Below are positions 1 to 52,393 of a DNA stretch of 52,393 nt, piece by piece. The stretch covers positions 1 to 52,393 of the forward strand of contig WQUY01000011.1 in assembly GCA_009781855.1 (NCBI GenBank). Direction: 5' to 3'. The stretch is from Oscillospiraceae bacterium. GTDB taxonomy: Bacteria; Bacillota; Clostridia; Oscillospirales; Oscillospiraceae. Both the position numbers and the translations under genes were made by a program. Each line of letters begins with the position of its first letter. Positions within the stretch are counted from its first letter, which is position 1. The notes under the pieces were generated by a model. It made no database searches. It was not told the origin of the DNA and saw only the letters and a program-made list of their open reading frames with translations.

Positions 1-184
1 CGCGTCCACTTCCGCATTTTGCGCTTGACTAAACTACCACTTCACCTCCACTTTGTCAACACCTTTTTTTCCTTTTTTTTCCTCCCTACTCACTTTCCTC
101 ACGCGTACCCGGGTGTGTCGTTTTATCTTATCATTATAAGTAGCAACAATCTAACCAAAAACATCTATCAATCTATAAATTATT
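1..184. other. Left-edge stretch without a gene
   Basis: AT-rich and pyrimidine-rich sequence with runs of T between about 65 and 82. The one short open frame here has low-complexity Phe/Ser-rich translation, no ribosome binding site and no family resemblance, so I see no gene. It leads into the duplicated dyad region upstream of the transhydroxylase genes. Confidence 0.6.
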
Positions 185-185
185 C

Positions 186-235
186 TGATATAATGATTGC
201 CATGCAATCATCATATAGAATCTAAATGCATATAT
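186..235 (+). repeat. Upstream copy of a 50-bp direct repeat
   Basis: This 50-bp segment recurs 101 bp downstream (287-336) with only two mismatches. Both copies contain TATAAT and a large interrupted palindrome. Tandem duplication of a promoter/operator unit is the simplest reading. Confidence 0.85.
188..216. promoter_or_regulatory. Distal 29-bp dyad, candidate operator
   Basis: The arms ATATAATGATTGC and GCAATCATCATAT surround the 3-base spacer CAT. They are complementary at 12 of 13 positions. The TATAAT hexamer (189-194) lies inside the left arm. A dimeric repressor bound here would cover the -10 region. The binding protein is not identifiable from the window. Confidence 0.5.
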
Positions 236-264
236 CATTTCGGCGCACCAAGTCTGTTCTAATT

Positions 265-295
265 GTGACGCAAAGCTTTGCGCCTATGATATAAT
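265..295 (+). promoter_or_regulatory. Candidate sigma-A promoter for the transhydroxylase operon
   Basis: GTGACG (265-270, 4 of 6 to TTGACA) and a perfect TATAAT (290-295) are separated by 19 bp. A perfect 14-bp palindrome CGCAAAGCTTTGCG (269-282) lies in the spacer and could be a further operator. Start of transcription would be near 302, about 68 bp before the start codon. Confidence 0.4.
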
Positions 296-336
296 GATTG
301 CCATGCAATCATCATATAGAATTTAGATGCATATAT
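287..336 (+). repeat. Downstream copy of the 50-bp direct repeat
   Basis: Second copy, with two mismatches to 186-235, ending about 20 bp before the ribosome binding site of the transhydroxylase large-subunit gene. This copy is the better placed one to drive that gene. Confidence 0.85.
289..317. promoter_or_regulatory. Proximal 29-bp dyad, candidate operator
   Basis: Exact second copy of the 13-3-13 interrupted palindrome, again overlapping TATAAT (290-295). The two dyad centres are 101 bp apart, close to ten helical turns, so cooperative binding or looping by one regulator is possible. Confidence 0.5.
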
Positions 337-369
337 TACATCATATATTACATAAGGAGGAGGCAAGTT

Positions 370-3012
370 TTGGGGAAGATTGTTAAGAAGACGAATGCCA
401 CAACGGGTGGTCCGGTTTTTGTCGATGTCGATGTCGATGAAAACAAAATTGTGCGCGTATACCCCATGGATTTCACCGAAGATGACCCGGCATCCTGGAC
501 GATTGAAGCACACGGCCAGAAATTCACACCCCCGCGAAAGACAACGTACATGGCATACACGGCAGGCTACAAAGCAATGGTTCACTCCAACAGAAGGGTA
601 CTCTATCCACTCAAGCGCATAGGTTTTGATGTCAATGGTGCGCGCAACATTGATAAGCGCGGCGAGCCTGCACAAGGCGGCGACCCGCTTTATCCCGGTT
701 ATGAGCGCATCAGTTGGGACGAAGCCTTTGACACCGTCGCAAACGAGATGATGCGCATCAAGCGTGAGTTCGGGCCGGGTGCAATCCTTGCAGAGCCCTC
801 ATCACACCATCTATGGGGCAATGTAGGTTACAGGCATAGCACATTGTTCCGCTTCATGAACTTTGCGGGAATTACTTATGCAGACCATAACCCTGACTCA
901 TGGGAAGGCTGGCACTGGGGAGGTATCCATTCATGGGGCTTCACCGGGGGACTCGGCAACCCTGAGCAGTGGGATCTTATGGAAGACACCTTACAAAACA
1001 GCAATATGATTGTTTTCTGGTCTGCAGATCCGGAGACCAATAGCGGCATTTACGGCGCTCACGAAAGCACAGTCCGCCGTCAATGGCTGCAAAAGCTCGG
1101 CTTCAAAATTGTATTTATCGACCCATATTATAATCATTCCGCAGTGCTTTATGCAGATAAATGGCTTGCGCCAAAAATCGGAACAGATGCGGCACTTGCC
1201 GTCGGCATTGCCTACGTATGGGTAACAGAGGGGCTTTACGACAAGGAATATGTCTCCCAAAAAGTCCACGGCTTTGAAGAGTTTAGAGATTATCTGACCG
1301 GAAAAGGCGAAGACGGCATTGAAAAGACAACCGAGTGGGCAGAGTCAGAAACCGGCATTCCCGCCGCAGAAATCCGCGCATTGGCCAGGACGTGGGCGAA
1401 AAGCAAAGTCCAACTGGCCGCAGGCGGTCTTGGCGGATGGGGCGGCGCATGTCGCGGCCCCACCGGGATGGAGTGGGCACGCATGATGATTGCCCTTGCC
1501 GCACTCCAAGGACTCGGCAAACCCGGCAGCAACATGTGGTCAACCACGCAAGGAGCGCCCACTGATTACAGCTTCTATTTCCCCGGTTATGCCGAGGGTG
1601 GAATCTCCGGAGACTGCGACAACTCAGCGGCAGGAATCACATTTGTAAACCGTATGTTCGACGGGGTCAACAGTCGCCCGGTTCCTTCAAACCTCAATGT
1701 GCCGCAGGGTGTGCATATACCAAGGTTCAAAATCCCCGAAGCATTTATGGGCGACGGCAAGATCAAATGGCGAGGCAAAGGTTTTGTCGGCGCATCTATA
1801 GAACAGCAGTTCCATGAGTACAGCTATCCTATGGATGGCTATTCGCGTATCCAAATGTACTATAAGTACGGCGGCCCACATATCGGAACTATGGGCAACA
1901 CCAACCGCTATGCCAAGATGTATAGGTCAGAGCTTATGCCTATGGTGGTTTCGCAATCCATCTGGTTTGAGGGCGAGACTCCGTTTGCCGACATCATCTT
2001 GCCGGCATGTACAAACTTTGAGCGCTGGGATATATCCGAGTTTGGCAACTGCGCAGGATATATACCGGGTTCATTCTCACAGCCCAACCACAGAGTTATC
2101 AGCCTCCAGATGAAATGCATTGAGCCTTTGGGCGAAACCAAATCAGACTACGAGATATTCCGCGGGCTTGCTCAGCGGCTGAATATCGAAGGGCCGTTTA
2201 CAGAAGGTAAGACCGAATTTGACTGGGTCAAGCAATACTTTCACGCAACGGATCTCCCCAAACTGATCAGCTGGGAAGCGTTTCTTGAAAAAGGCTATGT
2301 GGTAGTTCCTGATAATCCAACTCGCCCGAGGACACCTGCTTTCCGTTGGTTTGCAGAGGGTCGCGAACAGGATGTCCCTATGCCGGGTCAATTCCGTCCA
2401 GGTGATACAATCCAGCGCAAAACACTGCAAACGCAAACCGGGAAGATTGAGCTGTTTTCAAATAGCCTCCGTCGCTTTAATAAATCACTTGCCGACAAGG
2501 GTCTCCCGGAGGACGAAACCCGTCCACCACTCACGCAATACATCAAACCGTGGGAAGGCTGGCACTACGAAAACACAGAGAAATACCCATTGTCAGTACT
2601 GTCGCCGCATCCGCGCTTTTCTTTCCATACTATGGGTGACGGCAAAGATGCTTTCATGAACGATATTAAAGATCATCGCGTCAAAATAGGTGATTATGAG
2701 TATTGGATTATCCGCCTTAACAGCAAAGATGCAACAACAAGGGGCATCAAAGATGGCGACATCGTAAAAGCGTTTAATGATCGCGGCGCTGTTATTTTGG
2801 CTGCCCAGATTACTGAACGCGTGCCGCCGGGTATATGCCACTCTTACGAGTCGGCAGCGGAATACAAACCCATAGGCAAGCCCGGTGAATCGGCAGATCG
2901 CGGTGGTTGCATCAACCTCCTGAGTTCTGATCAATTCATCGGAAAACACACTTCGGGAATGGCCACACAGCACTTCCGTATCGAAGTTGAAAAATGGGAA
3001 GGGGGAAATTGA
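370..3012 (+). CDS. athL: Pyrogallol-phloroglucinol transhydroxylase-type molybdenum enzyme, large subunit
   Basis: DMSO-reductase-family catalytic subunit, about 880 residues, binding bis-MGD. It strongly resembles, over its whole length, the Pelobacter acidigallici pyrogallol hydroxytransferase large subunit as I recall it, including the stretches around SSHHLWGNVGYRH (144-156), NPDSWEGWHWGG (174-185), AAGGLGGWGGACR (350-362) and FPGYAEGG (404-411). By that correspondence His146, Asp176 and Tyr407 are probable active-site residues and Ser177 the probable Mo ligand. The family enzyme moves hydroxyls between trihydroxybenzenes without net redox change, in the cytoplasm. No twin-arginine signal is visible, which fits. 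I chose TTG at 370 because AGGAGGAGG (355-363) precedes it; the in-frame ATG at 298 has no ribosome binding site and lies inside the dyad. The small subunit follows 2 bp after the stop. The exact substrate may be another polyhydroxybenzene. Confidence 0.88.
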   Translation: MGKIVKKTNATTGGPVFVDVDVDENKIVRVYPMDFTEDDPASWTIEAHGQKFTPPRKTTYMAYTAGYKAMVHSNRRVLYPLKRIGFDVNGARNIDKRGEPAQGGDPLYPGYERISWDEAFDTVANEMMRIKREFGPGAILAEPSSHHLWGNVGYRHSTLFRFMNFAGITYADHNPDSWEGWHWGGIHSWGFTGGLGNPEQWDLMEDTLQNSNMIVFWSADPETNSGIYGAHESTVRRQWLQKLGFKIVFIDPYYNHSAVLYADKWLAPKIGTDAALAVGIAYVWVTEGLYDKEYVSQKVHGFEEFRDYLTGKGEDGIEKTTEWAESETGIPAAEIRALARTWAKSKVQLAAGGLGGWGGACRGPTGMEWARMMIALAALQGLGKPGSNMWSTTQGAPTDYSFYFPGYAEGGISGDCDNSAAGITFVNRMFDGVNSRPVPSNLNVPQGVHIPRFKIPEAFMGDGKIKWRGKGFVGASIEQQFHEYSYPMDGYSRIQMYYKYGGPHIGTMGNTNRYAKMYRSELMPMVVSQSIWFEGETPFADIILPACTNFERWDISEFGNCAGYIPGSFSQPNHRVISLQMKCIEPLGETKSDYEIFRGLAQRLNIEGPFTEGKTEFDWVKQYFHATDLPKLISWEAFLEKGYVVVPDNPTRPRTPAFRWFAEGREQDVPMPGQFRPGDTIQRKTLQTQTGKIELFSNSLRRFNKSLADKGLPEDETRPPLTQYIKPWEGWHYENTEKYPLSVLSPHPRFSFHTMGDGKDAFMNDIKDHRVKIGDYEYWIIRLNSKDATTRGIKDGDIVKAFNDRGAVILAAQITERVPPGICHSYESAAEYKPIGKPGESADRGGCINLLSSDQFIGKHTSGMATQHFRIEVEKWEGGN

Positions 3013-3014
3013 TT

Positions 3015-3815
3015 ATGGCAAAACAGAGATACCTGGTCATAGACGTTAAACTTTGTCATGACTGCAACAACTGCTTTATCGCGTGCAAAGATGAGTTTGT
3101 CATGAACGACTGGCTTCCTTATTCCAAAGCTCAGCCACGCCATGGCCCGCGTTGGATGAATATATTACGCAAAGAGCGTGGGCAATTCCCACGCATCGAC
3201 TGCGCGTTTTTGCCTATGCCTTGCCAGCACTGTGTGCAAGCTCCATGTGTGAAAGAACATCCAGATTGCGTCACAAGACGTGATGACGGCGTTGTGCTCA
3301 TCGACCCGGTAAAATCCAAAGGCAAGAAAGGCCTTGCCGATAGCTGCCCCTACGGCGCGATTTACTGGAACGAGGGTGAGGAAATCCCACAAAAATGCAC
3401 TATGTGTGCCCATCTGCTTGATAATGGCTGGGATATGCCACGCTGTGTCCATAGCTGCCCAACAGGGGCTATGGCACTGCACACCGTCGAGAAAGCTGAG
3501 ATGGATCAAATCATTGCTGCCGAGGGCTTGGAGCAATACAGGGCGGAACTCGGAGCAAACCCGAATGTGTATTACAAAAATCTCCACAGGTTCACAAAAT
3601 GCTTCATCACCGGCGGCATTTTAAAGAGCGGAGACTGCGCTGAGGCAGTTAAAGTGACTTTATCCGGTGATGCTCATGCAGAGCAGGAAACAAATTATTT
3701 TGGCGAATTCAAATTCGACGCCCTGCTTCCCGGCACATACACCATAAAAGCAGGCGGCAAAGAAAAAACCGTGACTATCGAAGAATCTTTGAATATCGGA
3801 AATATAGAAATATAA
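3015..3815 (+). CDS. athS: Transhydroxylase-type iron-sulfur small subunit
   Basis: 266-residue electron-transfer subunit. Ferredoxin-type cysteine clusters are visible as CHDCNNCFIAC (near 14-24), PCQHCVQAPC, DSCPYG, KCTMCAHL and RCVHSCPTGA, enough for three [4Fe-4S] clusters in the DMSO-reductase beta-subunit fold. After about residue 200 comes a small beta-sandwich of carboxypeptidase-regulatory/transthyretin type (GILKSGDCAEAVKVTLSG, then TNYFGEFKFDALLPGTYTI). That tail is characteristic of the pyrogallol transhydroxylase small subunit and argues against ordinary nitrate or DMSO reductase partners. The ATG at 3015 is preceded by a GGAAGGGGG-type site inside the end of the large-subunit gene. 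There is no signal peptide. No membrane anchor subunit is present nearby, consistent with a soluble heterodimer. Confidence 0.88.
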   Translation: MAKQRYLVIDVKLCHDCNNCFIACKDEFVMNDWLPYSKAQPRHGPRWMNILRKERGQFPRIDCAFLPMPCQHCVQAPCVKEHPDCVTRRDDGVVLIDPVKSKGKKGLADSCPYGAIYWNEGEEIPQKCTMCAHLLDNGWDMPRCVHSCPTGAMALHTVEKAEMDQIIAAEGLEQYRAELGANPNVYYKNLHRFTKCFITGGILKSGDCAEAVKVTLSGDAHAEQETNYFGEFKFDALLPGTYTIKAGGKEKTVTIEESLNIGNIEI

Positions 3816-3834
3816 CTAAAAGGAGAAAGTGTAC

Positions 3835-5517
3835 ATGAGTAAAAAGTTTGCAGCATCTGAAAAAAAATACGAAATGATTGTCGAAAAAGATGTAATGGTA
3901 GAGATGCGCGATGGAGTCAAAATCCCTGTTGACATTTACCGCCCTGATGCTCCGGGTAAGTTCCCCGCACTTTTCGCTTTCTCGCCATATGGCAAAAATT
4001 CGCAGGTTTTCGAAACACCACCTCAACCCTTCGGCAAATCAATATTTGAGGCCTCTGTAGAATCAGGCGACCCTAGATTCTACGCTTCAAGGGGCTATGT
4101 GTTTGCTATCGCAGATTTTCGAGGACTTGGGCATTCGGAAGGTGAATATGTTGGGTCTTTCAACAAAAAAGAGGGCGAAGATGGATATGATATCGTAGAG
4201 TATCTGGCAAAACAGCCTTGGTGCGACGGTGGCGTCGGGCTTGCAGGCATCTGCTATTTTGCCAACGCTCAACTCAGGATTGCAACTGAGCAGCCACCAA
4301 GCCTCAAATGTATCGCACCGTGGGAAATCTATGGTGCGGACGCATACACTCAAGCCATATATCCCGGAGGTGTTTTGGATATTTTTTGGTATGGGTTGTA
4401 TACAGGCACATACCCTGCCCGCTGCGGCTATGCAATCAACAATGTCAAATCGTGGATGCGCGAGAATATCTCTCCAGAAAAGCTCAAAAAAATGGTCGAT
4501 GAATTCTCTGCCGACCCTGATTTGAGGCAATACCCATATCTATACCATCTACTTCAATATCCGGAAAAGAATCCCATTTTGTTCGATTACATGCTCAATC
4601 CACTAGACGGCCCATTCTGGAGGGAACGCTCTGTCATTGAGCAAATTGACAAAATCAATGTTCCAACATATGTAGGCGGCCCATTTTTCAGTTTCTTTAT
4701 GGATCCGCAGATCAGCGTGTACAACCGCCTGAACAAGGATGTACCGAAAAAGGCATACTTCTATTCAGATATGGGCGTTCGTCCATGGTACACAGATCAT
4801 GACGAGCTTCTGCGTTGGTATGACTACTGGCTAAAGGGCATCGACACGGGCATCATGGAGGAAGACGATGTTAGGTACTACACCACAGCTTTGAACAAAT
4901 GGCAGGGGGCAAAACAATGGCCGCTTGAGCATATGGAGTATGAGGATTTCTACTTCAACAGCTTGGGCAACTTATATCCAACGCCCGAATTATATAACGA
5001 CTGCCCGGACAGCTTTGTGCAGGAACCGCTATTTGTATCTGAGGAAAGAGGCATCGTAAAATATGTAAGCCCGCCGTTGGCAGAGGACATGCAGGTTTCA
5101 GGTGCGCCGCGTGTCAAGTTCTACGCTTCGATAGACCAAGACGACACCACCTGGCGTGTTGAGATTCGCGAGGCAGATTCAGACGCTGTTTATCCACTGG
5201 CATCCGGTTGGCTGCGTGCGTCGCTGAGAAAACGCGTTCCCGAAAAGGATACTCCTTGGCAGATTGCACACGACTTCACTGAGTATGATTATGTAAATCC
5301 GGGCGAGGTCTATGAATATGAAGTGCAATTGCGTCCATTTTCTCACCTGTTCAAAACAGGCAAGCAGATAAAAATCGAAATTTCCAGTATTGATGTACCT
5401 ACCGATTGGGCTACTTATGATGTATACTGGCATGTATGCAAAGCGCGTACCACTCTGCATAAGATTTACAGAGACGATGCGCACCACTCGAAGCTATCGC
5501 TGCCTGTGGTCAAATAA
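3835..5517 (+). CDS. CocE/NonD-family alpha/beta hydrolase with a cysteine nucleophile
   Basis: 560-residue protein of the X-Pro dipeptidyl-peptidase/cocaine-esterase family: alpha/beta-hydrolase domain at about 18-340 (MRDGVKIPVDIYRP, ADFRGLGHSEG) followed by a jelly-roll C-terminal domain typical of the family (QVSGAPRVKFYAS, GEVYEYEVQLRPFSHLFKTG). The nucleophile elbow, normally GxSYxG, reads GLAGICYF with Cys140 (TGC at 4252) in place of serine. Cysteine nucleophiles are known in dienelactone hydrolases, so the enzyme may still be hydrolytic. The start is ATG 3835, 9 bases after AGGAG; the upstream GTG at 3829 overlaps that site's spacing. It lies 19 bp after the transhydroxylase small subunit and is probably co-transcribed, suggesting action on a product of that enzyme, perhaps a cyclic diketone. 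That role is inference. No signal peptide. Confidence 0.8.
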   Translation: MSKKFAASEKKYEMIVEKDVMVEMRDGVKIPVDIYRPDAPGKFPALFAFSPYGKNSQVFETPPQPFGKSIFEASVESGDPRFYASRGYVFAIADFRGLGHSEGEYVGSFNKKEGEDGYDIVEYLAKQPWCDGGVGLAGICYFANAQLRIATEQPPSLKCIAPWEIYGADAYTQAIYPGGVLDIFWYGLYTGTYPARCGYAINNVKSWMRENISPEKLKKMVDEFSADPDLRQYPYLYHLLQYPEKNPILFDYMLNPLDGPFWRERSVIEQIDKINVPTYVGGPFFSFFMDPQISVYNRLNKDVPKKAYFYSDMGVRPWYTDHDELLRWYDYWLKGIDTGIMEEDDVRYYTTALNKWQGAKQWPLEHMEYEDFYFNSLGNLYPTPELYNDCPDSFVQEPLFVSEERGIVKYVSPPLAEDMQVSGAPRVKFYASIDQDDTTWRVEIREADSDAVYPLASGWLRASLRKRVPEKDTPWQIAHDFTEYDYVNPGEVYEYEVQLRPFSHLFKTGKQIKIEISSIDVPTDWATYDVYWHVCKARTTLHKIYRDDAHHSKLSLPVVK

Positions 5518-5556
5518 CGATTCTATATTTCTCAATTTCCCCAAAAGGAGCCAAAC

Positions 5557-6477
5557 ATGCCAGTAAAGATCCCCGACCAATTGCCATCTAAAGACGTACT
5601 CGAAAACGAAAACATATTTGTTATGACTGAGCATAGAGCTATGAGCCAAGACATTCGTCCGCTTCGCTTGCTGATACTTAATCTCATGCCTACAAAAGTC
5701 GTTACCGAAACACAACTGCTCAGAAAACTCTCTAATTCGCCTCTGCAAGTTGAGATAGAGTTTTTGCAAATGCTCAGTTATACATCTAAGAATGTTGACC
5801 CTCAGCATCTCGAATCTTTTTACACTTCATTCGAGAATGTGCGCAACAAGTATTATGACGGCATGATTATAACCGGCGCCCCGGTGGAAAATCTTGAATT
5901 TGAAGATGTTGACTACTGGGGCGAACTCTGCGAAATCATGGAATGGACATCACACAATGTCCATTCCACATTCCACATATGCTGGGGTGCTCAGGCTGCA
6001 CTGTATTACCACTACGGCATACCAAAGTATCCTATAGGCCCAAAACTGTCCGGCTTGTTCAAACACAGTGTTTTAAAGCCTCAATCCCCCTTTTTCCGTG
6101 GTTTTGACGATGAGTTTTATATGCCACACTCCAGGTACACAGAGGTGCTTCAGTCCGATGTGTTGAAGATAAAAGACCTTGAGCTTCTATCCGTCTCTGA
6201 TGAGGCTGGAGTTTTTGCCGTCAAGTCCATCGACAATCGCCGAGTGTTTGTAACGGGTCACCCGGAATATGACGCCGACACCCTTGCTCTTGAGTATTTT
6301 CGTGATATAGAAAAAGGGCTTGCTATTGATGTCCCGAAAAATTACTTCCCAGGCGATGACCCCTCAGCAACCCCGCATGTTTGTTGGCGCGCTCATGCGC
6401 AGCTCATGTATTCCAACTGGCTTAATTTTTATGTATATCAATCGACCCCATATGATATAAAGGATGTGGGAAAATGA
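5557..6477 (+). CDS. metA: Homoserine O-acetyltransferase (MetA family)
   Basis: 306-residue MetA, acylating homoserine in methionine biosynthesis. The catalytic cysteine is Cys142 (HICWGAQAALYYHYGI), and the His-Glu pair is in VTGHPEYD. Residue 111, in TGAPVENLEF, is glutamate; in this family Glu111 goes with acetyl-CoA and Gly111 with succinyl-CoA, so acetyl-CoA is the likely donor despite the usual succinyltransferase name. The gene sits 39 bp after the hydrolase gene with its own AAAAGGAG site and is followed by a strong bidirectional hairpin. No SAM riboswitch or T-box is visible, since there is no room upstream. Its place behind the transhydroxylase genes is probably incidental. Confidence 0.93.
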   Translation: MPVKIPDQLPSKDVLENENIFVMTEHRAMSQDIRPLRLLILNLMPTKVVTETQLLRKLSNSPLQVEIEFLQMLSYTSKNVDPQHLESFYTSFENVRNKYYDGMIITGAPVENLEFEDVDYWGELCEIMEWTSHNVHSTFHICWGAQAALYYHYGIPKYPIGPKLSGLFKHSVLKPQSPFFRGFDDEFYMPHSRYTEVLQSDVLKIKDLELLSVSDEAGVFAVKSIDNRRVFVTGHPEYDADTLALEYFRDIEKGLAIDVPKNYFPGDDPSATPHVCWRAHAQLMYSNWLNFYVYQSTPYDIKDVGK

Positions 6478-6528
6478 ACCCCCCGGCGGTTTTACCGGGC
6501 GGATTGGGGCTGCTCTGAAAGCCCTCAA

Positions 6529-6559
6529 CATTAAAAGTCCCAAATTGGGACTTTTGATG
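6529..6559. terminator. Bidirectional terminator between metA and the convergent signalling operon
   Basis: A 13-bp stem with one G-U pair (core AAAAGTCCC / GGGACTTTT) and a 5-base loop. T-rich on the metA side and A-rich on the other, so it can serve both the plus-strand metA and the minus-strand gene ending at 6594. Confidence 0.8.
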
Positions 6560-6574
6560 TTCGTCTGAACCGAT

Positions 6575-6593
6575 TGCGTTCGACTCCCGGCAA
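6575..6593 (-). repeat. Stop-adjacent GCCGGGAGTCGAAC element, copy 1
   Basis: On the minus strand, immediately after the TAA of the gene ending at 6594, the sequence reads TTGCCGGGAGTCGAACGC. It is one of six copies of a short element in the window, five of them just behind a stop codon. This copy lacks the second hairpin arm. Confidence 0.55.
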
Positions 6594-7322
6594 TTAAACC
6601 CTTTCATTCATTGTAAAGCTTGCCGTTCTCACTACGCCAAACATTGGAATTACAAGGCCACCGCTTAAAATGTCTGCTCTGTAGTACGAAAGTGTTCCAC
6701 TAAATTGATAGTCTGCAAGTGTGACCGTCATGCCATAGTAATCTGCCATCAAATTTGCCAAATGTGATGCCACCAAATAAAACTGCTCATCAACCGGAGC
6801 TGACGGCCTGTAGGTTATCATTGCACCATCCCTATCGGCCATCCTGTATATAAGCCTAACGATCACACCTACCTCATCATCAATAATCACGGTGACCGAA
6901 TTGCCATAAGGATCTGTAATATCAAACTCCCAAACAATCATATACCTGTTTGGCTGTCGGATATCTATAACCAGTGACGCAAAACCTTCCGAGACCGATT
7001 TTTCATCAAAAACAAATTCAAATGTCCCTCCGTAGAAAAACCGAATTATCTCCAAAGCCGCCCTATCCCGGGCGGCTTCGTGATCCAGTGCGTTCCCGGT
7101 AATCATGGGCAGGATTTCAGTGTTAGCGCTCCCTGCGAGCGCTATGCGCTCGACCAGGGTCAGTTCGTCTGCCGCATCAAAGCTCAACCGTTGCGAATCC
7201 GCAAAAACCAGATTGTCTATCCGCCTTAAATCGGTGAATTGTGCCACAACATTTGGCAGAAAGAAACTGCCAATAATTATCATAACTGCAACAGCTATTG
7301 CCATATAATGTCTCAGTTTCAT
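6594..7322 (-). CDS. Membrane-anchored protein of a two-component operon, unknown function
   Basis: 242 residues; I do not recognise the family. One hydrophobic segment at residues 8-26 is followed by AQFT, suggesting an N-terminal anchor or signal peptide with an extracytoplasmic domain of about 215 residues. The rest is a mixed alpha/beta domain rich in short beta segments (RYMIVWEFDITDPYG, VTVIIDDEVGVIVRLIYRM). The start is the ATG at 7322, with GGGAG 8 bases upstream, rather than the in-frame ATG at 7337. It is the last gene of the minus-strand operon, 55 bp after the histidine kinase, so it may modulate the sensor or be part of the envelope response. That is inferred from position only. 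Confidence 0.6.
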   Translation of the reverse strand: MKLRHYMAIAVAVMIIIGSFFLPNVVAQFTDLRRIDNLVFADSQRLSFDAADELTLVERIALAGSANTEILPMITGNALDHEAARDRAALEIIRFFYGGTFEFVFDEKSVSEGFASLVIDIRQPNRYMIVWEFDITDPYGNSVTVIIDDEVGVIVRLIYRMADRDGAMITYRPSAPVDEQFYLVASHLANLMADYYGMTVTLADYQFSGTLSYYRADILSGGLVIPMFGVVRTASFTMNERV

Positions 7323-7377
7323 GCGCCCATCTCCCATCGGTTTTGCCGGGCGAGTTTCCGCCCCTAAGCTTTCTTTA

Positions 7378-8832
7378 CTATTCGGCTTTCAGCTTGATTG
7401 ACACAGTCGTTCCTTTTCCAAGCTCAGACTCAAACACCATTTCGCCTCCATGCAACGCAGCTATCTCATTGCAGAGTGCCAAACCCAGTCCAACACCACC
7501 TTGTGACCGAGCCCGGGATTTATCTACCCTATAAAATGCGTCTTTTATTTTGTTGAGTTCATCCTCCGGTATACCTCTCCCATTGTCGGTAACTTTAAGT
7601 GCACACATTCCTTCTGAAGTTGTCGCAGAAATATATATGTCTCCACCGCCGTCTATTGCTTTGCGCGCATTATCAATTAGATTTATTATCAGAGACATAA
7701 ACAAATCCGGCTCAATCATACATACACCTTCATCGCATTCATATCTCAGCGTTATATCATTTTTTTGCAGAATTGGTTTGCAGAGCTTCGTCACATCCTC
7801 TGCTATTTTTGCAATGCGAATCGGCACAAATGTAAAATCGCGTTTTTTCAATACAATCAGATCCAATAGCTTCAGCGACAAAACTTCAAGTCTACGGCCT
7901 TCCATAAATATATAGTTGGCTGCATCTTGCTTGTCTGTTTCAGATAATGAATGCCCTCTGAGCAGGTCAGCATAACCGATAATTGATGTAAGCGGCGTTT
8001 TCAGTTCATGGGCAAACCCTCCCATAAACTCTTCTTGACGCCGCATCGTGTCTTTCATTTCATTGATATTGTTTTCAAGTTTTTCCGTCATATTGTTAAA
8101 ATCAGCTGCCAAAATTCCGATTTCATCCCTGCCATTCATTGCCGCTCTGCAACTCAAATCACCCGAGGCAATCGTTCTGGTCACCCTTGAGAGTCGCCTG
8201 AGTGGCTTGGTCATCCAATGAGACAGCACCCAAGACAGCGCTGCGCCAAGAACGATCAGCACTATAAAAAGCTGCCGGTATATTGTTTGCTGATACTGCC
8301 TGCTCAAAAATATTGGGCTCAGGTCATAAATGCTTTCCAGAAATAGTGTTCGTGTGCCGAATTCTAACTGCCCAGCGATTTGAAGAAAGTAAGCGCCTTC
8401 TTCATTGCGCAACGTGATCATTGCAAACTGCTCAGAACTCACATTTCCTGTCAGGTCATCGCTGAAGAATGTCCTTTCTGCGTTGTCAATCACCGCGAGA
8501 TTGCTCACAAACACACCTGGTTCACGGCTGACATATATTATTCCGCTAGAATCGGAAAGGCGCAAAGCCAACCAATTGTGGCCGCCTTGCGCATCGAGCC
8601 TTGTCAGCGCATCTACAAGTTCCTCATCGGCGCCGCCTTGTCGGTTTGCCTGAGTCGCTTCGCTGACTGCCGAAAGCGTAAAGAGAATCAACCTGTGCGA
8701 ACCTGCCGCAACATCTTGCAGTTGATTTAAAGAACTGCCGGTTGATGCAGATATCAGCACGCTACCGCCAACACCATACGCAAGCGCCAGCATGACGGTA
8801 AAGGCTATCATCAGTTTTGTTCCGAATTTCAA
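7378..8832 (-). CDS. Membrane sensor histidine kinase
   Basis: 484 residues. There is a membrane segment at about 7-29, an extracellular sensor domain to about 185, a second membrane segment at 187-205, a HAMP region at about 206-258 (MTKPLRRLSRV, then DEIGILAADFNNM), and a HisKA domain with the phosphorylated His275 in FAHELKTPLTS. The HATPase_c domain shows NLIDNARKAI (N box), DNGRGIPEDEL (G1) and GVGLGLALC (G2). It starts with TTG at 8832 behind GGAGGGG. The cognate regulator gene ends 47 bp upstream. The kinase would phosphorylate that regulator in response to an envelope signal that the sequence does not identify. Confidence 0.93.
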   Translation of the reverse strand: MKFGTKLMIAFTVMLALAYGVGGSVLISASTGSSLNQLQDVAAGSHRLILFTLSAVSEATQANRQGGADEELVDALTRLDAQGGHNWLALRLSDSSGIIYVSREPGVFVSNLAVIDNAERTFFSDDLTGNVSSEQFAMITLRNEEGAYFLQIAGQLEFGTRTLFLESIYDLSPIFLSRQYQQTIYRQLFIVLIVLGAALSWVLSHWMTKPLRRLSRVTRTIASGDLSCRAAMNGRDEIGILAADFNNMTEKLENNINEMKDTMRRQEEFMGGFAHELKTPLTSIIGYADLLRGHSLSETDKQDAANYIFMEGRRLEVLSLKLLDLIVLKKRDFTFVPIRIAKIAEDVTKLCKPILQKNDITLRYECDEGVCMIEPDLFMSLIINLIDNARKAIDGGGDIYISATTSEGMCALKVTDNGRGIPEDELNKIKDAFYRVDKSRARSQGGVGLGLALCNEIAALHGGEMVFESELGKGTTVSIKLKAE

Positions 8833-8879
8833 ATTTATCCCCTCCGACTAAGGCAAAGTGTGCGGAGGCTTCCCCGCAT

Positions 8880-9533
8880 TTACACTTCTAACCGATAGCC
8901 CACTTTATACACTGATTGCAGTCTGTCTTCCCATCCGGCTTTTTTTCTGACACGCTGGACATGCAGATCTATTGTTCGGCTATCTCCGAAATAATCACTT
9001 CCCCACACGCGTTCATAAATCGTTTCTCTATATAGCGCCGTCCCAGGGTTACGCGCAAACAACAACAGTAGCTCATATTCTTTGCGTGTCAATGAGATTT
9101 CCTCATCGCCCCTCTTGACAATCATAGACAGTGTGTCGATGTTCAAGCCTGCAATTTCGATCATTCGACCCAACTTATTATATCTCCTGAGTACTGTTTC
9201 AACCCTTGCCAGAAGTTCAATTATTTCAAAAGGCTTTACAATGTAGTCCTCTGCACCCATTTTCAGGCCTTTGACTCTATCCTCGACCATATTCTTTGCC
9301 GTAATGAATATCACTGGCATATCGAGATGGCGAATATACTCCATGAGCTCAAACCCACTAGCGCCCGGCAGCATGACATCCAAAAGAATCAAATCAAAAC
9401 GCTCTGTTTCAAGTATGTCAGCGGCCTGGAGCCCATCAAAAGCACATTTACACTCATACCCTGCTTTTGTAAGGCTCATGCGCAAAAGGTCAGATATCGG
9501 TTTTTCGTCTTCGACTATAAATATTTTTATCAT
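8880..9533 (-). CDS. OmpR/PhoB-family response regulator
   Basis: 217 residues. The receiver domain (1-115) has the acidic pair near 9-10, phosphoacceptor Asp52 (LILLDVMLPG), and the conserved Thr (FITAKN) and Lys (YIVKPF). A C-terminal winged-helix DNA-binding domain follows (TRKEYELLLLFARNPG, TIDLHVQRVRKKAG). It sits between a thioesterase gene (10-bp gap) and the histidine kinase gene and forms a classic pair with the latter. Confidence 0.95.
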   Translation of the reverse strand: MIKIFIVEDEKPISDLLRMSLTKAGYECKCAFDGLQAADILETERFDLILLDVMLPGASGFELMEYIRHLDMPVIFITAKNMVEDRVKGLKMGAEDYIVKPFEIIELLARVETVLRRYNKLGRMIEIAGLNIDTLSMIVKRGDEEISLTRKEYELLLLFARNPGTALYRETIYERVWGSDYFGDSRTIDLHVQRVRKKAGWEDRLQSVYKVGYRLEV

Positions 9534-9542
9534 ATTTTTTCC

Positions 9543-9956
9543 TCAATTACTATCAACAAGTTTTTTCATCAATTCATGTCTTTCGGGTATGGCGCGGGCA
9601 AGGGAAACAGGTTTGAGGTTTGCATCGACAAAACAGTGACTGCTTTCGCCTTCGAGCAAAACATTGCCGTCCTGATTGACCACAATATAGGTCACCTGAA
9701 ATCTCACACCCGAATATTTCGTTAATTTCATCTTTACTGTAAATGTTTCACCGTAACGTGTAGGATATTTGTATTTAAGCGCAATGTCGGTAATTGGGCT
9801 CATCAACCCCAATCTCTCAGTTTCAACATACGCAAGGTTTACACTGTTGAAGTATTCTGTTCGGGCTTCCTCCAACCATCGCACATAGTTTGAATGGTGG
9901 ACAATCCCCATTTTGTCTGTCTCATAGTAGTATACCGGACGTGTGTATTCAAACAT
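9543..9956 (-). CDS. Hot-dog acyl-CoA thioesterase (YbgC/FadM type)
   Basis: 137 residues, full length for the 4-hydroxybenzoyl-CoA thioesterase family. The signature YYYETDKMGIVHHSNYVRWLEEAR region (16-39) contains the catalytic Asp within a TDKMGIVHHSNY block. It would hydrolyse an acyl-CoA in the cytoplasm; the substrate is not predictable. It is the first gene of the thioesterase-regulator-kinase-anchored-protein operon, with GAGGGAG before the ATG, divergent from mnmE. Confidence 0.88.
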   Translation of the reverse strand: MFEYTRPVYYYETDKMGIVHHSNYVRWLEEARTEYFNSVNLAYVETERLGLMSPITDIALKYKYPTRYGETFTVKMKLTKYSGVRFQVTYIVVNQDGNVLLEGESSHCFVDANLKPVSLARAIPERHELMKKLVDSN

Positions 9957-9981
9957 AGGCTTTCTCCCTCAGTAGACGAGA

Positions 9982-9997
9982 TTTGACTCCCGTCAGC
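9982..9997 (-). repeat. GACGGGAGTCAAA element, copy 2
   Basis: On the minus strand this reads GCTGACGGGAGTCAAA. It is the only one of the six copies not behind a stop codon; it lies in the leader of the thioesterase gene, between divergent genes. Confidence 0.45.
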
Positions 9998-10011
9998 TTT
10001 GTAATTAAGAG

Positions 10012-10040
10012 TTGTGATATTCCATGTGTGCCATTATAAT
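10012..10040 (+). promoter_or_regulatory. mnmE promoter
   Basis: TTGTGA (10012-10017) and a perfect TATAAT (10035-10040) with 17-bp spacing, about 44 bp before the mnmE start. The -10 lies in the palindrome CCATTATAATGG, so a -10 for the divergent minus-strand operon could overlap at the same spot. Confidence 0.6.
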
Positions 10041-10083
10041 GGACTCACGATAAATTTGCATCTTTTTTTAGGAGGAATTAAAA

Positions 10084-11454
10084 TTGTCTGATACTATTGC
10101 CGCAATTGCCACCGGTACAGCGGTGTCGGCAATCGGGATAATTAGAATGAGTGGAGATGAGGCGATTAGCATTGCCTCCAAGATTTTTCGTGCATCAAGC
10201 GGAATTAAGCTTACCGATGCAAAAGACAGGCAGATGCATTATGGTGCGCTCACTTGTGCGGACGGAACACTCATAGATCTTGTATTGTGTGTTGTCTCAC
10301 GAGGCCCAAACAGCTACACCGGAGAGCATACCGCTGAATTTCAATGCCATGGTTCTCCACTGGTGCTTTCAGAGGTTTTGAAAGTGCTCTTTTCATTAGG
10401 GGCAAGGCAAGCTTTGCCCGGTGAATTTACTAAAAGGGCATTTATGAACGGGCGCTTGGATCTTGTACAGTCCGAGGCAGTTATCGATTTGATTGAATCA
10501 GAGACGCTTTTTGCAGCTCAAAATGCCGCAGGGCAACTGCAAGGTGCAGTGGGTATAAAGCTAGAAACTATTTACTCCTCTCTTGTAGATGTTTCGGCTC
10601 ATTTTCATGCCGTTATCGACTATCCTGATGAGGATATCGATGAATTTCAAATGCAGATCTATATTGCTGCACTTGTGGGTGCAAAGGAATCGCTTGAGCG
10701 TCTGCTGGAGACGCATAACAGGGGTAGGGTAATGCTTTTGGGTGTGCCTACCGCAATAATCGGGCGGCCTAACACCGGGAAATCATCTTTGCTCAATGCT
10801 CTGCTGGGCTATGAGCGTGCGATAGTCACAGACATTCCGGGCACTACACGTGATACGATAGAAGAAAAGCTGGTGTTTGGCGGTGTTGTGCTGCGCCTTA
10901 TTGATACAGCGGGGCTTAGAAATACGGATGATACGGTCGAAAAGCTCGGTGTCCAGCGCACATTATCCGCAGTGAAAGGGGCAGGGCTTGTCATTGTGGT
11001 TCTTGATGGTTCGATGCCGCTATGTGAAGAGGATTATGAGGCGCTGCGCTCGATACCGCCCGATGTGCCAAAGGTCGCTGTAATCAATAAATCGGACTTG
11101 CCACCGGTTCTTGATACTCATACCATATCACAATTGGGGCTTGACTATTTGCATATATCTGCTCAAACCGGCGAGGGCATTGATGCTTTTGACGCAAAAA
11201 TAAAAGAAATGTTCCCTTTACTTGGCATTTCTCCAACCGGCGAGATTATAACAAACGCCCGTCAAGCCGATGCTATATCCAGAGCACTGGAGGCTGTACA
11301 GCTGGCAATTGATGCAATCGCTGTGTCTGTAACGCCGGACGCTGTTTTAACCGACATTGAATCTGCTTTGTCGTGCTTGGGTGAGGTTACAGGCAAGACC
11401 ATGCGCGAGGATATTATCACCCGCATTTTCGAGCGGTTTTGCGTGGGGAAGTAA
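10084..11454 (+). CDS. mnmE: tRNA modification GTPase MnmE
   Basis: 456 residues, normal family length. The N-terminal tetrahydrofolate-binding domain is at 1-120, with a helical region carrying the inserted G domain. GTPase motifs are GRPNTGKSS (G1), GTTRDT (G2), DTAGLR (G3) and NKSD (G4). The protein ends in CVGK, the C-terminal CxGK motif whose cysteine is essential. With MnmG it installs cmnm5/nm5 groups on U34 of several tRNAs. It starts with TTG behind AGGAGG. In many Bacillota mnmE lies by mnmG, jag and yidC near the origin; none of those are here, so this copy is detached from that cluster within the window. Confidence 0.97.
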   Translation: MSDTIAAIATGTAVSAIGIIRMSGDEAISIASKIFRASSGIKLTDAKDRQMHYGALTCADGTLIDLVLCVVSRGPNSYTGEHTAEFQCHGSPLVLSEVLKVLFSLGARQALPGEFTKRAFMNGRLDLVQSEAVIDLIESETLFAAQNAAGQLQGAVGIKLETIYSSLVDVSAHFHAVIDYPDEDIDEFQMQIYIAALVGAKESLERLLETHNRGRVMLLGVPTAIIGRPNTGKSSLLNALLGYERAIVTDIPGTTRDTIEEKLVFGGVVLRLIDTAGLRNTDDTVEKLGVQRTLSAVKGAGLVIVVLDGSMPLCEEDYEALRSIPPDVPKVAVINKSDLPPVLDTHTISQLGLDYLHISAQTGEGIDAFDAKIKEMFPLLGISPTGEIITNARQADAISRALEAVQLAIDAIAVSVTPDAVLTDIESALSCLGEVTGKTMREDIITRIFERFCVGK

Positions 11455-11466
11455 ATCCCTGCTTTA

Positions 11467-11493
11467 GCTGATGGGAGTCGAACTCCTGCCAGC
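11467..11493 (+). repeat. Stop-adjacent GGGAGTCGAACTCC hairpin, copy 3
   Basis: Hairpin GCTG-AT-GGGAGT-CGA-ACTCCT-GC-CAGC, 12 bp behind the mnmE stop. The stem is nearly complete in this copy, so it could help terminate or stabilise the transcript. Confidence 0.6.
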
Positions 11494-11504
11494 TTTATAA
11501 AAAC

Positions 11505-11550
11505 CAAAGTCCCGGTTAAATCCGTAATTCGGATCATAATCGGGACTTTG
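11505..11550. terminator. Bidirectional terminator between mnmE and the FAD oxidoreductase gene
   Basis: Outer stem CAAAGTCCCG / CGGGACTTTG (10 bp) with an inner ATCCG / CGGAT hairpin, followed by TTTATATATTT. It separates convergent genes ending at 11454 and 11581. Confidence 0.8.
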
Positions 11551-11580
11551 TTTATATATTTGATATGATGTACCAACAAG

Positions 11581-12819
11581 CTAATCCAGATGCAACTTTC
11601 CGCCTGCAGCAACCAGCTTCTTCTGTAACTCCGCAATGTCTATATTTGCAAAATCACTTGTCATCGCAGCCGCAGTCCCGGCCGCCTCACCAGTCACGGC
11701 ACAAGGAGGAATAACACGCGTTATATCCCACATTTCATCAGTGACTGAAATATCACGCCCGGCAGCCAAAAGGTTTGTCACTTCATGTCCATACATTGTT
11801 CTAAATGGAATCTCATAAGCCGGCCCTCTTTTGCGCCAATCTCCGGTCATGCCTATACTGTCTTCCATGTATTTCCTGTTTTCTTCAGCATCCATGGTGT
11901 ACGCACCAACAAGCCTGCGCGACATCCTCACCAGCGGTATGGATGAAATCGTGACAGGCAAATATGATTTGTCGGTATTGTGGTGTTCTTGAATATCCAT
12001 AAACATCTTCTCATGAGCCGCTATAACCGCTTCGCTGAGCTCGTCTCCGTCAACACCGGAAAACCGCACATTTTGATCAAGGCTTTCTACCTTGACATTC
12101 TTGTACTCTTCACTTGCCGCCGAGTTTTGCCCTACAGGCTCCCTGCCCGGCACCACATCAGCAAGACCAAACATCTTTAGCTTTACTTCTCCGCCCTTGA
12201 TGTAATAGTACCAACTCGCAAGACCATTACCCTTGCCGTGAAGCGCTGTCTTTGCACCTGCAAGATGACAAACATCGGCATCTCCGGTGCTGTCAATTAC
12301 GGATTTTACAGCAATTGCTGTACGCCCGGATTTGTTTTCTAAAATCACATGGGTAATTGTTTTTTCTTCTTTCTTTACCGCACAAACAACGGTGCCATAA
12401 AGAATTCTAACACCCAGTTTCGTCAAAAGCACTTCGGCTCTAAGGGCAAACAGATGCGGATTATATTGGGCCACAAATCGCTTTTTTGTTCGTTCTTCTT
12501 TAGTGCCACCATTTAACCACGCCTCAGGATATGTATCAGCTTCCGCTCCATGCTCAATTGATAGCCGAAATAGCTCTTCAGCAATGCCAAAGACAACTTG
12601 GGTGCCTTCTCCATCACACAGCGGCAGATATATTGTAATCAGACCCAGTGTGGCCATGCCTCCAAGCCCAAATTCACGCTCAACAAGCACTACCTTTTTG
12701 CCACCTCTCGCAGCAGCAATAGCTGCTGCTATTCCGGCAATACCACCACCTGCTACAAGAACCTCACATGAATCGGTTACGTCCAACTTGCGCTCCGGCT
12801 CAATTAAAAATTGATTCAA
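11581..12819 (-). CDS. FAD-dependent oxidoreductase (FAD_oxidored type)
   Basis: 412 residues. An N-terminal Rossmann dinucleotide-binding motif (VAGGGIAGIAAAIAAARGG near 22-40) ends in an acidic residue of VLVERE, typical of FAD-binding GR2-family proteins. A second conserved block IDSTGDADVCHLAG and the C-terminal TNLLAAGRDIS match the FAD-dependent oxidoreductase family often annotated as glucose-inhibited division or FAD_oxidored proteins. It is soluble with no signal peptide. The substrate is unknown. It is divergent from the LysR gene; the 254-bp gap is AT-rich with no repeat I can define. It may be a target of that regulator, since LysR genes often face one. Confidence 0.85.
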   Translation of the reverse strand: MNQFLIEPERKLDVTDSCEVLVAGGGIAGIAAAIAAARGGKKVVLVEREFGLGGMATLGLITIYLPLCDGEGTQVVFGIAEELFRLSIEHGAEADTYPEAWLNGGTKEERTKKRFVAQYNPHLFALRAEVLLTKLGVRILYGTVVCAVKKEEKTITHVILENKSGRTAIAVKSVIDSTGDADVCHLAGAKTALHGKGNGLASWYYYIKGGEVKLKMFGLADVVPGREPVGQNSAASEEYKNVKVESLDQNVRFSGVDGDELSEAVIAAHEKMFMDIQEHHNTDKSYLPVTISSIPLVRMSRRLVGAYTMDAEENRKYMEDSIGMTGDWRKRGPAYEIPFRTMYGHEVTNLLAAGRDISVTDEMWDITRVIPPCAVTGEAAGTAAAMTSDFANIDIAELQKKLVAAGGKLHLD

Positions 12820-13073
12820 ATTTACCTACCTCCAAATATAGAAGAACAACATGTTTTTTATGCTAAATTATAGCTTTCATACAATGCTTTGTAAATGCTA
12901 CGGCTTCCTGATTTCAGCAAACTTCGTTTTCCAATTTTGGATTTGAAATAAACGAACACAATTACTACATTGCTATTACACGCCAAATATGATACATTCT
13001 TTTTGGTTGCAAAACAAACGTCAAGCAAGAATGAAACAAACCGTTTTCAGATTAAACGAAAGGTGGCCTTTGT

Positions 13074-13949
13074 GTGACTTATTTACAGATGATGTGCTTT
13101 ACCAGTTTGGCCACAACGCAAAAAATGTCTGAAACGGCAGCATCCCTTGGCCTTAGCCTATCGACCCTTTCAAAATATATTGACAGAATGGAAGCCGAAC
13201 TTTCAACAGTTCTGTTTGAAAAGCAACTCTCTCGCAGGGTTTTGACTCGCGAGGGTGAGTTAATATACCCAAACATCAAATACATTGTCAAGCAATACGA
13301 TGATTTGCGCACCGAGATATCCGGAATCACTTCTTTCTATGATTCGTCCATCAAGATCGCTATAGGGTTTCAGCAGTCCCATATCATGCGACAACTGACA
13401 GCCTTTATGAAAATAAATCCTAACATGAAAGTGAGCATTGTTGAAGCTTCGGCCAGCGAGGTATGTTCGCTGCTTGATTCCGGAGCTGTTGATGTCGGAA
13501 TTGTATATGAGCAGATCATCAACAAAAAATACCCGCTCTCTTACCCACTGAGTACGAACAGATTATGTGCCGTCGTATCCGAATCTCACCCTCTTGCAAA
13601 ATGTGAGGCTATTGAACTCAGGCAACTCCAAGACGAAAAGTTCTTTCTATACAAAGGCGACACATTGATGTATCAATATCTGCTTAACGTGTGTATCGCA
13701 AATGGATTTGTTCCGCGTGTCGAACAAAGCAAAATGCGCATAAGTACTATCCTTATTAATGTTTCTGCCGGCAACGGTGTTTCTCTTTTGTCAGAAGATA
13801 CTGTTGAAATGCAGGATATCGAAGGTAATGTTGTTTTGAGCATTAATGACCCTCCGCATCTCACAATGTGTGCTGTATGCAAAAACGAACTTCCAAAAAA
13901 ATCACTCGGTGATTTGATACGTTTTCTTAGCAAAGAAACCCCTAGGTAA
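13074..13949 (+). CDS. LysR-family transcriptional regulator
   Basis: 291 residues. The winged-helix DNA-binding domain is at 1-60 (KMSETAASLGLSLSTLSKYIDRMEAEL is the helix-turn-helix region) and a periplasmic-binding-like effector domain occupies about 88-291 (SSIKIAIGF, GAVDVGIVYE). The start is GTG 13074 behind AAAGGTGG. It is divergent from the FAD oxidoreductase and lies 28 bp before a 34-bp element that also occurs at three other promoters of the window. This makes it the best local candidate to bind that element and respond to a small-molecule inducer. Confidence 0.92.
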   Translation: MTYLQMMCFTSLATTQKMSETAASLGLSLSTLSKYIDRMEAELSTVLFEKQLSRRVLTREGELIYPNIKYIVKQYDDLRTEISGITSFYDSSIKIAIGFQQSHIMRQLTAFMKINPNMKVSIVEASASEVCSLLDSGAVDVGIVYEQIINKKYPLSYPLSTNRLCAVVSESHPLAKCEAIELRQLQDEKFFLYKGDTLMYQYLLNVCIANGFVPRVEQSKMRISTILINVSAGNGVSLLSEDTVEMQDIEGNVVLSINDPPHLTMCAVCKNELPKKSLGDLIRFLSKETPR

Positions 13950-13977
13950 GCGATGATTAAGTCGCAATACGAATACC

Positions 13978-14032
13978 GACACAAAAACTTGCCAAACGGC
14001 GATTGTAAACATTTAATGTCAATTTGTATAAT
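13978..14032 (+). promoter_or_regulatory. Shared 34-bp element plus promoter of island A (copy A)
   Basis: The 34-bp element occupies 13978-14011, beginning GACACAAAAACTTGCC and ending with GATTGTAAACA. Its last part supplies the -35 TTGTAA (14003-14008); TATAAT (14027-14032) follows after 18 bp. The same block with identical internal spacing occurs at 35313, 41043 and 41405. Position directly upstream of -35 fits an activator site. Confidence 0.75.
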
Positions 14033-14043
14033 ATCGCATATTA

Positions 14044-14087
14044 AATTGTATAAAAGCTGCCCATTATGGACGCTTTTATTGCAATTT
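14044..14087 (+). other. Leader hairpin upstream of the alcohol dehydrogenase gene
   Basis: AATTG-TA-TAAAAGC pairs with GCTTTTA-TTG-CAATT around a 14-base loop. It would be at the very 5' end of the transcript from the promoter at 14003-14032. No U-tract follows, so this is not an obvious terminator; it may be a stabiliser or merely an AT-rich coincidence. Confidence 0.35.
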
Positions 14088-14133
14088 CCATGCGGTATTT
14101 TCATATATTTGCCATAATAAGGAGTGTATTGTG

Positions 14134-15276
14134 ATGTCAGAGATGCGTGTAAAATTAGCTTTAGCACCCACGATGGGCAGAGAGGTCGTTGTTGAAGAGG
14201 TCATTTTGGATCCACTCGGTGATCATGATGTAAGACTCAAGGTCGTAACCTGCACCATTTGCCATAGTGATATCCATGCAAACACAGGCGAGCATGGAGA
14301 ATATGAAGAACCCGGAGCTGCAGGCCACGAAATTTCCGGCATAGTTGTTGAGGTTGGCAAGAAAGTCACATATGTCAAGCCCGGCGATCGCGTGCTATGC
14401 AGCGAAGTACGTCAAGGTTGCGGCAACTGCGAACAATGCTACAATGACAGGCATTGGTTCTGCGAAAATATCCCTCCGATGTCATTTCGTGTTGCCAGTT
14501 GCTTTACCAGGCTCAATGGCGACCGAATAACCCAAACTTGCTCCGGAACTGCCGGATTCGCAACATACACAAATGTCCATGAAGCTATGCTATGCAAACT
14601 TGATGATGACATTTCCTTTGAAGTCGGTGCAGCACTCGCTTGCGGATTTATGTCGGGCTTTGGCGCAGTTCTGAACCGTTCAAAACCAAAACCGGGCGAA
14701 TCTTACGCAGTTATGGGTTGCGGCGGCGTGGGCTTATCCGCTATCATGGCTGCAAAACATGCAGGCTGTATTCCAATCATCGCCATTGATATCAACCCCG
14801 TTAAACTTGAAGCAGCAAAGAAGTTTGGTGCAACACATTGCATCAATCCAAAGGAAGTCAAAGATACAGTTGAGGCTGTAAAAGCCATTACAAAAGGTTT
14901 TGGCGTTGACCACAGCATGGTCGCTGTTGCAGGCCCAGTAAAGCGTACCACATGGGATCTCACAGCTCCATATGGTCAAATGGTCGTTGTAGGACACGAA
15001 CATCCACGCAATGAAGGCATGGAGGAATTTAATTTCTTCGACTTCCTGCTCGGCAAAAAGCTCACAGGTTGTGTCATGGGCGGTGTAACGCTCAGGCGCG
15101 ACATTCCAAAATACATGGAGATGTATCGCAATGGCCAAATCGACATCGACGCACTGCTGTCCAATTGGTTCACACTCGACAATATCCAAGAAGCCCTCAA
15201 CGATAGTGAGCGCGGCGCACTAAAAAACATCGTCGTTTGCGATGATGATTATGCCAAAGCAAAAGGCTTGATATAA
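14134..15276 (+). CDS. Zinc-dependent alcohol dehydrogenase (MDR family)
   Basis: 380-residue medium-chain dehydrogenase. Catalytic zinc ligands are in CTICHSDIH and GHEISG. The structural zinc lobe is CGNCEQCYNDRHWFC. The Rossmann motif is GCGGVGLSA, followed by AIDINPVK with an acidic residue that favours NAD(H). It oxidises an alcohol or reduces a carbonyl; the substrate is unknown. The start is ATG 14134, 9 bases after GGAG (GTG 14131 is the alternative). It is the first gene behind promoter copy A and is followed within 38 bp by the aconitase X subunits, so it probably handles the same compound before or after dehydration. Confidence 0.9.
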   Translation: MSEMRVKLALAPTMGREVVVEEVILDPLGDHDVRLKVVTCTICHSDIHANTGEHGEYEEPGAAGHEISGIVVEVGKKVTYVKPGDRVLCSEVRQGCGNCEQCYNDRHWFCENIPPMSFRVASCFTRLNGDRITQTCSGTAGFATYTNVHEAMLCKLDDDISFEVGAALACGFMSGFGAVLNRSKPKPGESYAVMGCGGVGLSAIMAAKHAGCIPIIAIDINPVKLEAAKKFGATHCINPKEVKDTVEAVKAITKGFGVDHSMVAVAGPVKRTTWDLTAPYGQMVVVGHEHPRNEGMEEFNFFDFLLGKKLTGCVMGGVTLRRDIPKYMEMYRNGQIDIDALLSNWFTLDNIQEALNDSERGALKNIVVCDDDYAKAKGLI

Positions 15277-15295
15277 TGGGAGCTCGACTCCCGCC
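15274..15295 (+). repeat. Stop-adjacent GGGAG-CTCGA-CTCCC hairpin, copy 4
   Basis: Begins at the TAA of the alcohol dehydrogenase gene: a 5-bp GGGAG/CTCCC stem with a CTCGA loop, followed by GCCA. It lies within the operon, so it is not a full terminator. Confidence 0.55.
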
Positions 15296-15314
15296 AACTA
15301 AAGGAGACACCACA

Positions 15315-16634
15315 ATGAGTTTATTTGCAGCCCCTAATCTCACAGATGAGGAAAAGCGCATACTTGACGGAGGCGAAGGCATAGTCAAGCAAAAATGTAT
15401 GGAGTATCTGGTGGAGCTGTGTCAGATTTCCGGAGCTGAGCGCCTTGTTGACCTCAACGGCACCGGAGACATGCACACACCCGGACTGAATCTGAGCCAA
15501 CATCATGTGATTACACTCGATGAACTTTCTGATTTTGCAGACAGAGGTGGGCGTTTCAAAATTCCCACATTTGCAGATAAATCGCCTTTTATGGATCAAC
15601 CCCCCATCCACGGTTGGGAGCATTGTAATCTATGTGCAGGTAAAAGACCGGACGCACGTCAGGACGACCCCATTTTTCACGAGAAAGCAATGCAGCGCGA
15701 AACATTTCAAATACTACAGAAGATGGGGCTAATCACCACCCACTCATGCGCCAATTATTTGGTTATGTCGTATCTGCCGAGCGTTGGTCAGCACTGCTCA
15801 TGGTTTGAAAGCAGTCAGCAAACATATTGTAATGCTACACTCGGTGCAAGAACAAACTTTGACGGAACTCTGGCCACATGCCTTTTGGGTAAAGCGCCCT
15901 ACTATGACATGCATATAACTGAAAATCGCCACGGTACGATTATGGTAACTACAGACAGGCTCATTACCAGCGATATTGAGTGGGATGTCTATGGTTTTGC
16001 AGTCGGTGAAGCTTGTGACGTTGAAGTGCCCATTGTCAACAACACAGTAATCCCCAACACAACACAATACCAAAAGTTCAACTCAGCTATCGCAACCGGC
16101 GGGGCTGTACGCATGTACCACCTACCTGGCATCACCCCGGAGGCTCCCACAGCCTCATTTGCCGCAGGTGGAAAACCCATAAAAGAATATATACATATTG
16201 ATGAGGCCGCACTCAGACGCACATATGATGTGCTCAACTATCGCAATAAAGATGACATTGATATGGTATATCTCGGATGTCCTCACTTGAACATCGTTGA
16301 CCTTATGACGCTTGCACTTAAACTCGAAGGCAAAAAGTGCAAGATTCCGCTCTGGATAGTCACTGCGCCTTGGCTCTATGCCCCCGCTAAGGAGCTTGGA
16401 TACTTAGAAAAATTTGAAAAAGCAGGTGCCCTGCTGCTCAGCGGCACGTGCCTTGCCGCTGTAGGCTCAGTGCCGGATGGCGTCCGCAACATCGCCGTGG
16501 ACACTGCAAAGCAGGCCTACTACATCACCGGTTGCTACCCTGACGAAAACGATCCCTTATATGTCAGTTATGGTTCCACGGACGAATGTATTGACGCCGC
16601 TCTTACAGGCAAGTGGCGCGGAGAATGGAGATAG
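15315..16634 (+). CDS. Aconitase X catalytic (large) subunit
   Basis: 439 residues of the AcnX/DUF521 family. Conserved features are HPxGLNL-like THxPG (MHTPGLNLSQHHVI), HGWEHCNLC (99-107) and three cysteines in family-typical places that can hold the Fe-S cluster: Cys322 (GCPHLN), Cys379 (SGTC) and Cys407 (TGCY). Characterised AcnX enzymes are cis-3-hydroxy-L-proline dehydratases in bacteria or mevalonate-5-phosphate dehydratases in archaea. The proline type is the likelier analogy, but the substrate is open. The start is ATG 15315 behind AAAGGAG. The small subunit starts 3 bp after the stop. Confidence 0.88.
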   Translation: MSLFAAPNLTDEEKRILDGGEGIVKQKCMEYLVELCQISGAERLVDLNGTGDMHTPGLNLSQHHVITLDELSDFADRGGRFKIPTFADKSPFMDQPPIHGWEHCNLCAGKRPDARQDDPIFHEKAMQRETFQILQKMGLITTHSCANYLVMSYLPSVGQHCSWFESSQQTYCNATLGARTNFDGTLATCLLGKAPYYDMHITENRHGTIMVTTDRLITSDIEWDVYGFAVGEACDVEVPIVNNTVIPNTTQYQKFNSAIATGGAVRMYHLPGITPEAPTASFAAGGKPIKEYIHIDEAALRRTYDVLNYRNKDDIDMVYLGCPHLNIVDLMTLALKLEGKKCKIPLWIVTAPWLYAPAKELGYLEKFEKAGALLLSGTCLAAVGSVPDGVRNIAVDTAKQAYYITGCYPDENDPLYVSYGSTDECIDAALTGKWRGEWR

Positions 16635-16637
16635 CCT

Positions 16638-17042
16638 ATGAGCAAGCGATTTTATGGGCGGTGCGAATATCCCGGCCAAGTAACTGCTGAGGCAATAGTT
16701 GCACCAAAGTACCTCCAAGGCTTCACAAATGTTGACCCTTTCAGTGGTTACACAACAGAGCGAAATCATCCTCTATGCAGAGTACCATATACCGGAAAGG
16801 TTTTGGTATTTTACTCACCTCGCGGTTCCGGAGGATTTTTGATGTATGGATTTGGAGCAAAACCAGCAGCATTTGTTCATACAAAATCCAGCCCACTTAC
16901 GGTCGGAGCAATTGTGCAAGCACGCATTCCATCGATTTCAGATTTTGAAGAAGACCCACTGCCATTCATCGAATCAGGCGATACCGTATTTGTAAATGCG
17001 GACGAAGGATATATCGAAGTCACAAAAAAAGGATCTGCTTAA
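16638..17042 (+). CDS. Aconitase X swivel (small) subunit, DUF126 type
   Basis: 134 residues, the swivelling beta domain that closes the AcnX active site. Recognisable features are the GKVLVFYSPRGSGGF loop (likely substrate-binding serines), GAKPAAFVHTKSSPL and a final VNADEGYIEVT strand. ATG 16638 lies 3 bp after the large-subunit stop with GGAG inside that gene. A close paralogue at 41525 shares most of the sequence but has no large subunit beside it. A strong hairpin follows. Confidence 0.88.
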   Translation: MSKRFYGRCEYPGQVTAEAIVAPKYLQGFTNVDPFSGYTTERNHPLCRVPYTGKVLVFYSPRGSGGFLMYGFGAKPAAFVHTKSSPLTVGAIVQARIPSISDFEEDPLPFIESGDTVFVNADEGYIEVTKKGSA

Positions 17043-17048
17043 ATTTTT

Positions 17049-17080
17049 GAAAGTCGGCATTTTAATCAATGCCGACTTTC
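17049..17080 (+). terminator. Hairpin behind the aconitase X genes
   Basis: 12-bp perfect stem GAAAGTCGGCAT / ATGCCGACTTTC with an 8-base loop, preceded by TTTTT. No long U-tract follows, so it may be a partial terminator or a processing site reducing expression of the ABC genes downstream. Confidence 0.7.
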
Positions 17081-17118
17081 AGAAAACATTGAAGCAAGCA
17101 TATAGGGGTGATTAACTG

Positions 17119-18639
17119 GTGGGGTATAGTTTAGAGTTTAAGTCAATGAGCAAATCTTTCCCTGGTGTCAAAGCACTTGACAATGTCTCATTTCGTGCAG
17201 ATGGCGGACGCGTGCTTGCTCTGATGGGAGAAAACGGTGCGGGAAAGTCAACGTTGCTGAAAATATTGGCAGGTGACTACTTCGCAGATGAGGGTGAATT
17301 TTTGCTCAATGGCATTTTGCAAAATTTCACATCTCCATACTCAGCAATCATGGCGGGAATCAGCGTCGTTTATCAAGAGCGACAAATGATACCTGCCTTG
17401 AGTGTAATGGAGAACATTTTTGCAGGTGCCTTGCCAAAAAACAAACTGGGTCTGATTGATAAGCCCAGATTAAAAAAAGAAACCATGGCGCTCATTAATA
17501 AATTTGAACTTTCAATCGACCCTTCGGTGCCTGTCGGGAGCCTCTCAGTTGCTCATCAGCAAATGGTTGAGATTATGAAAGCTTATAGACGCGGCTCTGC
17601 TGTTATCGCCTTTGACGAACCCACTGCGAGTCTCGCAGAGGAAGAAATCACAGTCTTATTCAAATTAATTGAAGCGCTCAAAAAAGAAGGCAAGATTGTC
17701 ATTTATGTATCTCATCGTATGCCGGAAATTTTTGAGTTGTCGGATGACATTGTCGTCTTGAAAGACGGTGCACTGGTTACCACTTTTATCACAAGTGAGA
17801 CAACTGTTGATGAGTTAATCACATCAATGGTTGGGCGCGACATTGGCGACACTTACGAAAATCTATCCCGCAATACAGAAGTTGGCGAAACGTTGCTAGA
17901 GATCAAAAATCTCGTCACCCATGACGTTCATAACATTGACTTTTCCCTAAAAAGGGGTGAAATCATTGGTTTTGCCGGGTTAATAGGCGCAGGAAGAACA
18001 GAGCTTGTGCGTGCAATATTCGGTGCCAATGAAATCACTTCCGGTGAAATAATTTTCGAGGGTCAAAAAATCGATTTCAAATCACCTTTTGATGCAATCA
18101 AGGCCGGATTCGCACTCTGTCCTGAGGATAGGAAAGAAGAAGGCCTGGTACTCTATCGATCTATAACGGACAATGTGAGCATCCCTGTACTATCAAAAAT
18201 ACGCAAAGCCCTCATCCTGGATAGGAAAGCTGAGGCAAAACTTGCAAGCACCGCAGTTGAAAAGTATGCTGTCAAGACACCCGGCATTGATAAGCTTGTT
18301 GTTGAACTGTCTGGTGGAAATCAGCAAAAAGTTATTCTCGGCCGGTGGACAAATGAGCTCATGAACACCAAGCTTCTCATATTGGACGAGCCCACAAAAG
18401 GTATCGATGTTGGTGCAAAAGCTGAGATTTACCAGACCATCTGCGACTTTGCAAAGCAAGGCATTGGCGTTATCTTCATTTCCAGCGAACTCACAGAAGT
18501 AATCGGGGTGGCCGATCGGATTTATGTAATGCGCAACGGGCGTATAACCGGCTGTGTAGACCGCAGTGATGCAACAGAAGAGGGTATCCTCTCACTTGCC
18601 ATGGCAGATAAGGACGAAACAGGAGGTGATGCCCAGTGA
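17119..18639 (+). CDS. Ribose/galactose-type ABC importer ATPase (two NBDs)
   Basis: 506 residues with two tandem nucleotide-binding domains, as in RbsA/MglA. NBD1 has Walker A GENGAGKST, the degenerate signature LSVAHQQM and Walker B VIAFDEPTA. NBD2 has the degenerate Walker A GLIGAGRTE, signature LSGGNQQK and Walker B LLILDEPTKG, followed by the family hallmark GIDVGAKAEIY. It starts with GTG 17119 behind AGGGGTG. The permease gene overlaps its stop by 4 bp. It powers import of the ligand bound by the lipoprotein at 20660. Confidence 0.95.
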   Translation: MGYSLEFKSMSKSFPGVKALDNVSFRADGGRVLALMGENGAGKSTLLKILAGDYFADEGEFLLNGILQNFTSPYSAIMAGISVVYQERQMIPALSVMENIFAGALPKNKLGLIDKPRLKKETMALINKFELSIDPSVPVGSLSVAHQQMVEIMKAYRRGSAVIAFDEPTASLAEEEITVLFKLIEALKKEGKIVIYVSHRMPEIFELSDDIVVLKDGALVTTFITSETTVDELITSMVGRDIGDTYENLSRNTEVGETLLEIKNLVTHDVHNIDFSLKRGEIIGFAGLIGAGRTELVRAIFGANEITSGEIIFEGQKIDFKSPFDAIKAGFALCPEDRKEEGLVLYRSITDNVSIPVLSKIRKALILDRKAEAKLASTAVEKYAVKTPGIDKLVVELSGGNQQKVILGRWTNELMNTKLLILDEPTKGIDVGAKAEIYQTICDFAKQGIGVIFISSELTEVIGVADRIYVMRNGRITGCVDRSDATEEGILSLAMADKDETGGDAQ

Positions 18640-19592
18640 ACATCAAAAAGATTGCACATTCAAAAATTTTTACGTTACTGATTCTGTTAGCCATAGTAAT
18701 CGCTACATTTACGATTTTGTCTAACGGCGCATTTCTACAACCGAGAAATATCAGAAATATATTTCAAGCAACAGTTGTTGTTTCCCTTTTGACAATAGGC
18801 GCGGGTATGCTCATGATTTCCGGCCAAATCGACTTATCTCTGGGCGGCATTGGTACTATGTGCGCCATGATGGCAGCATTTTTGATGCGTTCCGGTCTTC
18901 CTTGGCATCTATCTATGCTCGCAGCTTTGGTGCTTGGCGCGATTTGCGGTGCTTTTAATGCTGTGCTTGTAAACGAGTTTAATTTCCAGTCATTTATTGC
19001 CACACTGGCCACAGCATCAATAGCACAAGGCTTTATGGCGGTAATCAGTCAAGGCAGGCAGATTGACATTTCTGACCGCACATTCAACTTCATCGGCGGT
19101 GCAAGATTCTGGGATGACTTAATTCCTTTTTCACTAATCATTTCCCTAGTCCTGTTGGTACTTTACGGCATTATGCTCAAAAATACGAAATTTGGCAGAA
19201 GCATCTACCTTGTCGGTGGAAACGCAGATGCGTCTCGTCTGGCTGGGCTGCGCCCAAAACGCATCTCTTACCTGCTATTTATGAATGCCGGTGCACTGGC
19301 AGCACTCGCAGGTATGCTGCTCGCAGGCAGAATGATGACTTCAAATACTGTCGGAATAACTAACGCACAGTTCCAGGGGTTGACAGCGGCAATCCTAGGC
19401 GGCATAGCCTTTGGCGGCGGCAGCGGTGGCATGGGTGGCGCTATGATAGGCATTCTCATACTCAGCACATTCAACAATGGTATGACCATGATTAACGTGC
19501 CCATGCATTGGCAAAGTGTAGCTTCCGGTTTGGTGCTGCTTTCCGCACTAACCGCTGATTTTCTGAGTTCCAGAAAACGCACATCAGCTTGA
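18636..19592 (+). CDS. Ribose-type ABC importer permease 1
   Basis: 318-residue RbsC-like (BPD_transp_2) polytopic protein. The family signature ISGQIDLSLGGIGTM follows the second membrane segment, and GLTAAILGGIAFGGGSGGMGG is the loop near the end. It starts with GTG in a GTGA overlap with the ATPase gene. A second, different permease follows 15 bp later, so the transporter is probably a permease heterodimer, unlike RbsC homodimers. Confidence 0.92.
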   Translation: MNIKKIAHSKIFTLLILLAIVIATFTILSNGAFLQPRNIRNIFQATVVVSLLTIGAGMLMISGQIDLSLGGIGTMCAMMAAFLMRSGLPWHLSMLAALVLGAICGAFNAVLVNEFNFQSFIATLATASIAQGFMAVISQGRQIDISDRTFNFIGGARFWDDLIPFSLIISLVLLVLYGIMLKNTKFGRSIYLVGGNADASRLAGLRPKRISYLLFMNAGALAALAGMLLAGRMMTSNTVGITNAQFQGLTAAILGGIAFGGGSGGMGGAMIGILILSTFNNGMTMINVPMHWQSVASGLVLLSALTADFLSSRKRTSA

Positions 19593-19607
19593 TGTCAGGA
19601 GGTAAGT

Positions 19608-20600
19608 ATGAGTATCAAGTCACTTTCAAGAAAACTGCTTCTTGTCAGCAACAACATCGCTATCTTGCTTGTTGCAATTGTAGTTATTCTCGTATTCTAT
19701 AGCCAGAACCCAAACTTTCTGCACGATGATAACATCAGAAACATCATGCGTTCCATGGCATTTGTCGGCATACTCACCATCGGAATGGGTATGTTGCTCA
19801 TCGGCGGCGAGGTCGATCTTTCATCCGGCGCTGTAGCTGGTTTGAGTGGGGTGCTCGTTGCTATGCTCATTAACACAGGCATACCCTGGGGCTGGGCGAT
19901 AGTCATCACTATTGCCTTTGGTGCATCGCTGGGGCTCATCAGTGCGCTGCTTGTTAATGTATTGGGCTTCATGCACTTCATTGCTACACTTGGGCTGATG
20001 TCTGTGTACCAAGGTGTAATTCTTGTAATCACCAGAAATGTGTTCATTCCTGTTCCCAATGAGGGCTTTAGACTGATTGGGGGGACATCTTTTGGCAATA
20101 TCGTTCCGCTCCCATTCATTATCATGCTGGTATTAATGATTGCGTATACGCTTGTACTTTCAAACACAGGATTTGGGCGAAGTGTTTATATGTGCGGCGG
20201 CAATCGAAAATCTGCACGTTTGGTTGGAATCAAACCTAAAAAGATTTCCTACTTTCTTTACATCAACAACGGTGCACTCGGTGCACTTGCCGGTGTAATA
20301 ATTACCTCACAAATGGCCACAGCTTCTCCTGTCGCTGGCCAGACTGGTTCCATTGATGCAATTACCGCAGCTGTTTTAGGTGGTGTTGCTTTTAAAGGTG
20401 GAAGCGGCGGCATGTTCGGTTGCTTCATCGGCATATTGCTCATCAACTCTTTTAGCGCCGGGCTGACCTTTGTCGGATTCCCTCAATACTGGCAGATTGT
20501 CGCGCGTGGCAGCCTCCTTGTGCTCGCACTGTGCCTCGATTATGTGATTTCTGGTGCGCGTAGCCGTGCGCTGGAACATGCACTGAGGTCTCACAACTAA
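19608..20600 (+). CDS. Ribose-type ABC importer permease 2
   Basis: 330-residue RbsC-like polytopic protein with GGEVDLSSGAVAGLSG and ITAAVLGGVAFKGGSGGMFG as family signatures. It differs from permease 1 by clear divergence through the membrane segments. AGGAGG precedes the ATG by 5 bases. It is probably the second half of a heteromeric channel with the protein at 18636. Confidence 0.92.
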   Translation: MSIKSLSRKLLLVSNNIAILLVAIVVILVFYSQNPNFLHDDNIRNIMRSMAFVGILTIGMGMLLIGGEVDLSSGAVAGLSGVLVAMLINTGIPWGWAIVITIAFGASLGLISALLVNVLGFMHFIATLGLMSVYQGVILVITRNVFIPVPNEGFRLIGGTSFGNIVPLPFIIMLVLMIAYTLVLSNTGFGRSVYMCGGNRKSARLVGIKPKKISYFLYINNGALGALAGVIITSQMATASPVAGQTGSIDAITAAVLGGVAFKGGSGGMFGCFIGILLINSFSAGLTFVGFPQYWQIVARGSLLVLALCLDYVISGARSRALEHALRSHN

Positions 20601-20659
20601 TGGGTTATAGGTGTGCCGTTAAACACCTAAAAAATAATAAAGTGAAAGAGAGAACCACG

Positions 20660-21832
20660 ATGAAAAAAACCTTGGCTATTTTACTCACATTGGCAATGAT
20701 GCTCCTGCTTATTGCCGCATGTGCTGACAATGGCGGTACTGCACCTACACCTGGTGGAAACGACAGCAACAACGACAACGCTGCAACCGGTGAAGCTCCA
20801 CCTGTTGGCGACCCAATCATTGGAACAACTGATGAGGTTGTAGACCACCATGCCCGCCGCACATACCGAATCGCTTATACGCATTATGATAATAGCATCC
20901 TGCAAGAACAAATGTATGAAGCGTTTGTCTCCCTGCAAGAAAAATACAATTTTGAACTTGTGCGTATGACAGGTAATACAGATGATGAAATCTACATCAC
21001 AAATCTTGAAACCCTCATTGACCGTGGCGATATAGATGGCTTCATTATTGAGACCACAAACTCTGTCCAAAATGCTGTTTTGGCTATGATGGAAAGATCA
21101 GGCATCCCATCGATTAACCTGTTCACAGAGTATTTTGACGCTCAGGGCAGAGTGGTTACACCCACAGTTGGTCTGAGACAGCATGATGTCGGCTTTGCCG
21201 CAATGCAATACCTCATAGATAATCGCGAAACATGGTGGGGCGATGTGGATTCTGCCAATTTCGGTGTCATCGGCATAGACTTTTCAGTATCCCCTGCCCT
21301 TCATTATCGTACACAAGGCTTCCTGGATGCTTTTAGAGAAGCTTTCCCTGGTAATGAAAATGTATTTGAATGGGATAGCTTTGCTGCCGGTCAAGCTTTC
21401 TGGTTCGCACTTGAAGGCGGCTTCGATCCTACAATACAAATCGCATCTGCAAACCCACATGTCACGCATTGGTTCGTGGGCGGCACTGTAGAGAGTTATT
21501 CCATGGGTGCGGCACGCGCAGCCGAAGACCTCGGTCGAGATGATCAATTCCTCGTTACAACAGTTGGGCATCCTCTTATCGTTGATGAGTGGAATAATGG
21601 CTACGACGGAAGCAAGAGAGCCGTCGTGGCAATCAGTAACTATGCCTATGCCACACCAACCTTACTCGGGCTAATTGCTCTGATTGACGGTCGCGCAACA
21701 CCTGAAACACTATGGCCGCAATACCTCAACGATGGTGATTTAAGGGCTGTGTGGGAAGCGACTTCAGAAATCATCACAAGAGATAATTATCAAGATTTCC
21801 TAGACAGAATGGAAAGAATCTACGGCCCTTAA
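20660..21832 (+). CDS. Ribose-type ABC importer binding lipoprotein
   Basis: 390 residues. A lipoprotein signal peptide ends in LLIAAC with lipidated Cys21, then a Gly/Asn/Thr-rich linker (to about 65), then a periplasmic-binding-protein type I fold (RTYRIAYTHYDNSILQEQMYE region, and DIDGFIIETTNSVQNAV). The ATG at 20660 is preferred over upstream in-frame codons because it begins a proper signal peptide and follows GAAAGAGAG. The ligand is unknown; many Trp and Phe residues near ligand-contact regions (FEWDSF, WFVGG) would suit a ring or hydrophobic polyol ligand. It shares order and fold, but only low similarity, with the lipoprotein at 45622. Confidence 0.9.
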   Translation: MKKTLAILLTLAMMLLLIAACADNGGTAPTPGGNDSNNDNAATGEAPPVGDPIIGTTDEVVDHHARRTYRIAYTHYDNSILQEQMYEAFVSLQEKYNFELVRMTGNTDDEIYITNLETLIDRGDIDGFIIETTNSVQNAVLAMMERSGIPSINLFTEYFDAQGRVVTPTVGLRQHDVGFAAMQYLIDNRETWWGDVDSANFGVIGIDFSVSPALHYRTQGFLDAFREAFPGNENVFEWDSFAAGQAFWFALEGGFDPTIQIASANPHVTHWFVGGTVESYSMGAARAAEDLGRDDQFLVTTVGHPLIVDEWNNGYDGSKRAVVAISNYAYATPTLLGLIALIDGRATPETLWPQYLNDGDLRAVWEATSEIITRDNYQDFLDRMERIYGP

Positions 21833-21836
21833 TAAT

Positions 21837-21861
21837 CTGCCGGGAGTCAAGCTCCCGTCAG
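21837..21861 (+). repeat. Stop-adjacent CGGGAG-TCAAG-CTCCCG hairpin, copy 5
   Basis: Begins 4 bp behind the TAA of the binding lipoprotein gene. CGGGAG/CTCCCG forms the stem and CTG/CAG an outer clamp. This is the best-formed copy of the element. Confidence 0.6.
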
Positions 21862-21944
21862 TTTAAGGCTTGTACACTTTAACACTTTCAGGTAATGAGC
21901 GCTGCAAACATTCCTGATAACAAAATATTTTAGGGAGGATATCA

Positions 21945-23063
21945 ATGAACTATCACAGACCTTCATTTATGGAACCCGGATTCCCAACTTTCTCAACGGC
22001 TCTGCCATATGGCAACATTCCTGTTGTTCTTCCTGCATTCGAAACACCTATCACACCAAAAGAGAACTTCATCCGTGCAGGTAGACGCAATAACCCTTTG
22101 TGGGTTCCAAATCTCTTTACAGATTGTCAAGACTTTAACCCCTGTGAGCAAGCTATTCATAAGTTAGGAAAATTTGAAGCCGGCCCGAATTTCCGTCGTG
22201 CCTCTAAGGAAAATTACACATTCCTTGATCCGTTCGGCAACAGTTGGACTTGGGAGGCCACCGTGCAAGGTGCCATGCTCACACCCGGCACCAAGGTTCT
22301 TGAAGATATCACAGATTGGGAAAAAGTCATCCAGTGGCAAAATCTCGAAGAATGGACTTTCAAAGAGGTTGCTGAAGAGTTCATGGCGGAGAAACACGAC
22401 CCCAACAAAGCACTCACTTTTGAGCTTTTCCAAGGCTGTACAGAAATGCTCGTAGCATTCCTTGGCGGCTATGGTGAGGGCATGATGGCAATGGCAGAAG
22501 AACCTGAAGCGGTCAAAGATTTCTTCAACTACTTTGTTGACGAAAAAATCAAGTTCTTTGATTACGCATGCAAACTATACCCTATTGACATGGTCACTTA
22601 TCACGATGACTGGGGCACTCAACGCTCTACATTCTTCTCTCCAAAGATGTTTGACGAACTTGTATACGAACCTACAAAGAGGCTCGTTGATTATGTCCAA
22701 AGCAAGGGTGTTATGTTCCAGCTGCACACTTGTGGAAATGTTGAATCACTCATGCCTCAGATCCTCGAAATCGGTTTCGACTATCTCCAAGTGCAACGTA
22801 ATGCAATCGACATCCCAGCACTCAAGCAGAAGTTTGGTGAGCGCATCGGGTTCATGTTCCCCATAGAGGGACATATTCCCGGCATGGCTTATACCGAAAC
22901 GCAAATGGCCGAAATGGCGCGCACCTGTGTTGATATGTTTGCAAAAGGCGGCGGTTACTTCCCGTGGATTTTTGAGACCGAACAAAAAGCGCTTTGGGCG
23001 TTTGCAACTGAATTGTATTGTTACAGTCGTGAGTTTTACGACAAGGAACAAGGTAGAGGCTAG
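21945..23063 (+). CDS. URO-D superfamily protein (methyltransferase-like), paralogue 1
   Basis: 372 residues of the uroporphyrinogen-decarboxylase superfamily, the fold shared by HemE and the corrinoid:CoM methyltransferases MtaA/MtbA. Visible motifs are GAMLTPGTK, YHDDWGTQRSTFFSPKMF and the HxC pair in LHTCGNV, which is a zinc site in the methyltransferase branch. The N-terminal arginine-rich FGFR motif of true HemE is absent, so heme synthesis is unlikely. It lies directly behind the ABC importer genes (112-bp gap with AGGGAGGA). No corrinoid-binding protein is encoded in the window. Methyl or carboxyl group chemistry on the imported compound is inference. Confidence 0.8.
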   Translation: MNYHRPSFMEPGFPTFSTALPYGNIPVVLPAFETPITPKENFIRAGRRNNPLWVPNLFTDCQDFNPCEQAIHKLGKFEAGPNFRRASKENYTFLDPFGNSWTWEATVQGAMLTPGTKVLEDITDWEKVIQWQNLEEWTFKEVAEEFMAEKHDPNKALTFELFQGCTEMLVAFLGGYGEGMMAMAEEPEAVKDFFNYFVDEKIKFFDYACKLYPIDMVTYHDDWGTQRSTFFSPKMFDELVYEPTKRLVDYVQSKGVMFQLHTCGNVESLMPQILEIGFDYLQVQRNAIDIPALKQKFGERIGFMFPIEGHIPGMAYTETQMAEMARTCVDMFAKGGGYFPWIFETEQKALWAFATELYCYSREFYDKEQGRG

Positions 23064-23082
23064 GTCTCGCACTGAGTATTTT

Positions 23083-23124
23083 AAATCAGAGGGTCATACT
23101 TTATGGTAATTGACCCTCTGATTT
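23083..23124 (+). terminator. Strong terminator between the URO-D and GrdE-like genes
   Basis: 14-bp perfect stem AAATCAGAGGGTCA / TGACCCTCTGATTT with a 14-base loop, followed by a weak T-run. The reductase-like genes downstream probably need readthrough or their own promoter. Confidence 0.8.
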
Positions 23125-23165
23125 GACAAAACTGATATTGAAATGATCCTAAAAGAGGTGAATAT

Positions 23166-24455
23166 ATGCGGCTTGAACGGTTGTATTTTGATATAGAGCG
23201 TGTCGATTTTTGTGAAAAGTCTGACATATCAAACGGTACGCTCATGCTTGCAAAAAGCGAGCTTGAATTGCTTTGCAAAGACACAGCTTTTTCACGCGTA
23301 GAGATTGACGTCGCGGCTCCGGGCAGCGACTGTCGGCTCATGAACGTGGGCGACATCACACAACCCACAGTTCGGCTAGGCAAAGAGGATACCACATTCC
23401 CCGGGCTCTCAGGTAAAATGTATACGGTGGGAGATGGTCGGAGTATTTCGCTTCGCGGCGTTGTGGTAACCGAAGTGGTTGAAGTCGATGTAGACATCCC
23501 CAGTTATATGCAACTATCCGAAGAGGCCGTTGAAATAACTGACTTTGCAAATATGTGGCATATCACCATAGATGCTTTTGCCGCCCCCGGAATCGCTAAA
23601 TATGATTATCTGCTTGCATTGAATCTTGCTTCAAAACGTGTGGCTCAATATATAGCCACTCTGGCAGCAAATCTTGAGCCTGATGAAATCGAGATTTTTG
23701 AGCTAGAGTCCAAAGATGCTTGCGGAGTGGAGTGTATCGGTCTGACCTGCGGGCTACCTCGTGTGGCTTATCTTGCTAATGTGTTCTGCCACAGACCCTA
23801 TACAGAATCGCTTATCTATGGTGCCAGTATGCTGGAGTCACTTCCAACCATTTTGCACCCGAACGAGATTTTGGACGGTGCTTTAACCAACCGGGATTAC
23901 GACAATGCAACCAATGCAGACCCGACTTTTGTATGGCAAAACCACCCCATAATACTGGAGTTATACAGGCGTCATGGCGTTGATCTCAACTTTGTCGGTG
24001 TTGTTGTGAGCAATGTCCATCATGAGCTTTCATGGAAAGAAACTAATGCCACTATGGCCTCTGCTTTGCTTGCAAATTACCTAAACGCAGATGCCGTCAT
24101 CATTACCAAGGAGGGTGGCGGGCATCCGCAAGTTGATATCGGAATAGCAGTAGATACACTTGAAGGCAGATACGGGATTAAGACTGCCATTGTGCTTGTT
24201 GAGATGCTTTCGGCAAAAAACGATTCAAATGGACAGATTATTTTCAGTTCTGATTACGCAGATGCGATGGTCTCTACCGGTTGCGCATCTTTTGTCACAT
24301 TACCTGTAGCTAAACGGGTAATAGGTTCTAATTCCAGTGACTTCAGAGGAAATATGACCATAAATGAAGCTGGCGAAATGACAATTAACCACCGCGCTCT
24401 CAAAGGCGGCCAAAGCCAATTGGGATGGACGCGATATGGAAGTTTAAAGTTCTAA
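23166..24455 (+). CDS. GrdE/GrdI-like component B proprotein homologue without the pyruvoyl cysteine
   Basis: 429 residues, similar over its length to the proprotein of glycine/sarcosine/betaine reductase component B (GrdE, GrdG, GrdI). Landmarks are DVAAPGSDCRLMNVGD, FPGLSGKMYTVGDGR, LPTILHPNEILDGAL and DLNFVGVVVSN. In the characterised proteins the chain is cut before a cysteine in an SGNC-V-type site, creating the pyruvoyl group that binds the substrate amine as a Schiff base. Here the aligned site reads LTNRDYDNATNADP: Asn242 is kept and the cysteine is Arg243 (CGG at 23892), with a two-residue insertion nearby. The protein is therefore probably not processed in the usual way. The GrdB-like gene follows after 14 bp. 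Substrate and chemistry are unknown. Confidence 0.8.
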   Translation: MRLERLYFDIERVDFCEKSDISNGTLMLAKSELELLCKDTAFSRVEIDVAAPGSDCRLMNVGDITQPTVRLGKEDTTFPGLSGKMYTVGDGRSISLRGVVVTEVVEVDVDIPSYMQLSEEAVEITDFANMWHITIDAFAAPGIAKYDYLLALNLASKRVAQYIATLAANLEPDEIEIFELESKDACGVECIGLTCGLPRVAYLANVFCHRPYTESLIYGASMLESLPTILHPNEILDGALTNRDYDNATNADPTFVWQNHPIILELYRRHGVDLNFVGVVVSNVHHELSWKETNATMASALLANYLNADAVIITKEGGGHPQVDIGIAVDTLEGRYGIKTAIVLVEMLSAKNDSNGQIIFSSDYADAMVSTGCASFVTLPVAKRVIGSNSSDFRGNMTINEAGEMTINHRALKGGQSQLGWTRYGSLKF

Positions 24456-24469
24456 GAAAGGAGTATCCA

Positions 24470-25750
24470 ATGTCAAAAAAAATTAGAGTTGTGCATTATA
24501 TCAACCAGTTTTTTGGACAAATCGGCGGGGAGGAATGTGCCGGAATCGGGGTTTCTGTCGAGATGAAGCCAGTTGGCCCCGGCTTGGGGTTGGCTGCCGC
24601 TCTTGGCGATCGTGCTGAAATAGTATGTACGATTATTTGTGGTGACAACTATTTCAATGAGCAGCCAAATGCTTTGCAGGAGGTCTTGGCTGAAATACAA
24701 AAACACAAGCCGGATATGTTCTTTGCCGGCCCGGCTTTTAATGCAGGGCGCTATGGGGTTGCTTGCGGTGCAATATGCACTGCTGTAAAGAACCAACTGG
24801 GCATTCCTGCGATCACCGCAATGTTTGAAGAAAATCCAGGCAAGGATATCTATGTTTCAGATATCTTTATGCTCAAAGCTCCAGACAACGCGCGCAAAAT
24901 GGCTGAAACTGTGCAGCGTATGGCTGAATTTGGATACAAAATGCTCGACGGCACCCTTGAGCGCATTCCAGAAGCGGAAGGTTTTTACGAGCGCGGATGG
25001 ATGGTTGCAAAGAAATATGATGATATGGCATCAAAACGCGTGGTTGACATGCTCTTAAAGAAGTTGTCCGGTGAGCCGTTTGTGTCAGAAATTGGTATGC
25101 CTAAAAATGAAAAAATCGAATCGCCCGCTCCAATTCCGCTCCTTAAAGATGCGGTGGTGCTCCTTGCCACAGATGGCGCACTATGCCCGCAAGGGAATCC
25201 GGATGGTATGAAGGTCGGTGATTCTGTTGAGTTTTTTGAATACTCCCTCTCCGGCCTAGATTCTTTGTCTCAAGAGGAGTATACCTGTGTTCATGGTGGT
25301 TTTGACACAAGCTTTGTCAAGGAGGATCCCAATAGGCTTGTGCCGCTTGATGCAATGCGCGAGCTCGAAAAACAAGGTGTGACTCAATTTCACAACGCTT
25401 TTCTGTCCACATCAGGCCTTGTTACCGGGGTCGTTGCGAGTACAAAGATGGGGCAAAAAATGGTTGACTATGTTAAAGATCATAACATTGACGCCGTCAT
25501 TTTAACTTCGACATGAGGAACTTCAACTCGCTGCGGCGCAGTGATGACCAAGGAGTTAGAAAAGGCCGGTATTCCTACAGTGCAATATTGCAATATGACG
25601 CCCGTTGCAGATTCCGTTGGTGTGAATAGGGTGATGCAATCTGCAAGTATTAAGTATCCATTTGGCAACCCCGGTGTTCCTCCTGATATCGAATATGAAG
25701 AACGTGTGTCCCGATTACGCTCGGCGCTTATGCGCCTGACCACTCCGTAA
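24470..25750 (+). CDS. Selenocysteine-containing GrdB-like component B subunit
   Basis: 426 residues when the in-frame TGA at 25514-25516 is read as selenocysteine (Sec349). Upstream the chain matches GrdB/GrdF/GrdH (RVVHYINQFF-like start, FAGPAFNAGRYG, CVHGGFDTSF, VILTST), and after the TGA the same frame continues with the family C-terminus (RCGAVMTKELEKAGIP, NMTPVADSVG, YPFGNPGVPP) to the TAA at 25750. A stem-loop suited to a bacterial SECIS lies 12 bases after the TGA. The redox motif, UxxCxxC in GrdB as I recall it, reads U-G-T-S-T-R-C with Ser352. Automatic callers would split or truncate it at the TGA. Paired with the GrdE-like gene. GrdA, GrdC, GrdD and the sel genes are not in the window. 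ATG 24470 follows AAGGAG. Confidence 0.9.
25528..25544 (+). promoter_or_regulatory. SECIS-like hairpin of the GrdB-like gene
   Basis: A 7-bp stem (TCGCTGC / GCAGTGA, one G-U pair) with a GGC loop begins 12 bases after the selenocysteine TGA and lies in the coding sequence. Distance and size match what SelB needs in bacterial mRNAs. Confidence 0.65.
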
Positions 25751-25771
25751 TAGTGGGGTGCGGGGGCTGGT

Positions 25772-25860
25772 TAATGGTTTTGTTGTTTTGCCCGGAACGG
25801 GTCTCGTCGCCCTACACTTCGCAAAGCACAAAAAAACATCAGCAACACCCTGTCAATCTG
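25772..25860. repeat. Left arm of an 89-bp inverted repeat around the SDR gene
   Basis: It matches, in inverted orientation, 26745-26833. Two blocks are identical: 30 bases (25793-25822) and 24 bases (25837-25860); the remainder has a few substitutions and a short indel. It fills most of the gap between the GrdB-like gene and the SDR gene. Confidence 0.9.
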
Positions 25861-25922
25861 ATATGCTAATATAACCCCATCGCCCAGCGGCGGTGGAGTA
25901 TAATAAAACAAAGGAGAATGAT

Positions 25923-26717
25923 ATGATAGATTTTATTAAAACCATGAATGACGCTTTTAGTTTGAAAGGCAAATCCGCAATTGTTACCGGCGGTAATGGT
26001 GGTATAGGCCTTGGCATTGCGAAAGCGCTGGCTGAATGTGGTGCAAATGTAGCCATTTTCTGCCGCAACATGGATAAGGCAAAGGTTGCACTTGAGTCAC
26101 TCAATGCTTTTGGCGGGACATATAAGGCTTATCGTTGCGATGTGCTCGACATTGAAAGTTGTATGGGCGCTGCAAAAGCGGCATTTGAAGATTTTGGATC
26201 CATCGAAATTTTGGTCAACAACTCCGGTATTGCAGGTGGAGGCAAGTTCCTGGACATGGAGCCAGATTTTTCTGCATGGAACACAGTCATCGACACTGAT
26301 TTAACAGGTGTGGCTCATGTGACTTACGCTGTGGGTAGATTAATGCGAGATGCGGATAAAGGCGGCTCAATTATCAACATCACTTCTAATGCCGGCACTA
26401 TTGTCAACAAAGGTGTAGCGATATCTCCATATGCTGTCGCCAAAGCCGGAGCCAATCATTTCACACGATGCATGGCCGTTGAATTCGGCGAGCACGATAT
26501 CAGGGTAAATGCGATAGCTCCGGGGTTCACTCGTGCCGGGTTTGGAGAAAACCCTGTTCAAATTATACTGGATATGGTAAACGCTCAACAACCGCTCAAA
26601 CGCATGGGGGAGGCTATTGAAATCGGCGCACTGACTGTTTTTCTTGCCTCAGCAGCATCCGCGCACATAACCGGCGAGGTGATTACTGTAGATGGTGGAT
26701 ATACTTTGCAGGCATAA
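25923..26717 (+). CDS. Short-chain dehydrogenase/reductase
   Basis: 264 residues, classical SDR. The cofactor motif is TGGNGGIGLG (about 27-36), the NNAG equivalent is NNSGIAGGG, the catalytic Ser is in NITSNAG, YAVAK carries the Tyr and Lys, and the C-terminal ITGEVITVDGGY is typical of FabG-like enzymes. The start is ATG 25923, 8 bases behind AAGGAG. It probably oxidises or reduces a hydroxyl/oxo group with NAD(P). It is the only gene between the two arms of an 89-bp inverted repeat, with a stop-adjacent hairpin element one base behind its TAA. Confidence 0.93.
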   Translation: MIDFIKTMNDAFSLKGKSAIVTGGNGGIGLGIAKALAECGANVAIFCRNMDKAKVALESLNAFGGTYKAYRCDVLDIESCMGAAKAAFEDFGSIEILVNNSGIAGGGKFLDMEPDFSAWNTVIDTDLTGVAHVTYAVGRLMRDADKGGSIINITSNAGTIVNKGVAISPYAVAKAGANHFTRCMAVEFGEHDIRVNAIAPGFTRAGFGENPVQIILDMVNAQQPLKRMGEAIEIGALTVFLASAASAHITGEVITVDGGYTLQA

Positions 26718-26739
26718 GCTGCCGGGAGTCGAACCCCAG
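26718..26739 (+). repeat. Stop-adjacent GCCGGGAGTCGAACCCC element, copy 6
   Basis: Directly behind the TAA of the SDR gene: GCTGCCGGGAGTCGAACCCC, with a short GGG/CCC stem and CTG/CAG-like outer bases. Same core as copy 1. Confidence 0.55.
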
Positions 26740-26744
26740 TGTTC

Positions 26745-26833
26745 CAGATTGACAGGGTGTTGCTGATGGTTTTTTGTTTCGCGAAGTGTAGGGCGACGAG
26801 ACCCGTTCCGAGCGAAACAACAAAATCATCAAT
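26745..26833. repeat. Right arm of the 89-bp inverted repeat around the SDR gene
   Basis: Reverse complement of 25772-25860 with the two long identical blocks. The enclosed segment is 884 bp and holds just the SDR gene with its ribosome binding site. Confidence 0.9.
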
Positions 26834-26861
26834 AACACCCACACATCCCCGAAAACCGGTG

Positions 26862-26923
26862 TAGGGGCGACCTGCGCTTGGCTACGGGACGATGTGGACA
26901 TCGTCCCCTGCGAGGTCGAAGCA
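26862..26923. repeat. Imperfect palindromic repeat element
   Basis: Inner perfect hairpin GGGACGATGT / ACATCGTCCC with a GG loop (26886-26907), flanked by CGACCT and AGGTCG outer arms. It begins with GTAGGGGCGACC, a type of dispersed palindrome I associate with clostridial genomes. It sits between convergent genes and may also stop transcription. Confidence 0.55.
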
Positions 26924-26949
26924 ACACTGTAAATCCAAGGCGTTCTGGT

Positions 26950-27318
26950 TTATTCAGCGAGAGCCCCGGCAAAAACTTTTGCGATTATTGTCCACTTGTT
27001 ATCAATATTGATTAAACTCAAGATATCTGTATACAGAGTGTCCTTGACTCTGACTTTCACTCTCGCGACCGCAGTGTGCTCGCTCGTGAAGTCAATTGAG
27101 AGGATTTCATCTTGGCGCGGCCAATCTGGGCCATTTGGCGAACTTCCAGCCATGACAAAGTCTGCAAACTCATCTCGGGTTCTGTCGTAGACCTTACCAT
27201 CTGCTTTTCCATATATGTGCGCTACATCGTTGAATACTTCCTTAAACTTATCTCCATCGCTCTCATAGGCAGCATCAAAGTAGGTTTGCAGAACTGCTTC
27301 TATTGCTTTATGTTTCAT
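26950..27318 (-). CDS. NTF2-like (lumazine-binding-2/SnoaL type) small protein
   Basis: 122 residues of the cone-shaped NTF2-like fold: IEAVLQTYFDAAYESDG helix, FNDVAHIYGKADG, RDEFADFV, then beta strands ending DNKWTIIAKVFAG, typical of the putative lumazine-binding family. Members are small-molecule binding proteins, isomerases or enzymes; the function here is unknown. It starts 34 bp behind the third fused permease and is probably the last gene of that transcript. Confidence 0.75.
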   Translation of the reverse strand: MKHKAIEAVLQTYFDAAYESDGDKFKEVFNDVAHIYGKADGKVYDRTRDEFADFVMAGSSPNGPDWPRQDEILSIDFTSEHTAVARVKVRVKDTLYTDILSLINIDNKWTIIAKVFAGALAE

Positions 27319-27352
27319 ACGCCCTCCAAAATCACAGAATGTTTTGTGTTAC

Positions 27353-29467
27353 TTACTTTTTGAGCTTAGGATCCAGCGCATCACGCAGACCGTCTCCCAA
27401 AAGGTTAAACGCCATAACTGTTATCATTATGAACAGACCAGGGAATGTTGTCAACCAAGGTGCATTACGTATGTTATCTCTGCCCGCCGCAACCAGTTGC
27501 CCCCATTCCGGGTTTGGAATGGGTATACCAAAACCTAGAAATGACAAGGATGCAGAGATGAGAATCGTAATGCCCAGAAGCGATGTAAACAGAACAATTA
27601 TGGGTGACAAACCATTAGGAAGCACTTGTGTAAATATGATTCGAAAACTAGGTAATCCTATTGCTCTTGCCGCTTCAACATATTCACTTCCCTTGATTGA
27701 AAGTATTGAGGCTCTTGAAAGTCTGATGAATTGCGGAATCGCTGAAACACCTACCGCAATAATGAGATTGGTGAGCGACCGCCCCAGCGTTGTTATAATT
27801 ACCATCCCTAACAGAATTCCTGGTATTGATGCTAAAATGTCAGAGAATCTCATAATGACTTCATCAGATGCCGTCCCTTCATAATATGCAGCCAAAGCGC
27901 CAAGCATAACTCCAACTATAGCCGCAATCGCAGTTGCTCCAAACCCAATTGGAATGGAAAATCTCGTTGCATATATAACTCTTACAAATAAGTTTCTTCC
28001 CATGCCATCAGTTCCGAACGGGAATTGTACATTCGGTGGAGAAAACCTATTTGGTATATCTGATGCGGTTACCGCGTTAAATGGGATGAAAAACGAGCTT
28101 GCAAACAGAATAAGCATAACAACGATTATGGCCAGTCCCACAACAGCGCCCTTGTTTCGCAGTAAGTGATGAAATATGTCTGCGAGTTGACTTCTCTTTC
28201 TATACATTTTTGACACCAACGCACCAGAAACGTGTTCATTTTTTTCACTCTCCAAATCATGCTTGCTGCGTGTTGCATAGCTTACATGTTCGTGTAAGTT
28301 TTTTTCTGTTTCTATACTGACCATGCTTGCATCAGAATCACAGTCAGATGTGGCGTAATTGGTTGCGATTTCATCACCAGTTTTAGCTGCTGGTAAATTG
28401 CTATCAAGCGCTTTTGACATATTGTCTACAATCTCAATTTCCCCCACTGTTGCAGCCGTTGCTTGCATACCAAAGACACTGTTTGAAGATTGCTGATCAG
28501 ATGCATTGGCCTTGCGCGAAGACTTCTTCTTGCTGGCGGTTATGTACTGAGCTTTGATTCGTGGGTCAATCAATGCATACGCCAAATCGACCAACAACTG
28601 AACAAGAACATACAGAATTGTGGTCAATACAACCGCACCAGTTGTCGCTGTCACATCGCGTGTTGCAACAGATTCAACAATAAGCCTGCCTATTCCGGGC
28701 CATGCAAATACAGCTTCAATAACCGCAGTACCTGCAATTGCAATACCCAGGCTAATGCCCATTATAGTAACAATCGGTATGAGTGCATTACCCAGAGCAT
28801 GTTTCCTAACAACAACGTTTTCCGGCACACCCTTAGCTCTCGCAGTCCGCAAGTAATCAGATCTCAGCACTTCAAGCATACTCGACCTGGTCTGCCTTGT
28901 TGCAGAGGCTAGCAGCATCATTCCGGCACAAACAGCAGGCATGATTACACTCAAAAATCCGTCCCGAAATCCACCTGCAGGCAACCAACCCAGTTGGTAG
29001 GAAAATACTAGGATAAGTAACATCCCAAGCCAAAACCCCGGCATGGACATACCCACCATAGAGAATGCTGTTATAAGGCTGTCTGCTAGTTTTCCTGCAC
29101 GTCTTGCAGCAAGTACGCCTAAAGGGATTGATAATGTCGCGCCAACAAGAAACGATCCTGATGCCAATATAAGTGTGTTCGGCAACCGAGACATGAACAT
29201 AGTCCAAACACTGACTCCACTGCGGTCACCCACACCCAAATCACCTTGGATTAGCCTAAACATATATCTTCCATAGCGAACCATCAATGGGTCATCTAAT
29301 CCAAGCTCTAATCGCAGCGCAGCAACTGCTTCAGGAGACATGTCTGACAAATCCCATCCGTCAATTGCCTCTCCCGGAGCTAAATCCATCAAGGCAAATA
29401 CTATGAAAGACACAACAATAATAACCGGGATCAGCATAAGAATCCTTTTCAAAAAGTAGCGAATCAA
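27353..29467 (-). CDS. Fused DppB-DppC oligopeptide/nickel-type ABC permease 3
   Basis: 704 residues holding two permeases normally made separately. The DppB-like half (about 1-310) has the N-terminal YFLKRILMLIPVI segment, LPNTLILA and the EAA-like loop RTARAKGVPENVVVRKHAL. A hydrophilic linker of about 110 residues follows. The DppC-like half starts at YRKRSQ (about 415) with FGTDGMGRNLFVRVIYATR, EAARAIGLPSFRIIFTQVLPNG and FNLLGDGLRDALDP. Each half keeps about six membrane segments with both ends cytoplasmic, so the fusion is topologically sound. It starts with TTG behind AGGAGG. It follows the binding lipoprotein gene at 29623 on the same strand. The ATPases are not in the window. Confidence 0.93.
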   Translation of the reverse strand: MIRYFLKRILMLIPVIIVVSFIVFALMDLAPGEAIDGWDLSDMSPEAVAALRLELGLDDPLMVRYGRYMFRLIQGDLGVGDRSGVSVWTMFMSRLPNTLILASGSFLVGATLSIPLGVLAARRAGKLADSLITAFSMVGMSMPGFWLGMLLILVFSYQLGWLPAGGFRDGFLSVIMPAVCAGMMLLASATRQTRSSMLEVLRSDYLRTARAKGVPENVVVRKHALGNALIPIVTIMGISLGIAIAGTAVIEAVFAWPGIGRLIVESVATRDVTATTGAVVLTTILYVLVQLLVDLAYALIDPRIKAQYITASKKKSSRKANASDQQSSNSVFGMQATAATVGEIEIVDNMSKALDSNLPAAKTGDEIATNYATSDCDSDASMVSIETEKNLHEHVSYATRSKHDLESEKNEHVSGALVSKMYRKRSQLADIFHHLLRNKGAVVGLAIIVVMLILFASSFFIPFNAVTASDIPNRFSPPNVQFPFGTDGMGRNLFVRVIYATRFSIPIGFGATAIAAIVGVMLGALAAYYEGTASDEVIMRFSDILASIPGILLGMVIITTLGRSLTNLIIAVGVSAIPQFIRLSRASILSIKGSEYVEAARAIGLPSFRIIFTQVLPNGLSPIIVLFTSLLGITILISASLSFLGFGIPIPNPEWGQLVAAGRDNIRNAPWLTTFPGLFIMITVMAFNLLGDGLRDALDPKLKK

Positions 29468-29527
29468 GAGTTCCCCTCCTTACATCATGTGTATGTGCAT
29501 TCGCGTAAAAATGTTGCAGTTTCACGC

Positions 29528-29559
29528 ACGGCAGCAAGAGACATAGCCCTTGCCGCCGT
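29528..29559 (-). terminator. Intercistronic hairpin between binding protein 4 and permease 3
   Basis: ACGGCAGCAAG pairs with CTTGCCGCCGT (one mismatch) around a 10-base loop. It lies between a binding-protein gene and its permease gene, where partial termination or 3' end protection commonly raises binding-protein levels. Confidence 0.55.
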
Positions 29560-29622
29560 ACAATCTAATCATTAATACAATTTATTAGGCCGTGCCATAT
29601 ATGTACAGAACGCATATCATCA

Positions 29623-31302
29623 CTATGGTCTCAATGACTCTTCAGTTTCATTGATATCCCAGAATATACCTCTAAGACAGTGGTCGAATTGATTTGTGAA
29701 TAACCGAATGCCCCCGATTCCGTTTACAGCCGGAATACCTGTAACTCTCCACCAAACAGGTATTGCAGGCAAATCTTCCCAAAAGATTTCTTGAATCTCA
29801 AAAGCAATAGCTTCACGTGCTGCAACATCAGAGGTAACCGCCAATTCTCTAGTTAAAGCTGTTACGCGGTCATCGTTGTAGTTAAGCCTGTTGGTATGAA
29901 CGCCCGGATAGTAAGTATTTCTCAAAGCAGCCAACGCAATTGGCATAGCTCCTATTGCAAATGTGTGCAACTGACGCGTAGATTCCGGATCATACAGGTG
30001 CGCTGCTGTAAACCCAGCCATATCAGTTATCTCAACAGCAAGGTCAATGCCTATTTCTGCCAGTTGCAACTGGATAATCTCTGCAGCACGGATGTTATAC
30101 GCACCCGCAGCAATCAGCTCAATCGTTTCGCCATTGTAGACAGACTGCTCTAGGTACTGCAAAGCTAATTCAAGATTATGTTCTCTTTTTTCAAGGCCAT
30201 CAAGACGGAATTGAGTAATGAGCCCCCAGATATTTCCATCAAAAGCATTAACTGCCCACCGGCCATTCGCTACAAGCGCTATATCGTCAGTGTTTATTGC
30301 ATGAGCTATCGCTAACCTAAAATTCTTGTCCATCATTATATCATCGCCCATGTTGTTAAACCCTATGACCATCGGGGCATTGGGCATAACTGTAAACATC
30401 TGGAATGCAGGATTATCGTCGAGGCTGTCTAAGTCCTCTGGTGTCATGCCAAAACTTAATTGTGCAGCACCGGTTTGAAGCATTACAGTTCGTGTACCCA
30501 TCTCAGGAATTGTCCAAAGCGTGAGGCTGCGTGTAGGTGGTGCTTCACCCCAAAATGCATCAAATCTCTCCACTGTCAAAAAGTCATTTATTTCAAATCC
30601 AACAACTTGGAAAGGCCCCGTGCCTACCCATGCCCACGAGGGATCACTGGAATTCTCATTGAATGAACGCGCATTGTAGATACTTGCATGTGGATTTGCC
30701 ATTTCAAAAAGAAAGTCCACAAAAACTTCGGTAAGAACCATTTCTAACTCATATGTTCCAGTCGCAGTAATGCTATCAATCCAGCGCCATCTTGTGTATG
30801 CAGGCGACCCCGGATGCTCCATAATAATAGCATGGTGCAAAACCACACACTCCGCCGTAAACGGATCACCATTATGCCAAACTACGTCATCACGAAGTGT
30901 AAAGGTAAATGTTTGAAAATCGTCCGTATTCCAGTGCGTTGCAAGTTGAGGGCCGAGTTCTGTATCATCAATGTGTTGCAGTAGCCTATCATGAACAAGC
31001 GTGGCCGCCCATGTGACCGGAGCACCAGTCGCACCCGGCAAGGTTGAGTTAAGCACCGTAATTTGGGTGTCAACAATTATGTCGATGTGGTCTGCAAGAT
31101 TTGCACCTTCTTCAGGAGCCTCAGCGATTTCGTCACCTCCATCGACCACCGGAGGCGCTCCGGGCGCGGGTGGCGATGCAACCGTTTCTCCGCCAGTCGG
31201 GGGTGCCCCACCTGTGTCCGCTGCCGGGCCACAAGCCGCCAGCAACATAGCCGCCATCACCAATACCAGCATAATAGCTATGGATTTTCTGTTTCTTTTC
31301 AT
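29623..31302 (-). CDS. Oligopeptide-type ABC binding lipoprotein 4 (SBP family 5)
   Basis: 559 residues. The lipoprotein signal ends in LLAAC with Cys24, followed by a Pro/Gly/Thr-rich linker to about 60 and an SBP_bac_5 domain (VERFDAFWGEAPPTRSLTLW, FRLAIAHAINTDDIALVANG). The ATG at 31302 has GGAGG upstream. Its signal peptide is almost identical to those of binding proteins 1 and 3. Family ligands include peptides, nickel complexes, opines and glutathione; nothing here decides among them. Confidence 0.92.
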   Translation of the reverse strand: MKRNRKSIAIMLVLVMAAMLLAACGPAADTGGAPPTGGETVASPPAPGAPPVVDGGDEIAEAPEEGANLADHIDIIVDTQITVLNSTLPGATGAPVTWAATLVHDRLLQHIDDTELGPQLATHWNTDDFQTFTFTLRDDVVWHNGDPFTAECVVLHHAIIMEHPGSPAYTRWRWIDSITATGTYELEMVLTEVFVDFLFEMANPHASIYNARSFNENSSDPSWAWVGTGPFQVVGFEINDFLTVERFDAFWGEAPPTRSLTLWTIPEMGTRTVMLQTGAAQLSFGMTPEDLDSLDDNPAFQMFTVMPNAPMVIGFNNMGDDIMMDKNFRLAIAHAINTDDIALVANGRWAVNAFDGNIWGLITQFRLDGLEKREHNLELALQYLEQSVYNGETIELIAAGAYNIRAAEIIQLQLAEIGIDLAVEITDMAGFTAAHLYDPESTRQLHTFAIGAMPIALAALRNTYYPGVHTNRLNYNDDRVTALTRELAVTSDVAAREAIAFEIQEIFWEDLPAIPVWWRVTGIPAVNGIGGIRLFTNQFDHCLRGIFWDINETEESLRP

Positions 31303-31386
31303 TTTGTCCTCCACTTTTTTATATATTTTTGTCCTGTTTTCTGTAAATGTATCAATGGCCTGTTTCGTGTCGTTTACTTTTTGAGC

Positions 31387-33435
31387 TTAGGATCCAGCGC
31401 ATCGCAAACCGTCTCCCAAGAGATTGAACGCCATGACCGTTACCATTATGAATAGGCCGGGGAATGTTGTTAGCCAAGGTGCGTTGCGTATGTTATCTCT
31501 GCCCGCTGCAACCAATGCGCCCCACTCTGGATTCGGCACCGGTATACCAAACCCTAAAAACGAGAGGGATGCAGATACAAGGATTGTAATACCCAGCAGT
31601 GATGTGTAAAGAACTATGATTGGCGACAGTCCATTAGGAAGTACTTGGGTAAAGATTATGCGACCACTTGGCAACCCAATCGCCCTTGCGGCTTCAACAT
31701 ATTCACTGCCCTTTATCGAGAGTATTGAGGCTCTTGCCATACGTATAAACTGAGGGATGATTGACACCCCAACAGCTATTATCAAATTTTCAAGCGACCT
31801 GCCCAAAGTTGTGATGATGACCATGCCCAGTAGAATTCCGGGAATTGATGCTAGAATATCTGAGATTCTCATAATCACTTCATCAGTCAATGAGCCCTCA
31901 TAGTATGCCGCAATTGCGCCCAACGCAATACCAATAATCGCAGCCACTGTTGTTGCACCGAAGCCAATAGGAAGCGAAAATCTTGTTGCATAGATTACAC
32001 GAATAAATTGGTTGCGCCCCATTCCATCAGTGCCAAATGGGAATTGCCAACTCGGAGGCGAAAATCTGTCAGGCACGCTTGCCGCAGTCACCGCTTCAAA
32101 CGGAATGAATAACGACGCGATTAAGAAAGAAACCATAATCGCAATGATTAACAATCCAATGACTGCACCTTTATTGCGCAGAATATGATGGAATATCTCA
32201 CCCATCTGACTACGTTTTCTGTATTGTTTAGAAACTAACTCACCCTCTGCAAGATTGGCCTTGCTTATATTATCAGACTCTATATCCTTGCGTGACCTCG
32301 TTGCAAAACTCTTAGCGGGTGCCTCGTCTGGGGCTTCCTCTTTTGGCTCTTCTGCAAATCTATTGAACTGTTGACTAACAAAAACAACATTTTCATCACG
32401 CTTAGCAGCTAAAGCACTTCCCTTCACACGTTCTTTTCCAGCTACCAAGACACTACCTTCAGTTGCCTTTTTAGTTTTCTTTTTTTGCTTGTTCCTCTTG
32501 GCTGAGTTTATATATTGAGCTTTAATTCTTGGATCGATTAGTGCATAAGCCAAATCAACCAGCAGCTGCACAAAAACGTATAGTATCGTTGTAAGGATAA
32601 CCGCACCGGTTGTGGAGTTTACGTCTCTGATGGCAACTGACTCAACTACAAATCGACCGATACCAGGCCATGCAAATACAGCTTCAATAACGGCAGTACC
32701 TGCAATTGAAATGCCAAGCCCTAATCCAATAATTGTTACAATAGGTATCAGTGCGTTACCCAACGCGTGTTTTCTGATTACTATGGATTCCGGAACACCC
32801 TTTGCTCTTGCCGTACGCAAATAGTCTGCTTTCAAAACTTCTAACATACTTGAGCGCGTTTGCCTTGCTGCTGATGCTACAAGTATCAGTGCAGCACAAA
32901 CTGCCGGCAACACGATGCTGCGAAATCCCTCTCGAAAGCCACCTGCCGGAAACCAGCCGAGTTGGTATGCAAACAGTAATATGAGCAAGGTTCCAAGCCA
33001 GAATCCCGGCATAGACATACCAATCATCGTAAATGCCGTTGCCAAGTTATCCGAAATTTTCCCTGCCCTTCTTGCAGCAAAAATACCTAAGGGTATGGAA
33101 ATCGTAACACCGATTACGAAAGTCGCAAAAGTAAGTATCAGCGTGTTGGGAAGCCGGGTCATAAAGGTATACCACACACTAATCCTACTGCGGTCACCCA
33201 CACCTAAGTCGCCTTGAACCAACCTGAACATGTATCGTCCATATCGGACAATCAACGGATCGTCGATACCTAATTCAAGTCTTAACTCTGCGATACCTGC
33301 CTCAGTCATATTGGATAAATCCCATGCATCAAGCGGGTCACCGGGTGCCAAGTCTAATAGGGTGTATACTATGAATGAAACAGCTATGATAACAGGGATA
33401 AGCATAATAACTCTTTTAATGAAAAAGCGAATCAT
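31387..33435 (-). CDS. Fused DppB-DppC ABC permease 2 with a frameshifted C-terminus
   Basis: 682 residues, DppB-like half, linker of about 95 Lys/Glu-rich residues, then DppC-like half, with the same motifs as its two paralogues. The start is ATG 33435 behind GAGGAG; the upstream in-frame codon at 33450 overlaps that site. At the C-terminus the paralogues end LRDALDPKLKK, but here the frame goes LRCAGS and stops at 31387. Compared with the paralogue DNA, two bases are missing near 31400, and the original tail is still readable in the other frame just downstream. Loss of the last few cytoplasmic residues is probably tolerated, although sequencing error is possible. Confidence 0.92.
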   Translation of the reverse strand: MIRFFIKRVIMLIPVIIAVSFIVYTLLDLAPGDPLDAWDLSNMTEAGIAELRLELGIDDPLIVRYGRYMFRLVQGDLGVGDRSRISVWYTFMTRLPNTLILTFATFVIGVTISIPLGIFAARRAGKISDNLATAFTMIGMSMPGFWLGTLLILLFAYQLGWFPAGGFREGFRSIVLPAVCAALILVASAARQTRSSMLEVLKADYLRTARAKGVPESIVIRKHALGNALIPIVTIIGLGLGISIAGTAVIEAVFAWPGIGRFVVESVAIRDVNSTTGAVILTTILYVFVQLLVDLAYALIDPRIKAQYINSAKRNKQKKKTKKATEGSVLVAGKERVKGSALAAKRDENVVFVSQQFNRFAEEPKEEAPDEAPAKSFATRSRKDIESDNISKANLAEGELVSKQYRKRSQMGEIFHHILRNKGAVIGLLIIAIMVSFLIASLFIPFEAVTAASVPDRFSPPSWQFPFGTDGMGRNQFIRVIYATRFSLPIGFGATTVAAIIGIALGAIAAYYEGSLTDEVIMRISDILASIPGILLGMVIITTLGRSLENLIIAVGVSIIPQFIRMARASILSIKGSEYVEAARAIGLPSGRIIFTQVLPNGLSPIIVLYTSLLGITILVSASLSFLGFGIPVPNPEWGALVAAGRDNIRNAPWLTTFPGLFIMVTVMAFNLLGDGLRCAGS

Positions 33436-33486
33436 GTGTCTTCTCCTCAACCGTTCTTAACAACGCACATCCATATATAATACTTC

Positions 33487-33524
33487 ACACAACAGCGGAG
33501 GGTATAGACCCAACGCTGCTGTGT
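33487..33524 (-). terminator. Intercistronic hairpin between binding protein 3 and permease 2
   Basis: ACACAACAGCG pairs with CGCTGCTGTGT (one mismatch) around a 16-base loop. It occupies the same place as the hairpins at 29528 and 39266. Confidence 0.55.
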
Positions 33525-33551
33525 TTTGTAAATAATGTATAAAGCGAGTCC

Positions 33552-35228
33552 TTAGCTGGGACGGAGGTTTTCTGCTGTTTCAGAGAGATCCCAGAAAATC
33601 CCCCTCATATCCCACTCAAAAGTGAGCGGACTAAAGCGTATGCCACCAATTCCGTTGACCGCCGGAATGCCTCTGATTGGGAAGTAAACAGCCAGTGCAG
33701 GCATCTCTTCGTAGAAAATTTCTTGGATTTCTCGCGCGATTGCCGCACGATCTGCATCCGCAGCTGTAACTGCCAGTTCTTCTATAAGTTGAGTGACACG
33801 GTCATTGCTGTAGTTTAGCCAGTTCAGATGGTTTTCAGGCCAGAATCCTTGGCGAAGCGCTGTCATAGCAATCGGTTGTGCCGCAACAGCAAAGAAGTGC
33901 ATTTGCCGAGTGGATGTTGGATCAAATGTATGGGCTGCTGTAAACCCTGCCATATCTGTGATTTCAATTGCAATATTAATACCAATTTCAGCAAGCTGAA
34001 GTTGAATCATCTCAGCGCCTCTTATATTTTCAGCATTTGCAGTGATGAGTTCAATGGTTTCGCCGTTATAAACAGAGTCTGCTAGATATTGTCTGGCAAG
34101 TTCAGGATTATGCTCACGTTGCTCAAGACCGGATATGCGCCATTGTGTTTCCAGTCCCCAAATATTTCCATCTATAGCCGGCAATGCCCACCGACCTTCT
34201 GCGACAGTTGCAATATCCGCAGTATTTATAGCGTGTGCAACTGCAAGCCTGAAGTTTCTATCCATCATGATAGCATCACCTTGGTTGTTGAAACCAATTG
34301 AAGTGGGCATATTGTTTGTCACTGCAAACACTTGGAAATCCTCACTCTCGTTGAACATGTCCAAATCTTCTGCTGTCAATGAAAATACTGCTTGAGCCTC
34401 ACCTGTTTGAAGCATCAGTGTTCGTGTGGCCATTTCAGGAATCGTCCAAAGTGTCAAGCTTTTTGTTGGTGCCACGCCACCCCAATGATCCTCAAAACGC
34501 TCCAACCTTAAAAAGTCGTTGGTTGAAAAACCTGTCACTCTGAAAGGCCCGGTCGCGACATGCGCCCAACTCGGATCGCTGGGATTTGCTTCGAATGCTG
34601 TCCGGTTATATATACTTGCATGTGAGTTAGACAGTTCAAAGTAGAAGTCAACATTTACATCATGCAACACCATCTCAACGATGTAAGTGTCAACTGCTGT
34701 AATTGTTTCAATGAAACGCCACCTATTATATGCAGGTGATCCGGGATGCATTTTCGCTACTTCAACAGTAAAGATAACATCGTCAGCCGTAAAGTGATCT
34801 CCATTGTGGAAGTAGACATCATCGCGAAGATAGAATCTGAAAGTGACATAGTCGTCAGTTTCCCATCTTGTTGCAAGTCCAGGCCCCAGAGTTGTTGGCC
34901 CCGTATGTTCAATAAGTCTATCTTTTACTAATCTATTTGCCCAAGTAACAGGGTTTCCTGTTGCGCCCGGTAGCGTTGAGTTTAAAACTGTAATTTGGGT
35001 ATCCAGGATAAGGTCTATATGTTCCGCAAGATTTGCGCCTTCTTCCGGTGTCGCAGCAATTTCGTCACCTGCTCCCGGAGTCACCCCGGGCGTAGGTGTC
35101 GGTGTAGCCGTTTCACCGCCGGTCGGTGGTGTCGTGCCGGTATCCGTTGTCGGACCGCAAGCCGCCAGCAACGTAACAGCCATTAACAATGACAGTATGG
35201 TGGCTATAGCTTTTCTGTTTCTTTTCAT
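33552..35228 (-). CDS. Oligopeptide-type ABC binding lipoprotein 3 (SBP family 5)
   Basis: 558 residues. Signal peptide with LLAAC, Cys24, then a Thr/Pro-rich linker and an SBP_bac_5 domain (RFYLRDDVYFHNGDHFTADD, FRLAVAHAINTADIATVAEG). The ATG at 35228 has GGAG 6 bases upstream. It is the first gene behind promoter copy B, so it heads the second transporter unit: binding protein 3, permease 2, binding protein 4, permease 3. The mature domain is closest to binding protein 4. Confidence 0.92.
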   Translation of the reverse strand: MKRNRKAIATILSLLMAVTLLAACGPTTDTGTTPPTGGETATPTPTPGVTPGAGDEIAATPEEGANLAEHIDLILDTQITVLNSTLPGATGNPVTWANRLVKDRLIEHTGPTTLGPGLATRWETDDYVTFRFYLRDDVYFHNGDHFTADDVIFTVEVAKMHPGSPAYNRWRFIETITAVDTYIVEMVLHDVNVDFYFELSNSHASIYNRTAFEANPSDPSWAHVATGPFRVTGFSTNDFLRLERFEDHWGGVAPTKSLTLWTIPEMATRTLMLQTGEAQAVFSLTAEDLDMFNESEDFQVFAVTNNMPTSIGFNNQGDAIMMDRNFRLAVAHAINTADIATVAEGRWALPAIDGNIWGLETQWRISGLEQREHNPELARQYLADSVYNGETIELITANAENIRGAEMIQLQLAEIGINIAIEITDMAGFTAAHTFDPTSTRQMHFFAVAAQPIAMTALRQGFWPENHLNWLNYSNDRVTQLIEELAVTAADADRAAIAREIQEIFYEEMPALAVYFPIRGIPAVNGIGGIRFSPLTFEWDMRGIFWDLSETAENLRPS

Positions 35229-35292
35229 GTCGTTCTCCAACTCTTTTTATATATTTTTGCCACTTTTCTAACAACACATCCAGTATTCATTA

Positions 35293-35346
35293 ATTATAGA
35301 AATACCAACAATTTATCACAATCGGTATCCGGCAAGTTTTTGTGTC
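35293..35346 (-). promoter_or_regulatory. Shared 34-bp element plus promoter of the second transporter unit (copy B)
   Basis: On the minus strand the element (35346 to 35313) begins GACACAAAAACTTGCC and ends in CGATTGTGATAA. -35 TTGTGA (35321-35316) and TATAAT (35298-35293) are 17 bp apart. The start codon of binding protein 3 is at 35228. Confidence 0.75.
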
Positions 35347-35384
35347 CACTCGTGAGATAACTGCCGCAAGGATTTAGGGTGGAT

Positions 35385-37055
35385 TTATGGGCGCAAATGC
35401 TCAGGTGTTTGATTCAAATCCCAAAAGATTCCTCTCAGGCAATAGTCAAATGGATTTGCGCCCAATCTCATGCCACCAATTCCATTGACTGTTGGAATAC
35501 CCGCTACACGCCACCATAATGGTATCGCAGGCATTTCCTCATAGAAAATCGCTTGTATTTCATAAGCAATAGCAGTACGTGCCGCAACATCCGGAGTAGC
35601 TGCCAATTCATTGATTAGTGCAGTTACATATTCATTATTATAATTGAGCCGATTGGTCGCCATGCCCGGATAAAACCCTGTGCGCAAAGCATTTAGAGCA
35701 ACCGGTGCTGCCGGAACTGCAAACACATGCATTTGTCTGTCAGAATCAGGATTGTACATATGAATGTCAACAAACCCTGCGACATCAGTTATTTCAACAC
35801 TTACGTTGATGCCAATATTTGCCAGTTGCAATTGAATGAGCTCGGATGCTCTGATATTGTACGCTACTGTAGTGATTAGTGTAATAGTCTCTCCATTATA
35901 AACTGACGCCTCAAGGTATTGACGAGCCAACTCAAGGTCATGTTCACGCCTCGGTAAATCTTGCAATCTAAATTGCGTTTCATATCCCCAGAAACTTCCG
36001 TCTGAAACCGGAATACCCCAATTTCCCATCGCCACAGTTGCAATGTCCTCTACATTGATTGCATGAGCAACCGCTTTCCTAAAGTTTATATCTCTCATAA
36101 TGTCATCGCCTTGATAGTTAAACCCAATAATGATTGGCGCATTTGAGAGCACCGGAAGCACTGTGAAGTAATCGTTTGCAACAAGCATATCTAAATCTTC
36201 AGGTGTCATATTGAAGCTCAGTTGTGCAGAGCCTGTTTGCAGCATTACTGTGCGCGCTGCCATTTCCGGAATTGTCCAAAGTGTCAAGCTTCTTGTCGGC
36301 GCAGGCCCTCCCCAATAATCTTCAAAACGTTCAAGCGCTACAAAGTCGTTCGTGGCAAAATCTACAATTTTGAAAGGCCCAGTTCCAACATGCGCCCAGC
36401 TCGGATCATCGGGGCTTTCGGAATGCGCTCTTTGATTGAGAATCCCTGCGTGCGCATGCGCCATTTCAAATAGGAAGTCTACGTATACTTCAGTTAAAAC
36501 TACTTCGAGAACGTAGTCCTCAACTGCCGCAATGGTGTCAACCCACCGCCATCTGGCATAAGCTGGGGATCCAGGAGCTGTCATAGCAATATTGGCAGTC
36601 CACACAACGTCTTCTGCTGTAAAATGATCGCCATTATGGAAGTAGACATCATCGCGCAGATAAAAACGCCACGTTTTGTAGTCTTCTGTTTCCCATCTTA
36701 CGGCAAGTTGTGGGCCAAAGTCAGTGCCAAACTGTTCAAGCAATTTATCGTAAGCCAAGATATAAGTCCACGACGTTGGCCCTCCTGTTCCCGCAGGAAC
36801 AAGTGGATTAACAACGGTGATTTGAGTTGCATCAATTATGATATCTATATGATCAGCGAGATTTGCACCCTCGTCCGGAGTCGCTGCCTCAACATGCTCA
36901 GGACTTGGGGCAGAAGGCGTTGTCGGTGCGGTCTGTGTTGAGCCCCCATTTTGTGCAGCATCGCCGGTTGCATTGGGTTGCGAACATCCGACAACGAGTG
37001 CAAAACATATTGCAAGTGCAATACTCATGGCAATTAGTCTCATGCTTTTTTTCAT
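35385..37055 (-). CDS. Oligopeptide-type ABC binding lipoprotein 2 (SBP family 5)
   Basis: 556 residues. Its signal peptide (MKKSMRLIAM, ending VVGC with Cys24) differs from those of the other three binding proteins, yet the mature domain is very close to binding protein 1 (IIIDATQITVVNPLVPAG, VWTANIAMTAPGSPAYARWR). The ATG at 37055 follows GGAGG. It lies 43 bp behind fused permease 1 and is probably its second binding protein, giving the permease a choice of two ligands or affinities. No clear terminator separates it from promoter copy B. Confidence 0.92.
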   Translation of the reverse strand: MKKSMRLIAMSIALAICFALVVGCSQPNATGDAAQNGGSTQTAPTTPSAPSPEHVEAATPDEGANLADHIDIIIDATQITVVNPLVPAGTGGPTSWTYILAYDKLLEQFGTDFGPQLAVRWETEDYKTWRFYLRDDVYFHNGDHFTAEDVVWTANIAMTAPGSPAYARWRWVDTIAAVEDYVLEVVLTEVYVDFLFEMAHAHAGILNQRAHSESPDDPSWAHVGTGPFKIVDFATNDFVALERFEDYWGGPAPTRSLTLWTIPEMAARTVMLQTGSAQLSFNMTPEDLDMLVANDYFTVLPVLSNAPIIIGFNYQGDDIMRDINFRKAVAHAINVEDIATVAMGNWGIPVSDGSFWGYETQFRLQDLPRREHDLELARQYLEASVYNGETITLITTVAYNIRASELIQLQLANIGINVSVEITDVAGFVDIHMYNPDSDRQMHVFAVPAAPVALNALRTGFYPGMATNRLNYNNEYVTALINELAATPDVAARTAIAYEIQAIFYEEMPAIPLWWRVAGIPTVNGIGGMRLGANPFDYCLRGIFWDLNQTPEHLRP

Positions 37056-37098
37056 AACTTCCTCCAATACATTCGTTTAATTTATATATTTATAGGTC

Positions 37099-39210
37099 TT
37101 ATTTTTTTAATTTCGGGTCAAGCGCATCACGCAATCCATCTCCAAGCAAGTTAAATGCCATGAGCGCCAACATGATGAACAACCCCGGGAACGTTGTCAG
37201 CCACCATGCATTTCTTATGTTGTCTCTTCCTGCCGCAACAAGTTGTCCCCATTCTGGATTAGGAATTGGAATGCCAAATCCGAGGAAAGATAACGATGCC
37301 GATATAAGGATGGATAAGCCCAGCACATTTGAAAAAGCTACAATAAGTGGCGCCAGTCCATTGGGCAGAACTTGTGTGAATATGATGCGCGAACTTGGAA
37401 GCCCAACTGCTCGCGCGGCTTCAACAAACTCATTGCCTTTGATTGATAGTATTGATGCTCGTGATAGTCGAATGAAAATAGGAACAGCAGCAACGCCTAC
37501 AGCAATAATCAAGTTGGTCAGCGACCTTCCCAAAGTTGTTATGATGACCATTCCCAATAAGATGCCAGGAATAGATGCCAGTGTATCTGAGAACCTCATG
37601 ATTACATCATCTGCAATATTGCCTTCGTAATAAGCTGCAAGAGAACCTAGAAAAACCCCAACAACTGCAGCAACCGCGGTGGCACCAAACCCAATAGGCA
37701 AAGAAAACCTAGTTGCGTAGATAACCCTTAAAAATTGATTGCGCCCCATTCCATCAGTACCAAACAAGAATTGCCATGATGGCGGTGAAAATCTGTCTGG
37801 TATGCTCGCTGCCGTCATTGATTCAAATGACATAAATAATGAAGCAATAAAGCACACAATCAGGCCTGCAACTATGACCAAGCCAGCAACCGCACCTTTG
37901 TTTTTAAACAAATGGTGCACGATTTCACCTATTTGACTGCGCTTCTTATATTTTTTTGATACAGACTCACCGGAATTATCGTTAGTTTTAGACATGCTCT
38001 TTGAATCAATATCTTGTCGCGCTTTTGTTGCAAAACTAACGAAGCTGCCCTCATGCATATTCGCTTCACTTGCCTCTGCACGGCTCATAGACGCTTGCGC
38101 ATCAATATCTTTAGAAAGAGCATCTTGCTGCTCAGCATCATCAGTTGAAACAATGGATGTTGTCGTTTCATCTCTTTGTGTCAATGTTGCAGCAGCAACC
38201 ACATGTGCAGCAACTTCTTGCGCTACAGGAGCATATGTAGTGGGTTCTTTTCTTTTTGCGCGCTTTTTCGATTTGCCTGCACTAATGTATTGCTGCTTTA
38301 TTCGTGGGTCAATAAGCGCATAAGCTAAATCTACCAATAGTTGCACCATTACATACAATACCGTGGTCAGAATTACAGCTCCTGTGGTCGCTGTTACGTC
38401 TCTCGACGCTACCGACTCAACAACAAACCTGCCTATACCAGGCCAAGCAAACACTGTCTCAACAACTGCAGATCCAGAAATTGAAACACCTAAGCTTAGT
38501 CCTATATTGGTGACAATGGGGATGAGCGCATTCCCCAAAGCATGTTTTCTTATGATTTGATTCTCTGGCACACCTTTTGCACGGGCTGTACGCAAATAAT
38601 CTGAACTCAAAACTTCTAACATACTTGACCTCGTCTGTCTCGTAGACGAGGCAAGCATTGTCATTGAAACGCAAACGGCAGGCAAAATGATACTGCGCCA
38701 GCCATCTCTAAACCCTCCGGCAGGAAACCATGTCAGTTGGTAAGAGAAGAATAGAATCAACAAAATACCAAGCCAAAATGCCGGCATCGACATGCCCAAC
38801 ATAGTAAATGCAGTTGTTAGGTTGTCGGTTATTTTCCCTGCGCGTCTGGCCGCAAGCATACCCATCGGGATCGAGATAACCACAGCAAAAACCAACGCAA
38901 CCAGAGCAAGTATCAATGTATTTGGTAGCCTGGCAATGAATGTCTCCCAAACGCTAATGCCGCTGAGATCTGATACTCCCAAATCTCCTTGAAGCAGCCT
39001 GAGCATGTATCTGCCGTACCGCACAATCAATGGATCATCAAGCCCCAAATCTGCTCTCAATGCAGCGACAGCTTCATCAGACATGTCGCTAAGATCCCAC
39101 CCCGCCAAAGCATCACCCGGCGCGAGATCCATAAGTGTAAACACAATGAAAGAAACGGCAACTATTACGGGAATAAGTAGTAAAATTCTCTTCAAAAAGT
39201 AACGAAGCAT
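37099..39210 (-). CDS. Fused DppB-DppC oligopeptide/nickel-type ABC permease 1
   Basis: 703 residues with the same two-permease layout as its paralogues: DppB-like half to about 310, a linker of about 115 residues that is Ala/Thr/Ser/Asp-rich, then the DppC-like half ending DALDPKLKK. Near the linker end all three proteins keep a short motif of the form AT(R/K)-x-x-x-D-I/L-E/D-S, while the rest of the linker is unalignable. It starts with ATG behind AGGAG. The flanking binding-protein genes on both sides share its strand. Confidence 0.93.
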   Translation of the reverse strand: MLRYFLKRILLLIPVIVAVSFIVFTLMDLAPGDALAGWDLSDMSDEAVAALRADLGLDDPLIVRYGRYMLRLLQGDLGVSDLSGISVWETFIARLPNTLILALVALVFAVVISIPMGMLAARRAGKITDNLTTAFTMLGMSMPAFWLGILLILFFSYQLTWFPAGGFRDGWRSIILPAVCVSMTMLASSTRQTRSSMLEVLSSDYLRTARAKGVPENQIIRKHALGNALIPIVTNIGLSLGVSISGSAVVETVFAWPGIGRFVVESVASRDVTATTGAVILTTVLYVMVQLLVDLAYALIDPRIKQQYISAGKSKKRAKRKEPTTYAPVAQEVAAHVVAAATLTQRDETTTSIVSTDDAEQQDALSKDIDAQASMSRAEASEANMHEGSFVSFATKARQDIDSKSMSKTNDNSGESVSKKYKKRSQIGEIVHHLFKNKGAVAGLVIVAGLIVCFIASLFMSFESMTAASIPDRFSPPSWQFLFGTDGMGRNQFLRVIYATRFSLPIGFGATAVAAVVGVFLGSLAAYYEGNIADDVIMRFSDTLASIPGILLGMVIITTLGRSLTNLIIAVGVAAVPIFIRLSRASILSIKGNEFVEAARAVGLPSSRIIFTQVLPNGLAPLIVAFSNVLGLSILISASLSFLGFGIPIPNPEWGQLVAAGRDNIRNAWWLTTFPGLFIMLALMAFNLLGDGLRDALDPKLKK

Positions 39211-39265
39211 AGACTCATCTCCTCAGATTACTTGACCTTCCAGTGCTTTGAATATTTTTATGCTA

Positions 39266-39299
39266 TTTACTCCCAACAGCCAAAGCCGCTGGGAGTAAA
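39266..39299 (-). terminator. Intercistronic hairpin between binding protein 1 and permease 1
   Basis: 10-bp perfect stem TTTACTCCCA / TGGGAGTAAA with a 14-base loop containing GC-rich pairing. Third example of a hairpin at this junction type. Confidence 0.65.
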
Positions 39300-39312
39300 G
39301 CCCCATAGGTTC

Positions 39313-40968
39313 TTATGGACGCAGATGCTCTGGTGTTTCATTCAAATCCCAGAAGATTCCTCTCAAGCAGAAATCAAACGGATTTGCACCAAGCCTCATG
39401 CCGCCGATGCCGTTAACGGTTGGTATCCCGGTTACTCTCCACCAAAGTGGTATTGCAGGCATTTCATCGTAAAAGATTTCTTGAATTTCATGCGCTATGG
39501 CTACCCGTCTATCATACTCTGCCGTAGCAGCTAACTCATCAATAAGCGCTGTGACTTGGTCATTGTTGTAGTTCAGTCTGTTCGTGAACATCCCCGGGTA
39601 AAATGCGGTGCGCAGAGCATTGAGCGCAACCGGTGCTGCACCTACTGCGAATATGTGCATTTGTCGGTCAGAATCTGGATCAAACGCATGTGCTTCTGTA
39701 AACCCAGCATGATCTGTAACTTCTACATTAATATTTATACCTACTTCAGCAAGTTGTAGCTGAACCAGCTCTGATGCTCTAATATTGTAAGCAACAGCGG
39801 TAATGAGTTCGAGGGTTTCGCCATTATACACAGATGCTTCAAGATATTGTCTGGCTAGTGCAGGATCATGTGCGCGTCTGGGTAAGCCCTGAAGTCTGAA
39901 CTGGGTTTCAAACCCCCAAAAGCTGCCATCAGTCACAGGCAGACCCCAATTACCCATAGCTACTGTAGCTATGTCTTCAACATTTATAGCGTGCGCCACG
40001 GCACGTCTAAAATTCGGATCCATTACTATTTCATCGCCTTGATTGTTAAAGCCTATAATTACCGGAGCATTTGATATTACGGAAAGCACTGTAAAGTCGT
40101 CGTTTGCATAAAGCATATCCAAATCTTCTGGTGTCATCAGAAAACTGACCTGTGCAGCGCCGGTTTGCATCATCACTGTGCGCGTTGCCATTTCAGGAAT
40201 TGTCCAAAGTGTGAGGCTTCTCGTTTGAGCAAGAGCACCCCAATAGTTATCATTACGTTCAAGCGTTACAAAATCGTTTGTGGCAAAATCAACGATACGA
40301 AACGGCCCGGTTCCCACATGAGCCCAACTTGGATCGTCAGAATTTTCTGAGTGTGACCTTTGATTGAGAATCCCTGCGTGTGCATGTGCCATTTCGAACA
40401 GGAAGTCAACATACACTTCAGTCAATACTATATCCAGGGTGTAATCATCATAGGCAGTTATGCTGTCAACCCAACGCCATCTGGCATATGCAGGAGACCC
40501 GGGGCTGGTCATCGCAATGTTTGCCGTCCATACAACATCTTCGGCTGTAAAATGATCGCCATTGTGGAAGTACACATCATCGCGCAAATGGAATCTCCAG
40601 TTCTGGTAATCTTCTGTTTCCCAATACATTGCCAATTGCGGCCCAAATTCAGTGCCTATTTGCTCCAGAAGCTTATCGTAGACTAAAATATAAGTCCACG
40701 AAGTCGGCCCGCCGGAACCGGCAGGTACTAACGGATTAACAACGGTGATTTGAGTCGCGTCTATAATAATGTCAATGTGATCCGCAAGATTTGCACCTTC
40801 CTGGGGCGCTTGCGCTTCTACATGCTCGGGCACAGGTGTCGGTGCAGCCGTTTCACCGCCAGTCTGTGGCGCTCCGCCGGTGTCTGCTGTCGGACCGCAA
40901 GCCGCCAGCAACATAGCCGCCATTACTAATGCCAGTATCATGGCTATAGATTTTCTGTTCCTTTTCAT
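39313..40968 (-). CDS. Oligopeptide-type ABC binding lipoprotein 1 (SBP family 5)
   Basis: 551 residues. The signal peptide with LLAAC (Cys24) is nearly the same as in binding proteins 3 and 4, but the mature part from about residue 55 matches binding protein 2 (DATQITVVNPLVPAG, FATNDFVTLER). The gene therefore looks like a recombinant of two paralogue types. ATG 40968 follows GGAGGG. It is the first gene behind promoter copy C and heads the first transporter unit. Confidence 0.92.
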   Translation of the reverse strand: MKRNRKSIAMILALVMAAMLLAACGPTADTGGAPQTGGETAAPTPVPEHVEAQAPQEGANLADHIDIIIDATQITVVNPLVPAGSGGPTSWTYILVYDKLLEQIGTEFGPQLAMYWETEDYQNWRFHLRDDVYFHNGDHFTAEDVVWTANIAMTSPGSPAYARWRWVDSITAYDDYTLDIVLTEVYVDFLFEMAHAHAGILNQRSHSENSDDPSWAHVGTGPFRIVDFATNDFVTLERNDNYWGALAQTRSLTLWTIPEMATRTVMMQTGAAQVSFLMTPEDLDMLYANDDFTVLSVISNAPVIIGFNNQGDEIVMDPNFRRAVAHAINVEDIATVAMGNWGLPVTDGSFWGFETQFRLQGLPRRAHDPALARQYLEASVYNGETLELITAVAYNIRASELVQLQLAEVGININVEVTDHAGFTEAHAFDPDSDRQMHIFAVGAAPVALNALRTAFYPGMFTNRLNYNNDQVTALIDELAATAEYDRRVAIAHEIQEIFYDEMPAIPLWWRVTGIPTVNGIGGMRLGANPFDFCLRGIFWDLNETPEHLRP

Positions 40969-41023
40969 GTTGCCCTCCATATTATATAGTATATGTTGCC
41001 CGTATAAACACAGGCATAAAATT

Positions 41024-41076
41024 ATTATAAAATATTAGTAACCGATTACAATCTGTTTCCGACAAGTTTTTGTGTC
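41024..41076 (-). promoter_or_regulatory. Shared 34-bp element plus promoter of the first transporter unit (copy C)
   Basis: On the minus strand the element (41076 to 41043) begins GACACAAAAACTTGTC and includes GATTGTAATCG. -35 TTGTAA (41051-41046) and TATAAT (41029-41024) are 16 bp apart. GACA and TGTC bracket 8 bases in this copy, a weak dyad. Confidence 0.75.
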
Positions 41077-41404
41077 CGCACAGCATTGCAGATTACGCGA
41101 ATTTAACGCCACTCATTTTCTTTTTAACCATCACTTTAAGCTGCAAATTTTTTGCGCGGTTGAAATTTTCTTCCGGAAACACCACTCAAAAATTTAACAT
41201 CGGTCAGTTAGGTATGATTTTTTTACAAACCAAAATCGAAATGCAGTGAATATTACATGTATTTGCGAACATTTTTATAAACATCAAAAGCTATATTATT
41301 TTGTCGCGCTAACAGAGTAACATCGCCTTTTACACTGAGTGTTTGAGTCCGGTTTTCATTAACGCGAACTATTCAAAAAAACTTACCCAAACACTCCAAA
41401 TGCG
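41077..41404. other. Divergent intergenic region between promoter copies C and D
   Basis: 328 bp of AT-rich sequence without a credible open reading frame, tRNA or long repeat. The two outward-facing shared elements bracket it, so it is the control region between the peptide-transporter units and island B. Confidence 0.6.
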
Positions 41405-41459
41405 GACACAAAAACTTTCCAAACAGCGATTGTAAATAAGCAGCAATTGAGTTAACAAT
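41405..41459 (+). promoter_or_regulatory. Shared 34-bp element plus promoter of island B (copy D)
   Basis: The element (41405-41438) matches copy A at all but a few positions (GACACAAAAACTTTCC, then GCGATTGTAAATA). -35 TTGTAA is at 41430-41435. The -10 is weak: AACAAT (41454-41459) at 18 bp is the best candidate, so this promoter may depend most on an activator. Confidence 0.7.
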
Positions 41460-41524
41460 ATAGGATGCTAATTTGTGAATAATCACTGTCTCAAACAGTT
41501 GGAGTGAAATACGGAGTTATATTT

Positions 41525-41926
41525 ATGGAAACAAGGCGATTTTATGGGCGTTGTGAGTACCCCGGCAAAGTAACTGCCGAAGCAATTGTTGCACCAAAGT
41601 ATCTGCAAGGCTTCACCAATGTGGATCCGGCTCGCGGCTTCACAACCGAGCGCAACCACCCACTTTGCAGAGTCCCGTATACAAACAAGGTTTTGGTTTT
41701 CTATTCTCCTCGCGGTTCCGGCGGATTCATGCGCTATGGATATGGGGCAAAGCCCGCAGCATTAGTACACACAAAATCAAGCCCACTGACCGTTTTGCTG
41801 CTCTCGCAAGCGCGCGTACCTGCAATTACAGACTTTGAAGAGGATCCAACTCCATTTATCAAAACAGGAGATATCATTTTTGTCAATGCGGATGACGGTT
41901 ACATCGAAGTCACTACATATAAATAA
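41525..41926 (+). CDS. Orphan aconitase X small subunit, DUF126 type
   Basis: 133 residues, a close paralogue of the protein at 16638: ETRRFYGRCEYPGKVTAEA and VLVFYSPRGSGGFMRYGYG are almost unchanged. The main differences are in the region TVLLLSQARVPAI. The start is ATG 41525, 8 bases after GGAG. It is the first gene behind promoter copy D. No large AcnX subunit accompanies it in island B, so it may pair with the large subunit at 15315 as an exchangeable subunit, or have taken another role. Confidence 0.86.
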   Translation: METRRFYGRCEYPGKVTAEAIVAPKYLQGFTNVDPARGFTTERNHPLCRVPYTNKVLVFYSPRGSGGFMRYGYGAKPAALVHTKSSPLTVLLLSQARVPAITDFEEDPTPFIKTGDIIFVNADDGYIEVTTYK

Positions 41927-41960
41927 GAGCGATTGAGATAAAATCGACTAGGAGATGTTC

Positions 41961-42995
41961 ATGGATAAATCAGTCACTGTAAAAAAATCCGACGGTCGCT
42001 TAGGGCGTATTGTGTCGTATGTGCTCAATCATAAGGTCTCACTGCTTGTTGTAATCACAATTATCGTTGTTTCGTTTTTTCAGACAATGAATCCGAATTT
42101 CCTCAGAGAACAAAACATACTCATCATGCTTATAATAACCAGCTTCATTGGCTTTTTGGGTCTTGGTGTGGGTTTGCTTCTGATTTCAGGTCAGATAGAT
42201 CTCTCTACCGGGGCTGTGACGGTCATGTCTGCTGTTCTGGTTGCGCTTTTAATTAACGCCGGAATCCCTTGGCCTCTGGCCGCGCTGATTACACTTGTTT
42301 TCGGAGCGGTAGCCGGGGCAATCACCGCATTTCTCGTTAACGGATTGGGGATGATGTCATTTATTGCCACTATCGGTATGATGTCGGTTTGGTCGGGTCT
42401 TGCGTTGGTGGTTACACGCGGCAATCCCATAACCATTAACGACCCCGGATTTTGGGCATTGTCTGATATCAGATTCTTTGACACGATACCTCTGTTATTT
42501 GTCATTTTGTTGTTTTTGGTCGTACTGTATGGCTTTATGCTTTCTCAAACAAAGTTCGGGAGAAGCATATATATAGTGGGCGGGAACAAAAATGCCGCAA
42601 GGCTTGCGGGCATAAACCCAAAAAGAGTACAAAACATTCTGTTTATTAATGCCGGTGCGATATCGGCATTATGCGGGATACTCTTTGCGTCAAATTTCCG
42701 CAGGGGTGACCCCGTTGCAATTACTCTGGGTATGGATGCGATCACAGCGGCGGTTCTTGGCGGCATTTCATTCGCCGGCGGTGCTGGCGGAACCGGCGGA
42801 TTTTTAGTTGGGTTGCTGCTACTCAGCTTCTTTAACAATGGGCTTAACATCAGTGGTGTCGGCCCATATTGGCAAACCTTTGCCAGAGGCGCAATTTTAA
42901 TCGCAGCATTGTTGCTAGACTACTTGCGATCGAGGCAAAGAGAAAAAGTCATCAGAGCAGGCACTGCTGAAAAAACTGCTGCCAAATCAAAATGA
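41961..42995 (+). CDS. Ribose-type ABC importer permease, island B, first
   Basis: 344-residue RbsC-like polytopic protein. Signatures are ISGQIDLSTGAVTVMSA and ITAAVLGGISFAGGAGGTGG. ATG 41961 is taken because AGGAG ends 6 bases upstream; the ATG at 41955 overlaps that site. It is closest in character to the island A permease at 19608. Here a permease gene precedes the ATPase gene, unlike island A. Confidence 0.92.
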   Translation: MDKSVTVKKSDGRLGRIVSYVLNHKVSLLVVITIIVVSFFQTMNPNFLREQNILIMLIITSFIGFLGLGVGLLLISGQIDLSTGAVTVMSAVLVALLINAGIPWPLAALITLVFGAVAGAITAFLVNGLGMMSFIATIGMMSVWSGLALVVTRGNPITINDPGFWALSDIRFFDTIPLLFVILLFLVVLYGFMLSQTKFGRSIYIVGGNKNAARLAGINPKRVQNILFINAGAISALCGILFASNFRRGDPVAITLGMDAITAAVLGGISFAGGAGGTGGFLVGLLLLSFFNNGLNISGVGPYWQTFARGAILIAALLLDYLRSRQREKVIRAGTAEKTAAKSK

Positions 42996-43062
42996 TGGGC
43001 AGCGTTTCATCAGTTTTACTATAGGCTTATGAAATTGGGATACTAACTGTGGGGTGGTGTAG

Positions 43063-44553
43063 TTGGCTAACTACGTTGAGTTTAACAACATAAAAAAAGG
43101 ATTTGCAGGAGTTCAAGCTCTTGACGATATCAGCTTTCGTGTTGAGGGCGGACGCGTTTGTGCGCTGATGGGGGAAAACGGAGCCGGAAAGAGCACCTTG
43201 TTAAAAATTCTGAGCGGTGACTATATCGCCGATGAAGGCAATATATTAATTGATGGAAAACCTGTGGTCTTTTCCTCTCCGCATGGTGCGATAAAAGCCA
43301 GTATAAGCGTCATTTATCAAGAAAGACAGCTTGTTCCGGGTTTGTCTGTTATGGAAAACATCTTTATTGAGGACTTGCCTACAAAAGGTATTCGCATTGA
43401 TAAAGCTGCCCTTAGAAGTAAGACTCAGGCTATACTCAATGAGTTTGAGCTCGATTTTAGTCCGAGTGAGATTGTCGGCAAGTTGTCTGTTGCTCATCAG
43501 CAAATGGTTGAGATAATGAAAGCTTATAGGCGAAATTCAAACATTATTGCGTTTGATGAGCCTACAGCGCCATTGTCTGAACACGAAATAAACACTTTGT
43601 TTAAGGTGATAAGAAAACTTAAATCAGATGGAAAAGTAATTATATATGTCTCGCATCGTATGGCTGAGATTTTCCAAATTTCTGATGACATTGTTGTCTT
43701 AAAAGACGGAAATCTTGTATGTGAGCTAAAATCTGACGAAACCAATGAATTAGAGCTCATCAAAGCTATGGTCGGGCGTGATATCGGTGACACCTATGCT
43801 GAACTCAAGCGAAATGACAAGATCGGCGAGGTCGTTCTTGAGGTAAGGCATCTTGAGACAGATGATGTCCATGACATCAATCTCACGCTCAGAAAAGGTG
43901 AAATTCTTGGATTTGCAGGCTTAGTTGGTGCAGGACGCACAGAGCTTGCTCGTGCAATATTTGCCGCTGACCCAATTAAGTCAGGAGAAATTCTGCTTGA
44001 GGGCAAGCCCGTAAGGTTTAAATCCCCAAAAGATGCCATAAACGCCGGGCTTGCACTGTGCCCTGAGGATAGGAAAGAACAAGGACTTGTGCTTGAGCGC
44101 ACCATAAGCAACAACGTCTCGTCTGCTGTGCTTTCAAAAGTCAGAACCGGGCCTTTTTTGAGTAAGCAAAAAGAACAGAAGCTTGCCAATGATGCTGTTA
44201 AAATGTACTCAATCAAAACGCCCACCATTGAGAAACAATGTATTGAGCTCTCCGGTGGAAATCAACAAAAAGTCATATTGGGTAGATGGACTTCAGAACA
44301 AGTAGTTACAAAAGTGCTTATTTTGGATGAGCCTACAAAGGGTATTGATGTCGGCGCTAAAGCTGAAATTTATCAGACTGTATGCGATTTCGCAAAAGCA
44401 GGTCTGGCAGTCATTTTCATATCTTCAGAGCTTACCGAAGTCATTAATCTCGCAGACAGAATTATAGTTATGGCTGAGGGACGCATTACGGGAACTATGA
44501 CAAGGCAACAAGCTACAGAGGAAAACGTACTGAAGCTTGCGATGCACCATTAG
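43063..44553 (+). CDS. Ribose/galactose-type ABC importer ATPase, island B
   Basis: 496 residues with two NBDs: Walker A GENGAGKST, LSVAHQQM, IIAFDEPTAP; then degenerate GLVGAGRTE, LSGGNQQKVILGRW and LILDEPTKGIDVGAKAEIY. It closely matches the island A ATPase. It starts with TTG behind GGGGTGGTG. The permease at 44572 follows after 18 bp. It energises the island B importer. Confidence 0.95.
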   Translation: MANYVEFNNIKKGFAGVQALDDISFRVEGGRVCALMGENGAGKSTLLKILSGDYIADEGNILIDGKPVVFSSPHGAIKASISVIYQERQLVPGLSVMENIFIEDLPTKGIRIDKAALRSKTQAILNEFELDFSPSEIVGKLSVAHQQMVEIMKAYRRNSNIIAFDEPTAPLSEHEINTLFKVIRKLKSDGKVIIYVSHRMAEIFQISDDIVVLKDGNLVCELKSDETNELELIKAMVGRDIGDTYAELKRNDKIGEVVLEVRHLETDDVHDINLTLRKGEILGFAGLVGAGRTELARAIFAADPIKSGEILLEGKPVRFKSPKDAINAGLALCPEDRKEQGLVLERTISNNVSSAVLSKVRTGPFLSKQKEQKLANDAVKMYSIKTPTIEKQCIELSGGNQQKVILGRWTSEQVVTKVLILDEPTKGIDVGAKAEIYQTVCDFAKAGLAVIFISSELTEVINLADRIIVMAEGRITGTMTRQQATEENVLKLAMHH

Positions 44554-44571
44554 ATTGGGGGACACACAAAT

Positions 44572-45564
44572 ATGGCAGAGTTAGCAACAAGCGTAAAAAA
44601 AGTAATTAAGTCAAAAATGTTTGCGCTTATCATGCTTTTAGCCATGCTTACGACATTTATGCAATTTGGCACAGACGGAATGTTTTTGCATCCAATAAAC
44701 ATCAGAACGATTCTTGACATGATGATTATTACCGGAATGCTGACCATTGGATCGGCTATGCTTTTGATTTCCGGTGCACTGGACTTATCTATGGGCGCGG
44801 TTGGCACTATGGCAGGTATGCTTTTCGCAGTTCTGCTGAGATACTATGGCGTTCACTGGTCTGTCGCTTTTTTGATTTGCCTTGCACTCGCGGCAATGTT
44901 TGGTGTAGTCAACGCAATTTTGGTTAATTTTGCAAGATTCCCCGCATTTATCGCAACTCTGGGCATGGCCTTTGTTGCTGAGGGGGTTTCGTTTCTATTT
45001 GCCGGCGGTGCTAACATTTCCCTATCCGATCCATTCATGAGGGCGCTTGCAACGGGTCGTTTCATGAATAACACAATCCCATTTTCAATATTAATATTAC
45101 TGGTGTTTTTCATTGTCTATGGTCTCATACTTTCTAAGACAAAATTCGGCAGACAGATATATTTGGTTGGTGGGAATCCACACGCAAGCAGGCTCGTGGG
45201 CATCAACCCCAGAAAAATCTCGTTTATATTGTTTATCAACAGTTCAATGCTTGGCGCTATAGCAGGCATCATGTTCAACTCACGCGTTGCTGCTGCTACA
45301 ACACTTGGCATTACTGAGAGACAGTTTTTTGGTCTTATAGCCGCGATTCTCGGCGGTGTTTCGTTCGGCGGTGGCACAGGCGGTCTCGGCGGCGCTTTTG
45401 TCGGTCTGTTAATATTCTCTGCCTTTGGCAACGGTATGTTCCTGCTGGGTGTTGACTCTTTTTGGAATCAGGCAATGTTTGGTATGCTGTTGCTTGTTTC
45501 TATGGCATTTGACTACCTGAGAACCGTTGGCTGGAAGAATATTATAGGCCGCAGAAGCCTGTGA
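44572..45564 (+). CDS. Ribose-type ABC importer permease, island B, second
   Basis: 330-residue RbsC-like protein with ISGALDLSMGAVGTMAG and FGLIAAILGGVSFGGGTGGLGG. It is closest to the island A permease at 18636. GGGGGA precedes the ATG by about 11 bases. Together with the protein at 41961 it probably forms a heterodimeric channel. Confidence 0.92.
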   Translation: MAELATSVKKVIKSKMFALIMLLAMLTTFMQFGTDGMFLHPINIRTILDMMIITGMLTIGSAMLLISGALDLSMGAVGTMAGMLFAVLLRYYGVHWSVAFLICLALAAMFGVVNAILVNFARFPAFIATLGMAFVAEGVSFLFAGGANISLSDPFMRALATGRFMNNTIPFSILILLVFFIVYGLILSKTKFGRQIYLVGGNPHASRLVGINPRKISFILFINSSMLGAIAGIMFNSRVAAATTLGITERQFFGLIAAILGGVSFGGGTGGLGGAFVGLLIFSAFGNGMFLLGVDSFWNQAMFGMLLLVSMAFDYLRTVGWKNIIGRRSL

Positions 45565-45621
45565 GTTGCGTCCTGTATAAAATCGTAAAACATTCATGCT
45601 AAAAACAGAAAGGGAGAAAAA

Positions 45622-46869
45622 ATGAAAAAAGCACTGGTCCTACTACTAACACTTGCGATGATGTTCACACTCGTAGCTTGTGCCTCTGATGGAGGCGGCA
45701 CTGCAACACCTGCACCTGCACCGGATGGAGCTTCCGGAAATGACAGCGCAACGGCAAACAACCAGACTAAAGCCGAAGTTGGCTTTTTCGACCCTGACTA
45801 TGATTACTTTGCAAACGACAGGCTCAAATTTGCATACCTCAGAATCAGAAACAGCCCAATATACGCTGATATGGCAAATTCCTTTGGAATTTGGGCAGAG
45901 CTTGCAAATGTAGAACTCAACATTTATGACGCAAACGATGACGACGACTTGTTCATCTCAATGCTGGAAATGCTTGCAATGCGCGGCTATGACGGCTTCC
46001 TGTTAGATCCGGAAATGGTCAACTACCCTGCGGTTGTCGCTTCCGTTCGTGACCTCGGTATCCCTTTTATGCCGGGACTAGGTCTTCCACTTGACGCTGA
46101 CACAGGTCATTTGTTAAATCCGTTTGTTGGATTTGATTTCCGTTTCGTCGGTGAGCAGATGGGGCATTGGCTTGTGGAATACTGGAGAGAAAACTGGCAG
46201 GATGTGCCTGTAGAAAATATTGGTTTCATGGGTGTTGACTGGTCGCATGTATATGAGATCTCTGTGCGAATTGACGGCGCTATGGGTCCAATTTTTGATG
46301 CTATTCCAGGAATCGAAGACCGATTCTTCAGACCGGACACAATTGTCGGAACAATTAACTCCGCAACTGCATACCAAGTTGCGGGAGCAGTATTTGCTAC
46401 AAACCCTGATATCACGCACTGGCTTATCGTTGGCACAATTGACGACTTTGCAGATGGCGCTGTTTCCGCTGCCAGAGATGCGGGACTTGAGGGGCAAACT
46501 GTTGCGATTGCCATGGGCGGACCGGGTCTATTAGCTCAGTGGGATGCTGGCATCACAAATGATTTCAAAGCTGCTTTCGTGTCGGTTGGTGTAATCTTTA
46601 CTGAGCCAATGTTCTTTGGTCTGTACTCTCTTGTCAGAGGTTATGCAACAGAAGAGACATTGTGGGCACCTGAGTGGATTAACCGTTCAAACAACGAAAC
46701 TTATGCATACCTCATGCTTCCTACAATTATAATCACATATGAAACGTATCAATACTACCTCGAGTGGGTTGATCTTTACACAGGTCTTGACATAAGCGAC
46801 TTTGATGTCACTCCAACACTTGATATGTTCTCTGCACGCATGGATCCGCCTGCATACTTTGCCGGCTAG
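45622..46869 (+). CDS. Ribose-type ABC importer binding lipoprotein, island B
   Basis: 415 residues. Signal peptide ending LVAC with Cys20, a Gly/Ala/Pro-rich linker to about 50, then a type I periplasmic-binding fold (LKFAYLRIRNSPIYADMAN, YDGFLLDPEMVNYPAVV, HWLIVGTIDDFADGAV). It starts with ATG behind AGGGAG. It differs enough from the island A lipoprotein to suggest a related but different ligand. Confidence 0.9.
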   Translation: MKKALVLLLTLAMMFTLVACASDGGGTATPAPAPDGASGNDSATANNQTKAEVGFFDPDYDYFANDRLKFAYLRIRNSPIYADMANSFGIWAELANVELNIYDANDDDDLFISMLEMLAMRGYDGFLLDPEMVNYPAVVASVRDLGIPFMPGLGLPLDADTGHLLNPFVGFDFRFVGEQMGHWLVEYWRENWQDVPVENIGFMGVDWSHVYEISVRIDGAMGPIFDAIPGIEDRFFRPDTIVGTINSATAYQVAGAVFATNPDITHWLIVGTIDDFADGAVSAARDAGLEGQTVAIAMGGPGLLAQWDAGITNDFKAAFVSVGVIFTEPMFFGLYSLVRGYATEETLWAPEWINRSNNETYAYLMLPTIIITYETYQYYLEWVDLYTGLDISDFDVTPTLDMFSARMDPPAYFAG

Positions 46870-46910
46870 ACTTAGTTTAGAAAATTATCAAAAAGAAAGG
46901 TGCTTATACA

Positions 46911-48353
46911 ATGACTAAAACAAAATCGTATACACATTATATCGTGGCACTGATTATCTCTGTTCTCATTCTCGTTGTTGTTCAGCCTTATGGCTATCTG
47001 ACACGAACAGGCGTTCATGTCCTGGCTGTATTGATTCCAACGCTTTATCTCTGGGTAACTAACCATACGGACTGGGTGAGCTTACTCATGTGCGCAGGTC
47101 TTATTATCACAGGCGTTCTATCTCCAGTGATGGTATGGCAGCTCAGTTTTGGTAATCAAATTATTATTTTGATTATCTCTTGCTTAGTGCTTAATGCAAT
47201 CCTTAAAGCAACCGGCGTTATTGAAAAAGTTGCAAGATGGTTTGTAACCAGGAAGTTTGTTCAAGGCAGACCCAGAGCTTTTATCGCTATGTTCATATTT
47301 GCCAACTTCTTCCTAGGCATATTCCTTGAAGCACTCGCTCTAATGATTATTTTCATTATGATTGCAGAGACTTTCTTAAAGGAAATGGGCTATAAGAAAG
47401 GTGATTCTTTCTACACAGCGATTATGCTCGGCATACTGTGGGTCAACTCTGTTTCGTCGGTCGGCACACCATTTTCAAATGCGCTTCCGTTAATCATGAT
47501 GGATGCTGTCTATGCCGCTCATGGGGTTTACATCACTTGGGGGCAATGGATATCTATTGGCTTGCCATGGGGCTTTATAATGTACGGTCTTATGATGCTG
47601 GTCATTTGTGTTTTTTGGAGAAAACTGGATACCTCAAAATTTGCTTCGTATGATGTCGAGGCTGCCAAAAGAAACTCGCCACCATTGTCTACAGAGGGTA
47701 AGATTTCTGCTATAGTAACCATTTTGGTTATTCTCACTTGGCTTTTCCCGGAGTATGCACGACCATTTGCACCGGAAGCAGCCGCTTGGGTCAGAGGTCT
47801 GGGCTTTGCGGTACCACCGATTATTGGCGTATCGATCCTTTGCATCCTTAGGGTTGCTGGCAAGCCTATAGCCGTATACTCTGAGCTGGTTAAAATCGTA
47901 CCACTGGGCGTTCTCGGTTTCGTCGCAGCTGTTATTGTTTTTGGTAGTGCACTGAATCATGCGGATGCCGGCATTATTAACCAGCTGCGTTCTGTCCTTG
48001 AGCCCCTTACAGCACAGCTAAGCCCAACGATTATTGTTGGCATTGCGCTTGTCGGCTCACTGATTTTAACAAAGTTTATTTCAAACACTGTCACAATGCT
48101 TCTGTTTGTTCATATCACCATTCCGTTGCTTGTAGGCACAGGCATCAGCCTTGGTGGTGTCACCATCCTCATTGGTCTTGCAGCAAGCCTCGGGGCACTT
48201 GTTCCTTCCTCAACAGTATCATCGCCACTCATGTTTGGGCCGGAGCATATCACAGTTGGCAATACATGGAGATATAACTTGCTGTATCTATTGCTGGCAT
48301 ACATCCCTGTTATCTTTGTTCTGTATCCATTAGCAAACAACTTAGTCCGATAG
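46911..48353 (+). CDS. DASS-family (SLC13-like) anion symporter
   Basis: 480 residues, about 12 membrane segments. Features of the divalent-anion:sodium symporter family include NSVSSVGTPFSNALP near the first half and FISNTVTMLLFVHITIPL plus ASLGALVPSSTVSSP in the second, the two SNT-type substrate and sodium sites. It transports dicarboxylates or other organic anions. It is co-directional, 41 bp after the ABC lipoprotein gene, and may export or import an acidic product of the pathway. A terminator follows. Confidence 0.85.
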   Translation: MTKTKSYTHYIVALIISVLILVVVQPYGYLTRTGVHVLAVLIPTLYLWVTNHTDWVSLLMCAGLIITGVLSPVMVWQLSFGNQIIILIISCLVLNAILKATGVIEKVARWFVTRKFVQGRPRAFIAMFIFANFFLGIFLEALALMIIFIMIAETFLKEMGYKKGDSFYTAIMLGILWVNSVSSVGTPFSNALPLIMMDAVYAAHGVYITWGQWISIGLPWGFIMYGLMMLVICVFWRKLDTSKFASYDVEAAKRNSPPLSTEGKISAIVTILVILTWLFPEYARPFAPEAAAWVRGLGFAVPPIIGVSILCILRVAGKPIAVYSELVKIVPLGVLGFVAAVIVFGSALNHADAGIINQLRSVLEPLTAQLSPTIIVGIALVGSLILTKFISNTVTMLLFVHITIPLLVGTGISLGGVTILIGLAASLGALVPSSTVSSPLMFGPEHITVGNTWRYNLLYLLLAYIPVIFVLYPLANNLVR

Positions 48354-48385
48354 CATCGCTTTACCTGGAACAAATTCATCACAGT

Positions 48386-48422
48386 GGCTACCCTCTCAAC
48401 ACCTTGTATTGAGAGGGTAGCC
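48386..48422 (+). terminator. Terminator behind the DASS transporter gene
   Basis: 14-bp perfect stem GGCTACCCTCTCAA / TTGAGAGGGTAGCC with a 9-base loop, then AAAACAAAAATTTTG. The two URO-D genes downstream may need their own promoter or readthrough. Confidence 0.8.
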
Positions 48423-48481
48423 AAAACAAAAATTTTGCTATAATACCAAACTAATTTACGAAAAAATGAAAGGGACACCAG

Positions 48482-49588
48482 ATGAAGCATCTACGTCCAA
48501 AATACCTTGATCCTCAGGTTAAAACACAAATTGTCCAGCAACCTTACGGCGCTTTGACCGCAACAGCGCCCAAGTTTGACACACCCATCACTCCACGCGA
48601 AAACTTCCGCCGCAGCATCTCCAGGCAAAACCCACTTTGGATGCCTATCGGCGTCATTGATAAAATTACGCTTGGTGCAAACGATGTCATGTTGCACAAA
48701 GTGCGCGGCCTGCAAATACATTCCGACTTCTTGACAAAAGTTACTGAAGATTATGAGTTTAAGGATTGGTTTGATACCGATTGGACTTGGGTTTGTTCAG
48801 CCGGTGGTGCAATGCTGACTCCAGGCACTCAATTATTGGATGATATTACAAAATGGGAAAAAGTAGTTAAGTTTCCCGATTTGACCGAGTGGGGATTTGA
48901 GGAAAAAGCCAAACAATTTATGGCTTCTGGCTATGATCCTGATAAGGCTCTGTCCTATGATATGGGTCGCGGTTTGACTGAGCGGCTTGTTTCCATATGT
49001 GGCGGTTATGAGGACTCCATGGAAGCGCTACTTGTTGAGCCGGAGGCTGTAGCAGATTTCTTTGAAGTTTACTCAAACTTTCAAATTCGTTTTTTTGACA
49101 TGCTCCACGCATTGTATCCGCTTGATATCATTACTATTCATGACGATTGGGGCACCGAAAGAGATACATTCTTCTCAGAAAAGGTCATGGAAGACCTCGT
49201 ATTTGAGCCAACAAAGAAAGTTATTGACCACATCAAGTCAAAAGGTGTGTTTATAGAATGGCACACCTGCGGCAACGTCACCCGATTTTTCCCGTACATG
49301 TATCAGCTGGGTGTGGATATTGCGCAAGTCCAAAGACGTGTAATTGATTTCCCCAAAATGAAAGAGCTATATGGTGATAAAATAGGCTTCTGTGCGGCTC
49401 CGGAGGGGCTTGACCTCACAAAGCCATACACCCACGAGCAGTATATTGATGCTGTTAAAAGAACTATCGATATTTATAGCGAAGGCGGAGGCAGCTATCT
49501 GTCTGCATTCACCCCGGATGAAAAACTACTCTGGGATGCGTGCGCGGAAGGCTATTATCGCGGCTTAGAGCTATACGAAAATAATTAA
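48482..49588 (+). CDS. URO-D superfamily protein (methyltransferase-like), paralogue 2
   Basis: 368 residues. Same layout as the protein at 21945: GGAMLTPGTQ, IHDDWGTERDTFFSEKVM, and EWHTCGNVTRFF with the HxC pair. A FDTPITPREN motif near the N-terminus is shared by all three paralogues. The ATG follows AAAGGGA. The third paralogue starts 15 bp after its stop, suggesting that two URO-D subunits act together. The reaction is unknown. Confidence 0.8.
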   Translation: MKHLRPKYLDPQVKTQIVQQPYGALTATAPKFDTPITPRENFRRSISRQNPLWMPIGVIDKITLGANDVMLHKVRGLQIHSDFLTKVTEDYEFKDWFDTDWTWVCSAGGAMLTPGTQLLDDITKWEKVVKFPDLTEWGFEEKAKQFMASGYDPDKALSYDMGRGLTERLVSICGGYEDSMEALLVEPEAVADFFEVYSNFQIRFFDMLHALYPLDIITIHDDWGTERDTFFSEKVMEDLVFEPTKKVIDHIKSKGVFIEWHTCGNVTRFFPYMYQLGVDIAQVQRRVIDFPKMKELYGDKIGFCAAPEGLDLTKPYTHEQYIDAVKRTIDIYSEGGGSYLSAFTPDEKLLWDACAEGYYRGLELYENN

Positions 49589-49603
49589 AGGAGTAAACAC
49601 TTT

Positions 49604-50722
49604 ATGTCATATCCTCGTCCACCGTTTATGGATCCCAACACTAAAACAACTACAAATACAACAGGATTTTTTGCTGCTACACCGGTTACAGCTCCTGTAT
49701 TTGATACACCTATATCGCGTCGCGAGAACTTCTTCAGAGCTGCCAGACGTGACAACCCTCTTTGGGTTCCTGTTGCATATACTGATATACAACTGCTGCA
49801 AGCCAATGAGCAAGCTGATGAAAAGCCCGGCAACCCCGGCCATCAGTTAGGCCCCAGATTTAAGCACCCGGCATCGGAAAATTATAATTTTTATGACCCG
49901 TTCGGAAATTCATGGACATGGGAAGCCTCTGCCGGAGGTGCAATGCTTACACCAGGTACAAAGGTCGTTGATGATATCTGCAATTGGGAAAAGTGCATTA
50001 AATTTCCAAACTTTGATGACTGGAACTTCAAAGAGGTTGCTGCAAAGTACATGAAAGAAACATATGACCCGGAAAAGGTCATGCATATCAACATTTATCA
50101 AGGGCTTACAGAAATGCTCATCGCTTTTCTGGGTGGATATGGCGAGGGTATGATGGCGCTCGCCGAAGAGCCGGAAGCGTGTAAAGATTTCTTCTGGCGC
50201 TTTTCACAGCATCTGATTGATTTCTTTGATTACATGTGCGAGCTATACCCTATCGACTATGTCACATGGCATGATGACTACGGAACCGAACGTGATACTT
50301 TCTTCTCCGAAAAAATGATGGCCGAGCTCGTTTTCGAGCCAACAAAAAAGCTTACAGACCACATTAAAAGCAAGGGTAAAATTCTCGAACTGCATTCATG
50401 CGGTAAGATTGAACGTTTCCTACCCTACATCATAGACATGGGGGTCGATCTCATTTGGCTGCAACCCAGGGCAAATGATATGGTTAAGATGAAAGCCATG
50501 TATGGCGACAAGATCGGCTTTAACTTCCCGCTCGACGGCATGGTTCCTGGCGTTACTTACACCGAAGATGAAATTATTAAGTGTGTACGCGAATCTGTTG
50601 ATAAATATGCCAAGAATGGTGGGTTTTTACCGCTCATACGTGGAAACGACCAGCACGAGGTGTGGACCATTGCTACAGAGCTTTATGCGTATAGCCGAGA
50701 GTTTTATGAAAACCTGAAATAA
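49604..50722 (+). CDS. URO-D superfamily protein (methyltransferase-like), paralogue 3
   Basis: 372 residues, closest to the island A paralogue at 21945 (YPRPPFMDPN start, NPLWVPVAYTD, AFLGGYGEGMMALAEEPEA). The metal-type pair is LHSCGK. The AAAGGAG site lies at the end of the preceding gene. A very stable hairpin closes the unit. That the paralogue nearest to the island A protein is placed last here supports common ancestry of the two islands. Confidence 0.8.
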   Translation: MSYPRPPFMDPNTKTTTNTTGFFAATPVTAPVFDTPISRRENFFRAARRDNPLWVPVAYTDIQLLQANEQADEKPGNPGHQLGPRFKHPASENYNFYDPFGNSWTWEASAGGAMLTPGTKVVDDICNWEKCIKFPNFDDWNFKEVAAKYMKETYDPEKVMHINIYQGLTEMLIAFLGGYGEGMMALAEEPEACKDFFWRFSQHLIDFFDYMCELYPIDYVTWHDDYGTERDTFFSEKMMAELVFEPTKKLTDHIKSKGKILELHSCGKIERFLPYIIDMGVDLIWLQPRANDMVKMKAMYGDKIGFNFPLDGMVPGVTYTEDEIIKCVRESVDKYAKNGGFLPLIRGNDQHEVWTIATELYAYSREFYENLK

Positions 50723-50777
50723 AAGGGATTAACCCCAGGGCAGAAGATTGCGCGGTTTGAAACCTTGTGGAATCTGT

Positions 50778-50815
50778 TGGGAGGTTAGTGCTCTGTTTTG
50801 AGCACTAACCTCCCA
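50778..50815 (+). terminator. Terminator closing island B
   Basis: 16-bp perfect stem TGGGAGGTTAGTGCTC / GAGCACTAACCTCCCA with a 6-base loop, followed by GCCGTTTTAG. The remaining 200 bp to the next promoter hold nothing I can identify. Confidence 0.85.
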
Positions 50816-51026
50816 GCCGTTTTAGCCATTCGTTAGATGTTGCAAGTTCATGTATTAAAAAAGGCTATAGGATTCACAGGCTCACCCTCCTTTCATGTTC
50901 TATCTACCAAGTTTACCTTGAACTTCTACCCAAATCCATCTTAAAGCGTCGCAACCGATGGTTGCATTTGCTCAATAGTATGCAGATTGCGTATCGAAAT
51001 TGTATCCGTCTAGATTGTTTTTGACA

Positions 51027-51055
51027 TTGCACTTTCTGTGATAAAAGCGTATAAT
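51027..51055 (+). promoter_or_regulatory. Promoter of the DUF4160/DUF2442 pair
   Basis: TTGCAC (51027-51032) and a perfect TATAAT (51050-51055) with 17-bp spacing, 35 bp before the start codon at 51091. An overlapping TTGACA at 51021 has unsuitable spacing. Confidence 0.6.
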
Positions 51056-51090
51056 ATTATAAGTAATTCAGATTTTGGAGGTGAGGTTTA

Positions 51091-51345
51091 ATGCCAGTTA
51101 TTGCACGATTTTACGGCATTGTCATCAAGATATATTTCCGACAAAGCGAACACAATCCACCACATATCCATGCCATTTATGGGGAATGTATGGGTGTGAT
51201 TAATATTCAGACACTAGAGGTCATGGAGGGAGATTTGCCTTCAAAAGCAGTAGCGCTTGTCCGTGAATGGATGAAGCCACACACAGCAGAACTGCTTGAA
51301 ATATGGAATACTCAAAACTTCAAGACATTACCGCCACTTGAATAG
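51091..51345 (+). CDS. DUF4160 protein
   Basis: 84 residues. It shows the DUF4160 core: GIVIKIYFRQSEHNPPHIHAIY near 9-30, with the conserved NPPHIHA block, and a C-terminal helix AVALVREWMKPHTAELLEIW. DUF4160 genes usually precede DUF2442 genes and are predicted to form toxin-antitoxin-like pairs, though I know of no firm biochemical role. GGAGGTGAGG precedes the ATG. Confidence 0.85.
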   Translation: MPVIARFYGIVIKIYFRQSEHNPPHIHAIYGECMGVINIQTLEVMEGDLPSKAVALVREWMKPHTAELLEIWNTQNFKTLPPLE

Positions 51346-51358
51346 AGGTGATATAACT

Positions 51359-51607
51359 ATGTTCTATAAAGTAAACGCTGTACACCCTTTACCGGACTTA
51401 AATCTACTTGTGGTTTTTCAAAATGGCGAACAAAAACGGTATAACATAAACCCACTATTAGACAAATGGGAACCATTTCAAGCTCTATCCACCACCGTTG
51501 GGTTGTTTGAGCAAGTCAAGGTTGACATCGGAGGATATGGGATCAGTTGGAATGACGAGATAGACCTCGCATGTAACGAGCTATACCACAATGGGATATC
51601 TGCGTAA
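51359..51607 (+). CDS. DUF2442 protein
   Basis: 82 residues with the DUF2442 pattern: NAVHPLPDLNLLVVFQNGE, then KVDIGGYGISWNDEIDLACNELY. The start is ATG 51359, 9 bases after GAGGTG; an upstream in-frame start would overlap the DUF4160 gene. It lies 13 bp behind its partner. Possible antitoxin/DNA-binding member of the pair, by analogy. Confidence 0.85.
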   Translation: MFYKVNAVHPLPDLNLLVVFQNGEQKRYNINPLLDKWEPFQALSTTVGLFEQVKVDIGGYGISWNDEIDLACNELYHNGISA

Positions 51608-51673
51608 TTTGCTGCCTGACTTCGCACTATTCGTCATACAATCATGTTAAAACCAAAAAAGGAGCATTATAAA

Positions 51674-52204
51674 ATGATTTATTCAAGCACAACAACAGAA
51701 AGAAGCGCAGCCATGCAAGCCGCCGAACTCATGTCTGCAGCAGCACGGACAGCGCCCAAAGCTTGTGGCATTGATTTGACAGAAACAATGATCCTCGACG
51801 GCGAAGACAAAGACAGATTGACCGCCGCAATGAGAGAAATCGGCGGAGGTGGTGATTCATTTTTCTTCCGTGATGCCGGTAATGTGGATGCCTGTCATTG
51901 TATTGTCCTCGTTGGCGCAGGTGTTAAAGCACGGGGCTTAAACTGCGGTTTGTGCGGCGTTAAAAGTTGCGCAAAAGCAGGTAAAGATGGCATCGCTTGT
52001 GCCTTATCCGTCAATGATTTGGGTATTGCGGTAGGTTCTGCTGCGGCTACCGCAATGGACTTGCGCATGGACAATCGCGTGCTCTATACTGCTGGTATGG
52101 CTGCGCTTAAGCTCAAGTTGTTTGCTGATGAGATAAAAATGTGCTTTGGTATAGGTCTTTCCACTTCGGGCAAGAATATCTTTTTTGACAGACCGGTGAA
52201 ATAA
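51674..52204 (+). CDS. DUF2148 ferredoxin-domain protein
   Basis: 176 residues. The four-cysteine cluster LNCGLCGVKSCAKAG (about 97-111), a further Cys in DGIACALSVNDLGIAVGSAAATAMDL, and the N-terminal ERSAAMQAAELMSAAARTAPK are typical of DUF2148, a probable Fe-S protein common in anaerobes. ATG 51674 lies 9 bases behind GGAG. Function unknown. Confidence 0.85.
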   Translation: MIYSSTTTERSAAMQAAELMSAAARTAPKACGIDLTETMILDGEDKDRLTAAMREIGGGGDSFFFRDAGNVDACHCIVLVGAGVKARGLNCGLCGVKSCAKAGKDGIACALSVNDLGIAVGSAAATAMDLRMDNRVLYTAGMAALKLKLFADEIKMCFGIGLSTSGKNIFFDRPVK

Positions 52205-52393
52205 TACTGCGTCCCTAAAACGCCAGCCAACACCATAGAGAATTATATAACACACGAAAGATGTGACTCATTGAACCCTTTCCAATACCTACAGCATTTG
52301 TTTACTTATCTGCCGACCATTTTGACTAAAGACCCGGATGCGGATCTTTCTCCGTATTTCCCATGGGGAGATGATATACAAGAAAAGTGCAAG
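52205..52393 (+). pseudogene. IS66-type transposase C-terminal remnant, running off the window
   Basis: The frame directly behind the DUF2148 stop stays open to the window end. From 52274 it reads NPFQYLQHLFTYLPTI, then DLSPYFPWGDDIQEKCK, which resembles the C-terminal domain of IS66-family TnpC. Upstream residues (SPKTPAN-like, N-terminal to it) are poor and no start codon or catalytic domain is present, so it is a 5'-truncated remnant. It marks old insertion activity at this border. Confidence 0.55.

Follow-up and report, generated by a model that had tools for sequence, protein, structure and literature searches.

A conserved 39-bp box at the promoters of aconitase X, alcohol dehydrogenase and transporter genes in an uncultured Oscillospiraceae bacterium, with a LysR-type protein as its candidate reader

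The window (the whole stretch of 52,393 nucleotides analysed here) carries two metabolic gene clusters separated by peptide-transporter genes. On the + strand, a LysR-type regulator gene, LysR1 (13074..13949), whose HTH_1 and LysR_substrate domains both score above their Pfam cut-offs, is followed by genes for a Zn-dependent alcohol dehydrogenase (ADH, 14131..15276), the large part and swivel domain of aconitase X (AcnX, two genes, 15276..17042) and an Rbs-type ABC transporter with ATPase, two permeases and a binding protein (17119..21832); the binding protein, at 34.3 bits, falls slightly below its Pfam cut-off of 35.1. The − strand holds two SBP/OppBC units, one with two SBP_bac_5 proteins and two fused OppB-OppC permeases (27353..35240), the other with the order SBP_bac_5, fused permease, SBP_bac_5 (35385..40980). 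Island B (41504..50722, + strand) encodes a further AcnX swivel domain, an Rbs-type transporter, a Na/sulfate-type symporter and two URO-D proteins. An OmpR-type response regulator (8880-9533) and a kinase are also present, and Rfam returned no structured RNA or riboswitch in the window at gathering score. As in the type I and II systems described in PMC8184944, AcnX lies within a metabolic gene cluster. Unlike those, it is split, reaches a score of 154.6 where the named dehydratase has its cut-off at 700, and keeps company in this genome with ADH, URO-D and Grd genes.

An earlier note on this DNA had described a 34-bp element at 13978-14011, 35313-35346, 41043-41076 and 41405-41438. All four copies contain exact matches to the pattern GACACAAAAACTTNNCN7GATTGT, at 13978-14006(+), 35318-35346(-), 41048-41076(-) and 41405-41433(+); none of 100 shuffled windows gave four, and the chance mean is 0.01 per window with up to three mismatches allowed. 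The conserved element spans 39 bp (−8 to +30), its upstream edge lying 8 bp before the motif first noticed, and a C occupies position −8 in 9 of the ten strong sites that we collected from three genomes (G000, the bacterium's own, G004 and G017). The 3′ edge of the 39-bp box is a −35 hexamer. The −35 was correctly recognised as embedded in each copy, but 3 bp of the 34-mer still follow it.

Each box stands where the note had placed it relative to genes. Box 1 (13970..14008, +) precedes the ADH-AcnX operon, with its −35 (TTGTAA) at 14003-14008 and, 18 bp on, TATAAT at 14027-14032. Box 2 (35316..35354, −), ahead of the SBP/OppBC unit at 27353..35240, has TTGTGA at 35316-35321 and TATAAT at 35293-35298, with a 17-bp spacing; box 3 (41046..41084, −), ahead of the unit at 35385..40980, has TTGTAA at 41046-41051 and, after 16 bp, TATAAT at 41024-41029. 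Box 4 (41397..41435, +) precedes island B, where TTGTAA (41430-41435) is followed at 18 bp by AACAAT, the weak −10 that had been noted. All four copies are intergenic and at most 150 bp 5′ of a start on the same strand (P ~2e-7).

The same geometry holds across the three genomes, with the −35 and, 16-18 bp after it, the TATAAT-like −10 of a sigma-70 type promoter in 10/10 strong copies. The summed score is 56 against a shuffled mean of 36, a value reached by none of 2000 shuffles. A generic promoter scan detected sites 1-3, though no better than in their own shuffles (3 vs 1.3, 6 vs 2.6 and 1 vs 0.5), and did not call site 4. Seven of the ten strong sites have a perfect TATAAT as their −10, and the box takes in the −35, so these promoters could work unaided; this would suit repression, in which a protein bound over the −35 keeps polymerase out until an inducer releases it. 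Such a mode is compatible with other candidate regulators, but we consider it rather unlikely, since LysR-type transcriptional regulators (LTTRs) mostly activate and the −35 hexamers agree with TTGACA at only 4-5 of 6 positions.

Pattern and model searches were extended to the whole genome, as the earlier note had proposed, and found five strong copies only, all at one metabolic island spread over contigs C11 and C12. The fifth, outside the window at C12:44464-44492(-), has one mismatch and precedes a second Zn-alcohol dehydrogenase gene (ADH2), so that the count of four was right for the window but not for the genome. The next pattern match has three mismatches and lies inside an ORF; by model, the five strong copies have E values of 3e-11 to 8e-8 and the next best 0.005. 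A weak reversed copy lies ahead of an aldehyde:ferredoxin oxidoreductase gene. Among 60 genomes, the bacterium's own included, copies with at most one mismatch are confined to G000, G004 and G017, and the strong boxes of the latter two precede related genes (ADH, an AcnX operon and an Rbs-type transporter). The three-mismatch level, matched in 28/60 genomes, was left out as background. Two-mismatch matches in other genomes were set aside as background-like: those in G016 and G047, from the search of the 60 genomes, are inside ORFs, and of five from the family search four are inside ORFs and one is not. The match at G004:C12:6240 (two mismatches) was not counted, as it overlaps the start of an opposite-strand ORF and lacks the C at −8.

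At least 78 AcnX loci were scanned with a 33-column matrix, and two scores of 31 or more were obtained, both in L118, which is contig C20 of G004. A match of 12.5 in L149 is within the range of reversed controls (maximum 14.0), and a reversed box in G004 (C20:19195-19225), thought to precede a glycyl-radical enzyme gene, proved to stand before one of xanthine dehydrogenase type. Ten AcnX genomes lacking LysR1 (E <= 1e-30), hand-picked among the closest from these loci, gave no box match better than E 0.09. One of them, G1037, is box-free by this measure though it shares 88% identity with the window in ADH and 84% in AcnX.

The copies might instead be remnants of duplicated promoters or of a repeat, without common function. 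Some targets are indeed paralogous (ADH and ADH2 71%, the first SBPs of the two units 60%, the swivels 81%), and slight flank similarity is seen downstream of the two ADH orthologues and upstream of ADH and ADH2 (reached by 2/200 and 7/200 shuffles, respectively). However, in five pairs of related strong promoters the box is 0.74-0.85 identical against 0.23-0.50 in ungapped 60-bp flanks (0.43-0.61 when gapped, mostly no better than shuffled), and it beats 200/200 shuffles in every pair, while the remaining flanks stay close to shuffled sequence, being equalled by 7 to 181 of 200 shuffles. The box is also common to unrelated first genes (ADH, SBP, swivel), and its orientation and −10 spacing are kept in 10/10 sites. 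These data largely contradict the remnant explanation, which we regard as extremely improbable. The proposal that the genes form one regulon finds support at the level of sequence in the promoter position, the small number of copies, the related genes in relatives and the diverged flanks.

Between the end of LysR1 (13949) and the first copy lie 28 bp, as noted previously, and 3/3 genomes have a strong box at the 3′ end of this gene: 28 bp after it in G000, ~200 bp after it in G004 and inside its last codons in G017. LysR1 (E <= 1e-80) occurs in the same 3/60 genomes as the box with at most one mismatch, and neither is found in 16 of 19 same-genus genomes. It falls in no named equivalog such as CidR or GltC; among the best 25 of 41 families, the top match is CidR, at 132.4 bits against a cut-off of 415. 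A search with LysR1 turned up no named relative. Position and co-occurrence therefore favour the LysR protein as reader, but LysR1 had to be abandoned as the sole co-occurring regulator. A second gene, LysR2 (G000:C12:40169-41053), co-occurs equally and is not separable, being found with LysR1 in the same 3/60 relatives (E <= 1e-30) and in 6/16 chosen genomes (E <= 1e-20; the match in G100, at 28% identity, could be a generic LysR). In both G000 and G004 the sequence directly 3′ of LysR2 holds a weak reversed box, and in G017 a strong box is flanked by LysR1 and a LysR2 paralogue. The same operator and regulon could thus be read by LysR2, or by both proteins; we judge this unlikely, as only weak boxes stand beside LysR2 (E 0.005 in G000; matrix score 9.6, within the control range, in G004) whereas those beside LysR1 are strong in all three genomes.

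Within the box, T(12)-N11-A(24) is present in 9/10 strong sites and in 12/14 when weak sites are included. No clear palindrome was found, the best dyad centre having 0.49 of its pairs complementary. A direct repeat, CAAANNNNGA, recurs with a 23-bp period, although the statistic is weak (column-permutation P 0.013 for the mean score, 0.34 for the sum). Response regulators often bind direct repeats, and the OmpR-type regulator at 8880-9533 lies with its kinase inside the window. A reader of this or another kind seems quite improbable to us, given the weakness of the repeat statistic and the lack of a close kinase or regulator homologue in the stretches of G004 and G017 compared (best 39%).

LTTR operators typically combine the lys box T-N11-A with an RBS/ABS architecture, in which the second site brings the span to ~50-60 bp; here the conserved span is 39 bp, with the weakly supported 23-bp direct repeat inside it. 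Like such operators, the box has T-N11-A at a fixed position and touches the −35, a LysR gene adjoins one copy, and the targets are metabolic and transport genes. Unlike them, it has no clear palindrome, the regulator gene is upstream and co-directional rather than divergent, and one long box is common to several dispersed promoters, with no copy found upstream of LysR1 or LysR2, so that this box gives no sign of the autoregulation usual in LTTRs. The lys box of Pseudomonas PltR, a 22-bp interrupted palindrome, occupies −74 to −53 between pltR and pltL; it is a single T-N11-A-containing box just upstream of the promoter and is needed for activation (PMC3382589). The present box is alike in having T-N11-A at the promoter and differs in extending into the −35. 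Our search of the openly licensed literature found no report that describes this box or links AcnX to a LysR.

Near-perfect boxes occur, among the relatives searched, only with both LysR regulators, and common control of the genes is therefore indicated; judging from sequence, the genes behind the five boxes are very probably switched together. On balance we lean towards the box being the operator of a small LysR-controlled regulon, with LysR1 its most likely reader. LysR1 would bind the 39-bp sequence CAAANNNGGACACAAAAACTTKCCAAANNNCGATTGNNA and, with an effector that is probably a pathway substrate or intermediate, would bring RNA polymerase to the sigma-70 type promoter, the −35 of which forms the box's 3′ edge. 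This would switch five promoters, spread over contigs C11 and C12, jointly: those of ADH-AcnX-transporter, the two SBP/OppBC units, island B and the second ADH. The box, its place at the promoter, its small copy number in the genome, its conservation next to diverged flanks and its company of LysR genes are read directly from sequence; LysR1 binding, activation and the effector we infer.

Several observations count against LysR1 and this operator as a pair: the co-occurrence of LysR2, the lack of a clear palindrome or an autoregulatory copy, the AcnX gene of G017, which has no box within 415 bp, the generic promoter scan that does not exceed its shuffles, and three genomes (G257, G148 and G100) with LysR1 at 36-44% identity and no convincing box. 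The degenerate box 3′ of LysR1 in G257 (L069:10027-10065) is suggestive as the best of its 19-kb locus, but scores −0.2 against a reversed-control maximum of 13.9. The best match in G100 (L071:4076-4114, score 1.2) was dropped because it runs into the start of the following ORF, and in G148 the best matches are elsewhere in the locus than at LysR1.

The arrangement in G017 suggests a further, distinctly doubtful idea, that the two LysR regulators are one module with an ancestral box between their convergent 3′ ends, from which an antisense promoter leading into the pathway operon silences the second LysR. There, the box promoter TTGCAA-16-TATAAT sits within the final codons of LysR1 and points antisense across the LysR2 paralogue, with AcnX on the same strand 1109 bp on. 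In G000 and G004 the pair would have been split, each gene keeping a 3′-end box in the predicted orientation, strong for LysR1 and weak for LysR2. The pair is convergent in G257, with a doubtful box between, and in G148, where none was seen. If true, switching the pathway on would also silence the second regulator.

In this uncultured member of the Oscillospiraceae, AcnX, two ADHs, Grd- and URO-D-type genes and two kinds of ABC transporter would come under one control unit, perhaps along with an aldehyde oxidoreductase. What might be less ordinary is that two LysR genes co-occur exactly with the box. Such a regulon narrows the search for the pathway and offers a sharp candidate regulator-operator pair.

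Four promoters in the window share a conserved element (the box), and all four copies noted earlier are exact matches to the pattern GACACAAAAACTTNNCN7GATTGT (box 1, 13978-14006, +; box 2, 35318-35346, -; box 3, 41048-41076, -; box 4, 41405-41433, +); shuffled windows gave 0.01 matches, even with three mismatches allowed. The genome-wide motif search proposed in the earlier note was run on the source genome (G000; 2.40 Mb, 134 contigs, 92% complete) and returned one further strong copy, box 5, with one mismatch (contig C12:44464-44492, -). The remaining full-pattern match, on contig C22, has three mismatches and lies inside an ORF, and a slightly shorter pattern found C12:41132-41159 (-), also with three mismatches. 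These counts do not depend on the sequence-only box model, built from ten sites, with which 150 of 2402 first-look candidates in G000 were scored. The model gave five matches at E 3e-11 to 8e-8, values favoured by construction because those sites belong to its training set, followed by the C12:41133 site (E 0.005) and then none below 0.03. Intergenic sequence makes up just 8.8% of the window, and, by a gene list hand-picked from ORF calls and Pfam hits, 2.1% of its positions and strands combine an intergenic location with a same-strand start no more than 150 bp downstream; 4/4 copies fall in such spots (chance ~2e-7) and are thus positioned as promoters rather than at random.

Behind box 1 lie genes for a Zn-dependent alcohol dehydrogenase (ADH), aconitase X (AcnX), the AcnX swivel and an Rbs-type transporter, and perhaps the URO-D and Grd genes; boxes 2 and 3 precede SBP_bac_5 and fused OppB-OppC permease genes, box 4 a swivel, an Rbs-type transporter, a symporter and two URO-D genes (island B), and box 5 a second dehydrogenase, ADH2. 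One 34-kb contig of the relative G004 carries many homologues of genes from both the window and C12, which therefore probably form one island. The second swivel gene (41504-41926, +) is 81% identical to the first and lacks a large AcnX part, both parts being present in the matching G004 operon (locus L059). The permeases are ~700 aa fusions of OppB-like and OppC-like halves (27353-29467, 31387-33450 and 37099-39210, -), accompanied by SBP_bac_5 proteins, with no ATPase gene among the adjoining typed ORFs. A GrdB-type gene (24425-25516, +) has an in-frame TGA stop at position 345 of 431 of the family model; the frame beyond it reads GTSTRC... to about 25756 where the model goes on, so the gene probably encodes a selenoprotein and extends past the listed ORF. 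The stretch 298-3815 (+) encodes a molybdopterin enzyme, one domain of which is of the kind seen in the large subunit of pyrogallol hydroxytransferase, together with an Fe-S subunit.

Alignment of ten strong sites (five in G000, three in G004 and two in the relative G017) upheld the conserved element but extended it from 34 to 39 bp, spanning -8 to +30 in numbering relative to the G of GACAC. It comprises C(-8) (9/10), G(-1) (8/10) and a core of GAYACAAAAACTTKCC, AAA and CGATTG. As the earlier note had held, the box ends in a -35 hexamer, with TTGNNN at its 3' edge agreeing with the consensus at 4 or 5 of 6 positions. In 10/10 sites, with spacings of 15-19 tried, a hexamer resembling TATAAT (4 to 6 of 6) follows 16-18 bp beyond. 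The summed -10 score was 56, against a mean of 36 and maximum of 45 when the downstream 60 bp were shuffled (0/2000 trials as good). A generic promoter scan detected boxes 1-3 and missed box 4, its counts no higher than in its own shuffles. T-N11-A occurs in 9/10 sites; dyad symmetry is poor, and there is weak support for a direct repeat of CAAANNNNGA with a 23-bp period (P 0.013 or 0.34, depending on which of two scores is used).

Four further, weak sites are 4-6-mismatch matches picked for lying between genes. They precede the aldehyde:ferredoxin oxidoreductase (AOR) genes of G000 (L007:5130-5160, reversed, matrix score 34.7) and G004 (L058:9316-9346, reversed, 9.6) and a G004 symporter gene (L058:13017-13047, forward, 28.7); the fourth, flanked in G004 by an MFS gene and a gene of the xanthine dehydrogenase type (C20:19195-19225, equally L058:19195-19225, reversed, -), scores 37.8 (E 2.7e-5). 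The score of 9.6 falls within the range of reversed controls (maximum 13.9) and of stray matches on real sequence (11.0, 11.1). C(-8) and G(-1), both outside the search pattern, occur in 4/4 weak sites and together in 0/9 other, previously unused weak matches from G000, G004 and G017 stretches. The three reversed sites lack a good own-strand promoter (-35 matches 3, 2 and 2 of 6; best -10, 3 of 6), so the TTG edge is putatively part of the promoter and not of the binding site. The good box at L058:19195-19225 (-) is oriented towards the end of the MFS gene, in the direction opposite to the gene of the xanthine dehydrogenase type that lies ahead of it.

Ungapped identity of the box was compared with that of its 60-bp upstream and downstream flanks (given in that order): 0.85 against 0.28 and 0.50 for the G000/G004 ADH genes, 0.82 against 0.32 and 0.30 for the G000/G004 island B/AcnX operons, 0.74 against 0.37 and 0.33 for the Rbs-type SBP genes of G004/G017, presumed counterparts, 0.77 against 0.23 and 0.38 for paralogous SBP genes within G000, 0.79 against 0.32 and 0.48 for ADH/ADH2, and 0.62 against 0.35 and 0.37 for the weak AOR pair. 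The box exceeded 200/200 shuffles in 6/6 pairs. Gapped flank identity (0.43-0.61) was near the shuffled level apart from two flanks, downstream of the ADH orthologues (reached by 2/200 shuffles) and upstream of ADH/ADH2 (7/200). Judged from these alignments, the surroundings drift and the box is retained.

The LysR gene ending beside box 1 (LysR1, 13074-13949, +) co-occurs with the box. Close orthologues were found in 2/59 other genomes searched, G004 (63%) and G017 (48%), the others giving remote LysR matches only; a box with at most one mismatch occurs in exactly G000, G004 and G017 among the 60. Within the genus (n=19), three genomes have both, whereas 16, some of which are incomplete (64-98%), lack both. 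A family draw of 300 genomes, which did not include G017, gave such boxes only in G000 and G004 and one 2-mismatch match in each of five others (two in 300 in the backward control); LysR1 reached E <= 1e-40 in 5/300. At E <= 1e-45 it was found in 1/394 order and 1/391 class genomes, each time G000, in even draws that evidently lacked G004 and G017 and in which no more than 6 candidates were scored for each genome. Ten AcnX genomes of unstated completeness and without LysR1 at E <= 1e-30, hand-picked from the 78 AcnX loci listed, had no box better than E 0.09; this includes G1037, despite its ADH and AcnX being 88% and 84% identical to those of the window. Three genomes with more distant LysR1 proteins (G257, G148 and G100; 44, 39 and 36%) gave no convincing box. 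In the segment that we take to be the LysR1 recognition helix, the box genomes G000, G004 and G017 have SLSTLSKYI or NLSTLSKYI, and these others differ (NTSTLSKSI, HPSTLSKYI and QASTVSKYI).

A second LysR protein, LysR2 (C12), shows an identical distribution (3/60 genomes; 6/16 chosen genomes), and its helix segment is likewise similar across the box genomes, so settling quickly on LysR1 would be premature. In G017, G257 and G148, LysR1 lies next to a LysR2-type gene, and the two genes converge. The box in G017 extends into the final codons of LysR1, and a 123-bp overlap of contig ends (C34/C122; loci L062 and L129) places AcnX 1109 bp past it on the same strand. The row thus reads LysR1, box, antisense LysR2 paralogue, AcnX, the box promoter being directed through the antisense gene to AcnX; the AcnX gene itself lacks a box within 415 bp. 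Just 3' of LysR1 in G257 lies a doubtful box-like stretch (L069:10027-10065, -), which is weak but the best match of the 19-kb locus; it is followed by TTGCAA-17-TACATT and matches the G017 box in place.

Locus L118 lies within G004 contig C20 (WQVH01, Emb289P1bin128, an Oscillospiraceae MAG), and the genome of L129 (WQVW01, Emb289P1bin49, also an Oscillospiraceae MAG) gave the same matches in the same places as G017; going by isolate names, both MAGs presumably come from termite gut. Among the openly licensed papers searched, none linked aconitase X with LysR, and the one that treated aconitase X alongside a gene cluster and its transcriptional regulation concerned hydroxyproline.

In conclusion, the box is, on sequence evidence, a genuine operator-promoter element of a small regulon that occurs in few lineages, and the protein reading it is most probably of the LysR type. 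As such, it would be a fresh example of an already known kind of operator-promoter element.
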